Notes under the pieces: generated by a model
The model's input: only the letters and a program-made list of their open reading frames with translations
Databases searched by the model: none
What the model was told of the DNA's origin: nothing
DNA from: Corynebacterium mustelae
GTDB taxonomy: Bacteria > Actinomycetota > Actinomycetes > Mycobacteriales > Mycobacteriaceae
Direction of reading: 5' to 3'
DNA: 64,000 bases
Assembly (NCBI RefSeq): GCF_001020985.1
Contig: NZ_CP011542.1
Location: 1,240,001 to 1,304,000 of the forward strand
Position numbers and translations under genes: made by a program
Part shown: in pieces, positions 1 through 64,000 of the stretch
Layout of the letters: every line of letters starts with the position of its first letter
How positions within the stretch are numbered: position 1 is the stretch's first letter

Positions 1-1118
1 GCCCAGGTGGTCTTTTACGGCGGGTTAACCATATGCTGCGCCTGATTGATATGGCGGACGGGGCGCGTCGACAAGCACACACTGAGGCATTGCTGACTAC
101 CGTGCGCGCAACCGGCCACCAGGTGCAACTGTCCACCCTTATTTCCGCGTATAACGGGATCGCCAACGGGGAGGCAAAAACGAAAGTCCGGCGGCTTCGC
201 GGCCGCACCATCCTTGCCCGCACTGCGTCGAAACCAGTATCGACGGAATTGGTAACCCAGGCGTTATCCGTGCTGGAAGAATGCATGATCGGGCGGCTAC
301 GTGACACAACCACACCACCTGACACCCCGGTACCAACATGCAATACTTGGCCGGTGCAACTTATCCGGCGCGGGGCAAGCGCAAGCCACACCAACCTCAT
401 ACGTGGGGCACGGCTACCGCTAGGGGAACCACGAACGCTGCGGTTGTTTTTACACTGGTATGGCGACGATATCGACCTCGCCGTATGCATCGCCGACGCC
501 GACTGTGCGCAGCAACTGGCCTTTGTCGATTACACCAACCTTTTCCACAACCCGCTGCGCGAATCCATCGCCCACTCCGGCGACGTCATCTACGGCCCGC
601 ACCCGGACGGCGCGTGTGAATTCATTGATATTCGGCTCGCAAGCACCACTGAGCCGACGCTTATCCAGCAACTACCCGAAGCCCGGTACCTTATCGCCAG
701 CGTTATCAGTTTCTCCGGTACCAATCTGGCCCGCATTGATGCATGTGCCGGGGCGATGCTAGTTCACACAGACGACAACGTTTCCCTGTTTCAACCGCGC
801 GCCGTGGCAACCGCCGCGCAGCTTAACGCCGTTTCCACCTCGGCGGTTCCGTTTGTCATGGACTTGCACACGAATGAACTCATCTGGTTGGACAGCTCCA
901 TCGGTTTCCAGGAAGGCGGCTACAATGCTGGGGGAGTAGCGCTTGTTGATCTCGTGGCTGCGGAACTAGAACTATTGCGGAACCAATTATCCATCGGACG
1001 GTTATTGGAGCTATGGGCCGCAGCGCACAACGCGGAAACTACCAGCGACCCCACCGCGGATAGCGACGGTACCGCAAGCGTCGACTTGGCTCGGCGATTA
1101 TTGGACGGTGCGAAATGA
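1..1118 (+). CDS. TerD-like domain protein, MXAN_6230/SCO0854-like family (5' end outside window)
   Basis: The frame is already open at base 3 and reads PGGLLRRVNHMLRLI, matching the middle of the 686-residue paralog at 3022-5082 (PGNLIRRLDHLMRLI). The ATG at 33 is therefore internal and the true start lies left of the window. The C-terminal part is a TerD-like beta-sandwich: HWYGDDIDLAV carries the acidic calcium-site residues of TerD proteins, followed by FVDYTN, IAHSGD, CEFIDI and ELIWLDSS. In the Ter family such domains bind calcium and belong to a cytosolic stress or membrane-surveillance network; the role here is inferred. The stop overlaps the start of the next paralog (ATGA at 1115-1118), so the two are probably translationally coupled. 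Confidence 0.8.
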   Translation, partial: PGGLLRRVNHMLRLIDMADGARRQAHTEALLTTVRATGHQVQLSTLISAYNGIANGEAKTKVRRLRGRTILARTASKPVSTELVTQALSVLEECMIGRLRDTTTPPDTPVPTCNTWPVQLIRRGASASHTNLIRGARLPLGEPRTLRLFLHWYGDDIDLAVCIADADCAQQLAFVDYTNLFHNPLRESIAHSGDVIYGPHPDGACEFIDIRLASTTEPTLIQQLPEARYLIASVISFSGTNLARIDACAGAMLVHTDDNVSLFQPRAVATAAQLNAVSTSAVPFVMDLHTNELIWLDSSIGFQEGGYNAGGVALVDLVAAELELLRNQLSIGRLLELWAAAHNAETTSDPTADSDGTASVDLARRLLDGAK

Positions 1119-2110
1119 GCTACATAGATAAAACTTTTGGTCGCGATATCTCGGACGACGATGAGAATGGATTGTTTGTAGAAACACTGAAACAACAAGT
1201 ACGTGATGTTCGGCGAATCGGCGTGAATTCGGTGGTGACGTCAATCGCCCATGTGGCACAACATGCGACAATGGCCGGATTAGTGGCCGCGATTAACTTT
1301 GTGCGAACCGAGGAAAACATACCTAGGAAACTACGGCGAAAACTTGAACAAAGGTTAGAGCACTTTCTTGTTGATAAGCTGCGTGGTATCGCAATTCCGA
1401 CTCAACCATTACCGTGCTTTTCGACGCGCGTAGTCGATGTCGGCGCTCATGTGCGTCAATGGCAGTGGATTGAAGAAACTCAAAGCAATATTCTGGAAAC
1501 CATCTGGCCTAGCCTCGACATATTTGAAGTGGGCATAGTTGTTATTGATGCCAATTTGCGACCGCTTAGCGAAGTAATCACGATGGATAACATAGCATTA
1601 CAGCCTTCTCCCAAAATTTTCAGGATTTGGCCCGGCTGCAGTACGCGATTAGAACGAGAGCTCCGAGTCAGCATAAATCTTGATGAAGTAGCACAGCACT
1701 ACTACAACTATCGTTATCTTGCGATGGTGGTTGGGCCAGTTTTTGATTCTTGTTTTTCGGTTGAAAAAATCTACTGCACACTACTGGCCAATGAATCGGA
1801 ATCCCAACGGGAAGAGGAAATCGTCACACCTGACGTAGCGATTCCGTTCCGCCCTGATTGCTCTGGATTGATTCCGCTCATCATTGACGGAATCGAAAAG
1901 AAAATACTGTGGTCAACGGCAGAAATTGCGTTACCCACAGTGGCGGAAGAGTTTGCAGCAACAGTGAAGCAGATTATCCGGTTCCAAGTTTCTGCAATGA
2001 CGTATGGCGAATTATTGACAATGTGGGCCAGAGCTCATTATTCGGAAACTGTGCCAACCCCAGCGCAATCTCACCACATTGAAACCTTGCAACGGTTTTT
2101 GAAAATCTAA
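1115..2110 (+). CDS. Short, diverged paralog of the TerD-like family
   Basis: This 331-residue protein starts in the ATGA overlap with the preceding gene. The recognisable link to the family is its C-terminal end: YGELLTMWARAHYSETVPTP matches LLSWWAQAHQTDTVAEP of the 3022-5082 paralog. The N-terminal third resembles the helical linker before the TerD-like domain. The domain itself is degenerate: the Asp-rich loop, the DYTN segment and the HSGD motif are not seen. Base composition looks more AT-rich than the upstream paralog. It has neither the long N-terminal repeat region nor a signal peptide, so it is probably cytosolic. It may be a decaying copy or a specialised partner of the upstream protein. 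Confidence 0.65.
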   Translation: MSYIDKTFGRDISDDDENGLFVETLKQQVRDVRRIGVNSVVTSIAHVAQHATMAGLVAAINFVRTEENIPRKLRRKLEQRLEHFLVDKLRGIAIPTQPLPCFSTRVVDVGAHVRQWQWIEETQSNILETIWPSLDIFEVGIVVIDANLRPLSEVITMDNIALQPSPKIFRIWPGCSTRLERELRVSINLDEVAQHYYNYRYLAMVVGPVFDSCFSVEKIYCTLLANESESQREEEIVTPDVAIPFRPDCSGLIPLIIDGIEKKILWSTAEIALPTVAEEFAATVKQIIRFQVSAMTYGELLTMWARAHYSETVPTPAQSHHIETLQRFLKI

Positions 2111-2115
2111 CTCCC

Positions 2116-2508
2116 CTAAAACGTATCGTTCGCCAAATCAGTGATAAACGTGTGCGGGTTAACCGGCTGGTTCTTCTTTGGAAGTTTTGCAACCACGGCA
2201 ATGTAACTATCGGTGATTAACTCCGTCAGGGTGGCTGCAGCAATTCCATCGCAAACGGTAATCCAATGCTTTTTATTTACATGCCATCCTGGGGTGATAT
2301 GCGGCTGGTACTGCCGAATAAGCTGCGGAATTTCCTCCGGAAGCGCTTTTAGCACCACCATCGGTTTGCCGTTTAATAGTCGGGAAAACGCAAAGATTTT
2401 GCCGACTACTTTAAAAACTTCCGTGTCCGGGCCAAACGGAAAACTTACAGCTGCACCAGGTAATTGCAAGCACCAATTACGGACCTGATCGAAAAAATCC
2501 TCCGCCAC
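2116..2508 (-). CDS. MmcQ/YjbR family protein
   Basis: A 130-residue protein with the YjbR/MmcQ (DUF419, CyaY-like fold) pattern: GAAVSFPFGPDTEVFKV near the N-terminus, KIFAFSRL, then GWHVNKKHWITV, where the family has its conserved H-N-K-x-H-W segment, and a C-terminal SYIAVVAKLPKK. The family is called DNA-binding on structural grounds, but its function is not established. The start is GTG at 2508 with GAGGG a few bases upstream. It lies convergent to the short TerD-like gene with only 5 bp between the stops, so it interrupts the paralog island. Confidence 0.85.
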   Translation of the reverse strand: MAEDFFDQVRNWCLQLPGAAVSFPFGPDTEVFKVVGKIFAFSRLLNGKPMVVLKALPEEIPQLIRQYQPHITPGWHVNKKHWITVCDGIAAATLTELITDSYIAVVAKLPKKNQPVNPHTFITDLANDTF

Positions 2509-3021
2509 AAAACCCTCGCTTCCTTGCCGTCTCGCTATGGAACCACTACATGCAGAGCTTTCTAGGCTAGCAACTTCGCACGTTTAAGTAATTCATTGAA
2601 TTGTTCTTTGGGATGCGGCGGATTACAGATTGAGTTTGTGCCTATATATGTTCACGTTTTGGATAAGTGATGAATATGGACGACATGTAGCCAAAATGAA
2701 TATATTTATCCCATGATGGACGTAAGTGCTACTCGGTACATATCGTCATGCAAAATTTTTTATATATTTCCAATCTCAAAACGTGCGGGGGCAAAGCTGG
2801 GTCGCTGTAGCCCAAAACCTTGCGGAATCAAATACCGCGTGGTTATTCTTTGTTTTTGGGTTTCTTTGAAGGCTTCATTTCGGTTTTCGTTACTTCATTT
2901 TCTACATGACACACGGGAGCCACTTTCCTTAAAGGAACCCTCCTTTTTCAAACCTTTAGAGGTACAACATCACCAGGGATATGAACTCAGCTATGGGTAC
3001 TACTGCTGGTGAAAGAGGGAT
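2509..3021. other. 513-bp AT-rich intergenic region
   Basis: I see no convincing gene here. A possible 99-codon frame (2713-3012, plus) has no family resemblance, an implausible composition and no good ribosome-binding site. The stretch contains AT-rich tracts near 2640-2770, a short hairpin (AAAGGA-accc-TCCTTT near 2940) and presumably the promoter of the 3022 gene. The sequence immediately before 3022 carries AGAGGGA, a usable ribosome-binding site. Confidence 0.5.
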
Positions 3022-5082
3022 ATGATGACAACCGTCGCTATGCTGCGCAAAGGGTTGATTGCAAGCACGCCAACCACTCGTAATCGGTGTTCATTGGCCG
3101 AAGCCGTCAGCGCGTGTTGCGAACTTATGAACCTAGGTTTTCTAGCCGATCCAGTGGAATTACTTTACTTAGACACTAATGATCTACGAACCGTCATCGG
3201 TAACGCAGCATTGGTGGTAGGTAGTGATCGCAACTGGGTGCCCATGTATCCAGGGTTTCCGCAACAAGTCATTGATACTTCAGTCGCGCAACTGCTCTTT
3301 GGCCAGTTGGTTCACTATTGCAGTTTCGGGGAGATTCTGCCTGAATTACAGAGGGAGTTTGACCGGTCACCTGACGTATTAATGACTGATCTTAGGCCGC
3401 TTAAGGCATTTCATCCCAGTACATCCGACCTGGTGCAGGTGTGGCAGAAACCTTTAGGACTCAGTGACACAGACCGGGATTTTGCGGATGATCTCGCCTT
3501 ATATCTTGGGCAAGCAGCGGCAACCGCGTTTGAGACCACGACGTTTGTTAGCGGTGAAAACTTCGCTCTCGCCTGTGAAGCGCTCATGGGTATCGGCATT
3601 CCGAACGCGTTTGAGTACGGTGCAACCAAACTCCGCAACGTTGACGACTTATTGCGGTTGGTTCTAGCGTGCTTTGGTCGTGGGGCGCGGTATTTGCGCA
3701 AAGTTACTGTGACGTCGATCCCTAAAACTTATCGACGTCTCATCCTCGATGAGCTTTCGCGTTTCGACGAGCCACATAACCTTGATCTCTTATATAAGCG
3801 CCGCATGCAGTGGCGGGTGGTAATGCGCAAAATTCACCCCTACTCGTTGCCTAATAGGCGTACTGACTTATTGGATATCATTCACAGCAATGTGAAATAC
3901 GTGACGCTTAATGCACGTATTGAGAAAGCGCTTTTCGACGACGACATAGCCACCGCCTGCGAATTACTCACACATCAGCCCGGCAACCTGATACGACGGT
4001 TAGATCACCTCATGCGGCTTATTGGTCACAGACGCGTCGGTACATGGCAGCAAAAACTGGAAGCATTAGACAACGCACTCACGAAAGTGGCGTACAAGGT
4101 CAGATTGAGTACTTTGCTCTCAGCGCTAAACCACCTGCGCACCCGCGATGTCACTTTTAAAGTGGTCAAGATTCCTGGCAAAGGAAATGTTCTGCAGCGA
4201 CTAGAACCCACACCTGTGTTCCCAGCGGTGTTAGAACTGGTAACTGATCGTATACTAACAGCGATCATACATCGGTTACGGCTTGCGTCAGCACCACCAG
4301 CGCCAGTGGCCTGCGCATCTGAGGTACCAGTCGAATTAGTACGCCGTGATACTTCCGCCGCAGTAGCAAGACTAAAACGCGGTCAACGAATTGCACTTAC
4401 CCAAGATTCAGATTCCCCGAACGAACCTCGAATCCGGCCAGGTGTTATTAGGATGTTTGTGCATTGGTACGGCGGCGATGTTGATTTAGGCGTAGTGCTT
4501 ACAGATAGAACCCTTAAGCATCAAATAGGCTACGTCGATTACACTAATTACTCCGGCAAACCCTATGGTTCGATGATTGTTCACTCTGGTGACATTATTA
4601 GCGCGCCTAATGGCGGCTGTGAGTTTGTCGATATTGATGTTGCCGAGCTAAAGAAACAGCATCGCAACGCCCGCTACGCAATATGTTCGTTGATTGCGTA
4701 TAGTGCGGGACTTTTTAGTGCGATTGATAGTTTCGCTGGTGCCATGGTTCGTATCAGCGGGATGAGCGGTGACATATTCGAACCACGAACCATTGCCACT
4801 GCGGCGAAACCCACCGCACCATCGACCAGTTCCATCCCATTTATCATTGACTTAAAAACGTATGAGCTCATCTGGTTGGATTCCTCCTTGGGAACCAGGC
4901 GCGGCCGCTACAGTACGGGGAACTCTCTTGCAGCTGACCTGGTTCGATCAGAGATGACAATGCTGGAAAGACGAGTCAGTGAAGGCGAACTTCTTTCTTG
5001 GTGGGCACAGGCACACCAGACAGACACCGTGGCAGAACCTGTCGATGACACACAAGTCGAGATGCTTTTAACGAACTGCTAG
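3022..5082 (+). CDS. Full-length TerD-like domain protein, MXAN_6230/SCO0854-like family
   Basis: The 686 residues show the whole family layout. The N-terminal part (about 1-110) has LMNLGFLADPVELLYL and DRNWVPMYPGFP. A central all-helical region follows, with DDLLRLVLACF near 215, PKTYRRLILDEL, WRVVMRKIHPYS near 275 and PGNLIRRLDHLMRL near 325. The C-terminal TerD-like domain runs from about 450 to 660, with HWYGGDVDLGVVL, YVDYTN, VHSGDI, CEFVDIDV and LIWLDSSLG. These features resemble the actinobacterial SCO0854 family, but the RING zinc ligands usual in that family are not visible. The Asp-rich loop of the TerD domain looks intact, so calcium binding is plausible. The start is ATG 3022 (or 3025) after AGAGGGA. 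The gene is followed by a convergent small secreted protein. Confidence 0.8.
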   Translation: MMTTVAMLRKGLIASTPTTRNRCSLAEAVSACCELMNLGFLADPVELLYLDTNDLRTVIGNAALVVGSDRNWVPMYPGFPQQVIDTSVAQLLFGQLVHYCSFGEILPELQREFDRSPDVLMTDLRPLKAFHPSTSDLVQVWQKPLGLSDTDRDFADDLALYLGQAAATAFETTTFVSGENFALACEALMGIGIPNAFEYGATKLRNVDDLLRLVLACFGRGARYLRKVTVTSIPKTYRRLILDELSRFDEPHNLDLLYKRRMQWRVVMRKIHPYSLPNRRTDLLDIIHSNVKYVTLNARIEKALFDDDIATACELLTHQPGNLIRRLDHLMRLIGHRRVGTWQQKLEALDNALTKVAYKVRLSTLLSALNHLRTRDVTFKVVKIPGKGNVLQRLEPTPVFPAVLELVTDRILTAIIHRLRLASAPPAPVACASEVPVELVRRDTSAAVARLKRGQRIALTQDSDSPNEPRIRPGVIRMFVHWYGGDVDLGVVLTDRTLKHQIGYVDYTNYSGKPYGSMIVHSGDIISAPNGGCEFVDIDVAELKKQHRNARYAICSLIAYSAGLFSAIDSFAGAMVRISGMSGDIFEPRTIATAAKPTAPSTSSIPFIIDLKTYELIWLDSSLGTRRGRYSTGNSLAADLVRSEMTMLERRVSEGELLSWWAQAHQTDTVAEPVDDTQVEMLLTNC

Positions 5083-5134
5083 ACGTGGTTGATGATATTT
5101 CAAGGTTTTAGGTTCAGTGATTGTAACCTTGTAA

Positions 5135-5557
5135 TCAGATCTTCAAGAAGTTTTGCATTAACGGAACAACTGCAAGAACCGCTAGAACCGCGCCAATCAC
5201 TGCTCCCAGGAGTCCGGAAATGCCTGCAACTGCGCCGGTGCTGGATTTGGATGTTGAGCTTGATGCTTGCTGTTGTTTGCATTCTTGTAATGCATTTCGG
5301 ATTTTTCGATCGCCTCGTTTGTACTCTTCACTTTGATTAGAGTTGTCGGTTCTCTTATTGTATAAGTCGATTAGCTCATCGACTTCTTTTGGTGATAAAT
5401 ATATAGGGTCGTAGATCCGAGTTTCCTTGGCGTCTTCAAGTGTTAGATTTATCCGGCAATCTTCGCCGACTTTTTCAACAGTCATTGCGGAAGCTGGGAA
5501 TGAAAATAATGAAAAAACTGTAATTGCGCAGATCGCTGAAGCCAAAATTTTCTTCAT
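5135..5557 (-). CDS. Small secreted two-cysteine protein with C-terminal hydrophobic anchor
   Basis: This 140-residue protein has a clear signal peptide (MKKILASAICAITVFSLFSF, cleavage after PASA), a short extracellular domain with one cysteine near the start (EDCRINLTLEDAKE) and one near the end (LQECKQQQ), a Ser/Thr linker, and a 25-residue hydrophobic segment (AVIGAVLAVLAVVPLM). It is predicted to be exported and held in the membrane or cell envelope. The layout parallels that of the 320-residue protein at 10509-11471. I do not recognise a named family. It lies convergent to the full-length TerD-like gene, 52 bp away. Confidence 0.75.
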   Translation of the reverse strand: MKKILASAICAITVFSLFSFPASAMTVEKVGEDCRINLTLEDAKETRIYDPIYLSPKEVDELIDLYNKRTDNSNQSEEYKRGDRKIRNALQECKQQQASSSTSKSSTGAVAGISGLLGAVIGAVLAVLAVVPLMQNFLKI

Positions 5558-5704
5558 GAGTGTGCATTCCTTTCATTGCAGATGTTTGAGAAGGGGTTAT
5601 TCGGCACGCAGGGTCTAAGCGTGGCAAACTGCTTACAATTTTATTAAAAAATAATAAATTTTCAATTGGTGGAGCGGGGGTAAACCTGAATTTATTCAAT
5701 GTAA

Positions 5705-5745
5705 AACCCACCTAGAACCAGTCGGACACTGATCCTAGGTGGGTT
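5705..5745 (-). terminator. Rho-independent terminator of dapD
   Basis: An 11-bp perfect inverted repeat (AACCCACCTAG at 5705-5715, CTAGGTGGGTT at 5735-5745) lies 10 bp beyond the dapD stop. Read on the minus strand, the stem is followed by TTTTAC, the expected orientation for dapD. Confidence 0.85.
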
Positions 5746-5755
5746 GATTGTGCCC

Positions 5756-6734
5756 TTAATTAGCGTGTAGTGCCGCGTTGAGCTCCACGGCTTCTGATTT
5801 CCAGGTGGTTGCTTCGACCGCACCAGAGATGGAATTGCGGCGGTAGAGCACGTTGCTTGCACCGGAAAGATCAAGCGCTTTGACCGAATCGCCGTCGGCA
5901 AGCGAAAGTGCCTCAGCCACCGCACCCCGCACCACAACCTTGGTGCCAGCGGTGACGTACAAACCAGCCTCAATCACGCAGTCATCGCCCAAGGAAATTC
6001 CGCAACCAGCGTTAGCGCCTAACAGACAGCGCTTACCGATGGAAATCACCTGCTTGCCGCCGCCGGACAAGGTGCCCATGATGGAAGCGCCGCCGCCGAT
6101 ATCCGAGCCGTCGTCCACGACAACACCAGCGGTGATTCGGCCTTCCACCATCGACGTGCCGAGCGTGCCAGCATTAAAATTGCAGAAACCCTCATGCATC
6201 ACGGTGGTGCCCTCTGCTAGGTGCGCGCCGAGCCGCACCCGGTCAGCATCCGCGATTCGAACGCCAGTCGGCATGACATAATCAACCATGCGGGGGAACT
6301 TATCTGTCGAGTACACCGCAACCGGGCCGCGTGCCATGAGCTTTGCACGAGTCAATTCAAAACCTGCTGGCAAGCACGGGCCAAAATTCGTCCACACCAC
6401 ATTGGCCAGCAAACCGAAAATGCCGTCCAGGTTAGCGCCATGCGGGCGAATCAACCGGTGGGAGAGCAAATGCAGTCGCAGATACGCATCGTAGGCGTCC
6501 ACAGGAGCCTCATCCAAGGAAGAAATCTGGGTGCGGATAGCAACCCGGCGAACATTACGGTCTGCATCTTCGCCCACCAAAGCGGCGAGTTCAACAGGGG
6601 TTTCGGCCGCCTCCAGAACCTCGGTTCCGGTGGTCAGGGAGTCGGAGCCTAATTCGGGGGCGGGGAACCAAGCATCAAGAACTGTTCCGTCATTATGAAT
6701 TGTGGCTACACCAGTAGCAAAAGCAGAAGTCATG
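5756..6734 (-). CDS. dapD: 2,3,4,5-tetrahydropyridine-2,6-dicarboxylate N-succinyltransferase
   Basis: DapD transfers succinyl from succinyl-CoA to tetrahydrodipicolinate in the succinylase branch of lysine and meso-diaminopimelate synthesis. The protein has the actinobacterial DapD sequence throughout: [44 protein letters not shown], then left-handed beta-helix repeats with [35 protein letters not shown] and [11 protein letters not shown] chose ATG 6734 (325 residues, [11 protein letters not shown]) because a TACACT hexamer ends exactly 7 nt before it, a leaderless pattern, and because related proteins start there; an ATG at 6752 lies upstream of the probable transcription start. It is transcribed alone and ends at a strong terminator. 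Confidence 0.95.
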
Positions 6735-6741
6735 GATAGAA

Positions 6742-6747
6742 GTGTAC
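6742..6747 (-). promoter_or_regulatory. -10 element of dapD (leaderless)
   Basis: TACACT on the minus strand is separated by 7 nt from the dapD ATG at 6734, so transcription should start at or next to the A of ATG. No ribosome-binding site is present. I see no good -35. Confidence 0.6.
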
Positions 6748-6944
6748 TCATTTTCTGTCGGTTTTGCGCCCAGCGCCAGAAGAAAAAACCGCCATTGTGC
6801 GGAGAAAACCAGTGGATTTTTCCGCATACGTCCGTTATTCTCAAAAACCAGGCGAGGCCTTAAGCAGACGTTATTTACCCAACTTTGACATACACTACGG
6901 CTGCGCTTTTCCTCGCCGCTTGAACTTTCTAGGGGATTTCAAAA

Positions 6945-8702
6945 GTGTTGACATCACACCACATGATTCGCCGCGGATTCTTTGTGGGGGAGGATCAGCC
7001 CCAGCATGTGGCGGCGGAACGCGTGAAAGAGGTGGCAGATGAGCTTTTCAGCGCAGGCTTCGTGGTTGACCTGCACCAGCTGGGTTTTTTAACTCCCTTG
7101 CAGTTAGACGTGTTGGTTGAGCAAGTACGAATGGTGGATAGGAGCCTTCGGCCTTGGGACGAAACGCGGCCACCAGCACGTCAAGTGCGTCAAAAACTGG
7201 AATTACGCCAGATTGGTATTGAACTTGTCCAACACAGTTGGCAGCGGCCGTATAAAAACTCAGTCGCGGACTGCGAATTCGTCGTAGCAATCCTCGCTGC
7301 GTTATGCGGTGACCAGAAAAACCTGCACCCAGATGCGCCATCGTTGTCGGCAGCTATCGATAAAACGGATGCATTAAAGCTTTTCTCCAAAACGTCATTT
7401 TCCAATAATCACAATCGCCTTTATGCGATGCATGCGTTGCTTACAATTGGTGCCGATAAAACGCAGGTTATAGCTGCGGGATTGGAACAGTGTCGCAATT
7501 CCCGCGAAATGCTTAGCTGCATCCTGCTAGGTTATGCACAACCAGCACCGTTAGCAGCCTTTGCCGTCGACAGGGGCTTGTACCCATACATGTCGATGTT
7601 GAGTGTTCCTCGTCGACTACGGGGTGCGATTGTGCAGTCGGTGTCGCGGTGCACCCAAGAATGGGATGTGGGGTTGTTGCTGCGGTATCAGCGGTACTGG
7701 CGGCAGGTGTTCGCGAAAGTGCATCCCTACGATGTACAGGGGTGGGAGCAGGCGCGGTTTCAGCTGGATGTGGTGCATGGTAATTGCGAATGGACGTCGC
7801 CGGTTAGCCAGCTAGATCGGGCGGTCGCGCGCCGGGACATTTCCGGAGCACTGGCAGTTGCAGCAGGTCATCCGGGGCTATTAGTACGAAGATTACGACA
7901 ATTCTTAGTAATTATCGACGATGATCCAGCCCAAACAGCCTATCTGTTGCAGCTGGTACGCGAAGTGGGAATTCATGCAGGGACACGGACACTAACGCAA
8001 GCATGGACTGCGCTTATGCTTGACGACATTTCCCTGGCCTTTCGTCGCCACCCGTGTCGAATGGTTCAGGTGGAACAGAAAGCTGAAACGGCTGAATCAA
8101 CACCAAGAGTTCGTGCTGAAATTATCGACCAATTGGAAAAAATTCTAGATAGTAGAGGAAGCTGGCACGCTCAATCCCCATTGAGCGGAACGTGGGAACC
8201 ACTACCAGATCCGGCACCTGGTGAGTCATTGTGGCTGCATTTGTATTGGGAAGGCTGGGATATGCAGATGCTTGCTTACACCTTCACCGCCGATAAAAGT
8301 AGCATTCCTAATAGTTATGCGAAGAAAACACGCTTTTCTTCGATCCGTCCAGGCGTGTCACACGAAGCGATTGAGCTTTCACCCGACAATGATCGCACCA
8401 TTCGATATATTCTCATCGAAGTTCACAATCTTTCCAATGTTCCGCTTGGCCAGATTACAAACTTTATAGCTGTGGAAGTTGCACCACATGGCCGGACACT
8501 AGATACGCAACCAGACAGCGGACGCTCGATGTCGAGTTCGACTAACACGTGTGTAGCTTTTGTAATAGATATGGAAAAGGGAGATTGTCTGTGGCTTGAC
8601 GCAGAGATCGGGCATCGGACACACGAGTTTTCGATGCCAGCAGCTTCCAGTAAGCGACTCTTGGAAGCAATTTTACATATCAATCCGCTGCCCGAAACCT
8701 AA
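6945..8702 (+). CDS. TerD-like family paralog, tandem copy 1
   Basis: This 585-residue paralog starts at GTG 6945, with AGGGGA 8 nt upstream. The N-terminus HHMIRRGFFVGEDQPQHV and the central RYQRYWRQVFAKVHPYD (near 247), QARFQLDV and HPGLLVRRLRQFL are almost identical to the next gene, and the central part aligns with the helical region of the 686-residue member. The C-terminal third keeps the fold landmarks (LWLHLYWEGWDMQML, YILIEVHN, CVAFVIDMEKGDCLWLDAEIG), but the Asp-rich calcium loop and the HSGD motif are lost. No signal peptide or membrane segment is present, so it is predicted cytosolic. It is probably co-transcribed with the gene 40 bp downstream. The function is unknown beyond family membership. 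Confidence 0.75.
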   Translation: MLTSHHMIRRGFFVGEDQPQHVAAERVKEVADELFSAGFVVDLHQLGFLTPLQLDVLVEQVRMVDRSLRPWDETRPPARQVRQKLELRQIGIELVQHSWQRPYKNSVADCEFVVAILAALCGDQKNLHPDAPSLSAAIDKTDALKLFSKTSFSNNHNRLYAMHALLTIGADKTQVIAAGLEQCRNSREMLSCILLGYAQPAPLAAFAVDRGLYPYMSMLSVPRRLRGAIVQSVSRCTQEWDVGLLLRYQRYWRQVFAKVHPYDVQGWEQARFQLDVVHGNCEWTSPVSQLDRAVARRDISGALAVAAGHPGLLVRRLRQFLVIIDDDPAQTAYLLQLVREVGIHAGTRTLTQAWTALMLDDISLAFRRHPCRMVQVEQKAETAESTPRVRAEIIDQLEKILDSRGSWHAQSPLSGTWEPLPDPAPGESLWLHLYWEGWDMQMLAYTFTADKSSIPNSYAKKTRFSSIRPGVSHEAIELSPDNDRTIRYILIEVHNLSNVPLGQITNFIAVEVAPHGRTLDTQPDSGRSMSSSTNTCVAFVIDMEKGDCLWLDAEIGHRTHEFSMPAASSKRLLEAILHINPLPET

Positions 8703-8742
8703 ATGGCCATCACAACCAGCGGAACTGCCAAAAAGGAAGTCA

Positions 8743-10512
8743 ATGTTTACAACACACCACATGATTCGCTGCGGATTCTTTGTGGGGGAGGATCAGCCCC
8801 AAAACGTTCCAATGGAACGGCTTGAGTGCGTTTCCACGCAACTTCACGATTGGGGATTTTGTGTGGAGTGTGAGCAGTTGACGTTCTTAACACCCGCGCA
8901 GTTAGACGTGTTGGTTGAACAGGCACACACGGTGAAAGAATCGCGGAGCGGGTATCAGGAATGGAGCCAGAACAAACCTTGTGGGGAACTGGTTTTTCAG
9001 CCACTGACTCTCCGCACCCTAGATTGGCAGCTGGTTCGGAGAATGTGGGAGAAACGGTTCCCGTCGAACCTGGCGGATCGGTGGTTTCTGCGTGACATCA
9101 TTTCGACGTTGTGCACTGCGGCGGAATCACACACAACCGCCACCAAAGAATTCGCGCAAACCAATTTCCGTAACCACAACAACCGGCTCGCGGTGATCCG
9201 GGAATTAACATCCGTTGGAATTGACAAGGCTGATGTTCTTACGGTCGCCCTTGACCAGTGCCGAAATAGTGTGGAGATGCTCACCTGCATTCTTACCGCG
9301 TGTCACCCACGTGGAGTTATTGTTGACGCTCCTCGGCTGCGGACCCAGGACTTCCGCGTGCAGTTGGAAAGCATTCCACGGCGACTACGCGTGGTGATTG
9401 TTTTTGCTCTCTCTCGTTGCGTTGAAGACTGGGATGTCGGATTGTTGGTACGGTACCAGCGGTATTGGCGGCAGGTGTTGGCGAAGGTTCATCCCTATGA
9501 CGTGCGCGGGTGGGAGCAGGCCCGGTTTCAACTCGATGTGATCCACGGGAATCGCGAGTGGGCGACACCGATTGCTCAGTTAGATCGGGCTTTCGCGCGC
9601 CGGGACGCTGCTGGCGCGTTGACAGTTGCGGCAAAGCACCCAGGGCTACTGATGCGGAAACTACGGCAGCTTGTGGTCCTCATTGATGATGACCGGCAGT
9701 TGCGTGCCAAACTACGTGGAGCTGTGCAGGTCGCCGCGTGGCAGGCCAATCCGCGAACCGTGATGCAGGCGCGGGATGCGCTTTTGCTTGACGACGACCG
9801 GCTGACGTGGGTGCTAACGAAAGACTATGGGTGGGGTATGGAGTCCCAAGGGATTCCAACCCGAACACTGGTGCCGGATCATGTGAATATTGATGATTTG
9901 GTGAAGGTGCTGGACACTGTGGTCGTCGAAAAGCTTGGTTCGACCCGCCTAACTGCACCAGTAGGGATTGATGGGGTAGGGGCGGTGCTGCGGATTTTTG
10001 GGCTGTGGTGGGGCTGGGACTTTTTCATGGATGTGACGTTGCTTGATGACATGTTTCAGGAAATCACCGACCAAGTGGCGGTTAAAACGATCCAGGAGAA
10101 TCTCCGGCCGGGTATAGGTATCCATTATGCAGACATTGATTCTGAGGCAGTGTCCGCACGGTACGCCGTGGTGCATTTCAGCGGGCATGTGTGCGTGGGG
10201 GAGGTGTTTAACCGGGTTGGTGTGTACGCTACCGACCTTGCTACCACACCGGATTCGGAAACTGTGATGCGCATAGAAACTTCAGGGGTGATGCATAGTG
10301 CCGAAAACAACTGCTTTGCATGCGCGATTGATCTGAAAGAGCGTACCTTCATCTGGTTAGACATATCCATGGGGACGCAATGGTGCAGAAAATTCCAAGG
10401 TGAAAACAGATCAGGCATGGTGCTGAAATCGGTTTTTGGATCTGGAAGCTCGATAGAAAAAGAAAACCGTGTCAGATGGGTATCTGACACGGAAACTAGC
10501 ACTAGCGATTAG
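8743..10512 (+). CDS. TerD-like family paralog, tandem copy 2
   Basis: This 589-residue protein starts at ATG 8743, preceded by GGAAG; the open frame extends further upstream, but the start block (TTHHMIRCGFFVGEDQPQN) matches copy 1 at this point. Shared blocks are the first 25 residues, LDVLVEQ, FRNHNNRLAVIREL, RYQRYWRQVLAKVHPYD, WEQARFQLDV and HPGLLMRKLRQLV. The C-terminal TerD-like domain (about 405-545) has diverged strongly from copy 1: FGLWWGWDFFMDVTLLD, YAVVHFSG, FACAIDLKERTFIWLDISMG. It looks like an unequal-rate tandem duplication with a conserved core and a changing C-terminal domain. Its TAG stop overlaps the TAA stop of the convergent secreted-protein gene (TTAG, 10509-10512). Confidence 0.75.
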   Translation: MFTTHHMIRCGFFVGEDQPQNVPMERLECVSTQLHDWGFCVECEQLTFLTPAQLDVLVEQAHTVKESRSGYQEWSQNKPCGELVFQPLTLRTLDWQLVRRMWEKRFPSNLADRWFLRDIISTLCTAAESHTTATKEFAQTNFRNHNNRLAVIRELTSVGIDKADVLTVALDQCRNSVEMLTCILTACHPRGVIVDAPRLRTQDFRVQLESIPRRLRVVIVFALSRCVEDWDVGLLVRYQRYWRQVLAKVHPYDVRGWEQARFQLDVIHGNREWATPIAQLDRAFARRDAAGALTVAAKHPGLLMRKLRQLVVLIDDDRQLRAKLRGAVQVAAWQANPRTVMQARDALLLDDDRLTWVLTKDYGWGMESQGIPTRTLVPDHVNIDDLVKVLDTVVVEKLGSTRLTAPVGIDGVGAVLRIFGLWWGWDFFMDVTLLDDMFQEITDQVAVKTIQENLRPGIGIHYADIDSEAVSARYAVVHFSGHVCVGEVFNRVGVYATDLATTPDSETVMRIETSGVMHSAENNCFACAIDLKERTFIWLDISMGTQWCRKFQGENRSGMVLKSVFGSGSSIEKENRVRWVSDTETSTSD

Positions 10513-11471
10513 TCAAAGAGGTCTTTCAGCCCCGGAATCGCATTAAATATTCCGCTTAGCGCCTTGAACAGCTTAGACAGCATTTCGAGAAGGCCACCCT
10601 TTTCGGAGCTGCTGGAGCTGTCGTCATTGGAACCTGGAATCTTAGGAGTGGAGGTCTTGGAGCTGCTCGTAGAAGTTGTAGGCTTCTGGCTGCTTGGCGA
10701 CTGCGAAGTTGTGGGTTTCTGGCTGCTTGGCGACGACGTTGTCGATGGTTGCTGGCTAGGAGGTTGCTGCCCTGGTGGCTGTTGGCCAGGCTTGAGGCCA
10801 GCACACTGGTTCACAGCTGGAATGAGTGGATCACGGGCATCTTCGTGAATATCGACTTGGAAGTCGAACAGCTCGTGTGCGTAGCCGATGTAGTCGTTAT
10901 TGTCGTCATCATCTTTCGACTCCACCAATTGCCGCTGCTGTGCAAGTGGTGCGGCGGCAGCATCGTAGGCGCCCTTCACACTGGCAGGGGTTTGATCCTT
11001 CACAGCGTCCAGCAGGGTAGCGCCACCCGCGATGGATGGGATGGTGCGCAGCTCTTCCAGATTGGATAGACCGCTGAGTTTCTTGGCGAAGTTAGCGACC
11101 GTCAAAATCTCTTTAATCTGTTCGTCCGTGAAGTTTGGACGCTGAGCTTTGATTCCGGCAGTGAAAGCGGCATCAGCTGCTGCGTCTGCCAGCGGGGCCG
11201 CCCGCCATTTATCAAACTCGGCTGCTGGGTAGTTGTTTTCGCGCTGGAAGTCCTGCAGGTCTTCATTTGCGTCCCTCACAATTTCTGCGACGAGTGCGCG
11301 GTCGCGGGCTTCGTCAGCTGCGCTCCAGGTGAAGACGCATTTTCCATCTTGGTTCAGTGTGGCATTGATTGCACGGTAGTCGTCGTACGCAAGGGCTGGG
11401 TTGGCGCCCAGGCCAATGCCAAGTGCCGCGGTGCATGCCACGGCTCCGAGAATTCGGGTTACGTTAGCCAT
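10509..11471 (-). CDS. Secreted two-cysteine protein with Pro/Gln/Ser-rich stalk and C-terminal amphipathic helix
   Basis: The 320-residue product has a signal peptide (cleavage near NPALA-YDD) and a helical extracellular domain of about 200 residues starting NQDGKCVFTWSAADEARD and ending AVNQCAGLKPG. A stalk follows made of PGQQP and SSQKPTTS repeats plus an acidic-serine stretch, then a hydrophobic or amphipathic end (MLSKLFKALSGIFNAIPGLK). It is probably cell-wall spanning or envelope-associated. The architecture and the C-x5-7-(S/E)-x-D-A motif echo the 140-residue protein at 5135-5557, and both sit convergent to TerD-like genes. I do not recognise an enzyme domain. Confidence 0.75.
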   Translation of the reverse strand: MANVTRILGAVACTAALGIGLGANPALAYDDYRAINATLNQDGKCVFTWSAADEARDRALVAEIVRDANEDLQDFQRENNYPAAEFDKWRAAPLADAAADAAFTAGIKAQRPNFTDEQIKEILTVANFAKKLSGLSNLEELRTIPSIAGGATLLDAVKDQTPASVKGAYDAAAAPLAQQRQLVESKDDDDNNDYIGYAHELFDFQVDIHEDARDPLIPAVNQCAGLKPGQQPPGQQPPSQQPSTTSSPSSQKPTTSQSPSSQKPTTSTSSSKTSTPKIPGSNDDSSSSSEKGGLLEMLSKLFKALSGIFNAIPGLKDLFD

Positions 11472-11666
11472 GATGTCTCCTTTGACTTCTTTTGAAATGG
11501 ACTACGTGAACAAAGCCCGATGATAACAAAACGTTATAAATTCGGAACCGTGATATGTATGCAAAACCTTTTGCTTGGGTTTTTATTATATAGTTTCGTT
11601 ATTATTCTGCCCGGTAGTATGTGTGCTTGATATGCCCTCAATTAAAAAAGTGAAATGAGACACAAA

Positions 11667-11702
11667 ACCCGCCAGGGCGGTTATTGCGCGTCCTTGGCGG
11701 GT
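11667..11702 (-). terminator. Terminator downstream of aroP
   Basis: The arms ACCCGCCAGGG (11667-11677) and CCTTGGCGGGT (11692-11702) pair with one wobble. On the minus strand the stem is followed by TTTTGTG. It lies just beyond the aroP stop at 11725. Confidence 0.75.
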
Positions 11703-11724
11703 GGAAAGTTAGGTGACGATGGCC

Positions 11725-13086
11725 TTAGGCTTTCTTCCTGGAGAAGAAGCTTAAGGCCACGGTAACAGCAAAAACCACGGCCACGGCGGTGATTTGCGGG
11801 CGCGAACCTGCGTCGAAAAGCATCAGCGCAACCAAAATTCCCAACAGAATCAAACAGATAATAGCCGACCATGGGTGACCTGCCATGCGTACAGTTGTGA
11901 TCTCATTATTACGTACCAACTGTGGATGTAACTTGATCCAGCTAGCCGCGATCATCACCCACAAAACGATTAGGCAACCACCCACGGCGTTGAGAAGGAA
12001 CGTAAGAAGACCTGGTGGGTTCCAAAACTGTAACCCTACAGACGCGAATGCGAAGAACATGGACAAAAGTACCGCATTCATGGGTACGCCCTGGTGGTTT
12101 GTTTTCGCGAAAATTTGTGGCGCGTCTTTGCGTAGTGCTAAAGAATGAACCAACCGGGAAGTGCCGTAAATCTGCGCGTTAAACGCCGACAATAAAGCAA
12201 GGACAATAACTGCCTCCATGAAACCAACAACACCAGGGATGTTTGCCATACCCAAAATGACGGCGAACGGCGACTCAGCGGCGGTTTTAGCGCCGCCGAT
12301 TGCTTCATAGGGCAGAAGCAGAATGATGATCAATACTGATCCCAGGTAAAACAATGAAATGCGCCAAATTACAGACCGCACGGCGGTGGCTATAGCAGAA
12401 GCAGGATTCTCCGATTCGGCCGCGGCGATAGTTACCAGTTCGATGCCGCCGAAGGCGAAAGCTACCGCAAGCAGCCCAGCCGCAAGCCCAGAAACTCCAT
12501 TAGGCATAAAACCATGTGCGAGGAAGTTTTTGGTGCCCACAAACTCAGTTCCTGGCAGCAACCCAAACACCAAAAGCACGCCGATAATCAAGAAAGCCAC
12601 GATCACGGCAACCTTGACGAAAGCAAACCAGAATTCAAATTCGCCAAAGCCACGTACCTGAGCCAGATTGACAATGGCGAATCCCACAACGCAGATAAAT
12701 GCGGGGATCCATGGGTCAACTCCGAACCACTGCCCCATGATTGCGGCGGCACCAGTCATCTCGGCGCCCATCACCATGGTCAGCAAAAACCAATATAGCC
12801 AGCCGATCGAAAAACCAGCCCAATGCCCAAATGCTTGTTGGGCATAAACCGAAAAGGAGCCCGAGTTCGGACGCGCAGCGGCGAGCTCTCCGAGCATTTG
12901 CATCAAAAGCACCACCACTAATCCGGCGAAAATATAGCCAAGGATAACGGCCGGGCCAGCGGCTTGAATGCCGACGCCGGTACCGAGAAATAACCCGGCG
13001 CCGATCGCGGAGCCAAGCCCCATCATTGTGAGGTGGCGGGTTTTGAGCCCTTTACCCAGACTGGTGCTGTGATCTGATTGTGTCAT
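11725..13086 (-). CDS. aroP: Aromatic amino acid / APC-family permease
   Basis: This 453-residue APC-superfamily permease has about 12 membrane segments. The signature MMGLGSAIGAGLFLGTGVGIQAAGPA is in the first segment, with QMLGELAAARPNSGSFSVYA, GFSIGWLYWF and FAFGGIELVTIAAAESENP further on, as in AroP-type proton-coupled amino acid importers. The assignment to aromatic substrates rests on resemblance and on the corynebacterial dapD-aroP-dapD-like-dapE neighbourhood; other amino acids remain possible. I chose ATG 13086 (MTQSDHSTSLGKGLK) because TAAAGT ends 7 nt before it, a leaderless start; a longer reading from 13125 adds 13 residues that do not look like a permease N-terminus. Confidence 0.85.
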   Translation of the reverse strand: MTQSDHSTSLGKGLKTRHLTMMGLGSAIGAGLFLGTGVGIQAAGPAVILGYIFAGLVVVLLMQMLGELAAARPNSGSFSVYAQQAFGHWAGFSIGWLYWFLLTMVMGAEMTGAAAIMGQWFGVDPWIPAFICVVGFAIVNLAQVRGFGEFEFWFAFVKVAVIVAFLIIGVLLVFGLLPGTEFVGTKNFLAHGFMPNGVSGLAAGLLAVAFAFGGIELVTIAAAESENPASAIATAVRSVIWRISLFYLGSVLIIILLLPYEAIGGAKTAAESPFAVILGMANIPGVVGFMEAVIVLALLSAFNAQIYGTSRLVHSLALRKDAPQIFAKTNHQGVPMNAVLLSMFFAFASVGLQFWNPPGLLTFLLNAVGGCLIVLWVMIAASWIKLHPQLVRNNEITTVRMAGHPWSAIICLILLGILVALMLFDAGSRPQITAVAVVFAVTVALSFFSRKKA

Positions 13087-13093
13087 AGAAATG

Positions 13094-13099
13094 ACTTTA
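13094..13099 (-). promoter_or_regulatory. -10 element of aroP (leaderless)
   Basis: TAAAGT on the minus strand lies exactly 7 nt before ATG 13086. There is no ribosome-binding site between them. Confidence 0.5.
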
Positions 13100-13219
13100 G
13101 CCTGGTGTAGACCAAAACTATGCATCGGGTGGCATAAAGCTGATTATTATGTGGCGGCAGGTATCGAACTTTTCCCGGAATAACATGGGAATAGTGTAAT
13201 TATGGCCGTCAAATATCCG

Positions 13220-14131
13220 CTAAATAATTCGACGTGCAACTGGTTCTGTGGAGTCCGCTTCCATGTGAATCGACCAGTGGGACTGCCCAGCAATCTGGTT
13301 GGCAGTGCCAATCGTGTCGGAATCAGCAAACCGAATCAGTGTCGTGGGATCTAGCACGATGTTATGCCCCACATGGACATTATCGCCTAAGCTCAATCCA
13401 ATAATTGTGGAGGAAACTCCGAATGAACAATTATCACCAATCGACATGGGGTTAGGTTTGGCGGAAATAAGAGAAGCAGAAATCCCTAAGTCCACGCCGG
13501 TGCCGATAACGGTTCCAGAGGAGATGCGGCCTTCCACTCGACACGGCCCAAGCGTGCCAGCATTGTGGGAAACAAAGCCCTCTCGCATGACCCGAGTTCC
13601 TGGTGCTAAATATGCCCCTAGTCGTACTCGTTCTGCCTCCGTAATCTGAACTCCACTAGGAACCACGTAGTCGACCATGCGGGGAAGCGGATCGATGCCA
13701 TACACATGGATTAAACCTCGGGATCGCAACGCGGTGCGCATATGCTCAAAATTATCCGGCAAACACGGGCCTTTATTGGTCCACACCACGATGGATAGCT
13801 TCTTAATCGCGTGCTCCATATTCATTTCGCATGGCTGCACCATTCGGTGCGAAAGCAAATGAAGCCGCAGATACACATCATGAGCATCAAAGGGAGGAGA
13901 ATCAAGATCCTGGATTGTGGTGCGCACCGCGACCTGTTCAACCATCCGGTCTTCATCCAGATTGACCATGCTTAGTAATTTAGGTGGCAAATCCTGGGCG
14001 CCGAGTCGCACCGTACCCGATGAAGAAGTGATATTTTTGAATAATTTCGGCGTCGGAAACCACGTGTCCAATACGCTGCCGTTGCTGGCTATGTTGGCAA
14101 TGCCGATTGCCTGTGCACCAATGACGCTCAT
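13220..14131 (-). CDS. DapD-like succinyltransferase paralog
   Basis: This 303-residue protein (ATG 14131, MSVIGAQAIGIANI) shares with dapD the N-terminal [54 protein letters not shown] and RVEGRISSG. The glycine-rich [14 protein letters not shown] segment of dapD is replaced by GISASLISAKPN, and LLGANAGCG by SFGVSSTIIG. The beta-helix and the VEG glutamate remain, so it may still be an acyltransferase, perhaps with another substrate, or a partner subunit in a mixed trimer. It sits between aroP and dapE, which suggests a link to DAP metabolism. I would not assign the DapD reaction without a test. Confidence 0.8.
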   Translation of the reverse strand: MSVIGAQAIGIANIASNGSVLDTWFPTPKLFKNITSSSGTVRLGAQDLPPKLLSMVNLDEDRMVEQVAVRTTIQDLDSPPFDAHDVYLRLHLLSHRMVQPCEMNMEHAIKKLSIVVWTNKGPCLPDNFEHMRTALRSRGLIHVYGIDPLPRMVDYVVPSGVQITEAERVRLGAYLAPGTRVMREGFVSHNAGTLGPCRVEGRISSGTVIGTGVDLGISASLISAKPNPMSIGDNCSFGVSSTIIGLSLGDNVHVGHNIVLDPTTLIRFADSDTIGTANQIAGQSHWSIHMEADSTEPVARRII

Positions 14132-14276
14132 GGTTTCAACGATACTAAACCTATGGCCAAAACCATTATCTCCTAAAACACGCACCGTGATATGAGGCGG
14201 ATGAGCAATAAAACCTTACGGTGGCCAGCGCAACCGCTACGACACAGGTTTTCCCATTCGTGTTGCAGTAGGCAGG

Positions 14277-14282
14277 TATGGT
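14277..14282 (+). promoter_or_regulatory. -10 element of dapE (leaderless)
   Basis: TATGGT is followed by 7 nt and then ATG 14290. There is no Shine-Dalgarno sequence. Confidence 0.55.
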
Positions 14283-14289
14283 GTAGGAC

Positions 14290-15378
14290 ATGGTGAATCT
14301 CCTTGCTGATCCGATAGATCTAACCGCTGATCTTGTGAATATTTACTCGGTTTCCCACGCGGAAAAAGACATTGCGGATACTTTAGAAATAGCACTTCAA
14401 AAAATCCCCAATATTGAAGTGTTACGGCACCAAAATTCCTTGGTTGCCCGAACCAGTAGGGGGTTTTCGCATCGAGTCATTTTGGCCGGGCATGTCGACA
14501 CTGTGCCAACGGCAGACAATATTCCGGTAACGAGGGGGCCAGATAGTAACGGCAACGACACCTTATTTGGATGCGGAACTGTTGACATGAAATCAGGTTT
14601 GGCGGTCTACGCCCACGTGTTTGCAACGCTTGCTAACGATCCCCGGTTGCAATTCGACTTGACCCTTATCTGTTACGAAGGTGAGGAAGTAGCCAGTGAA
14701 TACAATGGCCTGGGGCTTATTGAAAAAACACACCCCGATTGGTTGACCGGTGATGTGGCACTGTTGGGTGAGCCGTCGGGCGCTGTGATCGAAGCAGGGT
14801 GTCAAGGGTCGATCCGGCTACGGGTAACCGCCCACGGTGTGCGAGCTCACTCGGCGCGAGCCTGGCTTGGAGAAAACGCCATGCATAAATTAGCACCTGT
14901 AATAACCAATATTGCTCAGTATCAAGCCCAAGAAATACTCGTTGACGGTTGCTTGTACCACGAAGGTATAAACATTGTGCACTGTGAGTCTGGTGTCGCC
15001 ACCAATACCATTCCGGATGAAGCGTGGATGTTTGTCAATTTCCGCTTCGCTCCGCATCGGAGCATTGACGAGGCATTAGCTCACTTGCTAGAAGTGTTAG
15101 ATTTGCCAGAAGGCGTGGATTTTGACGTTGATGATGCGGTTCCTGCGGCGCGTCCTGGCCTGGATCAGGAAGCCGTCGCTAAGCTTATCGACGCCACAGG
15201 CGGCACATTTCGGGCAAAATATGGGTGGACCGATGTTGCACGGTTTAGTGAACTAGGAATCCCTGCGGTGAACTTTGGTCCAGGTGACCCATCTTTCTGC
15301 CACAAGAAAGATGAACAATGCCCAACCTATATGATCACGGAAGTAGCAACCACCCTCATGGCGTATCTCACCGCCTAA
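14290..15378 (+). CDS. dapE: Succinyl-diaminopimelate desuccinylase
   Basis: DapE removes succinate from N-succinyl-LL-DAP, a late step in the succinylase pathway. The 362-residue protein is an M20-family dinuclear zinc hydrolase: VILAGHVDTVPT supplies the first metal His and catalytic Asp, GCGTVDMKSGLAVYAH the bridging Asp, CYEGEEVASEYNG the general-base Glu and a metal Glu, and FGPGDPSFCHKKDE the C-terminal metal His. The dimerisation lid lies between about 170 and 290 (GVRAHSARAWLGENA). Its -10 element and leaderless start fit the other genes here. The downstream LOG gene starts inside its stop codon (TAATG). Confidence 0.93.
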   Translation: MVNLLADPIDLTADLVNIYSVSHAEKDIADTLEIALQKIPNIEVLRHQNSLVARTSRGFSHRVILAGHVDTVPTADNIPVTRGPDSNGNDTLFGCGTVDMKSGLAVYAHVFATLANDPRLQFDLTLICYEGEEVASEYNGLGLIEKTHPDWLTGDVALLGEPSGAVIEAGCQGSIRLRVTAHGVRAHSARAWLGENAMHKLAPVITNIAQYQAQEILVDGCLYHEGINIVHCESGVATNTIPDEAWMFVNFRFAPHRSIDEALAHLLEVLDLPEGVDFDVDDAVPAARPGLDQEAVAKLIDATGGTFRAKYGWTDVARFSELGIPAVNFGPGDPSFCHKKDEQCPTYMITEVATTLMAYLTA

Positions 15379-16187
15379 TGAATAACAACTTGATTGGACA
15401 AAACATGACTCCTCGAATAACTCCCTCTGATGTGAAAAAACGGTTTCTACGCGGACCCGTCTTGGTCCGAGAATCCGGTGAAGTCAATGAATCAACCTAT
15501 GATCAGCGGCTACTTGAGTTAGGGGCAGATCACGATTGGATCCATGCCGACCCGTGGCGTGTGTTGCGCATTCAATCAGAATTCGTTTCTGGCTTCGATG
15601 CACTTAGTGAACTACCACGAGCGGTCACAGTTTTCGGATCCGCCCGCATTAAACCCGACCACCCGTACTATGAGTTGGCGCAGGAAACTGGCAAAAAGCT
15701 GGTGGAGGCGGACTATGCGGTAATCACCGGTGGTGGCCCCGGCCTGATGGAAGCGGGGAACAAAGGTGCATTTGAGGTCGACGGATTATCCGTCGGTCTA
15801 GGCATCGAATTACCCCATGAACAAGGACTCAATGAATACGTAGACATTGGAATCAACTTCCGGTATTTCTTTGCCCGCAAAACAATGTTCCTCAAGTACT
15901 CCCAGGCCTTCGTTTGTCTACCAGGCGGGTTCGGCACGCTTGATGAACTATTTGAAGTCCTTTGCATGGTGCAAACCGGAAAAGTAACCAATTTTCCCAT
16001 CGTGCTCATCGGGGTGCGGTTCTGGGAACCAATGGTGCAATGGCTCAAAGATAGGTTAGTCGATGAAGGAATGATCGACGCGAAAGACCTCGACTTATTC
16101 TTAGTCACCGACTCGGTAGACGAAGCCGTTCAACACATCGTTGCCACCCACACTGTCATGCGGGAAAACGGCAATAACAAGTTGTAG
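15378..16187 (+). CDS. TIGR00730/LOG family protein
   Basis: A LOG-family (lysine-decarboxylase-like Rossmann) protein of about 269 residues, with TVFGSARIKPDHPYY, VITGGGPGLMEAGNKGA and the family signature CLPGGFGTLDELFEV. LOG enzymes release free-base cytokinins from their ribotides; in bacteria the physiological role is less clear, with nucleotide phosphoribohydrolase activity reported for relatives. ATG 15378 overlaps the dapE stop; ATG 15405 (MTPRITPSDVKKRF) is an equally reasonable start. It begins a dense run with folP2 and gpgS. Confidence 0.85.
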   Translation: MNNNLIGQNMTPRITPSDVKKRFLRGPVLVRESGEVNESTYDQRLLELGADHDWIHADPWRVLRIQSEFVSGFDALSELPRAVTVFGSARIKPDHPYYELAQETGKKLVEADYAVITGGGPGLMEAGNKGAFEVDGLSVGLGIELPHEQGLNEYVDIGINFRYFFARKTMFLKYSQAFVCLPGGFGTLDELFEVLCMVQTGKVTNFPIVLIGVRFWEPMVQWLKDRLVDEGMIDAKDLDLFLVTDSVDEAVQHIVATHTVMRENGNNKL

Positions 16188-16189
16188 CT

Positions 16190-17050
16190 ATGACCATTCG
16201 AAGCGCATTTATCGGCGACGATGGATTAGCCGCCGTGATGGCAATCATCAATCGCACCCCGGATTCTTTCTATGACAAAGGCGCCACCCAGCTTTTCGAC
16301 GACGCCCTCGCCCGCGCCGAATCGGTCATCGCCGAAGGAGCAACAATCGTAGACATCGGCGGAGTGAAAGCAGGCCCCGGCGACTTTGTCAGCAGTGCAG
16401 AGGAAATCGATCGGGTGGTTCCACTGATTGCCGAAGTACGACAAAGGTTTCCCACGATAGCTATTTCAGTCGATACTTGGCGCTCCGAGGTGGCCGAACC
16501 GGCAATCACAGCCGGCGCAACTCTCGTCAACGACACCTGGGCCGGACACGACCCAGAACTCGCTCAAGTGGCAGGACAATACCAGGTTGGATATGTTTGC
16601 TCCCACACCGGGGGAGTAACACCCCGCACCCGTCCCTATCGGGTGCATTTCGACGACGTAGTTGAAAGCGTCATCAAAGAAACCACTGAGCAGGCCGAAC
16701 GTGCCGTAAGTTTCGGGGTTCCCGAAGACAAAATATTCATCGACCCCACCCACGACTTCGGCAAAAATACCCATCACGGACTCCTACTCTTAAGAAGAAT
16801 AAAAGAAATAGTATCCACCGGGTGGCCGGTTCTCATGGCACTAAGCAATAAAGACTTCATCGGCGAAACCCTCAACCGAAGCGTCGACAAGCGAGTAGCA
16901 GGCACCCTAGCCGCCACCGCCTGGTCTGCCCAGCACGGTGTTGCAGCCTTCCGATCCCACCAAGTCACAGAAACCGTAGACGTCATCCGGATGACCGCAG
17001 CGATCGCCGGAACCGTCCCGCCACTCATAGCGACGAGGGGACTGGCATGA
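16190..17050 (+). CDS. folP2: Dihydropteroate synthase-like protein, FolP2 type
   Basis: A 286-residue TIM-barrel pterin-binding protein with AIINRTPDSFYDKG, IVDIGGVKAGPGD, ISVDTWRSEVA, LVNDTW and IDPTHDFGKNTHH. In classical DHPS the second motif is GGxSTRPG; here it is GGVKAGPG, as in the actinobacterial FolP2 group, which has been reported to lack DHPS activity in mycobacteria. The gene is not in a folE/folB/folK cluster but is coupled to gpgS by an ATGA overlap, which fits the FolP2 context and points to a role near glucosylglycerate or methylglucose metabolism rather than folate. It starts 2 bp after the LOG stop. Confidence 0.85.
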   Translation: MTIRSAFIGDDGLAAVMAIINRTPDSFYDKGATQLFDDALARAESVIAEGATIVDIGGVKAGPGDFVSSAEEIDRVVPLIAEVRQRFPTIAISVDTWRSEVAEPAITAGATLVNDTWAGHDPELAQVAGQYQVGYVCSHTGGVTPRTRPYRVHFDDVVESVIKETTEQAERAVSFGVPEDKIFIDPTHDFGKNTHHGLLLLRRIKEIVSTGWPVLMALSNKDFIGETLNRSVDKRVAGTLAATAWSAQHGVAAFRSHQVTETVDVIRMTAAIAGTVPPLIATRGLA

Positions 17051-17805
17051 ATCCCTCGATCTCTGTCGTCATCCCAGCACTCAACGAAGAAGCAACCATT
17101 GCAAAAGTAATCACCGCCATTCGTGCCAATGCTCCTGCAAACCTCATCGAAATCCTGGTGATTGACGCAGATTCACACGATGCAACCGCCCAACGTGCAG
17201 TAGAGGCAGGTGCAACCGTGTACAACTGGCGCAAAATACTCCCGACAATCGATGTTCACCCGGGCAAAGGCGAATCACTCTGGCGCGGTGTCGCAGCGGC
17301 AAAAGGTGACATCATCGTATTTATCGACGCCGACCTCAACCACGTGCCACCTAAGATCGTCGAAAAGCTCACCGCGCCGTATAAAAATCCCGAAATTGCA
17401 TTGGTGAAAGCAGACTACACCCGTAGTTTCGGAAGTACACCCACCGGCGGTGGGCGCGTCACCGAACTCTGCGCCAAACCCCTCCTACGTGCACTATTCC
17501 CAGAATTATGCTTTATCAATCAACCACTAGGCGGCGAATACGCAATCCGACGCAGCGTGGCAACGAACCTCCCCTTCGTCGGCGGCTACGGGGTCGAAAT
17601 TGGTTTGCTTATCGACGTCGCACACACCCACGGTACACAGGCGATCACCCAAGTTCCGCTCGGAATACGCAGCCATAGAAACCGCCCCCTGGAACAACTT
17701 GGCCCGATGGCTGAAGTGGTAGCAACGGCGATCCTCACGCGCGCCGGGTGCCGCACCCAATCCCAGGTTTTCCAGCGACCTGCACTAAAGTCACTATCAA
17801 ACTGA
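17047..17805 (+). CDS. gpgS: Glucosyl-3-phosphoglycerate synthase
   Basis: This 252-residue GT-A (GT81) enzyme transfers glucose from a nucleotide sugar to 3-phosphoglycerate, the first step to glucosylglycerate and methylglucose polysaccharides. Visible motifs are SVVIPALNEEATIAKVI at the N-terminus, VIDADSHDAT, GKGESLWRGV, VFIDADLNHVPP with the metal-binding DxD, and LVKADYTRSF plus GGRVTELCAKPLLR for acceptor binding. The start ATG overlaps the folP2 stop by 4 bp. It is shorter than mycobacterial GpgS (about 320 residues) but holds the catalytic core. Confidence 0.85.
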   Translation: MNPSISVVIPALNEEATIAKVITAIRANAPANLIEILVIDADSHDATAQRAVEAGATVYNWRKILPTIDVHPGKGESLWRGVAAAKGDIIVFIDADLNHVPPKIVEKLTAPYKNPEIALVKADYTRSFGSTPTGGGRVTELCAKPLLRALFPELCFINQPLGGEYAIRRSVATNLPFVGGYGVEIGLLIDVAHTHGTQAITQVPLGIRSHRNRPLEQLGPMAEVVATAILTRAGCRTQSQVFQRPALKSLSN

Positions 17806-17826
17806 TACCGAGGAGAAGATGTAAGA

Positions 17827-18168
17827 ATGATTGTGGTTTCGTGGATCGTACTTTTTATTTTGGTGATCATTTGCGCCATCGCGTTTTTCTTCATCTTCGC
17901 CAACGTATTCACCAGCGGTGAGAAACTAGAGCCGATGGAATCAGCACCGGATGTAATCGCCAGTAACCGGGCAGCTGCTCAGAATGGGGATACCGAGGCC
18001 ATTCGGTTTGACACTGCAAAACGCGGGTACCAAACCGATCAAGTGGACGCATTGATCGCTGATCTGCTAGACATAATCGACGAGCTTAAAGATAAAAACG
18101 CAGGTTACAGTCATCTTCGGCCATCCGTTGCAACTGAAGTGAACCAGGCGGATCTTCGGGATATGTAA
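17827..18168 (+). CDS. Membrane-anchored DivIVA-domain small protein
   Basis: The 113-residue product starts with one strong membrane helix (IVVSWIVLFILVIICAIAFFFIF). After a short linker comes a DivIVA-like segment, AIRFDTAKRGYQTDQVDALIADLLDII, in which F-x(5)-GY-x(3)-QVD is the lipid-binding and coiled-coil start typical of DivIVA N-termini. A good ribosome-binding site (GGAGAAG) precedes ATG 17827. DivIVA proteins organise polar growth in Actinobacteria, so this short version may tether to Wag31 or the pole. It follows gpgS by 21 bp and is probably in the same transcript. Confidence 0.8.
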   Translation: MIVVSWIVLFILVIICAIAFFFIFANVFTSGEKLEPMESAPDVIASNRAAAQNGDTEAIRFDTAKRGYQTDQVDALIADLLDIIDELKDKNAGYSHLRPSVATEVNQADLRDM

Positions 18169-18308
18169 CCTAGACAAATGCAGTGAGTAAGCGCACCATT
18201 TCGCTGACCATACAAAAGGCTGACAAAACAGTTAAGATATGTAGTAATGCTGTGTTTTGCTTTCAGTGGGAAGGCAAGCAATAACAAGTTGGGAATGGTG
18301 AAAAATAC

Positions 18309-18479
18309 ATGGCTGCTATGAAGCCTCGCACCGGCAATGGTCCAATGGAAGCGGTCATTGAAAGTCGAAAAATCGTCATGCGGATACCCACCGATGGCGG
18401 GGGACGGCTGGTGATTGAACTTAACAAGGAGGAAGCAGCTGAGCTCGGCAGCTTGCTCACCGCGGTGGCTGAATCTTAA
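18309..18479 (+). CDS. DUF3117 small protein
   Basis: This 56-residue protein begins MAAMKPRTGNGPMEAVIESR and ends AELGSLLTAVAES. It is the highly conserved actinobacterial DUF3117, with the RIPTDGGGRLVIEL core. Its function is unknown. It is separated from the DivIVA-like gene by 140 bp that contain a TTAAGATATG stretch usable as a promoter. Confidence 0.9.
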   Translation: MAAMKPRTGNGPMEAVIESRKIVMRIPTDGGGRLVIELNKEEAAELGSLLTAVAES

Positions 18480-18560
18480 CCCACTTGCACCTTGGGTTCG
18501 TCGATGAAATACAAGACGAATCCTTTTTTCATGTCGTAAATCTTCAAGGAGTAACCCGCA

Positions 18561-19427
18561 GTGCTTGCTGATATCATCGATTTGCTCACCGACCCCATCG
18601 ATGGCACCCCGTTAACCGGGGTTGACGGTTTTAGCCGGTTAGTTTCCGAATCAGGGCACTCATTTGACGTGGCGAAGCAAGGCTATGTGACTCTCGCTGG
18701 TGGCGCGGGTTTGCGGTACAGCGGCGACGATCTTTCCATGATCCAAGCCCGGGAAACCTTTCTCTCCTCTGGGCATTTCGCACCATTTGTCGAGGCCATA
18801 TCAACCACGGTTGCCCAGGTTTTCGACGACTCTGGGATGCCTGATGACACCGAACCCGCAATTGTCGAAATAGGGGCCGGAACCGGCTATTACTTGTCGC
18901 ATATTCTTGACTCCATCCATAATTCGCGCGGAATTGGTATTGACGTCTCGGTTCCAGCGGCCAAGATTTTAGCGAAGTGCCACCCCCGGGTTGGTGCAGT
19001 GGTCGCGGACGCTTGGGCGCGCCTACCGATAAAAGACGCAAGCGTGGACGCCATCGCAGTGGTCTTCGCCCCGCGCAACGCCTCTGAATTTGCCAGGATT
19101 CTCAAACCCGAAGGCGAAGTCATCGTCATGACCCCGCAGGCCGGACATCTGGCGGAGCTGCGGGAACCACTAGGGATTATCGATGTGGAAAAGGGCAAAA
19201 TCGACCGAATGCTTGAGCAAGCATCAGGGCATTTGGTACCAGTGACGGAACCAGAAACCATTGAATTTGTGATGCAGCTAGACCAAGACTCTATCGCTAC
19301 CCAGATTGGTATGAGCCCATCAGCTAGGCACATTCACCCTGACATTCTTGCCGAGCGTATCGCCACCTTGCCCACCACAATGGCAGTGACCGCGCGTGCG
19401 ACGATTACCAGACTAGGTAAGGCTTAA
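18561..19427 (+). CDS. RlmA-like SAM-dependent rRNA (guanine-N1) methyltransferase
   Basis: A 288-residue class I methyltransferase with the SAM-binding motif VEIGAGTGYYLSHIL, IGIDVSVPAAKILAK and VVFAPRNASEFARILKPEGE. The N-terminal block (LLTDPIDGTPL, GHSFDVAKQGYV) aligns with the RlmA/TlrB N-terminus, which methylates G745 or G748 of 23S rRNA. The four zinc-binding cysteines of classical RlmA are absent, so the N-terminal domain must fold without zinc. The start is GTG 18561 with AAGGAG upstream. Relatives can affect macrolide sensitivity; that is not shown here. Confidence 0.8.
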   Translation: MLADIIDLLTDPIDGTPLTGVDGFSRLVSESGHSFDVAKQGYVTLAGGAGLRYSGDDLSMIQARETFLSSGHFAPFVEAISTTVAQVFDDSGMPDDTEPAIVEIGAGTGYYLSHILDSIHNSRGIGIDVSVPAAKILAKCHPRVGAVVADAWARLPIKDASVDAIAVVFAPRNASEFARILKPEGEVIVMTPQAGHLAELREPLGIIDVEKGKIDRMLEQASGHLVPVTEPETIEFVMQLDQDSIATQIGMSPSARHIHPDILAERIATLPTTMAVTARATITRLGKA

Positions 19428-19436
19428 AAGCTTGAC

Positions 19437-19967
19437 ATGATGAATAAAATCATCGTCGCTGGGGTTTCCGGAGCAGGTAAGAGCACTTTATGTAAAAAGA
19501 TCGCTGTATTAACCGGGATTGACTACACAGAACTAGATAGTTTGTACCATGGCCCGCACTGGATAGAGCGAGAGACTTTCATGACCGATGTGGTTGAAAT
19601 GGTACGTTGCCCTAGCTTTATCTGTGAATGGCAGTATCCGCAGGCAAGAGACACACTTGCGGCCAATGCCGAGGTATTAATTTGGCTTGATTTCCCATAC
19701 TGGCGGGTGGTATTCCCACAATTGATGTATCGGACAATACGTCGGAGGATTACAGGTGAACCGCTATGGTCAGGAAACCGCGAACCTCCACTGTGGCGAG
19801 TCTTGGTGGATTCCGATCATGTAATCCGTTGGTCAATGAAAACCCGACACGATCTGAAGCACCTTATCAAAACAACAGCGAACAAGTACCCGCAACTAAA
19901 AGTCCTTCGGTTTAAAAACCATAATGAAGTACAGCGCTGGTTGAATTCGGTTATCATAAAACGGTGA
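19437..19967 (+). CDS. P-loop kinase, adenylate-kinase/topology-modulation-protein-like
   Basis: A 176-residue nucleoside-kinase-fold protein with the P-loop GVSGAGKSTLCKK at residues 9-21. TELDSLYHGPHW resembles the substrate-side motif of FlaR/topology-modulation proteins, followed by FICEWQYPQARDTLAANAEVLIWLDFP (Walker-B-like end) and the lid region RTIRRRITGEPLW. The true substrate is unknown. It lies 10 bp after the methyltransferase and overlaps the serpin gene by GTGA (19964-19967), so all three are probably translated from one mRNA. Confidence 0.8.
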   Translation: MMNKIIVAGVSGAGKSTLCKKIAVLTGIDYTELDSLYHGPHWIERETFMTDVVEMVRCPSFICEWQYPQARDTLAANAEVLIWLDFPYWRVVFPQLMYRTIRRRITGEPLWSGNREPPLWRVLVDSDHVIRWSMKTRHDLKHLIKTTANKYPQLKVLRFKNHNEVQRWLNSVIIKR

Positions 19968-20917
19968 AATCACCGATTGACCTGTATCAACTAGGTTGCA
20001 GGATTCTTCAGTCAGGTAGTGCCAACAGTGTTGTAAGCCCGGTTGGGGCAGCGGTGTCATACGCTGCTAACACAGCTGAACGTAATCTGGCTGAGTATCT
20101 TTCAATGTGGCGGCGGTGGGCAGGAACCCCCACGACACAGCCAGAGAATCAGCCAGTGGTGACCATTTCTACCAGGATTGTTCATGTGCCTGAGATTAAG
20201 GTTCCTGACTTTGGGCACATTCCCGAGGTTGAGGTAGCAGCGGGGGAGATAACCCAGGAAGATCTAGACCGGTGGGTGCAGAAAGCCTCCGCAGGATTGA
20301 TTATGCAGTCGGCGATTAAACCTACTTCGAATCTGGAAAAAGTTGTGCAGAATGTAGTGATGTTCGCTGCCACATGGCAGTATCCATTCCAAGCGGCTAA
20401 TACATCTGTAGAAGATTTCACCACCGCCACCGGTGACGTGATCCCCACCCCGATGATGCGAAGCGATTACGCATTGATTCCGGCACTTAAAAACCCACGG
20501 TGGCAATCGGTTCGGTTAAATTACAGTGATACGGGGCTGGCTGCTTTTATCCTCATGCCGCAAACCTTCGAGCCAGTAACTGCGCAGGAACTGCTTGAGG
20601 CCGTGGCGGAAGTAAATATCACCGAGGAAACACGTGTAGATTTGCATCTTCCCAAGCTGGAGCTAGAATCTGCCAGCGATTGCAGCATGCTTTTCGACGG
20701 TTCCACCGACCTTGTCCATCAAGCAACCCAACAGGCGATGCTGCGGGTGGATGAAGAAGGCACTGTTGCCGGAATTGTCACCGAAGTGGCGATCGCTTCC
20801 ATGCTGCGTGATCCGGTGGAACGCTTTAGCTTTGACAGGCCATTTTACGTAGTAATAGCCGACACCAGCGGCCTTTATCCGCTGGTCATTGGATACGTGG
20901 CTAATCCGGCTGGTTAG
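19964..20917 (+). CDS. Serpin-family protein (bacterial serine protease inhibitor homolog)
   Basis: This 317-residue protein shows serpin landmarks in order: SANSVVSPVGAAVSYA (helix B region), LEKVVQNVVMFAATWQYPF (strand 3A), then TPMMRS, AAFILMPQ, VDLHLPKLELES, HQATQQAMLRVDEEGT (strand 5A and start of the reactive loop) and SFDRPFYVVIADTSG with VIGYVANP at the end. The loop from about 262 to 290 starts EEGTVAGIVTEVA, so the P15 Gly, P14 Thr and P12 Ala of inhibitory serpins are kept, but P10 and P9 are Ile and Val. Counting from the hinge gives Met as P1, counting back from the C-terminus gives Arg. At 317 residues it is shorter than the usual 350-400, mostly lacking N-terminal helices. There is no signal peptide. 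GTG 19964 overlaps the kinase stop. Confidence 0.8.
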   Translation: MKSPIDLYQLGCRILQSGSANSVVSPVGAAVSYAANTAERNLAEYLSMWRRWAGTPTTQPENQPVVTISTRIVHVPEIKVPDFGHIPEVEVAAGEITQEDLDRWVQKASAGLIMQSAIKPTSNLEKVVQNVVMFAATWQYPFQAANTSVEDFTTATGDVIPTPMMRSDYALIPALKNPRWQSVRLNYSDTGLAAFILMPQTFEPVTAQELLEAVAEVNITEETRVDLHLPKLELESASDCSMLFDGSTDLVHQATQQAMLRVDEEGTVAGIVTEVAIASMLRDPVERFSFDRPFYVVIADTSGLYPLVIGYVANPAG

Positions 20918-22365
20918 CGAATAACCCCTTCGTCGATTGCATCAAGGTAGTCGTTCATAAGCGACATTGTGGGGGTAATCACATCGTAATGCTCCACCTC
21001 GACGCCCTTGGTGTGATGGATGATAAAGTCCTCACAGGTTCCAGTGAAATATACCCGGCTAGCCAAAGCGACCTGGCCACCATCGGCGAAAACCTCCACC
21101 GTGGAACCATCAGTGACAATAGTGACCGCATCGGTGTCGTCCTCACCCAAAGGAGCCACTGCAACTGCATCACCCGAGTGGTGGGGATTCATGGAACGGT
21201 CTAGTTCCAGATGGTCACCATAATGCGTGATCGTTGCAGCAACCTGACCGATGGAGTCGATCAGCTCCACTGTGAGCGATTCACCAGGAGGTACTTCGAA
21301 AACCATGGTGAAAACTTTGGCGTGATCTGACTCTTCAACAGCGTGAATCAAACCGGCGGCGGGAGTTTGATAGAGGACCCCATCTTGTAATGTCACCCGG
21401 CGAGGAAGGGACAGACAGTTGGCCCAATCTTCCTTCAGGTAACTTTCATGCTGATGTCCATCATCGAGTCTGCCTACACCATTCATCAGGCCGAAGATAT
21501 GGGCATCGTTGTAGGACTTCATCAAATCTGGGGTGCGACAATATTGGTTGGTATTACGCGGACGCGTGAAATCATGTCCATGATCTATGCGTCTAAAAGG
21601 TTCAGATACGGTGAAGGTTGTACCAGATAAAGTACCCACCAAGTAACCAGAAATATCAATGCCACCCTGCTCAATGGTGATGATGAGAACGTCATAAAGC
21701 TCGTCCCGCACCTCGTCCCGTAACCGGATGATCCGAGGTGAGACGATACATGCACTATCAATTCCTGTCTCACCGACGAATGAAAGTGGTCCTTGCAACT
21801 GCCATGTCAAACCGTCAGATGACCGTAGAATCACCAATATTGGATCATCTGCACTACCAGTCACCGCCAACATGAGCCAATCTTGATGTCCATATTCCCG
21901 ATCGGAACTATCCTGCCAATCAGGAACCACGCACGGCGAGCGGAATCTGGTCAACCCTGCTTGGTCGCCCACAACTTCGCCTAATCGCTGCACATTGGGA
22001 TCGACTTCCCATGGAATGTCACTGACCGTTTCTGTGGTAGCGACAATATCGCCAATTTTCGCAGCATGGATACTACGCCCAGCTTCGGTTACTGCGGTGA
22101 AATAGAGCATGACATCGTCACCAATTGTGACAACTGAGCCTGCTCGAAGGTCAATCTCCCCAGTATCTGGGGCGAGTACGTCATCGCATTCTTCAAACAC
22201 GAAAGGCTCGTCTTCTGCGAATTGGTGAGCCCACCGTGCCCCTTCGGTGTCACGCGGTCGGAATTGGTGGAAGATGTGCCAACTCTCGCCATCGAAAAGC
22301 GCGCCCGCAGGGGCATCCAAAATTCCAGTCCCGGGCGTTACATGTAGTTCAGGGCGATGTGTCAT
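20914..22365 (-). CDS. GH32-like protein with altered catalytic motifs
   Basis: The 483-residue product has the two-domain GH32 layout: a five-bladed propeller start (GILDAPAGALFDGESWHIFHQFRPRDTEG) and a C-terminal beta-sandwich with the typical VTIVTDGSTVEVFADGG. GH32 enzymes hydrolyse sucrose or fructans. Here the WMNDPNG motif is reduced to LDAPAG (the Asp nucleophile may remain), the FRDP motif reads FRSP (Asp lost) and the ECP acid/base motif reads SACIVSP (Glu lost). No signal peptide is seen. It lies downstream of glgA on the same strand, with AAGGAGAG upstream of ATG 22365, and ends in a TTAG overlap with the serpin gene. A non-hydrolytic or carbohydrate-binding role is possible. Confidence 0.75.
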   Translation of the reverse strand: MTHRPELHVTPGTGILDAPAGALFDGESWHIFHQFRPRDTEGARWAHQFAEDEPFVFEECDDVLAPDTGEIDLRAGSVVTIGDDVMLYFTAVTEAGRSIHAAKIGDIVATTETVSDIPWEVDPNVQRLGEVVGDQAGLTRFRSPCVVPDWQDSSDREYGHQDWLMLAVTGSADDPILVILRSSDGLTWQLQGPLSFVGETGIDSACIVSPRIIRLRDEVRDELYDVLIITIEQGGIDISGYLVGTLSGTTFTVSEPFRRIDHGHDFTRPRNTNQYCRTPDLMKSYNDAHIFGLMNGVGRLDDGHQHESYLKEDWANCLSLPRRVTLQDGVLYQTPAAGLIHAVEESDHAKVFTMVFEVPPGESLTVELIDSIGQVAATITHYGDHLELDRSMNPHHSGDAVAVAPLGEDDTDAVTIVTDGSTVEVFADGGQVALASRVYFTGTCEDFIIHHTKGVEVEHYDVITPTMSLMNDYLDAIDEGVIR

Positions 22366-22408
22366 CTGGGGGATCTCTCCTTGTCCGGAAATGAGAACAG
22401 CACGTCAG

Positions 22409-22452
22409 CCCCGAGGGTAGTAGCAAACTGAAAATCCTGCAGAACCTCGGGG
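22409..22452. other. Inverted repeat between glgA and the GH32-like gene
   Basis: The arms CCCCGAGG (22409-22416) and CCTCGGGG (22445-22452) could form an 8-bp stem with a 28-nt loop. It has no T-run, so it may be a weak terminator or a processing site rather than a strong terminator. Confidence 0.35.
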
Positions 22453-22501
22453 GCGACCACGTTGGAAAAACACACCTTCGGTGGTTTCCGACGTGGGAAA
22501 A

Positions 22502-23674
22502 CTACATCAGCGACCGATAAACATCCACGGTTTGCTGCGCAATCGTATCCCAAGAGAAGTCCGAAACTGCGCGGTCACGTCCAGCCACACCAAATTTCTT
22601 TGCACGCTCTCTGTCTGCCACCATCTGATTAACCGCAGCAGCAAGATCACGTTCGAAACCCGTCGCATCCGCCTCATCATAGTGAACCAATGTTCCCGTT
22701 TTGCCATCAACGACAACCTCAGGAATACCACCCACATCAGAAGCAACAACCGCAGTTCCGCAGGCCATGGCCTCTAGATTGACGATGCCCAGCGGTTCAT
22801 AGATTGACGGGCACACGAAGCAATCCGCAGCGGTGAGGATCTCTTGGATCTTCTCTTTTGGCAACATTTCCTGCACCCACACGATTCCGTCACGTTCCGC
22901 CTGCAGCTTGGCAACCAACGACGCCGTCTGCTCCGCGATCTCTGGGGTGTCCGGCGCTCCTGCACACAGCACGAGCTGCACACCATCATCGAAATGCCGG
23001 GCGGCTTTAACCAGGTGATTCACGCCTTTTTGGCGAGTTATCCGGCCTACGAAAGCAACAATTGGCCGATCCGGATCTATTCCTAATTCCCGCAGAATCG
23101 AATCCTCCGCGGCATCAAAAGTTGGGCGCGGCTGCCACAGCTTCGTATCGATCCCATTCAGCACCACATGAACTTTGTCGGCATCCACTCGCGGGTAGGC
23201 ACGAAGCAACGCTTCTTTCATTCCTTCTGAAACCGCAATCACTGCATCTGCATACTCCATTGTGTTTCGTTCCGACCAAGAAGAAACTTCGTAGCCGCCC
23301 CCTAATTGTTCCCGCTTCCATGGACGATCCGGTTCCAAAGAATGCGCTGTGGCAATATGGGGAATACCGTGCAATAGCCCGGCTAAATGACCACCTAAAC
23401 CCGTGTACCAGGTGTGGGTATGGACGACATCGGCGGCTTTGGCAGCCTCGGCCATCCGCAACCCAGTGGAAAGAGTTTGAATTGCCGGATTAGCAGACGC
23501 TAGCGCCTCATCTACGCCGTGGACATAGACATCTTTCTCATCCCGCGGCGCGCCCATGCAATGCACATCAACATCAACGATATCGCGCATATATCGGGTT
23601 AGTTCGGTAACGTGTACTCCCGCCCCGCCATAGATCTCTGGCGGATATTCTTTTGTCATCATTGCAACTCTCAT
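22502..23674 (-). CDS. glgA: Glycogen synthase, actinobacterial GT4 type
   Basis: This 390-residue GT-B glycosyltransferase extends alpha-1,4-glucan from a nucleotide glucose donor. Motifs are KEYPPEIYGGAGVHVTEL at the N-terminus, VNHLVKAARHFDDGVQLVLC, FVGRITRQKGVNH and the donor-site SIYEPLGIVNLEAMACG with the E-x7-E pair. The length and the GT4-like end match the corynebacterial GlgA class rather than the GT5 enzyme of enterobacteria. ATG 23674 is leaderless: TAAGTT lies 7 nt before it. It is divergent from glgC, 101 bp apart. Confidence 0.9.
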   Translation of the reverse strand: MRVAMMTKEYPPEIYGGAGVHVTELTRYMRDIVDVDVHCMGAPRDEKDVYVHGVDEALASANPAIQTLSTGLRMAEAAKAADVVHTHTWYTGLGGHLAGLLHGIPHIATAHSLEPDRPWKREQLGGGYEVSSWSERNTMEYADAVIAVSEGMKEALLRAYPRVDADKVHVVLNGIDTKLWQPRPTFDAAEDSILRELGIDPDRPIVAFVGRITRQKGVNHLVKAARHFDDGVQLVLCAGAPDTPEIAEQTASLVAKLQAERDGIVWVQEMLPKEKIQEILTAADCFVCPSIYEPLGIVNLEAMACGTAVVASDVGGIPEVVVDGKTGTLVHYDEADATGFERDLAAAVNQMVADRERAKKFGVAGRDRAVSDFSWDTIAQQTVDVYRSLM

Positions 23675-23681
23675 AACTTAA

Positions 23682-23687
23682 AACTTA
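23682..23687 (-). promoter_or_regulatory. -10 element of glgA (leaderless)
   Basis: TAAGTT on the minus strand is followed by 7 nt and ATG 23674, with no ribosome-binding site. Confidence 0.5.
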
Positions 23688-23762
23688 GCCCGGTTGCGTA
23701 ACAATTGTTGGTGTTATTTATCGCATTTCCGCAATCACCAAGCAAAGTTCGGAAAACCCATA

Positions 23763-23768
23763 TAGATT
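23763..23768 (+). promoter_or_regulatory. -10 element of glgC (leaderless)
   Basis: TAGATT is followed by 7 nt and GTG 23776. It faces the glgA promoter across the 101-bp divergent region. Confidence 0.5.
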
Positions 23769-23775
23769 GGGCAGA

Positions 23776-24993
23776 GTGAGGAGTCAAAACAACGTTTTAG
23801 CAATCGTTCTCGCTGGCGGCGAAGGAAAGCGCTTATTTCCGCTCACAGAGGATCGCGCAAAGCCAGCGGTACCATTCGGCGGCACGTATCGTCTTATCGA
23901 CTTCGTGCTTTCCAACCTGGTCAACGCCGGATACCTAAAAATCTGTGTGCTTACCCAATACAAGTCGCATTCATTAGACCGGCATATTTCCCAATCGTGG
24001 CAATTCACCGGACCGACCGCCCAATACATCGCATCGGTTCCGGCTCAGCAACGCCTTGGCAAACACTGGTACCTGGGGTCGGCGGACGCAATTTTGCAGT
24101 CGCTTAACCTCATTTATGACGAAAAACCCGATTATGTGATTGTATTCGGTGCTGATCACGTCTACCGGATGGACCCAGAACAAATGGTCGCTGAGCATAT
24201 TGCCTCTGGTAAAGCCGTATCAGTAGCTGGCATTCGTATCCCACGGTCGGAGGCTAAAGCATTTGGTTGCTTGCAGGCTGACGACGAAGGAAACATCACT
24301 GAATTCCTAGAAAAACCAGAAAACCCGCCCGGAACTCCAGACGATCCGGACATGACTTACGCCTCCATGGGCAATTACGTTTTCACCACCAAAGACCTGG
24401 TGGAGGCACTCAAAGCCGACGAGATTAACCCGGACTCTACCCACGACATGGGTGGCGATATCATCCCGTATTTCGTGGCCAAAGGTAACGCCCACGTCTA
24501 TGATTTCTCCAATAATCACGTACCGGGTTCGACCGACCGGGATCGGGGGTACTGGCGGGATGTGGGCACCATCGACGCATTTTACGAAGCCCACATGGAT
24601 CTGATTTCGGTACACCCGATCTTCAATCTGTATAACCAGCAGTGGCCAATCCGTTCCACCGACCTAGGTGAATTACCGCCAGCGAAGTTCGTTCAAGGCG
24701 GCATCGCCCAATCCTCAATGGTGGCCCAAGGGTCGATCATTTCCGCCGCTACGGTTCGCAATTCGGTGCTTTCTACTGATGTGATGGTGGAAGAAGGTGC
24801 AACCGTGGAAGGCTCAGTGTTGATGCCTGGTGTCCGCATCGGAAAAGGTGCAGTGGTGCGTCACGCCATTCTTGATAAAAACGTGGTGGTATCTGAAGGC
24901 ACTTTGATTGGTGTTGACCACCAACGGGATGCTGAACGCTTTGCCATCAGCCCCGGTGGGGTGGTTGTGGTGGGCAAGAACACCGTCGTTTAA
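23776..24993 (+). CDS. glgC: Glucose-1-phosphate adenylyltransferase
   Basis: GlgC makes ADP-glucose from glucose-1-phosphate and ATP for glycogen synthesis. The 405-residue protein has the nucleotidyl-transferase signature [33 protein letters not shown], the catalytic region [11 protein letters not shown], the substrate-binding [10 protein letters not shown] and a C-terminal left-handed beta-helix ([23 protein letters not shown]). I chose GTG 23776 because it fits a leaderless start; a TTG at 23767 would overlap the -10 region. A strong terminator follows 30 bp after the stop. Confidence 0.93.
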
Positions 24994-25022
24994 ACCGCTG
25001 GATATTCCCGTGGCTCCCACGT

Positions 25023-25065
25023 AACCGGCTGGGTGAGAGTAAAAACCCTCACCCAGCCGGTTTTT
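25023..25065. terminator. Strong bidirectional terminator after glgC
   Basis: A 15-bp perfect stem (AACCGGCTGGGTGAG at 25023-25037 with CTCACCCAGCCGGTT at 25048-25062) is followed by TTT on the plus strand. It separates glgC from the convergent beta-helix gene at 25069. Confidence 0.9.
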
Positions 25066-25068
25066 GCA

Positions 25069-25839
25069 TTAGCAATCCCACATTTCGGGTAGGGTTTCGG
25101 CGAAGGTGGCGATGTGGCGGTAGTGTTGTGCCCATAAAGATCGTGTTTCGCCGTGGTCGATGTAGCGGTCGGCGGTGAGGTCGACGATTTTTTCTGCTTC
25201 TTTATGCATTTGTTCTGGGGTTCCTGCCCAGCTGTTTGGCCAGTGGCAGATGTAGGGTTCGTCGTTTTTCATGTGGACGATTGATACGATGCTGCCGTAG
25301 CTTCCGACGGGGGATAGCGTGATGAGGTGTTGCTGACTGGTGATTTCGATTGGGCGTGGAACATTAAAGACGAACCCGTTTGAGTTCAGGTAACAATTGA
25401 TGATCCCTGAGGCGGTTAGACGGAGTGATCCGTGTATCTGTGCTTCTGGTCCGATCGTTAGATCACCAGCCAGCCATACGTTGTCAGTAACGTGACCACC
25501 AGCAACATGAACGGCATCACGAATCTCAGCAGTTCCAGATACAGTGGCGGTTCCGGCGACCAAAGCTGTCCCATTGATTACTGCCTTTCCAAAGACTGCC
25601 GCGTTGTCCTTGATACGCGCCCGGCCGATCGCGGAAGCACGGCCAAATAATTCTGCTTCATCAGAAACCCAAGCGGCATCGCGAAGGCGAGGTTTGCGCC
25701 CGCTAGGAGGCTCTAACCAACCTCCTACATCACCTGCTTTGACTCGTTGTTTGGGAAGATCACGGGTGGCGCGGATACGGAATAACCGAACGCCGTGGGA
25801 ATTGATTTTTGATTCGTCAGTTAGCTCGTAATGCAGCAT
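25069..25839 (-). CDS. Left-handed beta-helix (hexapeptide-repeat) protein, YdcK-like
   Basis: A 256-residue protein. After an N-terminal strand-rich part (VRLFRIRATRDLPKQRVKAGDVGGWLEPPSG) it has about 13 hexapeptide turns (DAAWVSDEAELFGRASAIGRARIKDNAAVFGKA and onwards to GPEAQIHGSL), then a mixed domain with YICHWPNSWAGTPEQM. This resembles YdcK and phage-borne beta-helix proteins of unknown function. Its ATG overlaps the TAA of the upstream gene (TAATG), showing translational coupling within a three-gene operon. Confidence 0.75.
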   Translation of the reverse strand: MLHYELTDESKINSHGVRLFRIRATRDLPKQRVKAGDVGGWLEPPSGRKPRLRDAAWVSDEAELFGRASAIGRARIKDNAAVFGKAVINGTALVAGTATVSGTAEIRDAVHVAGGHVTDNVWLAGDLTIGPEAQIHGSLRLTASGIINCYLNSNGFVFNVPRPIEITSQQHLITLSPVGSYGSIVSIVHMKNDEPYICHWPNSWAGTPEQMHKEAEKIVDLTADRYIDHGETRSLWAQHYRHIATFAETLPEMWDC

Positions 25840-26525
25840 TAGATCTCCGCGAAATAATCACAGTTACTCAGCAGCATGCGCGTGTCTGTGTTGTTATTCC
25901 ACTTATAGCCGATGTTAAAAGCCCTAAACGTTGGCCGCAGAATCTCATTGGCCAACCGTATGCACGTGTTGCTATAGGCAGCCTGCCGCTCAGACCGGGT
26001 GAACCCGGTTAATTCTGCTTCTGAGTACCAAGATTCAAGCCGAATGTCATATCCAATATAGGTTTGATTGGTGTTGATGAGGCTTTCAGCGTCCTGATTG
26101 TGGAAATACACGAAACCGCGCCACTGTGGTTCGGCAGACATGACATCCCATGCCTCCGCCGTGGCACAGGTGGCGCAGCACGTGAAATTTTGCAACGCCA
26201 GTATTTCTTGTTCGCGCAGTTCATTGAAGGCTGCGCTAAGCCTAGATGGTTGAAGCTGGCCGGTGGCACGTAACCGCCCAATCTGAAGCCGACGAGCTTT
26301 GACCAGGTAATTGGCGGCTTCGGCGGCTTGTGTTGCTGATGGCGCCTCCGTGAAATTACGAGTCCCGTAGGTGATGTCGTCGGTAAGCGCATCAATGCTT
26401 GTGCCTAGGGTGATCATCCGCCAACAGTGGTTGATTGCATCCTGCGCCTGCTCTTCGGTACAGCCTAAAATGGTGCCAACATCCGCCGCGCTGACAAACT
26501 CTGGAATTTCGGTGTGTGCTGGCAT
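25839..26525 (-). CDS. DUF6891-like protein
   Basis: This 228-residue protein has a cysteine-rich core NFTCCATCATAEAW, then RGFVYFHNQDAESLI, the pattern of DUF6891-type actinobacterial proteins (CC-x2-C, FxHxQD). The N-terminal 80 residues look helical (VGTILGCTEEQAQDAINHCW). There is no membrane segment. It overlaps the downstream beta-helix gene by its stop and follows the methyltransferase by 21 bp. The function is unknown; the Cys cluster could bind metal. Confidence 0.65.
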   Translation of the reverse strand: MPAHTEIPEFVSAADVGTILGCTEEQAQDAINHCWRMITLGTSIDALTDDITYGTRNFTEAPSATQAAEAANYLVKARRLQIGRLRATGQLQPSRLSAAFNELREQEILALQNFTCCATCATAEAWDVMSAEPQWRGFVYFHNQDAESLINTNQTYIGYDIRLESWYSEAELTGFTRSERQAAYSNTCIRLANEILRPTFRAFNIGYKWNNNTDTRMLLSNCDYFAEI

Positions 26526-26546
26526 AGGGAAATCCGGCTTTCCCGG

Positions 26547-27173
26547 TTAGTTTTCCTTGGTAACAATTGTCAGCCCCGCGCCGAGTGGAAGTCGAGTGAC
26601 ATGGACGTCGTCAAGGGAGCGAATGTATTCGTCGGTTTCTCGAGCCGCGATGGTTTCTCGATCTTTTCGGCTGGTGTCAGACAAGGTGCCGTCGAAAAGC
26701 GTATCGGCCAGAACCACGGAGCCCCCTGGTGTGAGCAGAGGTAACGCTGCATTGACGAAAGCACGCATGTCGATGGGGGAGACCTCGCCGAAGATCAGCT
26801 GGTAGGACTCAGCAGCAAGCCGACTCATCACATCAAGCGGGCGGGAAGGCAGAAACCGGATACGCGATGAACTGTAACCTGCGCTACGGAAAGTTTCTTT
26901 GGATAGTTTTTGGTGTTCTGGTTCCGGGTCGATGCAGGTAAGAATGCCGGAATCGGAAAGACCTGCCAGCAGGTACAGCCCCACAACGTTTGCGGCAGGG
27001 GTCACTGCTATAGCGCCTTGAGCTTGGCAGCTGGCAGCGAGGGTGGTGAGTAGTTGTCCGGTCATAACATCGGGCACCATGAGTCCAAATTCTGCTGCGG
27101 CTTCCCGTGCGGCGGTCAAATGGACGCTGGAACTCGAGGTATTTTCGATATAGGCGCGTAATTCGGCAGTCAC
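26547..27173 (-). CDS. O-methyltransferase
   Basis: A 208-residue class I SAM methyltransferase of the catechol-O-methyltransferase-like group: MVPDVMTGQLLTTLA, AIAVTPAANVVGLYLLAGL (degenerate motif I), LTCIDPEPEHQKLSKETF with the acidic ribose-binding position, and LPLLTPGGSVVLADTLFDG. It lies divergent from sigE, as in other corynebacteria. GTG 27173 is chosen because TAAACT lies 7 nt upstream; a frame open to 27230 adds 19 residues without family resemblance. The substrate is unknown. Confidence 0.85.
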   Translation of the reverse strand: MTAELRAYIENTSSSSVHLTAAREAAAEFGLMVPDVMTGQLLTTLAASCQAQGAIAVTPAANVVGLYLLAGLSDSGILTCIDPEPEHQKLSKETFRSAGYSSSRIRFLPSRPLDVMSRLAAESYQLIFGEVSPIDMRAFVNAALPLLTPGGSVVLADTLFDGTLSDTSRKDRETIAARETDEYIRSLDDVHVTRLPLGAGLTIVTKEN

Positions 27174-27180
27174 GAAGCCT

Positions 27181-27186
27181 AGTTTA
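27181..27186 (-). promoter_or_regulatory. -10 element of the O-methyltransferase operon (leaderless)
   Basis: TAAACT on the minus strand is 7 nt before GTG 27173. It should drive the methyltransferase, DUF6891-like and beta-helix genes. Confidence 0.5.
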
Positions 27187-27366
27187 ACCCGCAATTCAAT
27201 TCCGTAGGAATCTGGACTCGCATGAAACATCCGATAAAGCTGAACGGATTTGCATCAACGATGCCTGGCAAGCCCCCATAATTGATATTTCTGCGGGGCG
27301 ACGTTGACAGTTAACTCACAGACTTTTGGGTGGTTTTCCCAAGTTCGGTAAGGCAGAATATGTGAC

Positions 27367-28020
27367 ATGACAAACGTGCATCCAGTATCGCTTAACTCCG
27401 AATCCGCTGGACGTTTTGATGCCGACCATGCGGAAGAAATCCAGCTGACTGGAACAGCCGCGTTTGATGCTGGGGTGGGGGAAATGCCAAGTTGGGGTGA
27501 ACTGGTGGAGCAGCACGCCGACAGTGTGTACCGGCTTGCGTTTCGTCTATCGGGTAACCAACACGACGCGGAGGATCTCACTCAAGAAACCTTCATGCGG
27601 GTGTTTCGTTCAATTAAGAATTACCAGCCAGGCACCTTCGAAGGGTGGCTGCACCGTATAACAACCAACTTGTTCCTCGACATGGTTCGACACCGATCCA
27701 AGATTTTCATGGAGGCGTTGCCGGAAGACTACGAACGAGTGCCGGGTACGGATATGACACCGGAGCAGGCATATTCCGTCGCCAATCTGGACCCAGCGCT
27801 CCAAGAAGCTCTTGATGCGCTTGCCCCAGATTTCCGTGTTGCCGTCGTATTGTGCGACGTTGTGGGTATGAGCTATGACGAGATCGCAGATACCCTTGGC
27901 GTGAAAATGGGTACGGTGCGATCCCGGATCCACCGGGGGAGGTCGCAGCTCAGGGCAAGCCTGGAGGCGAAGGCAGAGGTGGATAGCGATGCAAAGCTGT
28001 TGTTGCCTGTGAAGAGCTAA
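27367..28020 (+). CDS. sigE: ECF RNA polymerase sigma factor SigE
   Basis: A 217-residue group 4 sigma factor. Region 2 is at about 60-120 ([30 protein letters not shown], the -10 recognition helix), and region 4 at about 150-205 ([42 protein letters not shown], the -35 helix-turn-helix). SigE of corynebacteria and mycobacteria responds to surface stress. The position next to an anti-sigma gene, tatB and mrp supports the name. A hairpin follows the stop and the anti-sigma gene begins 149 bp later, so the two can be uncoupled. Confidence 0.93.
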
Positions 28021-28043
28021 TTCAATTAAGTAGTAAGTAAAAA

Positions 28044-28072
28044 CGCCCCGCTTCGCTTTGAGGCGGGGATTT
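28044..28072 (+). terminator. Terminator-like hairpin after sigE
   Basis: CCCCGC (28046-28051) pairs with GCGGGG (28063-28068) around an 11-nt loop, followed by ATTTG. The T-run is short, so termination may be partial. Confidence 0.6.
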
Positions 28073-28169
28073 GCTGTTGGGGGAACTTATTGCAGTTATC
28101 AGACGTTTAATCCTTAAGAAAACACCAATAGCCGATAATAAATGCTGAATGTGAGGTGAATGTGCAGCA

Positions 28170-28613
28170 ATGACTGATCACTCATCAATCGACCCAATGG
28201 GCGGCAACCGCCGAGTCCAGCCAGCCGGTCGTAATATCACCGCATTCATTCAGATTTCTGCCACGACCAACCGGGTTTTTGCCAGTACCGATCACTTACA
28301 CCCTGAAGCTGTAGCGGCTTTTGTCGACAACGAATTAAGCGACATCGCGACCCACCGGGCTCAGGTTCACTTAGTACACTGTCCGGAATGCCGCCAGGAG
28401 GTAGAGCGGCAGCGGCGCGCGGCAGAGCTGTTACGAAAGTCTTGTGCTGCGGAGGTCAAGGTTGCGCCCGAATTCATGCAGCGGCTCATGGGAATAGCGC
28501 ATTCTTGCCCCGACGGCCCGTGCGCTGAAGAATCATTCCGGCAGCCGGAGACTTTCCTCGATAAGATTGACCTGATTGCCCGGGCGGTTCGACGAGGACA
28601 TCACGGAAAATAG
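28170..28613 (+). CDS. Zinc-associated anti-sigma factor of SigE
   Basis: The 147-residue protein has the ZAS motif: HLHPEAVAAFVDNELSDIATHRAQVHLVHCPECRQEVERQ, with His-x3-Cys-x2-Cys and an upstream His. It has no membrane segment, so it is a cytoplasmic RseA/CseE-type anti-sigma factor that binds the SigE it follows. The start is ATG 28170. The N-terminal 40 residues are poorly conserved and a later start is possible. Confidence 0.88.
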   Translation: MTDHSSIDPMGGNRRVQPAGRNITAFIQISATTNRVFASTDHLHPEAVAAFVDNELSDIATHRAQVHLVHCPECRQEVERQRRAAELLRKSCAAEVKVAPEFMQRLMGIAHSCPDGPCAEESFRQPETFLDKIDLIARAVRRGHHGK

Positions 28614-28643
28614 CCACGATCGTGGATTTGCCGTCCAATTAGG

Positions 28644-28649
28644 TAAGGT
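28644..28649 (+). promoter_or_regulatory. -10 element of tatB (leaderless)
   Basis: TAAGGT lies 6 nt before GTG 28656, in the 42-bp gap after the anti-sigma gene. Confidence 0.45.
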
Positions 28650-28655
28650 AGATGT

Positions 28656-29120
28656 GTGTTTGATTCCATTGGCTGGTTTGAGATCCTCTTCATCCTCATT
28701 ATTGGCTTAATAATCATTGGTCCGGAGAAAATGCCCGGCGTGATTGAGGATGTCCGTGCCGCAATCTTCGCCGCTCGACGCGCGATTGATAACGCCAAAA
28801 AAGAACTCAACGGGGAATTAGGGGACTTGGGCAGCGAATTCGACGATATTCGCAAACCCATCAGCCAGATCGCGTCTATGCGGGCAATGGGGCCGAAGGC
28901 GGCCATCACCAAGGCACTTTTCGACGGTGACGAGCGTTACCTTGATGATTTCGACCCGAAAAAAGCACTTAGCGAAGAGAATCTGACCGGTAAAAACCAA
29001 GCCCAGCCACGCACCCAATCGACGCCACCTGCGCAACCACAACCCACGCCACAATCGGAAGCGCAGCCGGAAAGCAGTCACCGCAAGGGTGGTAGTTTTT
29101 CTTACGACGACATCACTTAG
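28656..29120 (+). CDS. tatB: Sec-independent protein translocase subunit TatB
   Basis: This 154-residue protein has one N-terminal membrane helix with the TatA/B hinge (FDSIGWFEILFILIIGLIIIGPEKMP), an amphipathic helix (GVIEDVRAAIFAARRAIDNAKKEL), and a long Pro/Gln-rich tail. TatB forms the twin-arginine signal receptor with TatC. The start is GTG 28656, leaderless. Its TAG overlaps the TAA of convergent mrp (TTAG, 29117-29120). Confidence 0.92.
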   Translation: MFDSIGWFEILFILIIGLIIIGPEKMPGVIEDVRAAIFAARRAIDNAKKELNGELGDLGSEFDDIRKPISQIASMRAMGPKAAITKALFDGDERYLDDFDPKKALSEENLTGKNQAQPRTQSTPPAQPQPTPQSEAQPESSHRKGGSFSYDDIT

Positions 29121-30256
29121 GACTCAGCGCGGCTGACCCCTAGGTTCAGGCTTTTACCCAACAACGAATCCTTACGAACCACGAGCTTATCCACAATCCC
29201 CATAATTGCCTGTGCAGTCGGTGAACCTGGGGCGCCGACGACGATGGGTGTCCCAGCATCGCCACCTTCTCGCAGTTTTGGATCCAGCGGAATCGAGCCT
29301 AGCAAAGGGACAGCGGTCCCGGTGAGAGTACTTATCCGCTCCGCCACGTTGGCACCACCACCGGAACCAAACACGTCCATAACACTGCCGTCCGGTAAAA
29401 CCATCGCTGCCATGTTTTCGATAACGCCAGCTACTTTCTGCCGGGTTTGTAAACTGATGGTTCCGGCTCGTTCCGCAACTTCCGCTGCGGCTGCCTGTGG
29501 GGTGGTAACAATAAGTAATTCGGCGGTGGGAACCAATTGCGCAACCGAGATCGCAATGTCACCGGTCCCAGGTGGCAAATCAAGCAATAAGATATCTAAA
29601 TCCCCCCAGAACACATCGCCCAAGAATTGCTGAATCGCACGGTGCAGCATAGGGCCACGCCACACAACCGGGGAATTATCTTCAACGAAATGCGCGATCG
29701 AGATGTGTTTAATGCCGTGTGCTTGTGGCGGCATGATCATATCATCAACCGGGGTTGGGCGTTCCACGCAGCCAAGCATTCCAGGTACGGAGTGTCCGTA
29801 AATATCCGCATCTAAAATACCAACCTTTAGCCCACGGGCCGCGAAACCAACTGCCAGATTCACCGTCACGGAGGATTTACCCACCCCACCTTTACCGGAG
29901 GAAACCGCGAAAACCCGGGTAGTGGAATCTGGCTGTGCGAACGGAATAACTGTTTCTGTTTGGCCACCACGTAACGTCTCACGCAATTTTCGACGTTGCT
30001 CGTCATTCATTGCGTCAGTGGTAACAGATACTTCTCCGACCCCAGGTATTTCTTCAATCGCTGCCTTGGAATTAGACACAATGGTATTTTTCATTGGGCA
30101 CCCAGCGATAGTGAGATAAATTTCAGCAGCGACATCATTACCTGAAATGGATATGGACTTCACCATTCCCAATTCAGTCAATGGCTTGCCAATCTCCGGG
30201 TCTTCCACCCGTGATAGTGCCTGACGGACTTGTGCTTCAGTAATCGTTGTACTCAT
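29117..30256 (-). CDS. mrp: Mrp/ApbC family Fe-S cluster carrier ATPase
   Basis: About 379 residues. The N-terminal DUF59/MIP18-like domain reads VRQALSRVEDPEIGKPLTELGM. The ParA/MinD-type ATPase has the deviant Walker A VSSGKGGVGKSSVTVNLA, ILDADIYGHSVPGMLG, LLLDLPPGTGDIA (Walker B) and VVWRGPMLHRAIQQFL. The C-terminal CxxC seen in many Mrp proteins is not present. ATG 30256 (MSTTITEAQ) resembles related proteins; GTG 30265 would add three residues. It follows the DUF1003 gene closely on the same strand. Confidence 0.9.
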   Translation of the reverse strand: MSTTITEAQVRQALSRVEDPEIGKPLTELGMVKSISISGNDVAAEIYLTIAGCPMKNTIVSNSKAAIEEIPGVGEVSVTTDAMNDEQRRKLRETLRGGQTETVIPFAQPDSTTRVFAVSSGKGGVGKSSVTVNLAVGFAARGLKVGILDADIYGHSVPGMLGCVERPTPVDDMIMPPQAHGIKHISIAHFVEDNSPVVWRGPMLHRAIQQFLGDVFWGDLDILLLDLPPGTGDIAISVAQLVPTAELLIVTTPQAAAAEVAERAGTISLQTRQKVAGVIENMAAMVLPDGSVMDVFGSGGGANVAERISTLTGTAVPLLGSIPLDPKLREGGDAGTPIVVGAPGSPTAQAIMGIVDKLVVRKDSLLGKSLNLGVSRAES

Positions 30257-30273
30257 AACAGTCACTAACCTTA

Positions 30274-30849
30274 CTACGGTCGGTCAGAGCGACCAGAACG
30301 GCCTTGAATGGGATCGTTAAGATCTTCGTGTGCGGCTTCACCAGCATGGTGCCGGGCGGCAGTGCGGGCGGCGGCTTCATCGTCCAACTTGGCCTCAATG
30401 CGTTCAAGCATGTTGTGCACATCTTCTAATTCGTGGCGCAGATAGTCGCGGGTGACCATGTCGCCTATTGCTAGTCGCAATCCGGCCAACTCGCGGGTGA
30501 TGTATTCGGTATTTGATTTTGTCTCGAATGCACGCCGCCTGTCCTCATTCAATGCGATACGGTCCCGGTCTTCCTGCCGATTCTGCGCCAGAAGAATCAA
30601 CGGAGCGGCGTATGCCGCCTGGGTGGAGAATGCCAGATTAAGCAGAATGAACGGGTAGGGGTCCCATTGCCACCAGAAAGCACCCAGATTGAGAATCACC
30701 CAAATAACCACAAAAACGGTTTGCCACATAAGGTAGCGGCCGGTGCCAAAAAACCGGGCGACTTTTTCTGCGTATGCTCCGACGGTGTCGTCGTCAAGCT
30801 TAAAAATACTCTTTTTGCCGCTTAACCGGGGAGTATCTAAATCTGCCAT
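30274..30849 (-). CDS. DUF1003 membrane protein
   Basis: The 191-residue protein has two membrane helices (LMWQTVFVVIWVILNLGAFWW and FILLNLAFSTQAAYAAPLILLA), followed by the DUF1003 signature QNRQEDRDRIALNEDRRRAF, and a C-terminal coiled region. The family is of unknown function and is often beside MgtE-like proteins, as here. It starts 5 bp after the MgtE-N/CBS gene. Confidence 0.88.
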   Translation of the reverse strand: MADLDTPRLSGKKSIFKLDDDTVGAYAEKVARFFGTGRYLMWQTVFVVIWVILNLGAFWWQWDPYPFILLNLAFSTQAAYAAPLILLAQNRQEDRDRIALNEDRRRAFETKSNTEYITRELAGLRLAIGDMVTRDYLRHELEDVHNMLERIEAKLDDEAAARTAARHHAGEAAHEDLNDPIQGRSGRSDRP

Positions 30850-30854
30850 TGAGA

Positions 30855-32138
30855 TTAATCCTCCTTTATTTCTGGGCGGATACCTGTATCGCGCCAGTCA
30901 TCGGGCAATAAATGGTCGATCAGATCGTCCACCGCAACCGCCCCGAGCAAATGCCCGTCACTATCAATCACTGGTCCGCAGACCAAGTTATACATAGCGA
31001 AATACCGGGCGGCGGTTTCCTGGGAATCATCGGCATACAGCGGTGGTAAATCCGGATCCAGGCTGCCTGACACCAGATTTGATGGGGGTTCACGCAGTAG
31101 CTTTTGCAAGTGAACACAACCAAGGTATTTCCCGGTGGGTGTGGCTGTTGGTGGGCGCACCACAAACACCATTGATGCCAAGGATGTTGGCAGGTCAGGA
31201 TTACAGGCATGAGCCAGTGCTTCGGCGACGGTGGTTTGTGGGCTAAGAATAAGCGGCTCGGGCGTCATCAGAGCACCCACGGTGTCGGGATTAAAACTCA
31301 TCAATCGACGCACCGGTGCAGATTCTTCCGGATCCATCAATTCCAGCAGTACATCTGCCTTTTCATCATCCAATTCGGACAATAGATCGGCTGCGTCGTC
31401 GGGATCCATTTCTTCCAGAACATCCGCCGCACGCTCAATATCGAGCGTTTCCAACAGCTCTGCTTGCCGGTCTTCACTCATTTCCTGCAAAATGTCGGCC
31501 AACCGTTCATCGTCAAATTCACTGGCCACGGTGTGCCGTTGGTTTTCCGGCAAATCATAGAGTGCGGTAGCCACGTCAGCAGGTCGCATATCTTCAAATT
31601 CTGCAATCAATTCAGCGGCAGCATCGGAGATGCCAACGCCAGCAGCAGTGATGCCGTGTACGTGTTTCCACGGCACAATAACGATTTCCGGCCGTCTGCC
31701 GAAACTCGGACGGCTTCCGATCACCGCAACGGCAGAGATCGCCCAATCCCTGGTTCTGGTTCGCTCTAACTCAATGTCAGCAACCTCAACCGGTTTGCCG
31801 TGGAATTTTTCTAATTCTGGATCATCAACCTGAACTTTTGAACCGATAATATCGTGGATGATGGTCACCTCACCGGATCGTGCCTTAAATGCACGCAACG
31901 AAACCGATCCCGAAACCAACATGATCTCGTGCGGGTCAATCGAAGCGACCCGCAACATCGGAAGGAAGATACGACGTTTATTGGTCATTTCTACAACTAG
32001 CCCAAGCACCCGAGACGTATGCCCCTGGGGGCGGACGTTAACAACCACATCCCGAACCCGGCCAATGACATCCGTTTCCGGGCCGCGCACAACCATACCC
32101 GCCAGTCGGCCAGCGTAGACACGTGTAACTTCACTCAT
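30855..32138 (-). CDS. Soluble PRC-barrel / MgtE N-domain / CBS protein
   Basis: This 427-residue protein lacks membrane helices. The first half has PRC-barrel-like strands (VYAGRLAGMVVRGPETDVIGRVRDVVV, VSGSVSLRAF). The middle is the superhelical MgtE N-domain (ADVATALYDLPENQRHTVASEFDDERLADILQEM and further repeats), and the C-terminus holds a CBS pair (MTPEPLILSPQTTVAEALAHA; YNLVCGPVIDSDGHLLGAVAVDDLIDHLLP). In MgtE the same modules sense Mg2+, but the transport domain is missing, so this is probably a sensor or adaptor, perhaps with DUF1003. TACACT lies 8 nt before ATG 32138. Confidence 0.87.
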   Translation of the reverse strand: MSEVTRVYAGRLAGMVVRGPETDVIGRVRDVVVNVRPQGHTSRVLGLVVEMTNKRRIFLPMLRVASIDPHEIMLVSGSVSLRAFKARSGEVTIIHDIIGSKVQVDDPELEKFHGKPVEVADIELERTRTRDWAISAVAVIGSRPSFGRRPEIVIVPWKHVHGITAAGVGISDAAAELIAEFEDMRPADVATALYDLPENQRHTVASEFDDERLADILQEMSEDRQAELLETLDIERAADVLEEMDPDDAADLLSELDDEKADVLLELMDPEESAPVRRLMSFNPDTVGALMTPEPLILSPQTTVAEALAHACNPDLPTSLASMVFVVRPPTATPTGKYLGCVHLQKLLREPPSNLVSGSLDPDLPPLYADDSQETAARYFAMYNLVCGPVIDSDGHLLGAVAVDDLIDHLLPDDWRDTGIRPEIKED

Positions 32139-32263
32139 GTCACCCTAGTGTAGTTCAGTCGCGGTAGAAGCAATAAGAGCCGGTTATATGGGAACTTTTC
32201 CGCAGGTTGCAGCGTTTACAATGTCAATAAAGAAAAAGTAAAAGCCCCTATAAGGATACCACT

Positions 32264-32788
32264 GTGTTTTCCAATTCTGAGCCGCACAATTCGCATAAAC
32301 CAGCGCCGAAACCGTTTAACCCCAATAGGCGAACTCGTCCCGAAGGATGGCCGGTGGGTAGTTTCAGTAGTTACGAAAAAGCCCAGGCAGCGGTGGACAT
32401 GTTATCAGATAAGCAATTTGACGTTTCTGATCTCACCATAGTGGGCGTTGATCTGATGGAGGTGGAAAAAGTCATCGGCCGGTTAACATGGCCGCGAGTG
32501 ATTTTTAACGGGATTGCCTCCGGAGCGTGGCTTGGGCTGTTTTTCGGCCTGCTGCTTGGCATAATGAATAATCAATGGGCCATGTCGCTTCTCATCGGTA
32601 TTTTCATGGGAATGGTGTTTTCCACAGTGACAGCTTCCGTGCAGTACGCGATGCAAGGTGGACGGCGCGACTTTGCTTCCGCCACCCAAATTGTCGCTGG
32701 ACGGTACGACATCCTATGTGCTCCGCATTCTGCCCGGCAGGCGCGGGATATGATTAGTGAGTTTGTAAATCGAGGTGGCGTACAATAA
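32264..32788 (+). CDS. General stress protein 17M-like membrane protein
   Basis: The 174 residues begin with a disordered, Asn/Pro-rich head, then the GSP17M-like domain (GSFSSYEKAQAAVDMLSDKQFDVSDLTIVGVDL), two membrane helices (AWLGLFFGLLLGIM and WAMSLLIGIFMGMVFSTV) and a closing ATQIVAGRYDILCAP strand. The start is GTG 32264 with AAGGAT upstream. Function unknown; Bacillus YflT relatives respond to general stress. Confidence 0.82.
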   Translation: MFSNSEPHNSHKPAPKPFNPNRRTRPEGWPVGSFSSYEKAQAAVDMLSDKQFDVSDLTIVGVDLMEVEKVIGRLTWPRVIFNGIASGAWLGLFFGLLLGIMNNQWAMSLLIGIFMGMVFSTVTASVQYAMQGGRRDFASATQIVAGRYDILCAPHSARQARDMISEFVNRGGVQ

Positions 32789-32840
32789 CCGCTAAACTAA
32801 GACACGCATATCACCTCAACCAATGACTTTGTGGAGCCTC

Positions 32841-33524
32841 ATGACCGCGCCAAAAACTTATTCTCTTTCCGCACTAGTTTTAAGCTGCGCGGTATTACTG
32901 AGCGGATGCGCAAACCTGGAGCGCTTCGAACCAGGACCCGACCCGGTGCCGGATAGCGAAAAAGTGGTAGAGATTGCTGTACGGTCCAATTCAGTTGAGC
33001 AATTAGTTCTAGGGGAATTGTACAAGCAGGGGTTAGAGCGGCTGGGGCGGCCAGCCACACTGAATATGGGGCGGTTAGGGCTTGAACATAGCTTCGACCG
33101 GGTGCCGAATGGGGCAGCGGATGTGGCGATTGTGTGCGCTGGACGTATGTTGGGCCAGGTGCAGCCGCAAAAAGCCAAAGAATTAGAAATGGAATTTTCC
33201 GCTGCGGAGAAAGACGTCAATTCCGGTGACCAACGCGAAAAAGTTTATCAGGCGGTGATGGGGGCGCTGGGAGATAATGTTAATGCTACCGACCCGTCGA
33301 ACGCGCTCGGATGTAGCGATGAGCTCTCGGCAATTCCGCAGCACATCATACCGATTTATCGAGTTCCTACGCTCAACCGTGAGGAACGCGGTGCATTGAA
33401 TATCATCTCCGGTACGATCAGCACCGAAGAGCTTGCAGAATTGGTGGAAGAAAGTAAAAAGGTACGCAACACCAGTGAGGTCGTTATGAAATACCTTGAC
33501 GATAACGGAATTTTCTTCCATTAA
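32841..33524 (+). CDS. Lipoprotein with solute-binding-like domain
   Basis: About 227 residues. The signal peptide ends in the lipobox LLSGC (cysteine near residue 23), so it is predicted to be lipid-anchored outside the membrane. The mature part resembles a periplasmic-binding domain of the glycine betaine/ProX type (VVEIAVRSNSVEQLVLGELYKQGLERLG, GAADVAIVCAGRML), with no transporter genes nearby. ATG 32841 follows GGAG; ATG 32823 would add six residues. A hairpin pair follows the stop. Confidence 0.78.
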   Translation: MTAPKTYSLSALVLSCAVLLSGCANLERFEPGPDPVPDSEKVVEIAVRSNSVEQLVLGELYKQGLERLGRPATLNMGRLGLEHSFDRVPNGAADVAIVCAGRMLGQVQPQKAKELEMEFSAAEKDVNSGDQREKVYQAVMGALGDNVNATDPSNALGCSDELSAIPQHIIPIYRVPTLNREERGALNIISGTISTEELAELVEESKKVRNTSEVVMKYLDDNGIFFH

Positions 33525-33560
33525 CTATCTCGCTTGTCGACGCCAGTTCGCGAGAGATAG
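33525..33560 (+). terminator. Hairpin after the lipoprotein gene, loop holds the GCTTNTCGACG word
   Basis: CTATCTCGC (33525-33533) and GCGAGAGATAG (33550-33560) pair over at least 7 bp. The repeated word GCTTGTCGACG (33532-33542) starts at the stem end and fills the loop. Confidence 0.55.
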
Positions 33561-33561
33561 A

Positions 33562-33607
33562 AAAATAGTGCGCTAGCGTATCTGTCAGATCGCTAGCGCA
33601 CTATTTT
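33562..33607. terminator. Bidirectional terminator between the lipoprotein gene and odhA
   Basis: A 17-bp perfect stem, AAAATAGTGCGCTAGCG (33562-33578) with its complement at 33591-33607. The inner ATCTG-T-CAGAT adds further pairing. A-rich and T-rich ends serve both directions. odhA ends at 33616. Confidence 0.9.
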
Positions 33608-33615
33608 ATGTCGTG

Positions 33616-36600
33616 CTAGTCAGCAAAAGCCTCGTTGAGCAATGCTTCCTGTTCAACGGCATGCACCTTAGACAGGCCGGTCGCGGTAGAAGCCTGCGCC
33701 CGACGCGAGATGCGCTTCATCGGCAGCATTCCCGGAATCAACTCGCGCAGATGTTCGTTGAGGAATGGCCACGGGCCTTGGTTAGCAGGCTCGTCTTGGC
33801 AGAACCGGATTTCCTCAGCGTTCGGGTAGCAGTCGAATGCGTCCTTCAACCGGTTGAACGGAATTGGGTGCAGCATTTCGATGCGTACGATGGCAACATC
33901 AGTGCGGTTGTCTTTCTCGGCGCGCTTTGCCAGTTCGTAATACAGCTTGCCGGACACCAACATGATCTTCTTGACGGTGGAGCAATCACCCACCTTGTTT
34001 CCGTCTCGATCAACAAACCGTGGGTCATTAATGACAGACTGGAACTTCTTGACCTCGGTAAAGTCTTCAACTGGTGAAGTCGCAGCCTTCATGCGCAGCA
34101 TAGACTTCGGAGTGAACACAATGAGTGGGCGTTTGAGATCACTTAAGGCGTGACGTCGCAACAGGTGGAAGTAATTCGCCGGTGTGGTTGGCTGTGCCAC
34201 CGTCATGGTGCCTTCCGCACACAGCTGCAGGTACCGCTCAATGCGGGCGGAAGAGTGGTCTGGGCCTTGGCCCTCGTAGCCGTGCGGCAGGAGCAAAATA
34301 ACCGAGGAGGTTTGACCCCACTTGGTTTCGCCAGAGGAGACGTATTCGTCAATGATGGTTTGCGCACCATTGGCGAAATCACCGAATTGTGCCTCCCAGG
34401 CGACCACTGCATCGGGATTGCCCACCGAGTAGCCGTATTCAAATCCCATGCCCGCAAACTCGGTCAAAGCAGAGTTATAGACCAAGAACTTGCCGCCATT
34501 GCCTTTCTTTTCGGCCAGCTCATTGAGCCCGTTGAACTCAGCACCGGTATTGGGGTCTATGACGATTGCGTGACGCTGGGTAAAGGTACCACGGCGGGAG
34601 TCTTCACCAGCTAGGCGCACCAATTTACCGGTATTGGCCAGGGAGGAGAACGCAATCAATTCGCCCCAGCCCCAATCGATGCCACCCTCGGTTGCGGATT
34701 CTAACCGCTTCTTGGCAACAGGCTTGACGCGTGGATGGAATTCAAAATCTTCTGGTTTAGCCGAGTATGCTTCGGCAATTTCCTTAAGCTCGGCGCGTGA
34801 GATATTGGTTTCCAAGCCGTGTGGCAGGCTCTGGGAGGATGTGATGCCTTCTTGCTGGGTAAAGGCTTTCTTTTCGGCTTCCTTAACCTCGATGAATACG
34901 GATTCCATCTGATCGTGGAAGTCTTGGGTGACCTTTTCCGCATCCTCCTTGGACAGCTCACCACGTCCAAGCAAATCGTCGATGTACTGGTCGCGAACAG
35001 TCTTGCGGCCTTCGATCAATTCGTACATCTTTGGCTGCGTCATCGACGGGTCGTCGGCTTCGTTGTGGCCCCGGCGTCGATAAGCAATCAGGTCGATGAA
35101 AACATCCTTGCCAAAGCGGCGGCGGTACTCGGTAGCCAGTTGACCGACCCATACAACAGCCTCTGGGTCGTCGCCGTTGACGTGGAATACTGGGCAGCCG
35201 AACGCTTTAGCCAAGTCGGTGGCATAGTGGCTGGAGCGGGAGGAATCCGGGGTGGTGGTGAAACCAATCTGGTTATTTACCACGATGTGAACGGTGCCAC
35301 CTACGGTATAGCCACGTAATTGGGCGAGGTTGATAGTCTCAGGGACGATACCCAGACCAGCGAACGCAGCATCGCCGTGGAGCAATAGCGGCATGACGGT
35401 GTAGCCGCCGGGGCCTTTATCTAACAGATCCTGCTTAGCGCGCGCAATACCTTCCATCACCGGGTTAACTGCCTCAAGGTGGGATGGGTTAGCGGTCAGC
35501 GAAACCTTGATCTCTCCATCACCAAACATCTGCAGGTGGGTACCTTCAGCGCCGAGGTGGTATTTCACGTCACCGGAACCACCAGCAGTCTTTGCCTCAA
35601 TATGGCCTTCAAACTCGGTGAAGATGGTTTCCAGCGGTTTGCCCACGATGTTGAATAGCACGTTCAACCGGCCCCGGTGTGGCATGCCGATAACCACTTC
35701 GTCCAAGCCTTGACCTGCGGCAGTGTCGATGGCGGAGTCCATCAATGGGATGAGAGACTCGGCGCCTTCCAAGGAAAATCGCTTCTGGCCGACGTATTTG
35801 GTTTGCAAAAAGTTCTCGAATGCTTCAGCTGCGTTGAGCTGCTGCATGATGTACTTCTGCTCCGCGTGGGTTGGCTTGGGCATACCAGCTTCCAGCCGGT
35901 CCTGGAGCCATGTGCGCTCGTCGCGGTCGAGAATGTGAGTGTATTCGCTACCAACCTTATGGGTGTAGGCGTTTCGCAGGCGGGTCAGAACCTCACGCAA
36001 GGTCATGGTTTCTTTACCGCAGAAGCCGCCCACGTTGAAAGTACGATCCAGATCCCACAAGGTAAGACCGTGCGTTTCGATGTCCAGGTCGCGGTGATCT
36101 GGCACTGGCATACCTGGTTGAACCCACCGCAGAGGGTTAACATCGGCGATCAGGTGGCCGCGAGAACGGTACGCTTCGATCAGCTGCATAACCCGGGTGT
36201 TTTTATCCAACCCAGTATTTGGTAGATCCTGAGCCCACCGCATGGGGGTGTATGGAATCTCCATTGCTTCGAAGATGTCGTCCCAGAACGAATCATCCAC
36301 GAACAGTTGGCTCATGGTGCGTAGGAACTCACCAGATTCTGCACCTTGAATGATGCGGTGATCGTATGTGGAGGTAATGGTAACTAGCTTGCCCACACCC
36401 AGTTCAGCGAGACGATCCTGGGATGCGCCAGCGAACTCTGCCGGATAATCCATGGAGCCCACACCGATGATGGTGCCTTGACCCTTGGTAAGGCGTGGAA
36501 CGGAGTGACGGGTGCCGATACCACCTGGGTTGGTCAGCGATACGGTAACACCAGAGTAGTCATCCATGGTCAACTTGCCATCGCGGCCCCGGCTTACGAT

Positions 36601-37353
36601 GTCTTCGTACTTTTCCAGGAACTGGGCAAAATTTAACGTTTCGCATTCCTTAATAGCGGCGACTACCAGTGCGCGAGAACCATCTTTTTGTGGTAGATCG
36701 ATTGCTAATCCGAGGTTGATGTGTTCCGGGGTGATAACAGTCGGCTTGCCGTCAATCACAGCGTAACTATTGTTCATGTCTGGGTGGGCCATAAGGGCTT
36801 TAACCAAGGCATAGCCAATAATGTGGGTAAATGAAACTTTACCGCCGTGCGTGCGCTGCATATGTTCGTTGATGATCGCTCGGTTTTCGAACATCAACTT
36901 CACAGGCATATCCCGAACCGAGGTTGCGGTTGGCACCTCAAGCGATTCGTCCATGTTCTTGGCAATCGCCTTGAAGATACCCTTAAGTGCCTTCTCGCCA
37001 GCATCGGGTAAAGCTACGGCACGACCAAGGGGTGATTTCTCCAACTTCTTTGCTGCCGCCGCTTTCTTGGCTTCTTTGGCTACTTCGTCGGTAAGGTGCT
37101 GATCTGCCTTGATCGCGACAGCTTCGACGACGGTAATTTCCTCTACCGGTGCTAAGGATTCATTGGTTGTCGGGCTAACAGAAGGTGCCGCAGAATCTGG
37201 GGCGGTGGGGGCTGATTCTGGTGTAGTGGGGACACCAGAGGTTTCGAATAGTTCACGCCACGAAGGATCAACAGATTCTGGATCGTTCTGGAACTGTTGG
37301 AACATTTCATCTACCAGCCACTGATTCTGGCCGAAAGTACTAGCGCTGCTCAC
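33616..37353 (-). CDS. odhA: 2-oxoglutarate dehydrogenase E1 with fused E2 succinyltransferase domain
   Basis: About 1245 residues, the actinobacterial E2-E1 fusion. The N-terminal helix [19 protein letters not shown] is followed by a Pro/Ala linker. An E2 catalytic domain without lipoyl domain follows ([23 protein letters not shown]; active-site [17 protein letters not shown] near 330), then the ThDP-dependent E1 part ([54 protein letters not shown]). It catalyses oxidative decarboxylation of 2-oxoglutarate in the TCA cycle, with lipoyl groups supplied by pyruvate dehydrogenase E2, and in Corynebacterium is inhibited by OdhI. GTG 37353 ([10 protein letters not shown]) matches related proteins; ATG 37371 would add six residues. 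It is monocistronic. Confidence 0.96.
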
Positions 37354-37512
37354 GGCAGGTGCTCGCCTCATTTCTTTGTGAGAGTATATGTCTGTTCACA
37401 CTTTAGTTGCTGAATACAGGCTAGTGGTTTCACACCCACAGGTGTAATCATTTTCCAAGGAAATCCGGCAATAATTGTGCGCGGATTCACAGATTGTCCC
37501 TGAACTGCATGT

Positions 37513-40500
37513 TTATTGGGGGCTGTTGCGCCACATAGTGGCATAAATACCCCCAAAAGTAAGTAATGACTCGTGGGTGCCGTCTTCAACGATTTCACCG
37601 TTGTCGACGACAAGAATTCGGTCGGCGCGAGTGGCAGTTGCAAGCCGGTGGGCAACCACCACAGTGGTGCGGCCAGCAGCCACTCGTTGTGTAGCTGAAA
37701 GAATGGCAGATTCTGTTGCTGGATCTACAGTGGCAGTGGCCTCGTCGAAAAGTAAAATCTTGGGTTTTATAAGCTCTGCACGGGCGAGAGCAACTAATTG
37801 CCGTTGACCTGAGGATAATCCCCGCCCACCATCACCGACCGGCGCGGTGAAGCCACCTGGAATCGCGGCGATGGTTCCTAACGCGCCAACTCGGCGTGCG
37901 GCTTCAGTAATTTCTTGTTGGCTGGCATCTGGGTCACCGTATGCGATATTGCTTGCTATTGTCCCGTTAAAAAGATGAGCCTCTTGTGGGACATAACCAA
38001 TGTGACGCCGCCATAACCCGAGCGGTATGTGACGAATATCGGTGCCCCCAGCGCGTATCGTGCCTGATTGCGGGTCATAGAAACGTTCCAAAAGCTTAAT
38101 CAGGGTAGATTTTCCAGCTCCGGTCGTTCCGACAACCGCAACAGTGCGTCCCGCCGTTAGGGTTAGTGAAACCCCTGATAAAACCGACCGGTCGATTGCT
38201 TCGTAGCTGAAACTTACATTGTCCAGGGATATGTTCGACCGCGCCAGCTTTTCGACGTCTGCCGCTGGCAGCGGGTCAGCGGGCGCGGTTGCTGCGATGT
38301 CTACAACATCTTCATCTGTAGCGAGAAGGTCTGTGATCCGGTTAAACCCTATCTGTGCTTGTTGGTAAGAATCGAAGACTTGGCTTAGGTTTTGGATTGG
38401 GGGATAGAGCCGCTCTAGATATAAAAGGAACGCCACGAGCACACCGATAGGCAGATGACCGTCGGCGACCATCGTTGCCCCGATTCCCAGCACGACTGCT
38501 TGCAATATTTCCGATACCGCACTAATTCCTGGAAAATAGATAGCGACCGCCGCTTGGGCAGTGATTCTTGTTGTCGCATACTGCTGGGATTGTGCGCTAA
38601 ACCGGTTGAGCACCGTGGTTTCACTTCCCAACATCTGAGCGGTTCGTAGCCCAGCCATAGCTTGATGAAAAGACGCGTTTACTGCGCTGATCTCTTCCCG
38701 GGCCCGCGCGTACAGTCGAGTAGAAATCTTTCTAAACACGATGGTAGCTAAGGCTATGATGGGGACCCCCATCATAGCTATTGCTGCTAGCGGAGCACTG
38801 GTGAAAATGAGCAACACCGTTATCCCCGCTAATGTTGTGAGCGCCACCAGCGCGGTTGTGAAACCAGACTGGAGAAACCCATTGAGCGCGTCAATGTCGG
38901 TTGTCATCCGCGTAATGATGGCGCCCGACATGGTAGATTCGTAAAACCGTAGTGAAAGCCGTTGCAAATGCGCATAGCATCTAATGCGAAGCTCATAGAG
39001 CAACCGTTCGCCAGTTACGGCAGTGACAAGCGTTGTGGCATAGGAAATAACCCAGCTAAACGTAACAATGAAAAGACCCGCTATGGATACCCACCACAAG
39101 ACGCTGACATCACCAGAAGTAACTCCCTGGTCTAGTGCAACCTGAACCAACCATGGAATAGCTAAACCCGCCGCGACACCGAGGACATACAACATAATTG
39201 CAGTAACAAGAAGCCACCGTACGGAATGAAATAGCCTGCCGGCAGAAACATGGGATAACCGTTGTTGAAACACATCAAAACCACCCACTGGGGGTGTGTC
39301 ACGCACCGCCGGGAGATCTTTGACACGGCTGAGCAATTCTGTGGTTGCTGGAACATGAGCAGCTGACCGATGAACATTACCCCGCTGGGGAAGTCCCCCA
39401 AAGGGTCTCATCGTAGTGCTTGGTGTCATATACGTGGGGGACTGGCGCGGCGGCTTGGTGGGCCATAACTGTTCTGTCGGCGGGGTTGCTGTGTCGTCGT
39501 CAAGTACCACTGAGCTGACAGAGGATGCAGCTTGGACGCCGATGTCGCCAGCGGGGGTCATTAAATCCATGAAACGGGGGTCGGTCAGCATGTCCGCTTT
39601 GGGTCCGTAGGCCGTTACTCGTCCTGCGTCAACCACAGCTACCGCATCAGCTATACCTACCGTAGACATCCGATGGGCAACCGCGATGATGGTGGTATCC
39701 GATAGCTGGGTACGTAGATTCTCGAAAATCTTCGCTTCGGTGGCGGCATCAATCGCGGAGGTGGCGTCATCAAGTATCAGGATGCGCGGTTGATCAGCAA
39801 TAGCCCGGGCGAGTGCGATTCGTTGGCGTTGGCCGCCAGATAGCGTTAAACCGCGTTCCCCAATCTGAGTGTCGAAACCGTTATCGAGCTCAGCTACGAA
39901 ATCGTAGATTTCTGCCTGGCGCGCTGCGGTGATAATGTGATCGTTACTTAAACCACGGCCAGCGTCGATAGCGTCGTAGATGCTGGTAGAAAAGAGGAAC
40001 GGGTCTTCAAACACGCAGCCCATAGTTCCTCGAATAGCTGTCCGGGAAAGATCGAGATAATCAACTGCCGCGCCGGTGGCGTCGACAAGCGCAAGGCTGC
40101 CGGAATCCGGTCGGTAGAAACCGGCAATGAGGTTCACAGCCATAGTTTTTCCGGAGCCAGGCGCGCCCACCAGAACCAATGTCTCGCCGGGGGAAGCAGT
40201 GATGGAGAAACCGTTCAGCGCATCACCAAAATTCACATTGCTCAGCCGTAAACCCACTTTCCCGGTTGGCGGCTGCGCCGAAGAAACGGGATCGGGATCA
40301 ACCGGGCGAAGGTCAATAATTTCAAAAACCCGCTCTGCCGAAGCTATTCCCAGCTGCTGTTGCACGATCATTCCGGCCAACATTGACACAACGGAAGTTA
40401 ATTGCGACATATAGACGCTGAACGCAACAAACGTTCCAATGGTGATAACGCCTGTGAGTGCTAGGTAACCGCCGATGCCGATGCACAACACCAAAGACAC

Positions 40501-41280
40501 ATTCGGCAATTGCTGCAACAGGGGCTTAAACCTAGCCGTCAACCTGGCAGCCCGCAGCATTTCACCATAAACTTTTCCCGCAACTGCGACAAACCGGCTA
40601 ACTTCTCGCTGCTCCTGATTGAAGGCCTTGACCACCCGAACACCAGTGACGGTTTCTTCAACCTGGGTGGCCAACTCGGCGATAGTCTGCTGTGCCGACC
40701 ATGTGGCACTAAATAACGTGGTACGAGAGCGTGCACTCAACCAGACGAGAACTGGCATCATCGCGATAGCGGTAATAAACAAAACCGGCGACAGCCACAA
40801 CATGACACCCAATATGGCCACGACTGTAAGCACATGACCTGTAACCAATGGAAACATGGCAACCATCGTGTACACCAGATTAAGGTCCGAAATCGAGCGT
40901 GACACCAACTGTCCAGTACGCAAGTGATCCTGGGCAGGTCCATCTAATTGATACAGTGCGGATAATAGATCTACCCGCAAATTGTGTTGGATCCTATTGG
41001 CGAGGATTCCGGCCGTAAACCGACGGCCAAATTGAAACACGTAACGGCCAAGCGCCACCGCAATAAGCAGCCACATCACTAAACGAATATTTCCCGTCAT
41101 CTGTGAAGTAGCAATATCAACCGCCGAGGCGGACACAAGCGGGATGACCGCATTAAAAACGGTAACCAGCAGTGTCGAGAATAACGCCGCCCCCAATGCA
41201 ACCGGAAACCGCACAGCAACGGCAGCTAACCGAACCATAGTTGTGCGGTTAGCTGCCGGATGCGCGCCAAAGAAGTTCAT
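37513..41280 (-). CDS. Fused ABC exporter (TMD-NBD-TMD-NBD)
   Basis: The 1255-residue protein is a full ABC exporter made of two half-transporters in one chain. NBD1 has Walker A VGAPGSGKT near 373 and signature LSGGQRQR near 482, but its Walker B ends LILDDATSA, with Asp in place of the catalytic Glu. NBD2 has VGTTGAGKST near 1052, LSSGQRQL near 1157 and LLFDEATATVD, with Glu present. So only one composite site is likely to be fully active, as in heterodimeric exporters. The substrate is unknown; lipid or drug export is common in the family. AAAGGG precedes ATG 41280. Confidence 0.92.
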   Translation of the reverse strand: MNFFGAHPAANRTTMVRLAAVAVRFPVALGAALFSTLLVTVFNAVIPLVSASAVDIATSQMTGNIRLVMWLLIAVALGRYVFQFGRRFTAGILANRIQHNLRVDLLSALYQLDGPAQDHLRTGQLVSRSISDLNLVYTMVAMFPLVTGHVLTVVAILGVMLWLSPVLFITAIAMMPVLVWLSARSRTTLFSATWSAQQTIAELATQVEETVTGVRVVKAFNQEQREVSRFVAVAGKVYGEMLRAARLTARFKPLLQQLPNVSLVLCIGIGGYLALTGVITIGTFVAFSVYMSQLTSVVSMLAGMIVQQQLGIASAERVFEIIDLRPVDPDPVSSAQPPTGKVGLRLSNVNFGDALNGFSITASPGETLVLVGAPGSGKTMAVNLIAGFYRPDSGSLALVDATGAAVDYLDLSRTAIRGTMGCVFEDPFLFSTSIYDAIDAGRGLSNDHIITAARQAEIYDFVAELDNGFDTQIGERGLTLSGGQRQRIALARAIADQPRILILDDATSAIDAATEAKIFENLRTQLSDTTIIAVAHRMSTVGIADAVAVVDAGRVTAYGPKADMLTDPRFMDLMTPAGDIGVQAASSVSSVVLDDDTATPPTEQLWPTKPPRQSPTYMTPSTTMRPFGGLPQRGNVHRSAAHVPATTELLSRVKDLPAVRDTPPVGGFDVFQQRLSHVSAGRLFHSVRWLLVTAIMLYVLGVAAGLAIPWLVQVALDQGVTSGDVSVLWWVSIAGLFIVTFSWVISYATTLVTAVTGERLLYELRIRCYAHLQRLSLRFYESTMSGAIITRMTTDIDALNGFLQSGFTTALVALTTLAGITVLLIFTSAPLAAIAMMGVPIIALATIVFRKISTRLYARAREEISAVNASFHQAMAGLRTAQMLGSETTVLNRFSAQSQQYATTRITAQAAVAIYFPGISAVSEILQAVVLGIGATMVADGHLPIGVLVAFLLYLERLYPPIQNLSQVFDSYQQAQIGFNRITDLLATDEDVVDIAATAPADPLPAADVEKLARSNISLDNVSFSYEAIDRSVLSGVSLTLTAGRTVAVVGTTGAGKSTLIKLLERFYDPQSGTIRAGGTDIRHIPLGLWRRHIGYVPQEAHLFNGTIASNIAYGDPDASQQEITEAARRVGALGTIAAIPGGFTAPVGDGGRGLSSGQRQLVALARAELIKPKILLFDEATATVDPATESAILSATQRVAAGRTTVVVAHRLATATRADRILVVDNGEIVEDGTHESLLTFGGIYATMWRNSPQ

Positions 41281-41350
41281 GGTGCCCTTTCGCAGATGGG
41301 AAATGAATGGTTGCGTGGCACCTATGGTAAACCCTTAGCGCATAGAAGCT

Positions 41351-42055
41351 TTAGGCAGGCCCCATCGCGCTGTGCACATGCTCGATGACTTTCTGCCCAA
41401 TTTTACGGTTAGCAATGGAACCTAAAACCGCACCTATTCCCAATGGCATGAGCTTACCCAACCACGCAAGGCGCACCGATTTGGAAACCTTCTTCAGCGC
41501 GTACTTAAACATGAAATTATTCGCTTCGGTCAGCTTCGCAGTAGACGACCGGCCGACCATATTCATCAAGGAACCACCAGCAAAGGTGGCATCAGCGATA
41601 GCAGACCCCTCTGAACCTAAAACCGCGACTAAAACGATTGCTTTTCGACGCTCGGGGTTGGTGATATCCACGCCGCGTAAATGCGCGCTAGCCACAGCGT
41701 AAAACGCGGCAGTGTCCAAGAACAACAAGCTTTCCGCACTGACCGCGACAGCTCCGGTAATAAAACCAATAGCTGGAATAGCCGCAGCACTACCCGCACT
41801 CGCACCCGAACCGGTCACCGCCAGCATGAAGTGCTTATCCATGAGCTTTTGAATCTCCGCATTATCTGCCTCGGGATTCTTAGCCTTGAGCCGATCAACA
41901 TATTTGACCACTAAACCAGACTTCATGTTCGCGGTTTTATCCAACGCAGCAACAAGTGCCTTCGCAATCGGCCCCTTTTCCTCCAACACAGAATGCGAAT
42001 TGGAATTAAACACATCAGTGACAACCGAGTGATCAGATTTCTTTTTTAAGCCCAC
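41351..42055 (-). CDS. Conserved protein with glycine/alanine-rich hydrophobic core, EcsC-like layout
   Basis: The 234-residue product has a polar N-terminal third (KSDHSVVTDVFNSNSHSVLEEKGPIAKALVAALDK), then hydrophobic stretches (GSGASAGSAAAIPAIGFITGAVAVSAESLLFLDTAAFYAV) and a C-terminal glycine-helix (LGKLMPLGIGAVLGSIANRKIGQKVIEHV). The pattern is like EcsC-type proteins, which associate with membranes, but the match is loose. The start is GTG 42055. The gene lies between the exporter and aroE; function unknown. Confidence 0.65.
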   Translation of the reverse strand: MGLKKKSDHSVVTDVFNSNSHSVLEEKGPIAKALVAALDKTANMKSGLVVKYVDRLKAKNPEADNAEIQKLMDKHFMLAVTGSGASAGSAAAIPAIGFITGAVAVSAESLLFLDTAAFYAVASAHLRGVDITNPERRKAIVLVAVLGSEGSAIADATFAGGSLMNMVGRSSTAKLTEANNFMFKYALKKVSKSVRLAWLGKLMPLGIGAVLGSIANRKIGQKVIEHVHSAMGPA

Positions 42056-42161
42056 GATATATTTACGCTTTCTTTAACTTAAATCCAACAATAAATAACA
42101 AAACCAGAATAGTCCGGAGCGATAAAACCAAGCGAGTCGGTTCGCTACAAGCGTAAAAACA

Positions 42162-42971
42162 CTACCGCTGCGCAAACTCCTCAGCCCGCGCAACATCCTC
42201 CTCACTCGGAACCACCCCGGTGTACAACGCAAATTGCTCCGCAGCCTGCAACGCAACTACCTCGCCACCATTAATAGTTGGAACCGACAGCCGCCTTGCG
42301 GCGTCGATAAGCGGCGTGCGCACTGGAAAAGCAACAACATCAAAAACCAATTGAGCCCGAGCAATCTCCACATCACTAAATGCTTGCACTGATTCATCCG
42401 CGCCCACCATTCCCAACGGAGTGACATTGACCAGCATAGTAGCAGCTTCAGGTACCCTATCGGAGTACTCAAAGCCATACCGATTCGCCAAATCCATACC
42501 CGTCTTAGCATTACGGGCAACCACACAACCAGACAAACCATAATCCGCCAGCGCAGCAACAACCGCATTCGCCATACCACCGGAGCCACGCACCGCCACA
42601 AAAAGATCCTTGGACACCGAATACGAATTCAATAACTTAGCCACCGCCACATAATCGGTGTTATAACCAACCAAATGCCCATCCGTATTAACAATCGTAT
42701 TGACCGCACCAATGCGGGCAGCCGAATCATCTAATTCATCAATGAGGGCAATAACATCCTGCTTATAAGGCATCGAAACCCCCGCACCCCGAATACCCAA
42801 CCCCCGAATACCAGCAACAGCCTGTTCAATATCAACTGGCGCGACCGCCTTATATAAAAAGTTCAGCCCCAACGTTGCATACAACCAATTATGAAACCGC
42901 ACCCCATGGTTGGAAGGACGGGCAGCTAACGAAATACACAAGACAGTATCTCGGTCGACGTGATTCACCAT
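42162..42971 (-). CDS. aroE: Shikimate/quinate 5-dehydrogenase-like protein
   Basis: A 269-residue AroE-family NAD(P)-dependent dehydrogenase. The catalytic Lys/Asp region reads GAGVSMPYKQDVIALIDELDD and YNTDYVAV, and the Rossmann part VRGSGGMANAVVAAL with VNVTPLGM and GGEVVALQAAEQF. The N-terminal SxS substrate motif is altered (SLAARPSNHG), as in paralogs of the biosynthetic enzyme, so shikimate, quinate or another substrate is possible. ATG 42971 is leaderless: TAGAGT lies 7 nt upstream and overlaps the promoter of the divergent esterase gene. Confidence 0.87.
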   Translation of the reverse strand: MVNHVDRDTVLCISLAARPSNHGVRFHNWLYATLGLNFLYKAVAPVDIEQAVAGIRGLGIRGAGVSMPYKQDVIALIDELDDSAARIGAVNTIVNTDGHLVGYNTDYVAVAKLLNSYSVSKDLFVAVRGSGGMANAVVAALADYGLSGCVVARNAKTGMDLANRYGFEYSDRVPEAATMLVNVTPLGMVGADESVQAFSDVEIARAQLVFDVVAFPVRTPLIDAARRLSVPTINGGEVVALQAAEQFALYTGVVPSEEDVARAEEFAQR

Positions 42972-42977
42972 GTCACC

Positions 42978-42984
42978 TACTCTA
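42978..42984. promoter_or_regulatory. Overlapping divergent -10 elements of aroE and the esterase gene
   Basis: TACTCTA reads TACTCT on the plus strand (42978-42983) and TAGAGT on the minus strand (42984-42979). Each hexamer is followed by exactly 7 nt and an ATG (plus 42991, minus 42971). RNA polymerase should be able to use only one direction at a time. Confidence 0.55.
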
Positions 42985-42990
42985 AGTGAT

Positions 42991-44730
42991 ATGAGGAGCC
43001 AACGTCGGTTTAAAAAACCGCGAAAAACAACCACAACCACACCAGTCACAACCACCCCCACCCACGCAACACCCGCACCTGCGAAAACCCGCCGAAGCGC
43101 CAAATCTCGCGTTGCCGGTCCCATCACACCACCACGCCAATTAGAACCCACCGCAACTTCCACCAACGACACCGGGCTCATCATCGAAACTACCTCCGGG
43201 AAAATCCGCGGCCTTCGACTCTCAACCCCCACCGCGATCCGCACCTGGCGCGGTGTCCCATACGGCGCCGATACGTCAGGCGACCACCGGTTCCGGGTAC
43301 CCAAGCCCGTGCCACCCTGGGCAGGTATCCGCGACTGCCGCGAATATGGAACAGTCGCCGCCCAACCCTCCTTCGGACCCAGCGAAAAAATTAAAGGCAG
43401 TGAAGACTGCCTCACCCTCGACATCGTACGCCCCGAACACGATGCCAAACTGCCAGTAGTGGTCTACATTCACGGCGGATCTTTCATCTACGGCTCCTCC
43501 CACCAACAAGTATTGCGTGGCCACTACCTGGTCGAAGCCATGAACGTCGTCTACGTTTCCCTCAACTTCCGGCTCGGCGTACTTGGCTACCTAGATTTTT
43601 CCCATTTCGGTGACGATTGCTCCCCAAACCCAGCAGTACGCGATCAACTACTTGCTTTGCGGTGGATACACAACAACATCGAGCAATTCGGCGGCGACCC
43701 TACCAATATCACCCTCATGGGCGAATCAGCAGGTGGCGCAAGCGTCATCACCCTCATGTGCATCAAAGCCACCCAGGGGCTTTTCCACCGCGCCATCGCA
43801 CAATCACCACCAATAGCGGCAGTCCATTCCAAAGCGCAGGCAGCGTTCTGGGCACGAGAACTAGCAAGTCGCGCCGGGGTAGAAGCCCCAACCTTGGCCA
43901 AACTGCGCTCTGTGAGCACAGAGGTCTTGATCAATGCAGGTCAATCCATGATGTGGCGCAGCGGTGAATTACTCAATCTAAACCCCTGCTTTGGTGCAAC
44001 TGTAGATAAAAAAGTTATCCACGATCACCCGCTTTCGACCTTTCGAGCTGGGGAACAACACAAAATCCCACTGATGATAGGAACCAACGTCGACGAAGTT
44101 TCCTTCGCAAAAACCTTTTACCTGCGCAGTAAAGCCCGCTCAAAAGCCGCTCGCCGTATGCTCGAAGGCTACGATCCCGAAGGTGCGGAAGTTATCATGC
44201 GCCACTATAACGACGGCTACCTACGCAAAGACTTCGCACAATTGCTTGCCGACGGTATCTTTTGGGCACCAAGCGTAATAACCGCTTCCGCCCACAGTCT
44301 TTCCGCACCCACCTGGATGTACCGCTTCGACTTCGCCCCAGCAGCCTTGCGGTGGTTGGGTTTAGGCGCAGCCCATACTGCCGAATTAAGCCCCATCTTC
44401 GGAGATCTGAATGGCTCAAAAGCAGCTACTCTCAATCGGCTTGGTGGTTGGCACGAGTTGCACGATTTACGTGATCACATGCAAAACCACTGGGCTAATT
44501 TCATCCACACCGGAAATCCCAACGGCGCTGAGACCGAAACATGGCCACAATACCAAGCACCAAGTGATAATCGCCCTGGACGTGCGACGAAGGTGTTCGA
44601 CTCCACCCCGCACATCGTCTACGACCCCTATGCTGCTCGCCGAATCGCATGGGAAAACTACAATATGCTGGAATGGGGCAGCGATAGGCTAGAGAATCTA
44701 GCCCAACTAGTCGACCTACCTGAGGAATAA
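42991..44730 (+). CDS. Type-B carboxylesterase
   Basis: About 579 residues. After a basic, Thr/Pro-rich head of about 60 residues comes the alpha/beta-hydrolase: SGKIRGLRLS, IRTWRGVPYGADTSGDHRF, SEDCLTLDIVRP, VVYIHGGSFIYGS (oxyanion hole), nucleophile elbow MGESAGGASV, acid in GTNVDEVSF and His in LGAAHTAEL. Type-B esterases hydrolyse carboxyl esters. There is no signal peptide. I chose ATG 42991 (leaderless) over ATG 42970, because the latter overlaps the aroE start. It is followed 7 bp later by an FhuF-like gene. Confidence 0.87.
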   Translation: MRSQRRFKKPRKTTTTTPVTTTPTHATPAPAKTRRSAKSRVAGPITPPRQLEPTATSTNDTGLIIETTSGKIRGLRLSTPTAIRTWRGVPYGADTSGDHRFRVPKPVPPWAGIRDCREYGTVAAQPSFGPSEKIKGSEDCLTLDIVRPEHDAKLPVVVYIHGGSFIYGSSHQQVLRGHYLVEAMNVVYVSLNFRLGVLGYLDFSHFGDDCSPNPAVRDQLLALRWIHNNIEQFGGDPTNITLMGESAGGASVITLMCIKATQGLFHRAIAQSPPIAAVHSKAQAAFWARELASRAGVEAPTLAKLRSVSTEVLINAGQSMMWRSGELLNLNPCFGATVDKKVIHDHPLSTFRAGEQHKIPLMIGTNVDEVSFAKTFYLRSKARSKAARRMLEGYDPEGAEVIMRHYNDGYLRKDFAQLLADGIFWAPSVITASAHSLSAPTWMYRFDFAPAALRWLGLGAAHTAELSPIFGDLNGSKAATLNRLGGWHELHDLRDHMQNHWANFIHTGNPNGAETETWPQYQAPSDNRPGRATKVFDSTPHIVYDPYAARRIAWENYNMLEWGSDRLENLAQLVDLPEE

Positions 44731-44737
44731 AAACGCA

Positions 44738-45511
44738 ATGCACTCCGCTATCGACAACCACCTAGAGCACATGGCGACGCATTTTCCCCGCTACGCGCCG
44801 TGCATTCAGGTACACAACAACGCCGCAATCCCGCCAGATTATCTTGCAACCGACAACGTGATTTCAGCTGCGATTGCGCAATCCACGCAATTGTTTAAGC
44901 TCGACAATCCTCGCCATGCTGCCCAAGTATGGTTGTTTTCGCTCATGGGATCCGTAGCGGCTCCCGCGATAGCGACTATGGTATGTACTGATTCATGCAT
45001 TGATATGGGGCTTGATTCTGGAATCCTGTTCAACCGCGATGACGGCTTGGGGTATTGGTTTGGCTTCCGACCTCAATCTGACGCAGAGGGCTACAAGGAA
45101 TCGGGCGCACGTCTTGCAGCCACATTGACACCGATAATCGACTGTATTTGTGCGGTTACTAAGATGCGTCCAGCGCCGCTATGGGCGGTCGTCGGGGATG
45201 GCGTGATTCAACCAGCAGTCGATGCTGGAAATGAGGAGTTTGAGCAGTTGCGTGCCATACACATTGCCCAGCAATTGCATCTCGGATTGGCAGAGGCCGC
45301 ACCTGTGAAAATACCCCAGCCTCGTTTTGAGCAAATAGTTGATGGTGGGATTGTTCCGTTGGTTGTTGGCGAAGAACCAGATTATCTACTGGCCCACCGG
45401 ACAAGTTGCTGCATGATTTACCATGGGGCTGATTCTAACTACTGTACCTCCTGCCCACACCAGCCGAAGGAACAGCGTTTAGCTGGTTTGGTTCAAGCAG
45501 CACAATTCTAA
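44738..45511 (+). CDS. FhuF-like [2Fe-2S] siderophore-iron reductase
   Basis: This 257-residue protein ends with the FhuF cluster motif Cys-Cys-x10-Cys-x2-Cys (TSCCMIYHGADSNYCTSCP), which ligates a [2Fe-2S] centre used to reduce ferric siderophores in the cytosol. The N-terminal part has ARHAAQVWLFSLMGSVAAPAIA, as in the family. It is co-transcribed with the esterase upstream, which suggests release of iron from an ester-containing chelator as one possible joint role; this is inference. No Fur/DtxR-type operator was recognised. Confidence 0.82.
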   Translation: MHSAIDNHLEHMATHFPRYAPCIQVHNNAAIPPDYLATDNVISAAIAQSTQLFKLDNPRHAAQVWLFSLMGSVAAPAIATMVCTDSCIDMGLDSGILFNRDDGLGYWFGFRPQSDAEGYKESGARLAATLTPIIDCICAVTKMRPAPLWAVVGDGVIQPAVDAGNEEFEQLRAIHIAQQLHLGLAEAAPVKIPQPRFEQIVDGGIVPLVVGEEPDYLLAHRTSCCMIYHGADSNYCTSCPHQPKEQRLAGLVQAAQF

Positions 45512-45588
45512 GAAGCCAGCCAAAATCTGTGGAGTCTATTACTGTGGAGGTTCAAGACCCCACACAATGAAAAGGGTGATTTTCTACT

Positions 45589-46410
45589 ATGAGTTTCTTC
45601 GAGGACATCGCAGCAGCATTGGATGCCGAGGGAATTGAATCCCGAGTCCATGCCGACACCATGTTCATCCCCATCACCTCAGAACTGGAAATTCAGTTCG
45701 TAGAGATTGACCCACATTTGCCAGCGGCAAACGTGTACATCGCCGCCGCGGCTGGTGATGATTCCGCCCAAGACTTTGAAGCGGTATTAGTCTCGGTGGT
45801 CTTCTCTGTGGAAGATGCAGTCAATGCTGTTAATTCCCATGTCGTCACGGACCAGGTAGTAACTGTGTTGCGTGATCTTTTGGAGGGGACCGATGAGCGG
45901 ATTGAAGACCTCGACTTTTTCCAATCTCACCACGATGAAAATGTCGTTTACGCTGATCTGACCGAATTTTCTGGAATTGAAGTTTCCATCGACGTTGTTG
46001 ATGGGATGCCTATTGCAAAGGTGGATTTCATAACCCTAGGTCCATTGTTTGAACAAATGATGGAATCTGCATATAGCCAAGTTGAGGACATCGTGCGGGA
46101 TAACAACCTGTCCGAACAAGATGCCGATGAGATGTTTGAATCCATCGTTGGACAGATAATCGAAAGTTGCCAAGAGGTACTTGAGCTCGGATCGTTTAGT
46201 GATTTCGACAAACTTTTCGACGTTCTTTCGTTGGCAGCAGATCAAGCCGAAGCTTGGGAAAACCAATTGGCCCCCCTCGAAGATGAAGACGAGCCAGACA
46301 TATACGATATCTTTGGCGAAGACGACGGCGATGAGTCCGACTTCTACTACCTCGAAGACGATGCTTTAGATGAAGATGATCAAGATGTTATCGATTACAC
46401 CGACAACTAA
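45589..46410 (+). CDS. Conserved acidic protein, YbjN-like fold possible
   Basis: A 273-residue soluble protein: FFEDIAAALDAEGIESRVHADTMFIPI, a middle part rich in beta strands, a helical part (DADEMFESIVGQIIESCQEVL) and a very acidic tail (from about 225 to the end nearly every second residue is Asp or Glu). The first 160 residues recall YbjN-type proteins, but I would not assign a function. The gap before it holds a possible hairpin with TGTGG/CCACA arms near 45540-45570. Confidence 0.65.
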   Translation: MSFFEDIAAALDAEGIESRVHADTMFIPITSELEIQFVEIDPHLPAANVYIAAAAGDDSAQDFEAVLVSVVFSVEDAVNAVNSHVVTDQVVTVLRDLLEGTDERIEDLDFFQSHHDENVVYADLTEFSGIEVSIDVVDGMPIAKVDFITLGPLFEQMMESAYSQVEDIVRDNNLSEQDADEMFESIVGQIIESCQEVLELGSFSDFDKLFDVLSLAADQAEAWENQLAPLEDEDEPDIYDIFGEDDGDESDFYYLEDDALDEDDQDVIDYTDN

Positions 46411-46418
46411 TAAGTGCA

Positions 46419-46925
46419 TCAGGCTGCCTGGTCTGCATTACTGAACAATGAAGCCGGTGATGGCAGTGGTCGGAATCTGCCATCAACCAGCCATACAAAA
46501 GTTGCGGTAGGCTCGCCAGTGATTTCGTGGACGCAATAAGCACGATCTTCACCAACAATGGTGCGCAACCATGCTTCGGAAACAGCGGGGTTAATGTTGT
46601 TGCCGTTAGGGGACGAGATCCGAACTGTGACTAGGTATGCTGCTGGTTGGGTTTCGCCATAAATACGTAGTTGTTGCTGTACGTGTGGTCCTATTCGATG
46701 TCTAGTAAAAGTTGCATTCAAGTGTTTTTCTGATGAAACTGCCGGTAGGCGAACCGTTGGTGGTCGCCATAGTGGGGTGGGGCGGGCCAGTGAGCGCGGA
46801 TGTGCTATGACCATGCGAATCCTGTCGATGGTATCAGCACAATGTGTGCGGATGTGTTCGGAAACTGTCGTAGGATTTATTGGTTGAATGTGTCGGCTGG
46901 GGTTTTTCACATGTGAAGTAATCAT
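46419..46925 (-). CDS. Conserved hypothetical protein
   Basis: The 168-residue product (MITSHVKNPSRHIQP) has an N-terminal helix-rich part and a C-terminal part with YLVTVRISSPNG, RTIVGEDRAYCVHEITGEPTATFVWLVDGRFRPLP. I do not recognise it. ATG 46925 is selected because TACGCT lies 6 nt upstream; a frame open to 47009 adds 28 residues of doubtful value. It is convergent with the acidic protein gene, 8 bp apart. Confidence 0.65.
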   Translation of the reverse strand: MITSHVKNPSRHIQPINPTTVSEHIRTHCADTIDRIRMVIAHPRSLARPTPLWRPPTVRLPAVSSEKHLNATFTRHRIGPHVQQQLRIYGETQPAAYLVTVRISSPNGNNINPAVSEAWLRTIVGEDRAYCVHEITGEPTATFVWLVDGRFRPLPSPASLFSNADQAA

Positions 46926-46931
46926 GGTTGT

Positions 46932-46937
46932 AGCGTA
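46932..46937 (-). promoter_or_regulatory. -10 element of the hypothetical gene at 46419-46925 (leaderless)
   Basis: TACGCT on the minus strand is 6 nt before ATG 46925. Confidence 0.4.
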
Positions 46938-47047
46938 ACCTACAAAACGAACACCGAAGGGGATTTTTAGAAAATTTGTTCTAAAAAGTTTGTAGATTGT
47001 AATTTTCAACTAGCCGGAGCGCCTGCTTGGGCCTAGGCTAAACAGGC

Positions 47048-48226
47048 GTGGTGGAAAAAATTAAGATTCCCGGTGAAATCTGGATCCTGGTTGTCGCGGC
47101 ATTTTTTATTGCCTTAGGTTACGGGTTTATTTCCCCTATTCTGCCGCAGTTTGTTATCAGCTTTGGGGTTGGGGTTGCCGCCGCCAGCGCGGTCATCTCC
47201 ATTTTCGGCTTTAGTCGACTAATTTTCGCACCAATGTCAGGAAAGCTCGTCGACCGGCTGGGGGCGCGGTGGGTGTATATCACCGGACTATTGGTGGTCG
47301 CGGTAACTACTGCCTTGGTTGCGCTGGCGCAAAGCTATTGGCACATCGTTGTATTACGCGGGTTAGCTGGTTTTGGCTCTACCATGTTTACCGTTTCTGC
47401 CATGGGGCTTATTGTTAAGCTTGCCCCGGCCCAGATTAGGGGGCGTTGTTCAAGTGCTTATGCCTCTGGTTTCCTGTTGGGTTCGGTGTTGGGGCCAGCG
47501 TTCGGCTCGTTTCTATCCGTATTGGGTTTCCGCTGGCCATTTGTAATTTACGGGGGATTTTTAGCGATAGCGGCTGCGGTCGTGTGGTTGCGAATGCCAG
47601 TGACGATTGGGGCCCCGTCGCTTGGCGACGGCCGGGAGGTTTTTGGGTTTTCAGAAGCCTGGTCGGATCGCACCTATCGGACGATGCTTGTTAGCGCCTT
47701 TGCTAATGGTTGGGTTAATTTTGGGGTTCGAGTTGCGATTGTACCGCTTTTTATTGCTGCGACCGTCGACAAGCCTGGGGTTGTGGCTGGGGTGGTATTA
47801 AGTGCGTATGCGCTAGGTAACGCCGTGACATTACAGTTTTCTGGACGGCTGACCGATAGGGTGGGGCGGAAGAAGCCGATCATTGGTGGACTGTTGGTCA
47901 GTGCAGTGTTTACCTCGGTGTTTGGGTTAAGTGACAATCTGGTATTGATGGTGACTTTTGCGATTTTGGCGGGCATTGGTTCTGGAATGTATAACCCGGC
48001 GATTCAAGCATTGCTAGCGGACATTGTTGGTGCCGATCGTAATGGTGGTAAACCCCTCGCGGCCTATCAAATGGCGGGCGATTTAGGGGCGATTATGGGT
48101 CCATTGCTTATTGGTTTTGCGGTGCAATTATGGGGTTTTGCGGTAGCGTTTGCTGGAACCTCGGTCGTGTTATTCCTCTCTGCTGGATTGTGGCTTACTG
48201 CTCGCGAAACCTGGGTTCGGCAATAA
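47048..48226 (+). CDS. MFS transporter
   Basis: The 392-residue protein has 12 predicted membrane helices. The MFS A-motif-like GKLVDRLGARWVYITG is between helices 2 and 3, and GRLTDRVGRKKPIIGG between 8 and 9. ALGYGFISPILPQFV at the N-terminus is typical of drug-efflux members (DHA1). The substrate is unknown. TAGGCT lies 8 nt before GTG 47048. The word GCTTGTCGACG starts 4 bp after the stop. Confidence 0.88.
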   Translation: MVEKIKIPGEIWILVVAAFFIALGYGFISPILPQFVISFGVGVAAASAVISIFGFSRLIFAPMSGKLVDRLGARWVYITGLLVVAVTTALVALAQSYWHIVVLRGLAGFGSTMFTVSAMGLIVKLAPAQIRGRCSSAYASGFLLGSVLGPAFGSFLSVLGFRWPFVIYGGFLAIAAAVVWLRMPVTIGAPSLGDGREVFGFSEAWSDRTYRTMLVSAFANGWVNFGVRVAIVPLFIAATVDKPGVVAGVVLSAYALGNAVTLQFSGRLTDRVGRKKPIIGGLLVSAVFTSVFGLSDNLVLMVTFAILAGIGSGMYNPAIQALLADIVGADRNGGKPLAAYQMAGDLGAIMGPLLIGFAVQLWGFAVAFAGTSVVLFLSAGLWLTARETWVRQ

Positions 48227-48229
48227 TTC

Positions 48230-48291
48230 GCTTGTCGACGCCAACTGGGTGCCCCCATTGAGAACTTGTGTGGGGCAGATCGTCGAAAAGC
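48230..48291. repeat. Inverted pair of the GCTTNTCGACG word
   Basis: GCTTGTCGACG (plus, 48230-48240) and GCTTTTCGACG (minus, 48281-48291) face each other across 40 bp between the MFS and GntP-family genes. The pair can form an imperfect 10-bp stem and resembles the way uptake words serve as terminators in other bacteria. Confidence 0.6.
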
Positions 48292-48378
48292 GTATATTAC
48301 TCACACCACTCCTACTATTATTTGTGACTGTTGCCACAGTAATCTGTGGTGCGTATTACCTTATAGGAAGGAGCGATT

Positions 48379-49827
48379 GTGGTTGTCGCGTTGATCGGCA
48401 TTGTGCTTTCATTGATCGTGCTGATGGGATTGGCATATCGCGGGCACTCGGTTGTCGTGGTGGCACCGATTGCGGCCTTGGTTGCCGCAATTTTTTCCGG
48501 AGCACCTTTATTGGCGTCGTATACCCAAATTTTTATGCCAGCGCTAGGGAAATTTATCGTGAGTTTCTTCCCGCTATTTCTTGCCGGTGCAATATTTGGA
48601 AAACTTATGACAGCTTCCGGGTTGGCAACCGACCTGGCTAAGGGAATCTCTCGGCTCTTTGGCCCCAAACACGCCATGCTATCGACGGTGCTGGCAACGG
48701 CTTTACTAACATACGGTGGTGTTTCCGCATGGGTGGTAGCATTTACCATCGTCCCAATCGCGATTGAGCTGTTCCGCGAAGCACATATCCCTAAACGGCT
48801 CATGCCCGGAGCATTGGGTTTAGGCACCATCACTTTCGCACTCGCAGCGCTACCCGGATCGCCACAGGTACACAACGTCATTCCCACCCGATATTTCGGA
48901 ACCACAAGCTATGCGGCACCCGCCATCGGCCTGATAGCTGCAATCTTGATGTTCGGGCTTGGAATGATGTGGTTGGAATTTCGGATTCGCCAATTACAAA
49001 AAGCAGGCGAAGATTTCCTCCCGGAGGGCACAGTTGATGAAACTCCAGCCGAAATCGTGTTCCATAAGGATGGGATCGACATGGAAGGGGTGTCGGAAAC
49101 CGCTGTTCACCACCCGAAAACTGGCGGAAATGTTGCGATAAACGGGCTACTAGGACTGCTACCGATTGCAGTAGTCATTGTAATGAACTACCTGTTTGTG
49201 TACGTCATTGCTAACAAGATGGATTTCTCCTACCTAGCTGAGGAAAAATTCGGAGCTGTGAACTTAGACGCAGTCATTGGCGTGTGGTCGGTGGTGGTTG
49301 GTCTGGTCACAGCAATTATTCTCATCTTCATCATGCGGCTTGGAATGATCAAAGAACTATTCGCCGACCTTTCAGAAGGCGCAAAAAACGCAGTGCTGCC
49401 CGCCTTTACCACTGCCAGTGAAGTTGGATATGGGGCGGTGGTTGCATCGCTGGCGGCGTTCGCGGCAGTTCGGGAAGGAATCTTCGGCACCTTCGATAAC
49501 GCGCTTGTGGTCTCGACAGTTTCCGCAGCGGTCATTTCAGGCATAACCGGATCATCCTCAGGCGGGTTGTCCATCACCCTTGCTGCATTCGGTGAAGAAC
49601 TCAAAGAAATGGCGATCAATCAGGGAATCGATCTTGAGGTAATGCACCGAATCACAGCCATGGCATCGGTTTCGTTTGATTCACTGCCACATAATGGTGC
49701 GATCCTTACCATGCTCATTGTGTGTGGAATGACTCACCGGCAAAGCTACAAGGATGTTGCGATGGTAACCGTTGTTATTCCGCTGCTGGTTGTTGCCACT
49801 ATGCTGATCGGAATTCTCGCCCTCTAA
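48379..49827 (+). CDS. GntP/CitMHS-type proton symporter
   Basis: The 482-residue transporter has about 12 membrane helices with PALGKFIVSFFPLFLAGAIFGKLM, TYGGVSAWVVAFTIVPIAIELFREA and HRITAMASVSFDSLPHNGAILTML, a pattern of the GntP/ion-transporter superfamily for organic acids (gluconate, hydroxybutyrate or citrate). A soluble loop lies near 210-255. The start is GTG 48379 after AAGGAGCG. No catabolic gene is adjacent, so the substrate is open. Confidence 0.82.
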   Translation: MVVALIGIVLSLIVLMGLAYRGHSVVVVAPIAALVAAIFSGAPLLASYTQIFMPALGKFIVSFFPLFLAGAIFGKLMTASGLATDLAKGISRLFGPKHAMLSTVLATALLTYGGVSAWVVAFTIVPIAIELFREAHIPKRLMPGALGLGTITFALAALPGSPQVHNVIPTRYFGTTSYAAPAIGLIAAILMFGLGMMWLEFRIRQLQKAGEDFLPEGTVDETPAEIVFHKDGIDMEGVSETAVHHPKTGGNVAINGLLGLLPIAVVIVMNYLFVYVIANKMDFSYLAEEKFGAVNLDAVIGVWSVVVGLVTAIILIFIMRLGMIKELFADLSEGAKNAVLPAFTTASEVGYGAVVASLAAFAAVREGIFGTFDNALVVSTVSAAVISGITGSSSGGLSITLAAFGEELKEMAINQGIDLEVMHRITAMASVSFDSLPHNGAILTMLIVCGMTHRQSYKDVAMVTVVIPLLVVATMLIGILAL

Positions 49828-49938
49828 TCTGGAAATGATGCTTTGGCGCTACGTGTCATACAACTGCCCGCGAGCTGATTAGGATGTGCGTCACTAAATT
49901 CGCTGTTTAGCCTAGTAATAGCGTAACGTTGACGGGCA

Positions 49939-51984
49939 ATGAGTATTACCGATGACGCTACCAGCGGCGCAGTTGAGCTGGATGAGAATATTGTGTCGGA
50001 ATCTCAGGAAACTTCGCAGGACGTCCACGGCGTAACCACCTCTGAACCGGTTACTAGCCACGATGACGCCAGGGTTGCGGATAATTCTGAGGGCACCGGC
50101 TCTGCTAAAACTGAGGCAGATATTGAAGAAAACAAAGAGAGTGACTCAGAGGGTGACTCCGTAGCTGACGGGTCGGATGACGTCCCACAGGGCCCACGAT
50201 TTAAAGATCTAGGTTTGCCTAAGCCTGTGCTGAAGGCCATTAAAAAGGTCGGGTTTGAAACTCCATCACCCATTCAGGCACAGACAATCCCAGTCCTGCT
50301 CGAAGGGCACGACGTTTTGGGCTTGGCTCAAACCGGTACTGGTAAAACGGCCGCATTCGCGTTGCCAATTCTTTCGCTTATCGACGCCGATGTGCGGCAT
50401 CCGCAGGCGTTAGTCTTGGCGCCTACGCGTGAATTGGCACTCCAGGTAGCGGACTCGTTCCAATCCTTTGCCGACCATTTGGGCAATATTTCCGTCTTGC
50501 CGATATATGGTGGACAGGCATATGGCATTCAGCTATCCGGTTTGCGGCGCGGAGCACAGATCGTGGTGGGAACCCCAGGCCGTGTCATTGACCATTTGGA
50601 GAAGGGCTCCTTAGATATCTCCGAATTACGCTTTTTGGTACTCGACGAAGCCGATGAGATGCTCAACATGGGCTTCCAGGAAGATGTCGAGCGTATTCTG
50701 GAGGATACCCCAGACGATAAACAGGTGGCGCTCTTCTCAGCGACGATGCCTAACAGCATTCGGCGAATCTCGCGGGACTACATGAATGAGCCGCATGAGA
50801 TTCAGGTGAAATCCGAAACTCGAACCAATACCAACATCACGCAGCGCTTCCTGAATGTGGCGCACCGTAATAAGCTTGATGCTTTGACTCGAATTCTTGA
50901 GGTTACCGAGTTTGAGGCGATGATTATGTTTGTGCGTACCAAGCACGAAACCGAAGAACTTGCGGAAAAGCTGCGGGCTCGTGGTTTCTCTGCGGCCGCT
51001 ATCAACGGCGATATTGCGCAGCAACAGCGTGAACGCACTGTTGACCAGCTTAAAGATGGTCGCCTAGATATTCTGGTTGCCACCGATGTCGCTGCTCGCG
51101 GTCTTGACGTGGAACGGATTTCGCACGTTTTAAACTACGATATTCCGTCCGATACCGAATCATACGTCCACCGTATTGGGCGCACCGGGCGGGCTGGTCG
51201 TAGCGGAGAAGCAATCTTATTTGTTACCCCTCGTGAACGGCGGTTCCTGCGCAATATCGAACGCGCCACCAATGCGCCGTTGGAGGAGATGGAACTACCT
51301 ACCGTTGACGAAGTCAATGAATCGCGCAAAGCAAAATTCGCTGATTCCATCACCGAGTCATTGGAAGATTCGCAGGTCGCAATTTTCCGGAGCCTAATCA
51401 AAGCGTATTCCGAAGAGCATGATGTTCCCCTGGAGGATATCGCTGCCGCCTTGGCAACGCAGGCCCGAGCAGGCGACGAGTTCTTAATGAAGGAGCCGCC
51501 ACCGGAGAAACGTCGGGAACGACGTGACCGCCGTGACCGCTTTGATGACCGGGATGATCGTCGTGGACGTGGACGTGGCGAGCGGGATCGTGGTCGTGAG
51601 CGCTTTGAACGCAGTAATAAGGATATGGCAGTCTATCGGCTTGCTGTGGGTAAGCGGCAGCATGTTCGGCCTGGTGCGATCGTAGGTGCACTCGCCAATG
51701 AAGGCGGATTGTCTAACAAGGACTTCGGCCGGATTGTCATTGCGGTCGATCACACGTTGGTCGAGCTGCCTAAGGATCTTCCTCGGTCTGTTTTCGATAA
51801 CTTGCGGGATACTCGGATTTCAGGTCAGTTAATCCATATGGAGAAAGACACCTCCGGTGCGTCTATGGATCGCGGCGGCCGCGGTGGACGTTCATCTGGC
51901 GGTTACCGGGATCGGGACCGGGATAGAGGCGGTCGCGGCCGGAATCGAAGCGGCGACCGGGGCGGTCGGCGCTGGCGAGATTAA
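49939..51984 (+). CDS. deaD: DEAD-box ATP-dependent RNA helicase
   Basis: A 681-residue helicase. An acidic N-terminal extension of about 85 residues precedes the Q motif (FKDLGLPKPVLKAIKKVGFETPSPIQ), motif I AQTGTGKTAAF near 131, PTRELALQ, DEAD near 237, SAT, and HRIGRTGRAGR near 412. The C-terminal region has a CsdA-type RNA-binding domain (DMAVYRLAVGKRQHVRPGAIVGALANEGGL) framed by Arg/Asp/Gly-rich tracts. It matches DeaD/CsdA, which acts in ribosome assembly and RNA decay, often in the cold. Confidence 0.93.
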   Translation: MSITDDATSGAVELDENIVSESQETSQDVHGVTTSEPVTSHDDARVADNSEGTGSAKTEADIEENKESDSEGDSVADGSDDVPQGPRFKDLGLPKPVLKAIKKVGFETPSPIQAQTIPVLLEGHDVLGLAQTGTGKTAAFALPILSLIDADVRHPQALVLAPTRELALQVADSFQSFADHLGNISVLPIYGGQAYGIQLSGLRRGAQIVVGTPGRVIDHLEKGSLDISELRFLVLDEADEMLNMGFQEDVERILEDTPDDKQVALFSATMPNSIRRISRDYMNEPHEIQVKSETRTNTNITQRFLNVAHRNKLDALTRILEVTEFEAMIMFVRTKHETEELAEKLRARGFSAAAINGDIAQQQRERTVDQLKDGRLDILVATDVAARGLDVERISHVLNYDIPSDTESYVHRIGRTGRAGRSGEAILFVTPRERRFLRNIERATNAPLEEMELPTVDEVNESRKAKFADSITESLEDSQVAIFRSLIKAYSEEHDVPLEDIAAALATQARAGDEFLMKEPPPEKRRERRDRRDRFDDRDDRRGRGRGERDRGRERFERSNKDMAVYRLAVGKRQHVRPGAIVGALANEGGLSNKDFGRIVIAVDHTLVELPKDLPRSVFDNLRDTRISGQLIHMEKDTSGASMDRGGRGGRSSGGYRDRDRDRGGRGRNRSGDRGGRRWRD

Positions 51985-52006
51985 TTTATCTTGAGAATTT
52001 AAAAAA

Positions 52007-52055
52007 TGCCCTCTGGGTTTATCTGCAATGTGTATGATGCCTAGGGGGCAATTTT
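52007..52055 (+). terminator. Terminator after deaD
   Basis: TGCCCTCT (52007-52014) pairs with AGGGGGCA (52043-52050) with one wobble, followed by ATTTTAT. It lies 22 bp after the deaD stop. Confidence 0.6.
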
Positions 52056-52166
52056 ATATTTAAACAGGTTTTTCGGGATTAATTATCTGTGCAAAAACTG
52101 TGGCATAATGCAGCAAAAGCTTAAATTAAGCTTAGTGAATGTGCTTATAGTTTGGAGCATGGTCCC

Positions 52167-52967
52167 ATGAAACGCCGAATGTCCTGCCAGGTAGCTGCCG
52201 TGGTAATCGCCGTCACCCAGGCATGCAGCCTTATTCACCCCGCATTAGCGCTGGCAGGTGGCCAAATAGTCCCCGATGACGATCCACAAGGCCGAACGGT
52301 TGCTCGGATTATTAGCGGCAACAGATTCTGTACCGGAGTTGCTGTTGCACGACATTGGGTCTTAACTGCAGCCCATTGCACCAATCAGGAAACGGGACAA
52401 ATCTACTCCATAACGATAGGTAATACGTACACCGGCCCCACCTATACGGGGGATATGCACTATATTGCACCGCACAGCGATGTTGCCCTGATTAGGGTTC
52501 CTTCAGGCCTAAATCTGGACGGATATGCGGAATTGGCCGACACGATGCCTGGGGCAGAAAGCAGGGGAGAAGTCTATGGCTGGGGCAATGGGACTGGTGA
52601 GATTCTGCATAGTGCACACACGACGATCAAAAACACCTACCGAATTGATGCCTATAACAGAGGCTATTTCTTTATCGTGGAAAACGATATCCCGGCTGTC
52701 ACCCTCCCCGGGGATTCAGGCGGACCGGTGTTTTATGAAGGAAAAGTCATTGGGATCAATGCATCGTATACCGGACATGAACGTGCGCATCATTGTCGAA
52801 CAGACACATTGCGGGAATGGGTGATTAATCACGTTTATTCTTTTACACCCGAATCCGACGAAATCGTTGAAGCAACCAATCTGAAGTGGCTCGCGCTGTT
52901 GGCCTTGATCCCGATCATCGTATCGGTAGTTACCGCGATCATCGCACTGTTAGCCAAGCTACCGTAG
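52167..52967 (+). CDS. Secreted, membrane-anchored trypsin-like serine protease
   Basis: A 266-residue S1-family protease with a signal peptide (MKRRMSCQVAAVVIAVTQAC to about PALALA). The catalytic triad is visible: His in VLTAAHC near 68, Asp in HSDVALIRV near 104 and Ser in LPGDSGGPVF near 183. A C-terminal membrane helix (WLALLALIPIIVSVVTAIIALLA) anchors it with the catalytic domain outside. ATG 52167 follows GGAG. A CATAAT hexamer near 52103 is a possible -10. It converges on the two-component operon and overlaps its last gene by 9 bp. Confidence 0.88.
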   Translation: MKRRMSCQVAAVVIAVTQACSLIHPALALAGGQIVPDDDPQGRTVARIISGNRFCTGVAVARHWVLTAAHCTNQETGQIYSITIGNTYTGPTYTGDMHYIAPHSDVALIRVPSGLNLDGYAELADTMPGAESRGEVYGWGNGTGEILHSAHTTIKNTYRIDAYNRGYFFIVENDIPAVTLPGDSGGPVFYEGKVIGINASYTGHERAHHCRTDTLREWVINHVYSFTPESDEIVEATNLKWLALLALIPIIVSVVTAIIALLAKLP

Positions 52968-53624
52968 TCGGTAACCTGATCCACGCACGGTTTCCACTTT
53001 GTCTTGGCCAATTTTTTTACGAAGGCTTCGAATATACACATCAACAACATTCGATCCTGGGTCAAAATCCATACCCCACACTTGGCTCAGTAACTGGGCT
53101 CGGGACAGAATCTGGCCAGGGTGTCGCATCAACGTTTCCAGTAATCCAAGTTCACGCCGTGACAAATCGCGCCATTTGTCGTCGACAAGCACCCGATGCG
53201 CTCGCAAATCTAGCACCATACCGGAATGCTCTAACTGGGTGGTAGATTGAGCAGACTCCGTGGAAGTATCAGACAGCCGCAGCCGCACACGCGCTAAAAG
53301 CTCCGCAAACTGGAACGGCTTCGGCATGTAATCATTCGCGCCGCCTTCAAGAGTACGAATCCGGTCTTCTAAGCCCGTTCGGGCAGTAAGCACAATGATA
53401 GGTAACGTCGCGCCTAAGGCACGCAGCTGCTCCAAAATATCAGTGCCATCCATGTCGGGAAGACCCAAGTCGAGAATCATCAGCTGATACGCACCCGATC
53501 GCGCCATGCCAAAAGCAACGGGGCCGGAATCAACGACATCGCAACAATAACCCGCAGACTCCAATCCGCGGGCGATAAATTCAGCGATCCCGGTGTCATC
53601 CTCTGCGATCAATATACGGCTCAC
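52959..53624 (-). CDS. OmpR-family response regulator
   Basis: The 221-residue protein has a receiver domain with the acidic pair EDD at the N-terminus, phospho-acceptor Asp in LMILDLGLPDMDG (about residue 52) and Lys in YMPKPFQFAELLARVR. Its winged-helix DNA-binding domain reads WRDLSRRELGLLETLMRHPGQILSRAQLLSQVWG. The start is GTG 53624 with AAAGGAG 8 nt upstream. It is the last gene of the operon secreted Pro-rich protein - kinase - regulator. Its targets are unknown. Confidence 0.92.
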   Translation of the reverse strand: MSRILIAEDDTGIAEFIARGLESAGYCCDVVDSGPVAFGMARSGAYQLMILDLGLPDMDGTDILEQLRALGATLPIIVLTARTGLEDRIRTLEGGANDYMPKPFQFAELLARVRLRLSDTSTESAQSTTQLEHSGMVLDLRAHRVLVDDKWRDLSRRELGLLETLMRHPGQILSRAQLLSQVWGMDFDPGSNVVDVYIRSLRKKIGQDKVETVRGSGYRLR

Positions 53625-53649
53625 GGTACTTACTCCTTTCCATGGGCGC

Positions 53650-55041
53650 TTACGTCACCGCAGGGAAACTGAACCCGAACGTAGCACCCAAACCCGGTTC
53701 AGATTTTACCCAAGCGTGACCGCCATGTGCCTCCGCAATGACCCTAACAATCGACAATCCCAGGCCAGCCCCCTTTTTAGGAACCTGGTCAGATTGGGTT
53801 TTTTGTCCCCTCGTGAAGCGACTAAATAAGTTCTGCTGCACCTTAGGGTCGACGCCGGGTCCAAAGTCGCGCACGCTGATACTAATCTGATTGCCCTCAC
53901 GACTGGACTCAATAAGGATGGGCGAGCCATCTGGCGTGTACTTCACCGCATTTCGGGTAAGCTCAAGCACCGCCTCCGTTATTCGTTGCGCATCAAGAAT
54001 CACTACCCCTTCCGCAATCTTCGTCACATGTGCGCGTCCGTCAGAGACAATCTCAGCCTTATCCTCAATGTCGATCATCAGTTCCGACAAATCGCATTGC
54101 GTTAGATGCAAGAACTTCGGTCCATCAGCATCCGCGATCGCCAAAGTGAGTAGGTCATTGACCATTCGGGTCATACGATCAAGTTCACCAGTGCACAAAT
54201 CTATACTGCGGGCACGTTGTTGGGGCGTTGCTGTTTCCAATAACTCTAAATTTCCCCGAATAACTGTAATTGGGGTGCGCAGTTCGTGCCCAGCATCATC
54301 AATAAATTGACGCTGAATCTGGTATGCAGAATCGATACGATCCAGCATGTGATTGAACGTCCTAGCGAGGTCGGCAATTTCGTCATCGCCTGTTATCGGA
54401 ACCCGCGAGGTCAACGATGAATCACTAATCTGGCTAGCGACGTCTCGCAAACTTCTGATGGGGATAATGATCTGATTGGAAATCAACCAGGCGATAATTA
54501 CTGCCAATGCCATAACGACAGCACCCATCACAGACAGATTTTTCGTTTGATTACTCAAATGGCTGTAGGAGACTTTTGTGTCAATCGCCGTAGCAAAATA
54601 ATCTGGCTTTTCCGAATTTGGCGATGTCAGTTCCACCCGGCCCCAATGTATGCCATTGAAAATTCCTGAGTTTGCATGTGAGGTGAAAATCTCATGTAAC
54701 AAGGCAGCCTTGTCGGCTGGTTTGTATGGTGTGGAGATTTGCTGTCGCACCACTTGGTCGCCAATCTGACCGATGAGTAGCTGCTGATCCATCGGAATTT
54801 CTTGACCAAGATAGGCTTCAACCAGTTCCCGGGAGTTATTAAAGCTCCGGGGCGATTCCGTGACGAAGGCTGAAAACTCAGCGATTTCCTGTTCCACTGT
54901 GGTGTTTGCATGTGTGTGAATTTCACCGCGCCGTACGGCGTCAGTTAAATACAAAACTGACGCCAAGGCAGTAAATACAACCAGCAAGATCCAGGCGACG
55001 ATACGAACCCGAATGGAAGAAAACGTTGTAGCGGAGATCAT
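53650..55041 (-). CDS. Sensor histidine kinase with extracellular sensor domain
   Basis: The 463-residue kinase has a first membrane helix at about 13-33, an extracellular sensor of about 135 residues (TVEQEIAEFSAFVTESPRSFN onwards), a second helix near 170-195, a HAMP linker, the HisKA box IDDAGHELRTPITVIRGNL (His near 250), and an ATPase with N-box ELTRNAVKYTPDG, VRDFGPGVDP and KGAGLGLSIVRVIAEAHGG. It pairs with the regulator 25 bp downstream. It starts 8 bp after the stop of the Pro-rich secreted protein. Confidence 0.92.
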   Translation of the reverse strand: MISATTFSSIRVRIVAWILLVVFTALASVLYLTDAVRRGEIHTHANTTVEQEIAEFSAFVTESPRSFNNSRELVEAYLGQEIPMDQQLLIGQIGDQVVRQQISTPYKPADKAALLHEIFTSHANSGIFNGIHWGRVELTSPNSEKPDYFATAIDTKVSYSHLSNQTKNLSVMGAVVMALAVIIAWLISNQIIIPIRSLRDVASQISDSSLTSRVPITGDDEIADLARTFNHMLDRIDSAYQIQRQFIDDAGHELRTPITVIRGNLELLETATPQQRARSIDLCTGELDRMTRMVNDLLTLAIADADGPKFLHLTQCDLSELMIDIEDKAEIVSDGRAHVTKIAEGVVILDAQRITEAVLELTRNAVKYTPDGSPILIESSREGNQISISVRDFGPGVDPKVQQNLFSRFTRGQKTQSDQVPKKGAGLGLSIVRVIAEAHGGHAWVKSEPGLGATFGFSFPAVT

Positions 55042-55049
55042 ATGCAGTG

Positions 55050-55436
55050 CTAATCATCGAACTCGAAGCCACCGAGAACATCATCCAAATCCTCGTAATC
55101 AAGCGGTGCCTGTGGAATCACAATTTCCGGTTGGACCGGGATAGGGATGGGTTGATGGAGGTCAATTATTGGTGCTGGCGGGATCACCGGAGCAACCGGT
55201 TGTACGGGTGCTACATTTGGAACAGTTGCCTCTGGTTCTGCAACAGGCTCAGGGGTAATGTCGACAACTGGGTCAACATCAGACGGCGCGGCATCAGGCA
55301 ATTCAATCGCTGCGGTGGCGGGACCAATCTGGGGTGGCGATTGGGTGTTGGAAAGGGCCTGCCCGGCGAGAGCGACAAAAAACATCAACGCCAAGATACC
55401 CGCCAACGGGGCAAACCGTTTTGCTGTACATAACAT
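55050..55436 (-). CDS. Secreted proline-rich protein in a two-component operon
   Basis: This 128-residue protein has an N-terminal hydrophobic signal or anchor (FAPLAGILALMFFVALAGQAL). The mature chain is almost all Pro, Val, Ile and Ala (PVAPVIPPAPIIDLHQPIPI) and ends in an acidic tail (LDYEDLDDVLGGFEFDD). No domain is recognised; the composition suggests an extended chain across the cell wall. It is first in the operon with the sensor kinase, so an accessory role in signal input is possible. GGAG lies 10 nt before ATG 55436. Confidence 0.75.
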   Translation of the reverse strand: MLCTAKRFAPLAGILALMFFVALAGQALSNTQSPPQIGPATAAIELPDAAPSDVDPVVDITPEPVAEPEATVPNVAPVQPVAPVIPPAPIIDLHQPIPIPVQPEIVIPQAPLDYEDLDDVLGGFEFDD

Positions 55437-55477
55437 AGTCGATACTCCAGATTAGGTTAGGTTAAAACTATCACGAA

Positions 55478-56707
55478 TTAGGCTGCTTGGGGATCCAACC
55501 ATTTACGACGCACCTTGTCTTCGCTGCGCGAAGCAAGAACACTCCCGAGTTGAAGCATTCGAACAGCGCGCTCGGTGGCGTCGACAAGCAATTCCCGACC
55601 GTCACGTACTGCATCCTCAAGTGCCATAGGTACAGTCATGATTGACTGGATCGCTGCGATTCCCACATCATGAACCCGGGGAGCGCCCTTTCCAAGTGAA
55701 CCTGCAATGCCAAGAACTGGCACCCCAGTACGTTGCGCCCGACGGGCGATTTCCGCAGGTACTTTACCATGCGGAGTTTGAAAATCAATTGCTCCCTCTG
55801 CGGTGATTACCAGATCGGCAGCGGCGATCAATGATGAAAGATCCTCATTGGCTGCGCTTGGTAACTCGCCAAGCAAAACATCGAAACGGTTGCGTGCCGA
55901 CGCGCCCACCGCCATAAGTCCAGCGCCTAAACCACCTGACGCACCAGAACCTGGGCCACGCAAATCACGTTCTGGTTTGAATGTTTCTTCCAGCAAATCC
56001 GCCCAATGATCCAACGCAGCGCCCAAATGCCGCACCTGCTGACTAGTTGCCCCCTTTTGCGGGCCGAAAACCTCGGCTACACCTTTGGGACCAGTTAGAA
56101 CATTGTGAATATTGCAAGCAAGCGTGATGGATGCGGTAGCCAATCCAGGGTGGAGTTCGCTGGTGTCGATACTATGAGCGTCGACAAGCGCATCGCCACC
56201 TAATCTGATCGCATTGCCGTCAGCATCAAGGATACGAGCCCCCAACGCCATCAACGCACCCGCCCCGCCATCGGAAGTGCCAGAATCACCACAACCAACC
56301 ACGATCGTAGAAATTCCAGAGTCCAAAATGTCGGCCAGAATTTCACCCACACCAAACGTAGTGGTCGACCCCGGCGACCGTAAATTATGCGGAACCAACG
56401 ATAAACCAGCAGCCTGCGCCATTTCCATGACTGCTACTTTGCGATCAACAAACTCAAGCCACTTCGCTTTAACCTTGGCGCCAACCGGGCCAGTAACCTC
56501 AATCTGGTGCACCCTCGTACCTGGATGAGTAGCAAGGATATCTAAGGTCCCTTCGCCACCATCTGGCACCGGGAAAGAATCAACCCTAACCCCAGGCAAC
56601 ACCCTGCGGATACCTGACGCTATAGCATCGGCCACTTCTACCGCGGACAGGGACTCTTTGAAACCGGAAGGTGCAACAAGAATTCGTTCTGGAAGATACA
56701 TAGTCAT
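55478..56707 (-). CDS. glxK: Glycerate kinase (GlxK type)
   Basis: A 409-residue class I glycerate kinase with RILVAPSGFKESLSAVEVADAIASGIRRVLP, PVPDGGEGTLDIL, VGCGDSGTSDGGAGALMALG and ITAEGAIDFQTPHGKVPAEIARRA. It phosphorylates D-glycerate with ATP to a phosphoglycerate. About 30 C-terminal residues (LGSVLASRSEDKVRRKWLDP) exceed the family norm. AAAGGA precedes ATG 56707. It follows the SLC13-type transporter by 15 bp, which suggests that the transporter imports glycerate or a related acid. Confidence 0.9.
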   Translation of the reverse strand: MTMYLPERILVAPSGFKESLSAVEVADAIASGIRRVLPGVRVDSFPVPDGGEGTLDILATHPGTRVHQIEVTGPVGAKVKAKWLEFVDRKVAVMEMAQAAGLSLVPHNLRSPGSTTTFGVGEILADILDSGISTIVVGCGDSGTSDGGAGALMALGARILDADGNAIRLGGDALVDAHSIDTSELHPGLATASITLACNIHNVLTGPKGVAEVFGPQKGATSQQVRHLGAALDHWADLLEETFKPERDLRGPGSGASGGLGAGLMAVGASARNRFDVLLGELPSAANEDLSSLIAAADLVITAEGAIDFQTPHGKVPAEIARRAQRTGVPVLGIAGSLGKGAPRVHDVGIAAIQSIMTVPMALEDAVRDGRELLVDATERAVRMLQLGSVLASRSEDKVRRKWLDPQAA

Positions 56708-56722
56708 GATAGAAATCCTTTT

Positions 56723-58147
56723 CTATTGGAAGAGATGAAGACCCAACGCGGGCCAAATAACAGTGGAAAAAATAGCTAACAAAATCATGTGGATAGGTGC
56801 CAGCGTCGCAGAGATACGCATCAATTGCGCGTTGGTGAAACTAGGGCGAGACTGGTCCTCGCAATAAAAGATGGTGAGCGGTTTAGCTGAGGATGGCAAC
56901 GTGTGGCAAAAACCAGCCGCAGCCGTCGATAAAAACGCCGCAGCCACCGGGTTAACCCCGCACGCAGGTGCCAACGCAATAACAATAGGAATCAACACAG
57001 CGCTTCGTGCGGACCTCGATTGAATAAACAGATGAGCCGCAGTGGATAGCGCGATAACAATAGCGATAAACATCCACGCCGCATTGCTACCACCGACCAA
57101 TGAAAACACCCCAGATGCCATAGCCTCAGCGGCGCCAGATTCTGATAACGCCTCCGACAAAGCAACTGTTGCAGTCATGAACAAAAGCAACGACCATGGA
57201 ATCTTCTTAATCGCCTGATTAAGGTCAACCGCACCAAAAGACGGCGAGGCTATCAGTAACGCACAGACCACCGCAACCAAAGCAGGCGGAATGGAATGAA
57301 TCGATTCCGTAAACCATAACGCCACAGCAATGAACAAAACCGCTAGTGAACGCTTTTCGCCCAGATTAGATGTTGTGTCAGGGAAATCCTGCGCCCCAAT
57401 CTGAAGTCGTTGCTGTCGCTGCCCTTTCGTGGAAGTAAGAAGCAAAATAACCTCGGCACTCACATGACTGGACACCACGGCGAACGGTAAACCGTAAAGC
57501 ATCCACGCGCTAAAGCCAATCGAACCTAAATCTTGCTCGGAAAGAATCTGATCAGTAATCAGGTGGGCACCAGCGCCAATGAAGCTGGCGACCGCTGAAA
57601 GTAAAACCACACTGGGCATAGCGATGGATAACGTAACAAGCAGCCACCGGTGTTGTGATTCCAAAATAGGAACCAAGGCAAGGAAAACAGGCAGCACCAG
57701 CGCCGCGCGACCCGATGTTGCAGGCACCATAAAGGCGGTACACACCAAAGCAAGGCTAACCAGGTGCACAAGAGTGCGCGGACTAGTTATACCAACGCTT
57801 AACCAAGATGTGACTCGTAGAGCTAGACCGCTGGAGGTTACTGCCGTTGCGATGATGAAGGCGCCGATGAGTAACCAGGTGGTGTCATGCCCTAGCGGTT
57901 CGAAAAAGTCCTCCGCCGATAAAATTCCAAGAACTGCAAGCAGGCTCGCAGCGGCGAGAGCAACATACGTGTCCGGGATAGTGCTAAAAACCCAAAGGAA
58001 GATAGCTCCGATGAATACCGCGAGCGTCAATCTGGCTTCGATGCTCAGGCTAGTCGGGAAGTACAAAACCGCTGCGATTGCAATCAACGCAACAAGCTTT
58101 TCGACGTGCCCACGTAGGCGCCGGTTTTGCGTTGCAAGAGTAGTCAC
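56723..58147 (-). CDS. SLC13/DASS-type anion transporter
   Basis: The 474-residue protein has about 12 membrane helices. Its features (FFEPLGHDTTWLLIGAFIIATAVTSSGLALRV, FMVPATSGRAALVLPVFLALVPILE and a C-terminal AAFLSTAAAGFCHTLPSSAKPLTIFYCED) fit the divalent-anion:Na+ symporter and ArsB/NhaD superfamily, with the two SNT-like loops modified to TSGR and LPSS. Operon with glycerate kinase points to a small hydroxy-acid substrate. The start is GTG 58147 with GGAGG 10 nt upstream. Confidence 0.85.
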   Translation of the reverse strand: MTTLATQNRRLRGHVEKLVALIAIAAVLYFPTSLSIEARLTLAVFIGAIFLWVFSTIPDTYVALAAASLLAVLGILSAEDFFEPLGHDTTWLLIGAFIIATAVTSSGLALRVTSWLSVGITSPRTLVHLVSLALVCTAFMVPATSGRAALVLPVFLALVPILESQHRWLLVTLSIAMPSVVLLSAVASFIGAGAHLITDQILSEQDLGSIGFSAWMLYGLPFAVVSSHVSAEVILLLTSTKGQRQQRLQIGAQDFPDTTSNLGEKRSLAVLFIAVALWFTESIHSIPPALVAVVCALLIASPSFGAVDLNQAIKKIPWSLLLFMTATVALSEALSESGAAEAMASGVFSLVGGSNAAWMFIAIVIALSTAAHLFIQSRSARSAVLIPIVIALAPACGVNPVAAAFLSTAAAGFCHTLPSSAKPLTIFYCEDQSRPSFTNAQLMRISATLAPIHMILLAIFSTVIWPALGLHLFQ

Positions 58148-58390
58148 GGTAGCACCACCTCCTTTCTATGGGTTGAGAATTCCTTCCCTTTCCATTGTGG
58201 AGGCCCTACGTGAAGTACTAATGAACCACTGATGAAAAAGCGTTCATGTAAGAAAGTTATCCACAACCCACCAAAAGTAGCTGAAGATCTATCGTGGTTT
58301 TCCCAGCAAATTGCGAAAATTCCACATTTTTGACTGCACTAATTTGCGCAAAAATTCGCCGTCACGGAAGAAAATGATACAAGTAAAACT

Positions 58391-59548
58391 ATGAAGGCGA
58401 TTTTAGATTCGTTCAAGCAACTGCAGTGCCACGGCGTTGACTTGATGGTAGCTATTCATGCATCCAAAACACCGCATGAACAACTCGCCAATGACTTGCG
58501 GATGACAGTTAAAGAGATAGAGCGGTTGAACTGGCTAGCTATTCAATTTAGTCACATATACCACCGCAAACTAGCGCGCAGTCTAGGGTTGTCAATTAAA
58601 CAACTTGAGTTAATAGCCACTGGTGTTAACAAATGCTCTAACCCGCTAACAAATAAGCTCAAACTGCGGGAAGAGTTCATTAGGGCAGCTGGAACGCTGA
58701 GCACCCAAGAACTAAAAACAACTATCACCATGCGGCTGAAACAACTTAATCGTGGGCACAGCAAGCGCCGCAAATCTACCCTCGGTTGTTCCAATCACCC
58801 CGATCAAGACGGAATGGGGCATCTACACGCTAAACTTCCATTCCCGCTCATCCGGCATATCCACATTGCATTGCACGCAAGAGCTCAGAATATAAGACGC
58901 AATCAACCAAAACTTGCCTACGATGAAGCACTTGCCATGGCTTTTGAGCAATGCTTTAGCGGTTCGAAAAAGGAAGGCATGCTCTACCAACCGGCATTTC
59001 TCTACGCGCTCAATAACGGTGAAATTCTACACGAGGACGGGACCGTAACCACGACGAATGGTTGTCAGGAAAAACTAGAATCCATTCTCAACAACAGACT
59101 TGCCCCCTACGGATACGTGATCGCCTACGCCCTAGATACCCATGGGGTTGCTCAACCAACTGCAACCTACCGGATACAACGCCAACCCGGCGTCGAAAAG
59201 CAAAGTCGTCACGCAACATGGCTCCAACGTTTTCACGCCACCATCGAGAACCCCGTATGCACCCACCCTGACTGTGCCCGTCCCGCAGCCAACTGCGACA
59301 TGCACCATATCACTGCCTGGTCAAATGGCGGACCAACCGTCCTAGACAATCTTGCTCCGCTGTGCCGACCCCACAACGCCCGAAACGACGACAACCCCAA
59401 TCAACACAAAAACGGCAGAATCACACGTGACACAACAACCGGCCGCAAAGGATTCCAATTGCGACCGGATGAACCCATTCGCTACAACCAACACCCCACA
59501 AATCAAAAGTCAGCACGCGAATGGGCCATAGCCGCATTTAGCCAATAA
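58391..59548 (+). CDS. HNH endonuclease domain protein of 13E12/DUF222 type
   Basis: The 385-residue protein has a helical N-terminal part with DUF222-like features (AYDEALAMAFEQCF, YALNNGEILHEDG) and a C-terminal HNH nuclease: CTHPDCARPAANCDMHHITAWSNGGPTVLDNLAPLCRPHNARND. It contains zinc-binding cysteines and the catalytic DMHH. Such genes are multi-copy in Actinobacteria and their role is unclear. It ends with an 11-bp overlap with the convergent membrane-protein gene. The upstream 243 bp contain a lone TTATCCACA. Confidence 0.82.
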   Translation: MKAILDSFKQLQCHGVDLMVAIHASKTPHEQLANDLRMTVKEIERLNWLAIQFSHIYHRKLARSLGLSIKQLELIATGVNKCSNPLTNKLKLREEFIRAAGTLSTQELKTTITMRLKQLNRGHSKRRKSTLGCSNHPDQDGMGHLHAKLPFPLIRHIHIALHARAQNIRRNQPKLAYDEALAMAFEQCFSGSKKEGMLYQPAFLYALNNGEILHEDGTVTTTNGCQEKLESILNNRLAPYGYVIAYALDTHGVAQPTATYRIQRQPGVEKQSRHATWLQRFHATIENPVCTHPDCARPAANCDMHHITAWSNGGPTVLDNLAPLCRPHNARNDDNPNQHKNGRITRDTTTGRKGFQLRPDEPIRYNQHPTNQKSAREWAIAAFSQ

Positions 59549-60017
59549 AGCGCGGCAACATCATCAAAATAAACGTAACCACCCACAGCAAGGAGAAAAT
59601 GCCACCGAACATCGACAACCGGGCTTTAGCCTTTGCCCAATCCCCAATCTGGACTTCATCCGTTTGCTCGTCGGCAGGCAACAAACCCAAAGCCGACATC
59701 ATCTCGCGCTGCTTTGGGGAAATAACAAACAACAGCAATGCCCACGCAACAACAGATAACGCAATCGATGCGTGGAACCTGCCATCAGACCAAAAATCAC
59801 CGGTAAACATCACAGCGAAGCCAAGCAACGGCACCAACAACGACAACATGCCGTACGTCTGAGTCACCCTATACAGCACTGATGCAGCGCCACGAGCGGA
59901 TTCATCTCCACCATGCGCTTTAAGAGCCTGAACCTGAAACATTGACACGGCAATAGTTACCGGCCCCAGAAACAACACCGCAGTCAACACATGCAGCAAA
60001 ACAATGAGAGAACCCAC
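59538..60017 (-). CDS. Four-helix membrane protein, DUF2269-like
   Basis: About 159 residues with four membrane helices: GSLIVLLHVLTAVLFLGPVTIAVS, YGMLSLLVPLLGFAVMF, ASIALSVVAWALLLFVI and SMFGGIFSLLWVVTFILMML. The His in the first helix and the general layout resemble DUF2269-type proteins. I prefer GTG 60017; a TTG at 60059 would add 14 residues (MPLCLFQIGRLGFP) that do not look like the family. Its function is unknown. Confidence 0.7.
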   Translation of the reverse strand: MGSLIVLLHVLTAVLFLGPVTIAVSMFQVQALKAHGGDESARGAASVLYRVTQTYGMLSLLVPLLGFAVMFTGDFWSDGRFHASIALSVVAWALLLFVISPKQREMMSALGLLPADEQTDEVQIGDWAKAKARLSMFGGIFSLLWVVTFILMMLPRFIG

Positions 60018-60063
60018 GGGAAAACCCAACCTTCCAATCTGGAATAAACATAACGGCAATACC

Positions 60064-60693
60064 CTATCGGAAAAGGCATTGCTTTCGCATAATCGTTACA
60101 TCCTCTGTACTTAGGAACAGGCCGTACTTCGCAGCGACCTCTGTTACCCGATTCACATACCAGCACCGGTTGCTTTGTACTGGAGGCAACCAATCTGACG
60201 GCAATAAGTCAGATTTACTCTGGTTCTGTTTCGCGGAAACCGCAACCAGATTTAGGGGGTCGTTTGCAAAGGCAATCCGGGTTTCCTCAGACCACGCAAA
60301 TGCCCCCATGTCCCAGGCGGCTGAAAGCGGAAAAATATGATCCACCTCAATGGGGTCTCCCGGCACAGAACCTGGATCGCTGCTTATCTTAGTGTTGGAA
60401 TACGGGCAAATGCCTGCCACAATCGAGTCGCAGCCGTCAAAATCCCCAACGGTAGTTAGCTGATTGCGCAATACGTCCTGCCGGGTGGAGCAAGAGGTTT
60501 TGGGATTATACGCCCAGCCATTGCCAAATAGCTTTCTGTCATAACCAATGACGGTACTGCGTTGCCCAATCTGAGGAATTTCGGCCAGATTAGGGGAGAG
60601 TCGTCCACCAGGTGGTAGTTCTAAAATTATGAGGATCAACGTGGCACAAATCAGCATGCCCAGAATCGTGTGAAAGGAAAAAGCTTGTCGCAT
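60064..60693 (-). CDS. Secreted or membrane-tethered HNH nuclease family protein (DUF1524-like)
   Basis: The 209-residue protein has an N-terminal membrane or signal helix (HTILGMLICATLILIILEL) and a C-terminal nuclease-like domain: IEVDHIFPLSAAWDMGAFAWSEETRIAFANDPLNLVAVSAKQNQSKSD, with the DHI-x-PLS and N-L-x5-NQ-K motif of DUF1524/HNH proteins. It probably cuts nucleic acid outside the membrane. The ATG at 60693 is the first base triplet of the 3' arm of a terminator hairpin, so expression may be limited. Confidence 0.82.
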   Translation of the reverse strand: MRQAFSFHTILGMLICATLILIILELPPGGRLSPNLAEIPQIGQRSTVIGYDRKLFGNGWAYNPKTSCSTRQDVLRNQLTTVGDFDGCDSIVAGICPYSNTKISSDPGSVPGDPIEVDHIFPLSAAWDMGAFAWSEETRIAFANDPLNLVAVSAKQNQSKSDLLPSDWLPPVQSNRCWYVNRVTEVAAKYGLFLSTEDVTIMRKQCLFR

Positions 60694-60718
60694 ACTCAAT
60701 TAGACTCATGCGACAAGC
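60683..60718 (-). terminator. Terminator of putP overlapping the next start codon
   Basis: GCTTGTCGCAT and ATGCGACAAGC form an 11-bp perfect stem (plus-strand arms 60683-60693 and 60708-60718). On the minus strand the stem is followed by TTTTTCC. The HNH-nuclease ATG is bases 60693-60691. The arm shares GCTTGTCG with the repeated word. Confidence 0.8.
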
Positions 60719-60735
60719 ATTTTGGTTCCATGGTG

Positions 60736-62259
60736 TTAGAAAAGTTCGTGTTGTTCTCGTTCCACAGCCCGATTGAAGGTCTCGGTGATTTCAACGCTGG
60801 GTGGTTTAGTGCTTAAGGAAACGATGACGATAGTTAACGTAGCTGCGATTACTCCGGGCACCATTTCGTATAACGAGTCTCCTAATCTGGAGGAGCCCCA
60901 CGCAAATACAACCACTGCGCCGGTGATCATTCCTGCGAGTGCCCCGGCGGTGTTGAGTCGTCGCCAATAGAGCATAAAGAGCACAAGTGGACCGAAAGCT
61001 GCGCCGAACCCGGCCCAGGCGAAACCTACCAGCCCCAGGATTGAATCTGAGGGGTTGATTGATAATACTCCGGCAATAATTGCGACTAGCACGACTGCTG
61101 TTCGGGAGAGATTGATCATCACTGATTCGCTGGGGTGGTCTTTCTTGAACACTTTGAAGATGTCTTCAATCAGGGAAGTGGATGTAACTAGAAGTTGAGA
61201 GGAAATGGTTGACATGATCGCTGCGAGCACGGCGGTGAGAATCAACCCTCCAATCAGAGGGTGGAACAGTAGCCGACCCATATCGAGGAAGATGGTTTCA
61301 TAGTTTTGCTTGTCGACGATGTCGAAGCCTGGATTTTGGCCAAAGTAAGCTGTGCCCACAATCGCAACGAAAGCGGCGCCAGCAATTGATATCGTCATCC
61401 AGCTGATTCCTACAAGCCGCCCAAAACTGGCGTCGGCTGGCGAACGTAACGCCATAAATCTAATAATGATATGTGGCTGACCAAAATAACCTAATCCCCA
61501 AGCCAGATTACTAATAATCACGAGTAGCGGGATTCCGCTAACGAGCGAGAAATAAGTCGGGTTTCCCACTCCCGAAGTGTACGGCCCGTAGTCGTGCGAT
61601 GGCGCCCACGTCCAAATCGAGGCTGGTGAGTCTAAAGCGATCAGCGCCATGGCAGGGACGATAATCAACGAACAAAACATAATCATTCCTTGCACCGCGT
61701 CGGTGTAAGAAACCGCCAGGAAGCCACCGATGAATGTGTAAGCCACCGTGATGAACGCTACGATGAGCATCCCGTCAATGTATTGACCACCGAACGCTGA
61801 CTCAAAATAATGCCCACCGGCTACCATTCCGGATGAGACATAAAATATGAAAAAGATGACTATAACGACGGAGCTGACCAGCCGCAGTAGCCGAGAATCG
61901 TCCTTGAGGCGATTTTCGAAGAAAGACGGGAGAGTGATTGAATCATCAGCAATTTCACTATAGGCGCGAAGGCGAGGCGCAACCCATTTCCAGTTTGCCC
62001 ATGCTCCGATAATTAAGCCGATGGCGATCCAAAGTTCACTCATTCCAGTTACGAAAAGTGCGCCTGGTAACCCCATAAGCAACCACCCTGACATGTCTGA
62101 CGCGCCAGCCGACATTGCAGCTACAAATGGGTTGAGTCCACGGCCTGCCAGTACATAATCCTCGTATTGGTTGGTCTGGCGGTAGCTCCAGTATCCGATG
62201 GCTAGCATCGTCAACATGTATATGATGATGGCCAAAATGTGCCAGGTTTGGTCAGCCAT
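60736..62259 (-). CDS. putP: Sodium/proline symporter
   Basis: The 507-residue SSS-family symporter has 13 predicted helices. The PutP motifs are YVLAGRGLNPFVAAMSAGASDMSGWLLMGLPGALF in helix 2, SYTDAVQGMIMF and GYFGQPHIIIRFMALRS. It imports L-proline with Na+. GAGG lies 6 nt before ATG 62259. A strong hairpin follows the stop. No putA lies within the window. Confidence 0.93.
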   Translation of the reverse strand: MADQTWHILAIIIYMLTMLAIGYWSYRQTNQYEDYVLAGRGLNPFVAAMSAGASDMSGWLLMGLPGALFVTGMSELWIAIGLIIGAWANWKWVAPRLRAYSEIADDSITLPSFFENRLKDDSRLLRLVSSVVIVIFFIFYVSSGMVAGGHYFESAFGGQYIDGMLIVAFITVAYTFIGGFLAVSYTDAVQGMIMFCSLIIVPAMALIALDSPASIWTWAPSHDYGPYTSGVGNPTYFSLVSGIPLLVIISNLAWGLGYFGQPHIIIRFMALRSPADASFGRLVGISWMTISIAGAAFVAIVGTAYFGQNPGFDIVDKQNYETIFLDMGRLLFHPLIGGLILTAVLAAIMSTISSQLLVTSTSLIEDIFKVFKKDHPSESVMINLSRTAVVLVAIIAGVLSINPSDSILGLVGFAWAGFGAAFGPLVLFMLYWRRLNTAGALAGMITGAVVVFAWGSSRLGDSLYEMVPGVIAATLTIVIVSLSTKPPSVEITETFNRAVEREQHELF

Positions 62260-62388
62260 GTACTACCTCATTTTTTGCTTTTGTGCTGGTCACGGGATTT
62301 CGTCCAGATTACACTGTGGCTGCAGCTTTTGGGGTTTCGTCGAAAGTGTGTTTCTTTGGTGTCAGGGTCTCCTGGTAGAACAGTAGAC

Positions 62389-64000
62389 ATGACGTCGCAC
62401 ATTCTTCATGGCCTTTGGCTGAAGCAATCTGGTCTGCATTTGTGGGTTGAGCAAGTGGAGGGCCATAAGATTGTTTCTGGGGCTGATGTTCCTTTGGGGG
62501 TGTTTCCTCCGGCTGTGGAGTCGTTGATTCAAGGTAAGCGGTTTGTGCATCGGGTGGATATGCTTTTGATGACCCCAAAGGGGCGGGAGGTTCGGCTGCC
62601 AGTTCCTACAGTTGCGTTTGCGCCTGAGCAAGCGGTTCAAGTTCTGGCTGTCGTTGCTGGGGCGGGTGGGGCATCTGGTTTGGGTGCGGATTTGGTGTGG
62701 CTTGGGCATATGTTTGCCGGGTTGCGCGAGTTTATTGCGGCTGGTCGGGTCGTGGTGAAGTTGTCGTATTCGGATCGAAAGTGGTTTCCGATGTGGCAAT
62801 TGGCGGCGGGGCTTGGGGAACGTGGGTGGATTGCGCAGATGATGCACGCTGCACCGGGTGTTTTGGTGCGTAATGGTGGGTTGTCGGTGGCTGAGGATAT
62901 CGTTGAGGAGCTGCCGCATTGGATTGCGAATTCGCTGCTTAGGGATTTGTTTGATTCGGGGCGGCCAACGCCGTGGCATGAGTTTTCTGAGGCGCTTTTG
63001 TCTTCGAAGCCGTTGCGGCGGGGTAGCGCGAATTTGGTGTCAGCGCTTAATCGGTGGCGGGACTCGATTACAGCGGTGGATGTGCAGCTGGTTTTTGTGG
63101 TGGAAGAGCCTGGTTCTGTTGATGATGTGGAGGTCGGGTCGCAGGGGAGTGTGTGGCCGGTGCGGGTTAGGGTGCGTTCGGGGGTTGATGCACCTATTCC
63201 GGTGAAGATCGGTTTGTTTGATCGGGCGACGGTGAACCGGTTGGCTGCGCTGCGCCGGGAGGCAATTTTTGTATCGCGGCTGTTGGATTCGGATCGCGAG
63301 TTATCGCCTACTCATCCGGGGCGGGTGTCTCCAATGATGGGGGTGGTTTCGCGAGGAAGTGTTGTTGGCGAGTGGGATGTGTATCTGTCGACGGATGAAT
63401 TGGTGGCGTTTATTTCTGAGGATGTTCCACGACTGCGCGATAGCGGGTTTACGGTTTTGCTGCCTAAAGCGTGGAGTAAGCAGGATACGAAGGCTAGGCT
63501 TCATGTTCATGAGTCGAATGAGACTGTTGGGCAACCGAAGGTGGGTTTGGAGCAGATCATTGACTTTGATTGGCGAGTATCCATTGGTGATGTGGAATTG
63601 TCGGAAGCAGAGATGAATGATCTGGTGGCTTCCAAATCTGGTTTGATTAATCTGCGTGGCGATTGGGTGATGGCTGATAGTGCGGCGATTCGATCGATTG
63701 CACAGTACATGGACGAGTTGGTGAAATCGTCGAAAAGCCATATTTCGCAGCAGATTGAGACTTGGAAAATGCGTATGCAGCTAGCAGCGGCCCGAGGGGA
63801 GGATACTGCGCAAATGGCGTCGGTGATTGCGCAGTTGGAGCAGCGTTTGGCTACTGAAGATGTTTCGGTGGGCCAGATTAGTGTTGCAGAGTTGCGGGAA
63901 TTGTCAATGCGGTCAGCATTGGATGAAATTGTCGAATATCACGGGAATCAGTGGCATGTCGGCCTGATTGGGGGCAGTTTTCAGGATTTGCCCGCCCCGC
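62389..64000 (+). CDS. SNF2-family helicase, N-terminal part (3' end outside window)
   Basis: The frame is open from ATG 62389 to the right edge (537 codons visible). The protein starts MTSHILHGLWLKQSGLHLWV and carries the N-terminal, non-catalytic region of actinobacterial SNF2-type DNA helicases (LDEIVEYHGNQWHVGLIGGSFQDLP at the end of the window leads into the ATPase). ELSEAEMNDLVASKSGLINLRGDWV resembles the SNF2-associated domain block. The ATPase motifs would lie beyond 64000. TAGAAC lies 7 nt before the ATG, a weak leaderless promoter. It is divergent from putP. Confidence 0.75.
   Translation, partial: MTSHILHGLWLKQSGLHLWVEQVEGHKIVSGADVPLGVFPPAVESLIQGKRFVHRVDMLLMTPKGREVRLPVPTVAFAPEQAVQVLAVVAGAGGASGLGADLVWLGHMFAGLREFIAAGRVVVKLSYSDRKWFPMWQLAAGLGERGWIAQMMHAAPGVLVRNGGLSVAEDIVEELPHWIANSLLRDLFDSGRPTPWHEFSEALLSSKPLRRGSANLVSALNRWRDSITAVDVQLVFVVEEPGSVDDVEVGSQGSVWPVRVRVRSGVDAPIPVKIGLFDRATVNRLAALRREAIFVSRLLDSDRELSPTHPGRVSPMMGVVSRGSVVGEWDVYLSTDELVAFISEDVPRLRDSGFTVLLPKAWSKQDTKARLHVHESNETVGQPKVGLEQIIDFDWRVSIGDVELSEAEMNDLVASKSGLINLRGDWVMADSAAIRSIAQYMDELVKSSKSHISQQIETWKMRMQLAAARGEDTAQMASVIAQLEQRLATEDVSVGQISVAELRELSMRSALDEIVEYHGNQWHVGLIGGSFQDLPAP

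Follow-up and report, generated by a model that had tools for sequence, protein, structure and literature searches.

A dispersed word of Corynebacterium mustelae as the candidate local form of a DNA uptake sequence peculiar to its genus

The 64,000-nucleotide stretch of Corynebacterium mustelae DNA analyzed here (contig NZ_CP011542.1, positions 1,240,001 to 1,304,000; hereafter the window) carries an 11-base word, GCTTNTCGACG, in so many copies that the question arises what this word is and what keeps it in the genome. The original prediction had counted 29 exact copies, and each of them was found again at its place and on its strand, while 100 dinucleotide shuffles of the window gave a mean of 0.15 copies and a maximum of one. 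GCTTTTCGACG is present at 1416..1426, 3930..3940, 16291..16301, 20689..20699, 38247..38257, 41640..41650, and 58096..58106 on the plus strand and at 9924..9934, 11811..11821, 17358..17368, 26690..26700, 48281..48291, 59191..59201, and 63728..63738 on the minus strand, the last of these lying outside called ORFs at a point where the frame leaving the window end is uncalled. GCTTGTCGACG occupies 33532..33542 (outside called ORFs), 48230..48240, and 61308..61318 on the plus strand and 66..76, 16882..16892, 40080..40090, 47764..47774, 53180..53190, 55579..55589, and 56179..56189 on the minus strand. GCTTATCGACG is found at 15183..15193, 17607..17617, and 50376..50386 (plus, the latter within a gene with DEAD-helicase and DeaD domains) and at 35075..35085 and 42302..42312 (minus, the former within a gene with 2-oxoglutarate dehydrogenase domains). 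The copy at 48230, directly past a gene with an MFS domain, and that at 48281 form the left and right arms of an inverted pair capable of folding into a hairpin.

Number, strand, and placement of the word

The variable base N is T in 14, G in 10, and A in five of the copies in the window. The absence of C at this base holds there but not for the genome, since two of 144 words in a 424 kb sample have C at this place, and N = C is also used by other genomes (among the places listed). Four further sites described as lacking only the first G do exist, although their starts, counting the substituted A, had to be set at 3727, 28916, 37743, and 46212. The average spacing is 2.27 kb (range 51–6842 nucleotides), close to the 2.2 kb given before, and single-mismatch neighbors of the word in the window are few, from zero to four at most positions and eight at position 6. 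The enrichment extends beyond the window, because 1,242 copies were counted in the whole 3.47 Mb genome (about 358 per Mb) against 31 for the reversed-word control.

A word of the form Leu-Phe/Ile/Val-Asp, encoded as CTT-NTC-GAC, might have been a by-product of codon or amino-acid usage, and the commonest placement, same-strand frame 2 (55 of the 115 words fully inside ORFs), speaks for this. Nevertheless, 300 synonymous-codon shuffles of the 49 ORFs called in the window yielded on average 0.73 words and never more than four against 25 observed, 52 of the 115 ORF words run antisense to their gene, and 28 of the 144 words in the 424 kb sample lie outside called ORFs, a share by which intergenic DNA, making up 16.9% of the total, is hardly favored. 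The prediction that codon use does not account for the word was therefore borne out, and we regard this origin as having practically no chance of being correct.

Copies are divided almost evenly between the forward (625) and reverse (617) strands of the genome, and their orientation is even on both replichores as well (34+/38− and 31+/41−), which rejects a polar word of Chi or KOPS type, as had been anticipated. Chi, KOPS, and parS are likewise short repeated chromosomal words; they have a polarity or gather in a single part of the chromosome, and their conservation is wider, unlike that of the strand-neutral and genus-limited word described here. A Chi-like control of recombination, in which the word is read by a nuclease of RecBCD/AdnAB type, would fit its abundance and its scarcity in four phages (see below), but is hardly compatible with the unbiased orientation on both replichores, as Chi occurs mostly on the leading strand; moreover, ten fixed bases are long for a Chi, and to our knowledge turnover of Chi dialects within a genus has not been described. 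Such a role appears improbable.

Distribution, dialects, and conservation of the sites

At least 200 copies of GCTTNTCGACG were detected in 132 of 201 Corynebacterium genomes, while in 149 other genomes of the order the count did not exceed about 2.6 times that of the control, with fewer than 20 copies per Mb. The word is thus limited to the genus and very highly over-represented in it, as are the uptake sequences known as DUS and USS in their own bacteria. By the cut-offs chosen, 33 of the 201 genomes are devoid of any tested form of the word, and in a tree of 25 genomes some wordless representatives are nested among word-bearing ones.

The form GCTTNYCGATG replaces that of GCTTNTCGACG in 11 of 201 genomes with at least 400 copies each, GCTTGCCGATG being the word of the other dialect as opposed to that of GCTTNTCGACG. 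The six of these genomes that are in the tree compose one clade with support of 1.000, which includes the wordless G014, and genome G142 has both forms (850 and 117 copies). In some genomes GCTTNCCGACG is commoner than the T form (1012 vs 247 copies in G155), and a form with T-tract and CGACGCC, TTTTCGACGCC, was revealed in five low-copy genomes (36–139 copies). The dialects share one skeleton, GCTTN-Y-CGA-Y-G, with the CGA core in common. Within the tree, which covers only 25 genomes, dialects follow the phylogeny with a conserved core, in the manner of DUS and USS. Samples of 40 kb from wordless genomes gave nothing clear as to further dialects in most of them; “GGACGCC”, found in several GC-rich genomes, was discarded as an extra dialect because of the lack of a flanking motif.

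Conservation at orthologous positions was assessed against the nearest relative (83% DNA identity), where 29 of 33 words are intact in comparison with 23 of 105 shuffled words (p ~1e-11). In the more distant G196 only two of four aligned words are intact. The hexamer TCGACG is conserved in 23 of 25 cases inside words and in 23 of 44 outside them. This bears on the possibility that the word resembles HIP1 of cyanobacteria, whose function is unclear, and that methylation-linked repair or a bias of mutation preserves it. HIP1 is likewise very abundant and restricted to its lineage, and the TCGA core could serve as a methylation target; however, HIP1 is a palindromic octamer, GCGATCGC, while GCTTNTCGACG is not a palindrome, the same hexamer enjoys no special conservation outside the words, and the paucity of single-mismatch neighbors makes broad mutation bias unlikely. 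An origin of this kind is therefore rated as poorly probable.

The word is scarce in the mobile DNA checked, again as with DUS and USS. One plasmid-like and one phage-like contig, together 79.9 kb, contain none of the 14.6 copies expected on each, and half of each small contig, searched for plasmid matches of near identity, gave none. Four corynephages, whose hosts may or may not carry the word, have one copy in 167.7 kb. A stretch of 80 kb holds 10 words where 29.3 were expected, but as it was chosen for its visible gap it is no fair test.

Both the conservation of sites and the absence from mobile DNA would be expected of a nucleoid or recombination site, too. In this respect the dispersal of words on both strands, their conservation in the relative, and their near or complete lack in the mobile DNA checked are consistent with a site of a genus-specific nucleoid-associated or chromosome-organizing protein kept by selection for chromosome structure, although we know of no nucleoid protein of such kind. 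At the same time hundreds of sites switched dialect inside one genus, and the wordless genomes are partly nested among word-bearing ones. Since dialect switching and loss of the word are readily explained if an uptake word spreads itself but difficult to reconcile with a structural site, we consider a structural role unlikely, while giving it more weight than the roles related to Chi or HIP1.

A proposed word for recognition of kindred DNA

Among an uptake-like sequence, a nucleoid-protein site, and a restriction/modification-related word, all three named in the original prediction, the first is favored because of the tree-following dialects, the conservation of orthologous sites, the lack of words in the mobile DNA checked, and the comEA/comEC genes and tad locus found here. 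GCTTNTCGACG is probably a DNA uptake sequence peculiar to the genus, in its local dialect, and has the appearance of a tag by which the DNA of relatives is recognized as self and taken up. The cells would be competent and possess a receptor, and uptake would act via ComEA/ComEC and the Tad pilus. An exposed DNA-binding protein, with a Tad minor pilin or ComEA as first suspects, might recognize the word; the DNA of close kin would be preferentially drawn through the mycomembrane and then passed to ComEC; homologous recombination would spread and restore the word as a drive, and a change of the receptor could shift a lineage to a new dialect.

Preference for DNA with a short word is described in Pasteurellaceae and Neisseriaceae (PMC1939737). 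For Neisseriaceae, PMC3630211 gives 3269 and 2245 copies of DUS in two genomes, eight dialects distributed along the phylogeny with an invariant core, five genomes without abundant repeat, and one with two dialects. The Corynebacterium word is similarly abundant, short, and non-palindromic, with dialects, a two-dialect genome, and wordless genomes. It differs from DUS in being unrelated in sequence and belonging to another phylum, in the accompaniment by Tad genes instead of those of the type IVa pilus that Neisseria possesses, and in that a ComP-like receptor is not known. USS of Pasteurellaceae likewise marks self-DNA and is about as numerous, with some 1300 copies in H. influenzae (PMC5217627); in 2025 the USS receptor was still described as unknown, and a candidate for it had been predicted (PMC12616744). 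Besides having a different sequence, the word departs from USS in its close pairs: USS pairs in H. influenzae often build terminators (PMC5217627), while in Corynebacterium close pairs of any orientation stay at chance (six vs 5.7 expected). Terminator-type inverted pairs, a trait of H. influenzae that is not universal, are accordingly not a feature of the word; one pair, at 48230/48281, does fold.

Among the papers listed in literature searches there was neither a report of natural competence in Corynebacterium nor an earlier report of the word; the matches listed for CTTTTCGACG or its complement look by their titles like chance strings, and the excerpts of PMC5217627 mention Corynebacterium only for CRISPR-derived patterns. 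We are slightly inclined to see here an independent uptake-sequence system of Corynebacterium that works via ComEA/ComEC and the Tad pilus and has at least three dialects, by which the exchange of genes among Corynebacterium species is steered. It would be without precedent in Actinobacteria and in cells with a mycomembrane. If so, it would be the third independent case, in another phylum and with a different pilus, implying that tagging of self-DNA evolves repeatedly at outer barriers. Hidden natural competence would then be predicted in Corynebacterium, a genus of industrial and medical importance, poorly transformable laboratory species could be helped to take up DNA, and a new route to what reads an uptake word would be available, while the dialect map of 201 genomes makes dialect switching testable.

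Uptake genes in word-bearing and wordless genomes

Like the bearers of DUS and USS, C. mustelae encodes DNA-uptake machinery, namely ComEA and ComEC together with the locus for a Tad pilus; in Micrococcus luteus, comEA, tadA1, and tadA2 figure as competence-related genes, and competence is induced there by amino-acid starvation (PMC6667448). Core genes are present in wordless species too: ComEC was found in 200 of 201 genomes, word-bearing or not, and frames of ComEA, ComEC, and TadA are open in sampled wordless genomes. The core machinery is therefore no predictor of the word, and the assumption that ComEC and the tad locus are restricted to word-bearing genomes was rejected, both being nearly universal in the genus samples.

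A T2SSF match was obtained in 75 of 80 chosen genomes; G070 and G074 have more than 1000 words each, yet no such match. Some wordless genomes gave fewer matches, from which no inference is drawn, because in G162 and G165, with one T2SSF model match each, tblastn recovers both TadB- and TadC-like genes. By tblastn, TadE was not found in G162, G038, and G134, TadF in G165 and G038, and TadZ in G134. These four genomes are all without dialects 1 and 2 and, as all of them are distant relatives, divergence may explain the missing matches; the small pilin-like genes concerned are a lead for the receptor and only that. The remaining 16 of 20 tad stretches, with those of the wordless G014, G132, and G151 among them, contain both TadE and TadF. 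A few matches of TadE and TadZ have stops, which may stem from the match overrunning the gene, the TadE query having included some upstream residues.

Abundance and placement in the window and the genome

All 29 copies of the 11-base word GCTTNTCGACG (ten fixed bases and one N) that the original prediction had placed in the 64 kb window were recovered by direct search at the positions and on the strands proposed, and the claim that this number lies far above chance held, 100 dinucleotide shuffles giving a mean of 0.15. The fixed positions are sharp, relaxation of one of them yielding 0-4 extra sites in the window, or 8 for position 6. Four of the 29 copies lie outside called ORFs; the 49 called ORFs contain 25, whereas 300 shuffles preserving each protein and its codon set average 0.73 and never exceed 4, in line with the earlier argument that codon use is not the cause. 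The commonest placement in these ORFs is same-strand frame 2, encoding xL[F/I/V]D, and other frames and the opposite strand are used too, as had been noticed from direct reading.

Across the genome (3,474,226 bases, 3 contigs) the excess persists, with 625 forward and 617 reverse copies versus 31 for the control, the same pattern read backwards. A 424 kb chromosome sample, composed of the window and 18 further stretches, four of them picked for a visible gap and the density therefore being slightly low, contains 144 copies, with strand counts of 34+/38- and 31+/41- for the two replichores when the turning point is set at 1.7 Mb, which bears out the proposed absence of strand bias; GC skew, allowing for exceptions, is positive in most stretches sampled up to 1.64 Mb and negative in most of those from 2.0 Mb onward. 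Non-ORF DNA, 16.9% of bases of this sample, accommodates 28 of the 144 copies, and weak preferences extend the word rightward by CC at positions 12-13. Since close pairs (<120 bp) number 6 versus 5.7 expected, hairpin pairing is no general feature; one pair, 48230/48281 in the window, folds well and directly follows a gene with an MFS domain.

The mobile DNA examined is poor in the word. Contig C2 (39.9 kb, whole), encoding a TrwC-type relaxase and a TraG/TraD-like coupling protein, and the part read of contig C3 (40.0 of 42.8 kb), encoding a tape-measure protein, have no copies versus 14.6 expected on each, and phages BFK20, phi674, phi673 and EmiRose, taken regardless of the word status of their hosts, carry one in 167.7 kb. 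Chromosomal region 190-270 kb (80 kb, chosen for its visible gap) has 10 versus 29.3 expected. On phage-like C3 (stretch L075), a single ORF fuses a VG15 phage-protein domain and a CdiA C-terminal domain.

Conservation of sites in relatives

The window aligns over 58.6 kb at 84.8% identity with relative G135, which identical counts (1,351 copies) would equate with MAG Corynebacterium sp. S30M_Sa_12. In this alignment 22 of 25 window words are intact in G135 (22/28 as read from the G135 side), versus 0.267 for any ten positions of the same mask, and TCGACG is conserved in 23/25 cases inside words versus 23/44 outside. With the apparently recently shared tract dropped and two other loci added, 29 of 33 words are intact, whereas 600 shuffled patterns, occurring 105 times in all, are intact in 23 cases (p ~1e-11); for G135, the proposed check of orthologous positions thus came out in favour of conservation. 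Over the union of 42 sites, codon phases pooled, identity reaches 97.1% at fixed positions versus 82.2% in flanks; of 4 words that could be aligned with the more distant G196, just 2 are intact. Recent DNA exchange between species is suggested by a tract of about 7 kb (window 5024-12000) that matches G135 at 93-99% identity, the remainder of the alignment standing at 77-92% per kb.

Another word, TAATCTGG, is clustered (window 8450-63873, mostly 44834-63873; genome C1:1287431-1327404), the window having 17 copies (13 of them in its final 20 kb), the 40 kb after it 8, the 20 kb before it 1 and 360 kb elsewhere 3; CTAATCTGG counts 26 genome-wide, 13 within 40 kb, and the matching stretch of G135 (L137) has 10 copies of TAATCTGG, a possible locus-specific binding site.

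Dialects within the genus

The count in related corynebacteria that had been proposed showed recurrence: among 201 genomes (own and 200 drawn, with the genus assignment of all 201 inferred), GCTTNTCGACG has at least 200 copies in 132, 54-144 in 13 and at most 50, mostly near control, in 56. Elsewhere in the order, 149 genomes (56 genera tallied, Corynebacterium included) show a top ratio to control of ~2.6 and a top density of <20 per Mb. When words were counted de novo in 40 kb samples, GCTTGCCGATG(CC) emerged from two of the ten low-copy genomes examined first; this second dialect, GCTTGCCGATG, has 133-478 copies in 11 genus genomes and 0-34 elsewhere. With its broader form GCTTNYCGATG, these 11 genomes reach 566-889 copies, another three low-copy genomes 107-145 and the rest at most 108 (in dialect-1 G073). 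Position 6 varies within dialect 1 itself, GCTTNCCGACG being abundant in most word-bearing genomes and exceeding the T form in some (G155, 1012 vs 247; G055, 887 vs 232). The third form, a T-tract followed by TCGACGCC, is prominent in G134 (139 copies of TTTTCGACGCC); four further low-copy genomes (G010, G015, G032, G071) have 36-89 copies of TTTTCGACGCC versus 0-1 for control and five more have 11-18. Since this pattern overlaps dialect 1, it carries information only in genomes poor in dialect 1. G142 bears 850 dialect-2 and 117 dialect-1 copies, and 33 of the 201 genomes lack any tested form by our own cut-offs. Identical counts would likewise equate G173 (658 copies) with C. silvaticum, G166 (665) with a C. 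glucuronolyticum MAG, dialect-2 G137 with C. phoceense and wordless G081 with MAG S11A_Sa_001.

In a midpoint-rooted FastTree tree of 25 genomes, built on up to five proteins (all five in 17 genomes) and with deep nodes other than the dialect-2 clade partly weak, the six sampled dialect-2 genomes and wordless G014 form one clade (support 1.000) amid dialect-1 genomes. Wordless G132 and G151 are also placed amid dialect-1 genomes, which suggests loss of the word; G029, G146 and G165 form a separate branch with third-dialect G010 and G134. A repeat resembling GAAATACCTCCGCGT, perhaps CRISPR, recurs ~29 times in stretches of G151 (L036, L037, L103, L121, L150-L152), where TCGACGTC is also in excess; counts are somewhat inflated because two of the stretches overlap. 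GC-rich wordless G027, G127 and G146 have GGACGCC/GGCGTCC in excess, with no flanking conservation in the two inspected, G027 and G146.

A candidate DNA uptake sequence and putative uptake machinery

An essential structural site would be expected neither to be lost nor to have hundreds of its copies rewritten inside a single genus; an uptake word, unlike it, could vanish or be rewritten, because transformation itself would spread such a word. Like the DNA uptake sequences (DUS) of Neisseriaceae, GCTTNTCGACG is abundant, non-palindromic, strand-neutral, confined to one genus and conserved by site, absent or nearly so from the mobile DNA examined, and replaced by sister words in other lineages. 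These traits, together with the turnover argument against a structural site, led us to favour a DUS as the rather probable reading. In Neisseriaceae, according to PMC3630211, dialects track the tree, have a core in common and at times occur together, and an abundant repeat is lacking from five of the family's genomes. The PubMed Central matches listed included no earlier report of GCTTNTCGACG itself, nor of competence, uptake sequences or over-represented words in Corynebacterium.

Candidate genes for uptake are at hand. Stretch L072 groups comEA (HHH_3 domain) with comEC (Competence domain) and holA, and a tad locus in L070 comprises a TadA-type ATPase, two T2SSF proteins, a TadE/G-like gene and a further small gene, a DUF4244 small protein occupying the Flp position; the names HolA, TadZ, TadE and Flp are those we presume from gene position and general knowledge. 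The 20 kb around comEC, with 12 words, are the densest among twenty stretches compared. ComEC was found in 200 of 201 genus genomes and T2SSF in 75 of a chosen 80; in genomes with the word and in those lacking it, ComEA, ComEC and TadA have open frames across the twenty comEC and twenty tad stretches compared, and four distant genomes of the tad set yielded no match to some small tad genes. The core machinery, widely available with and without the word, therefore cannot by itself explain the word's distribution. The ComEC match in wordless G194 (G194:C1:543012-543797) is interrupted by an in-frame stop codon.
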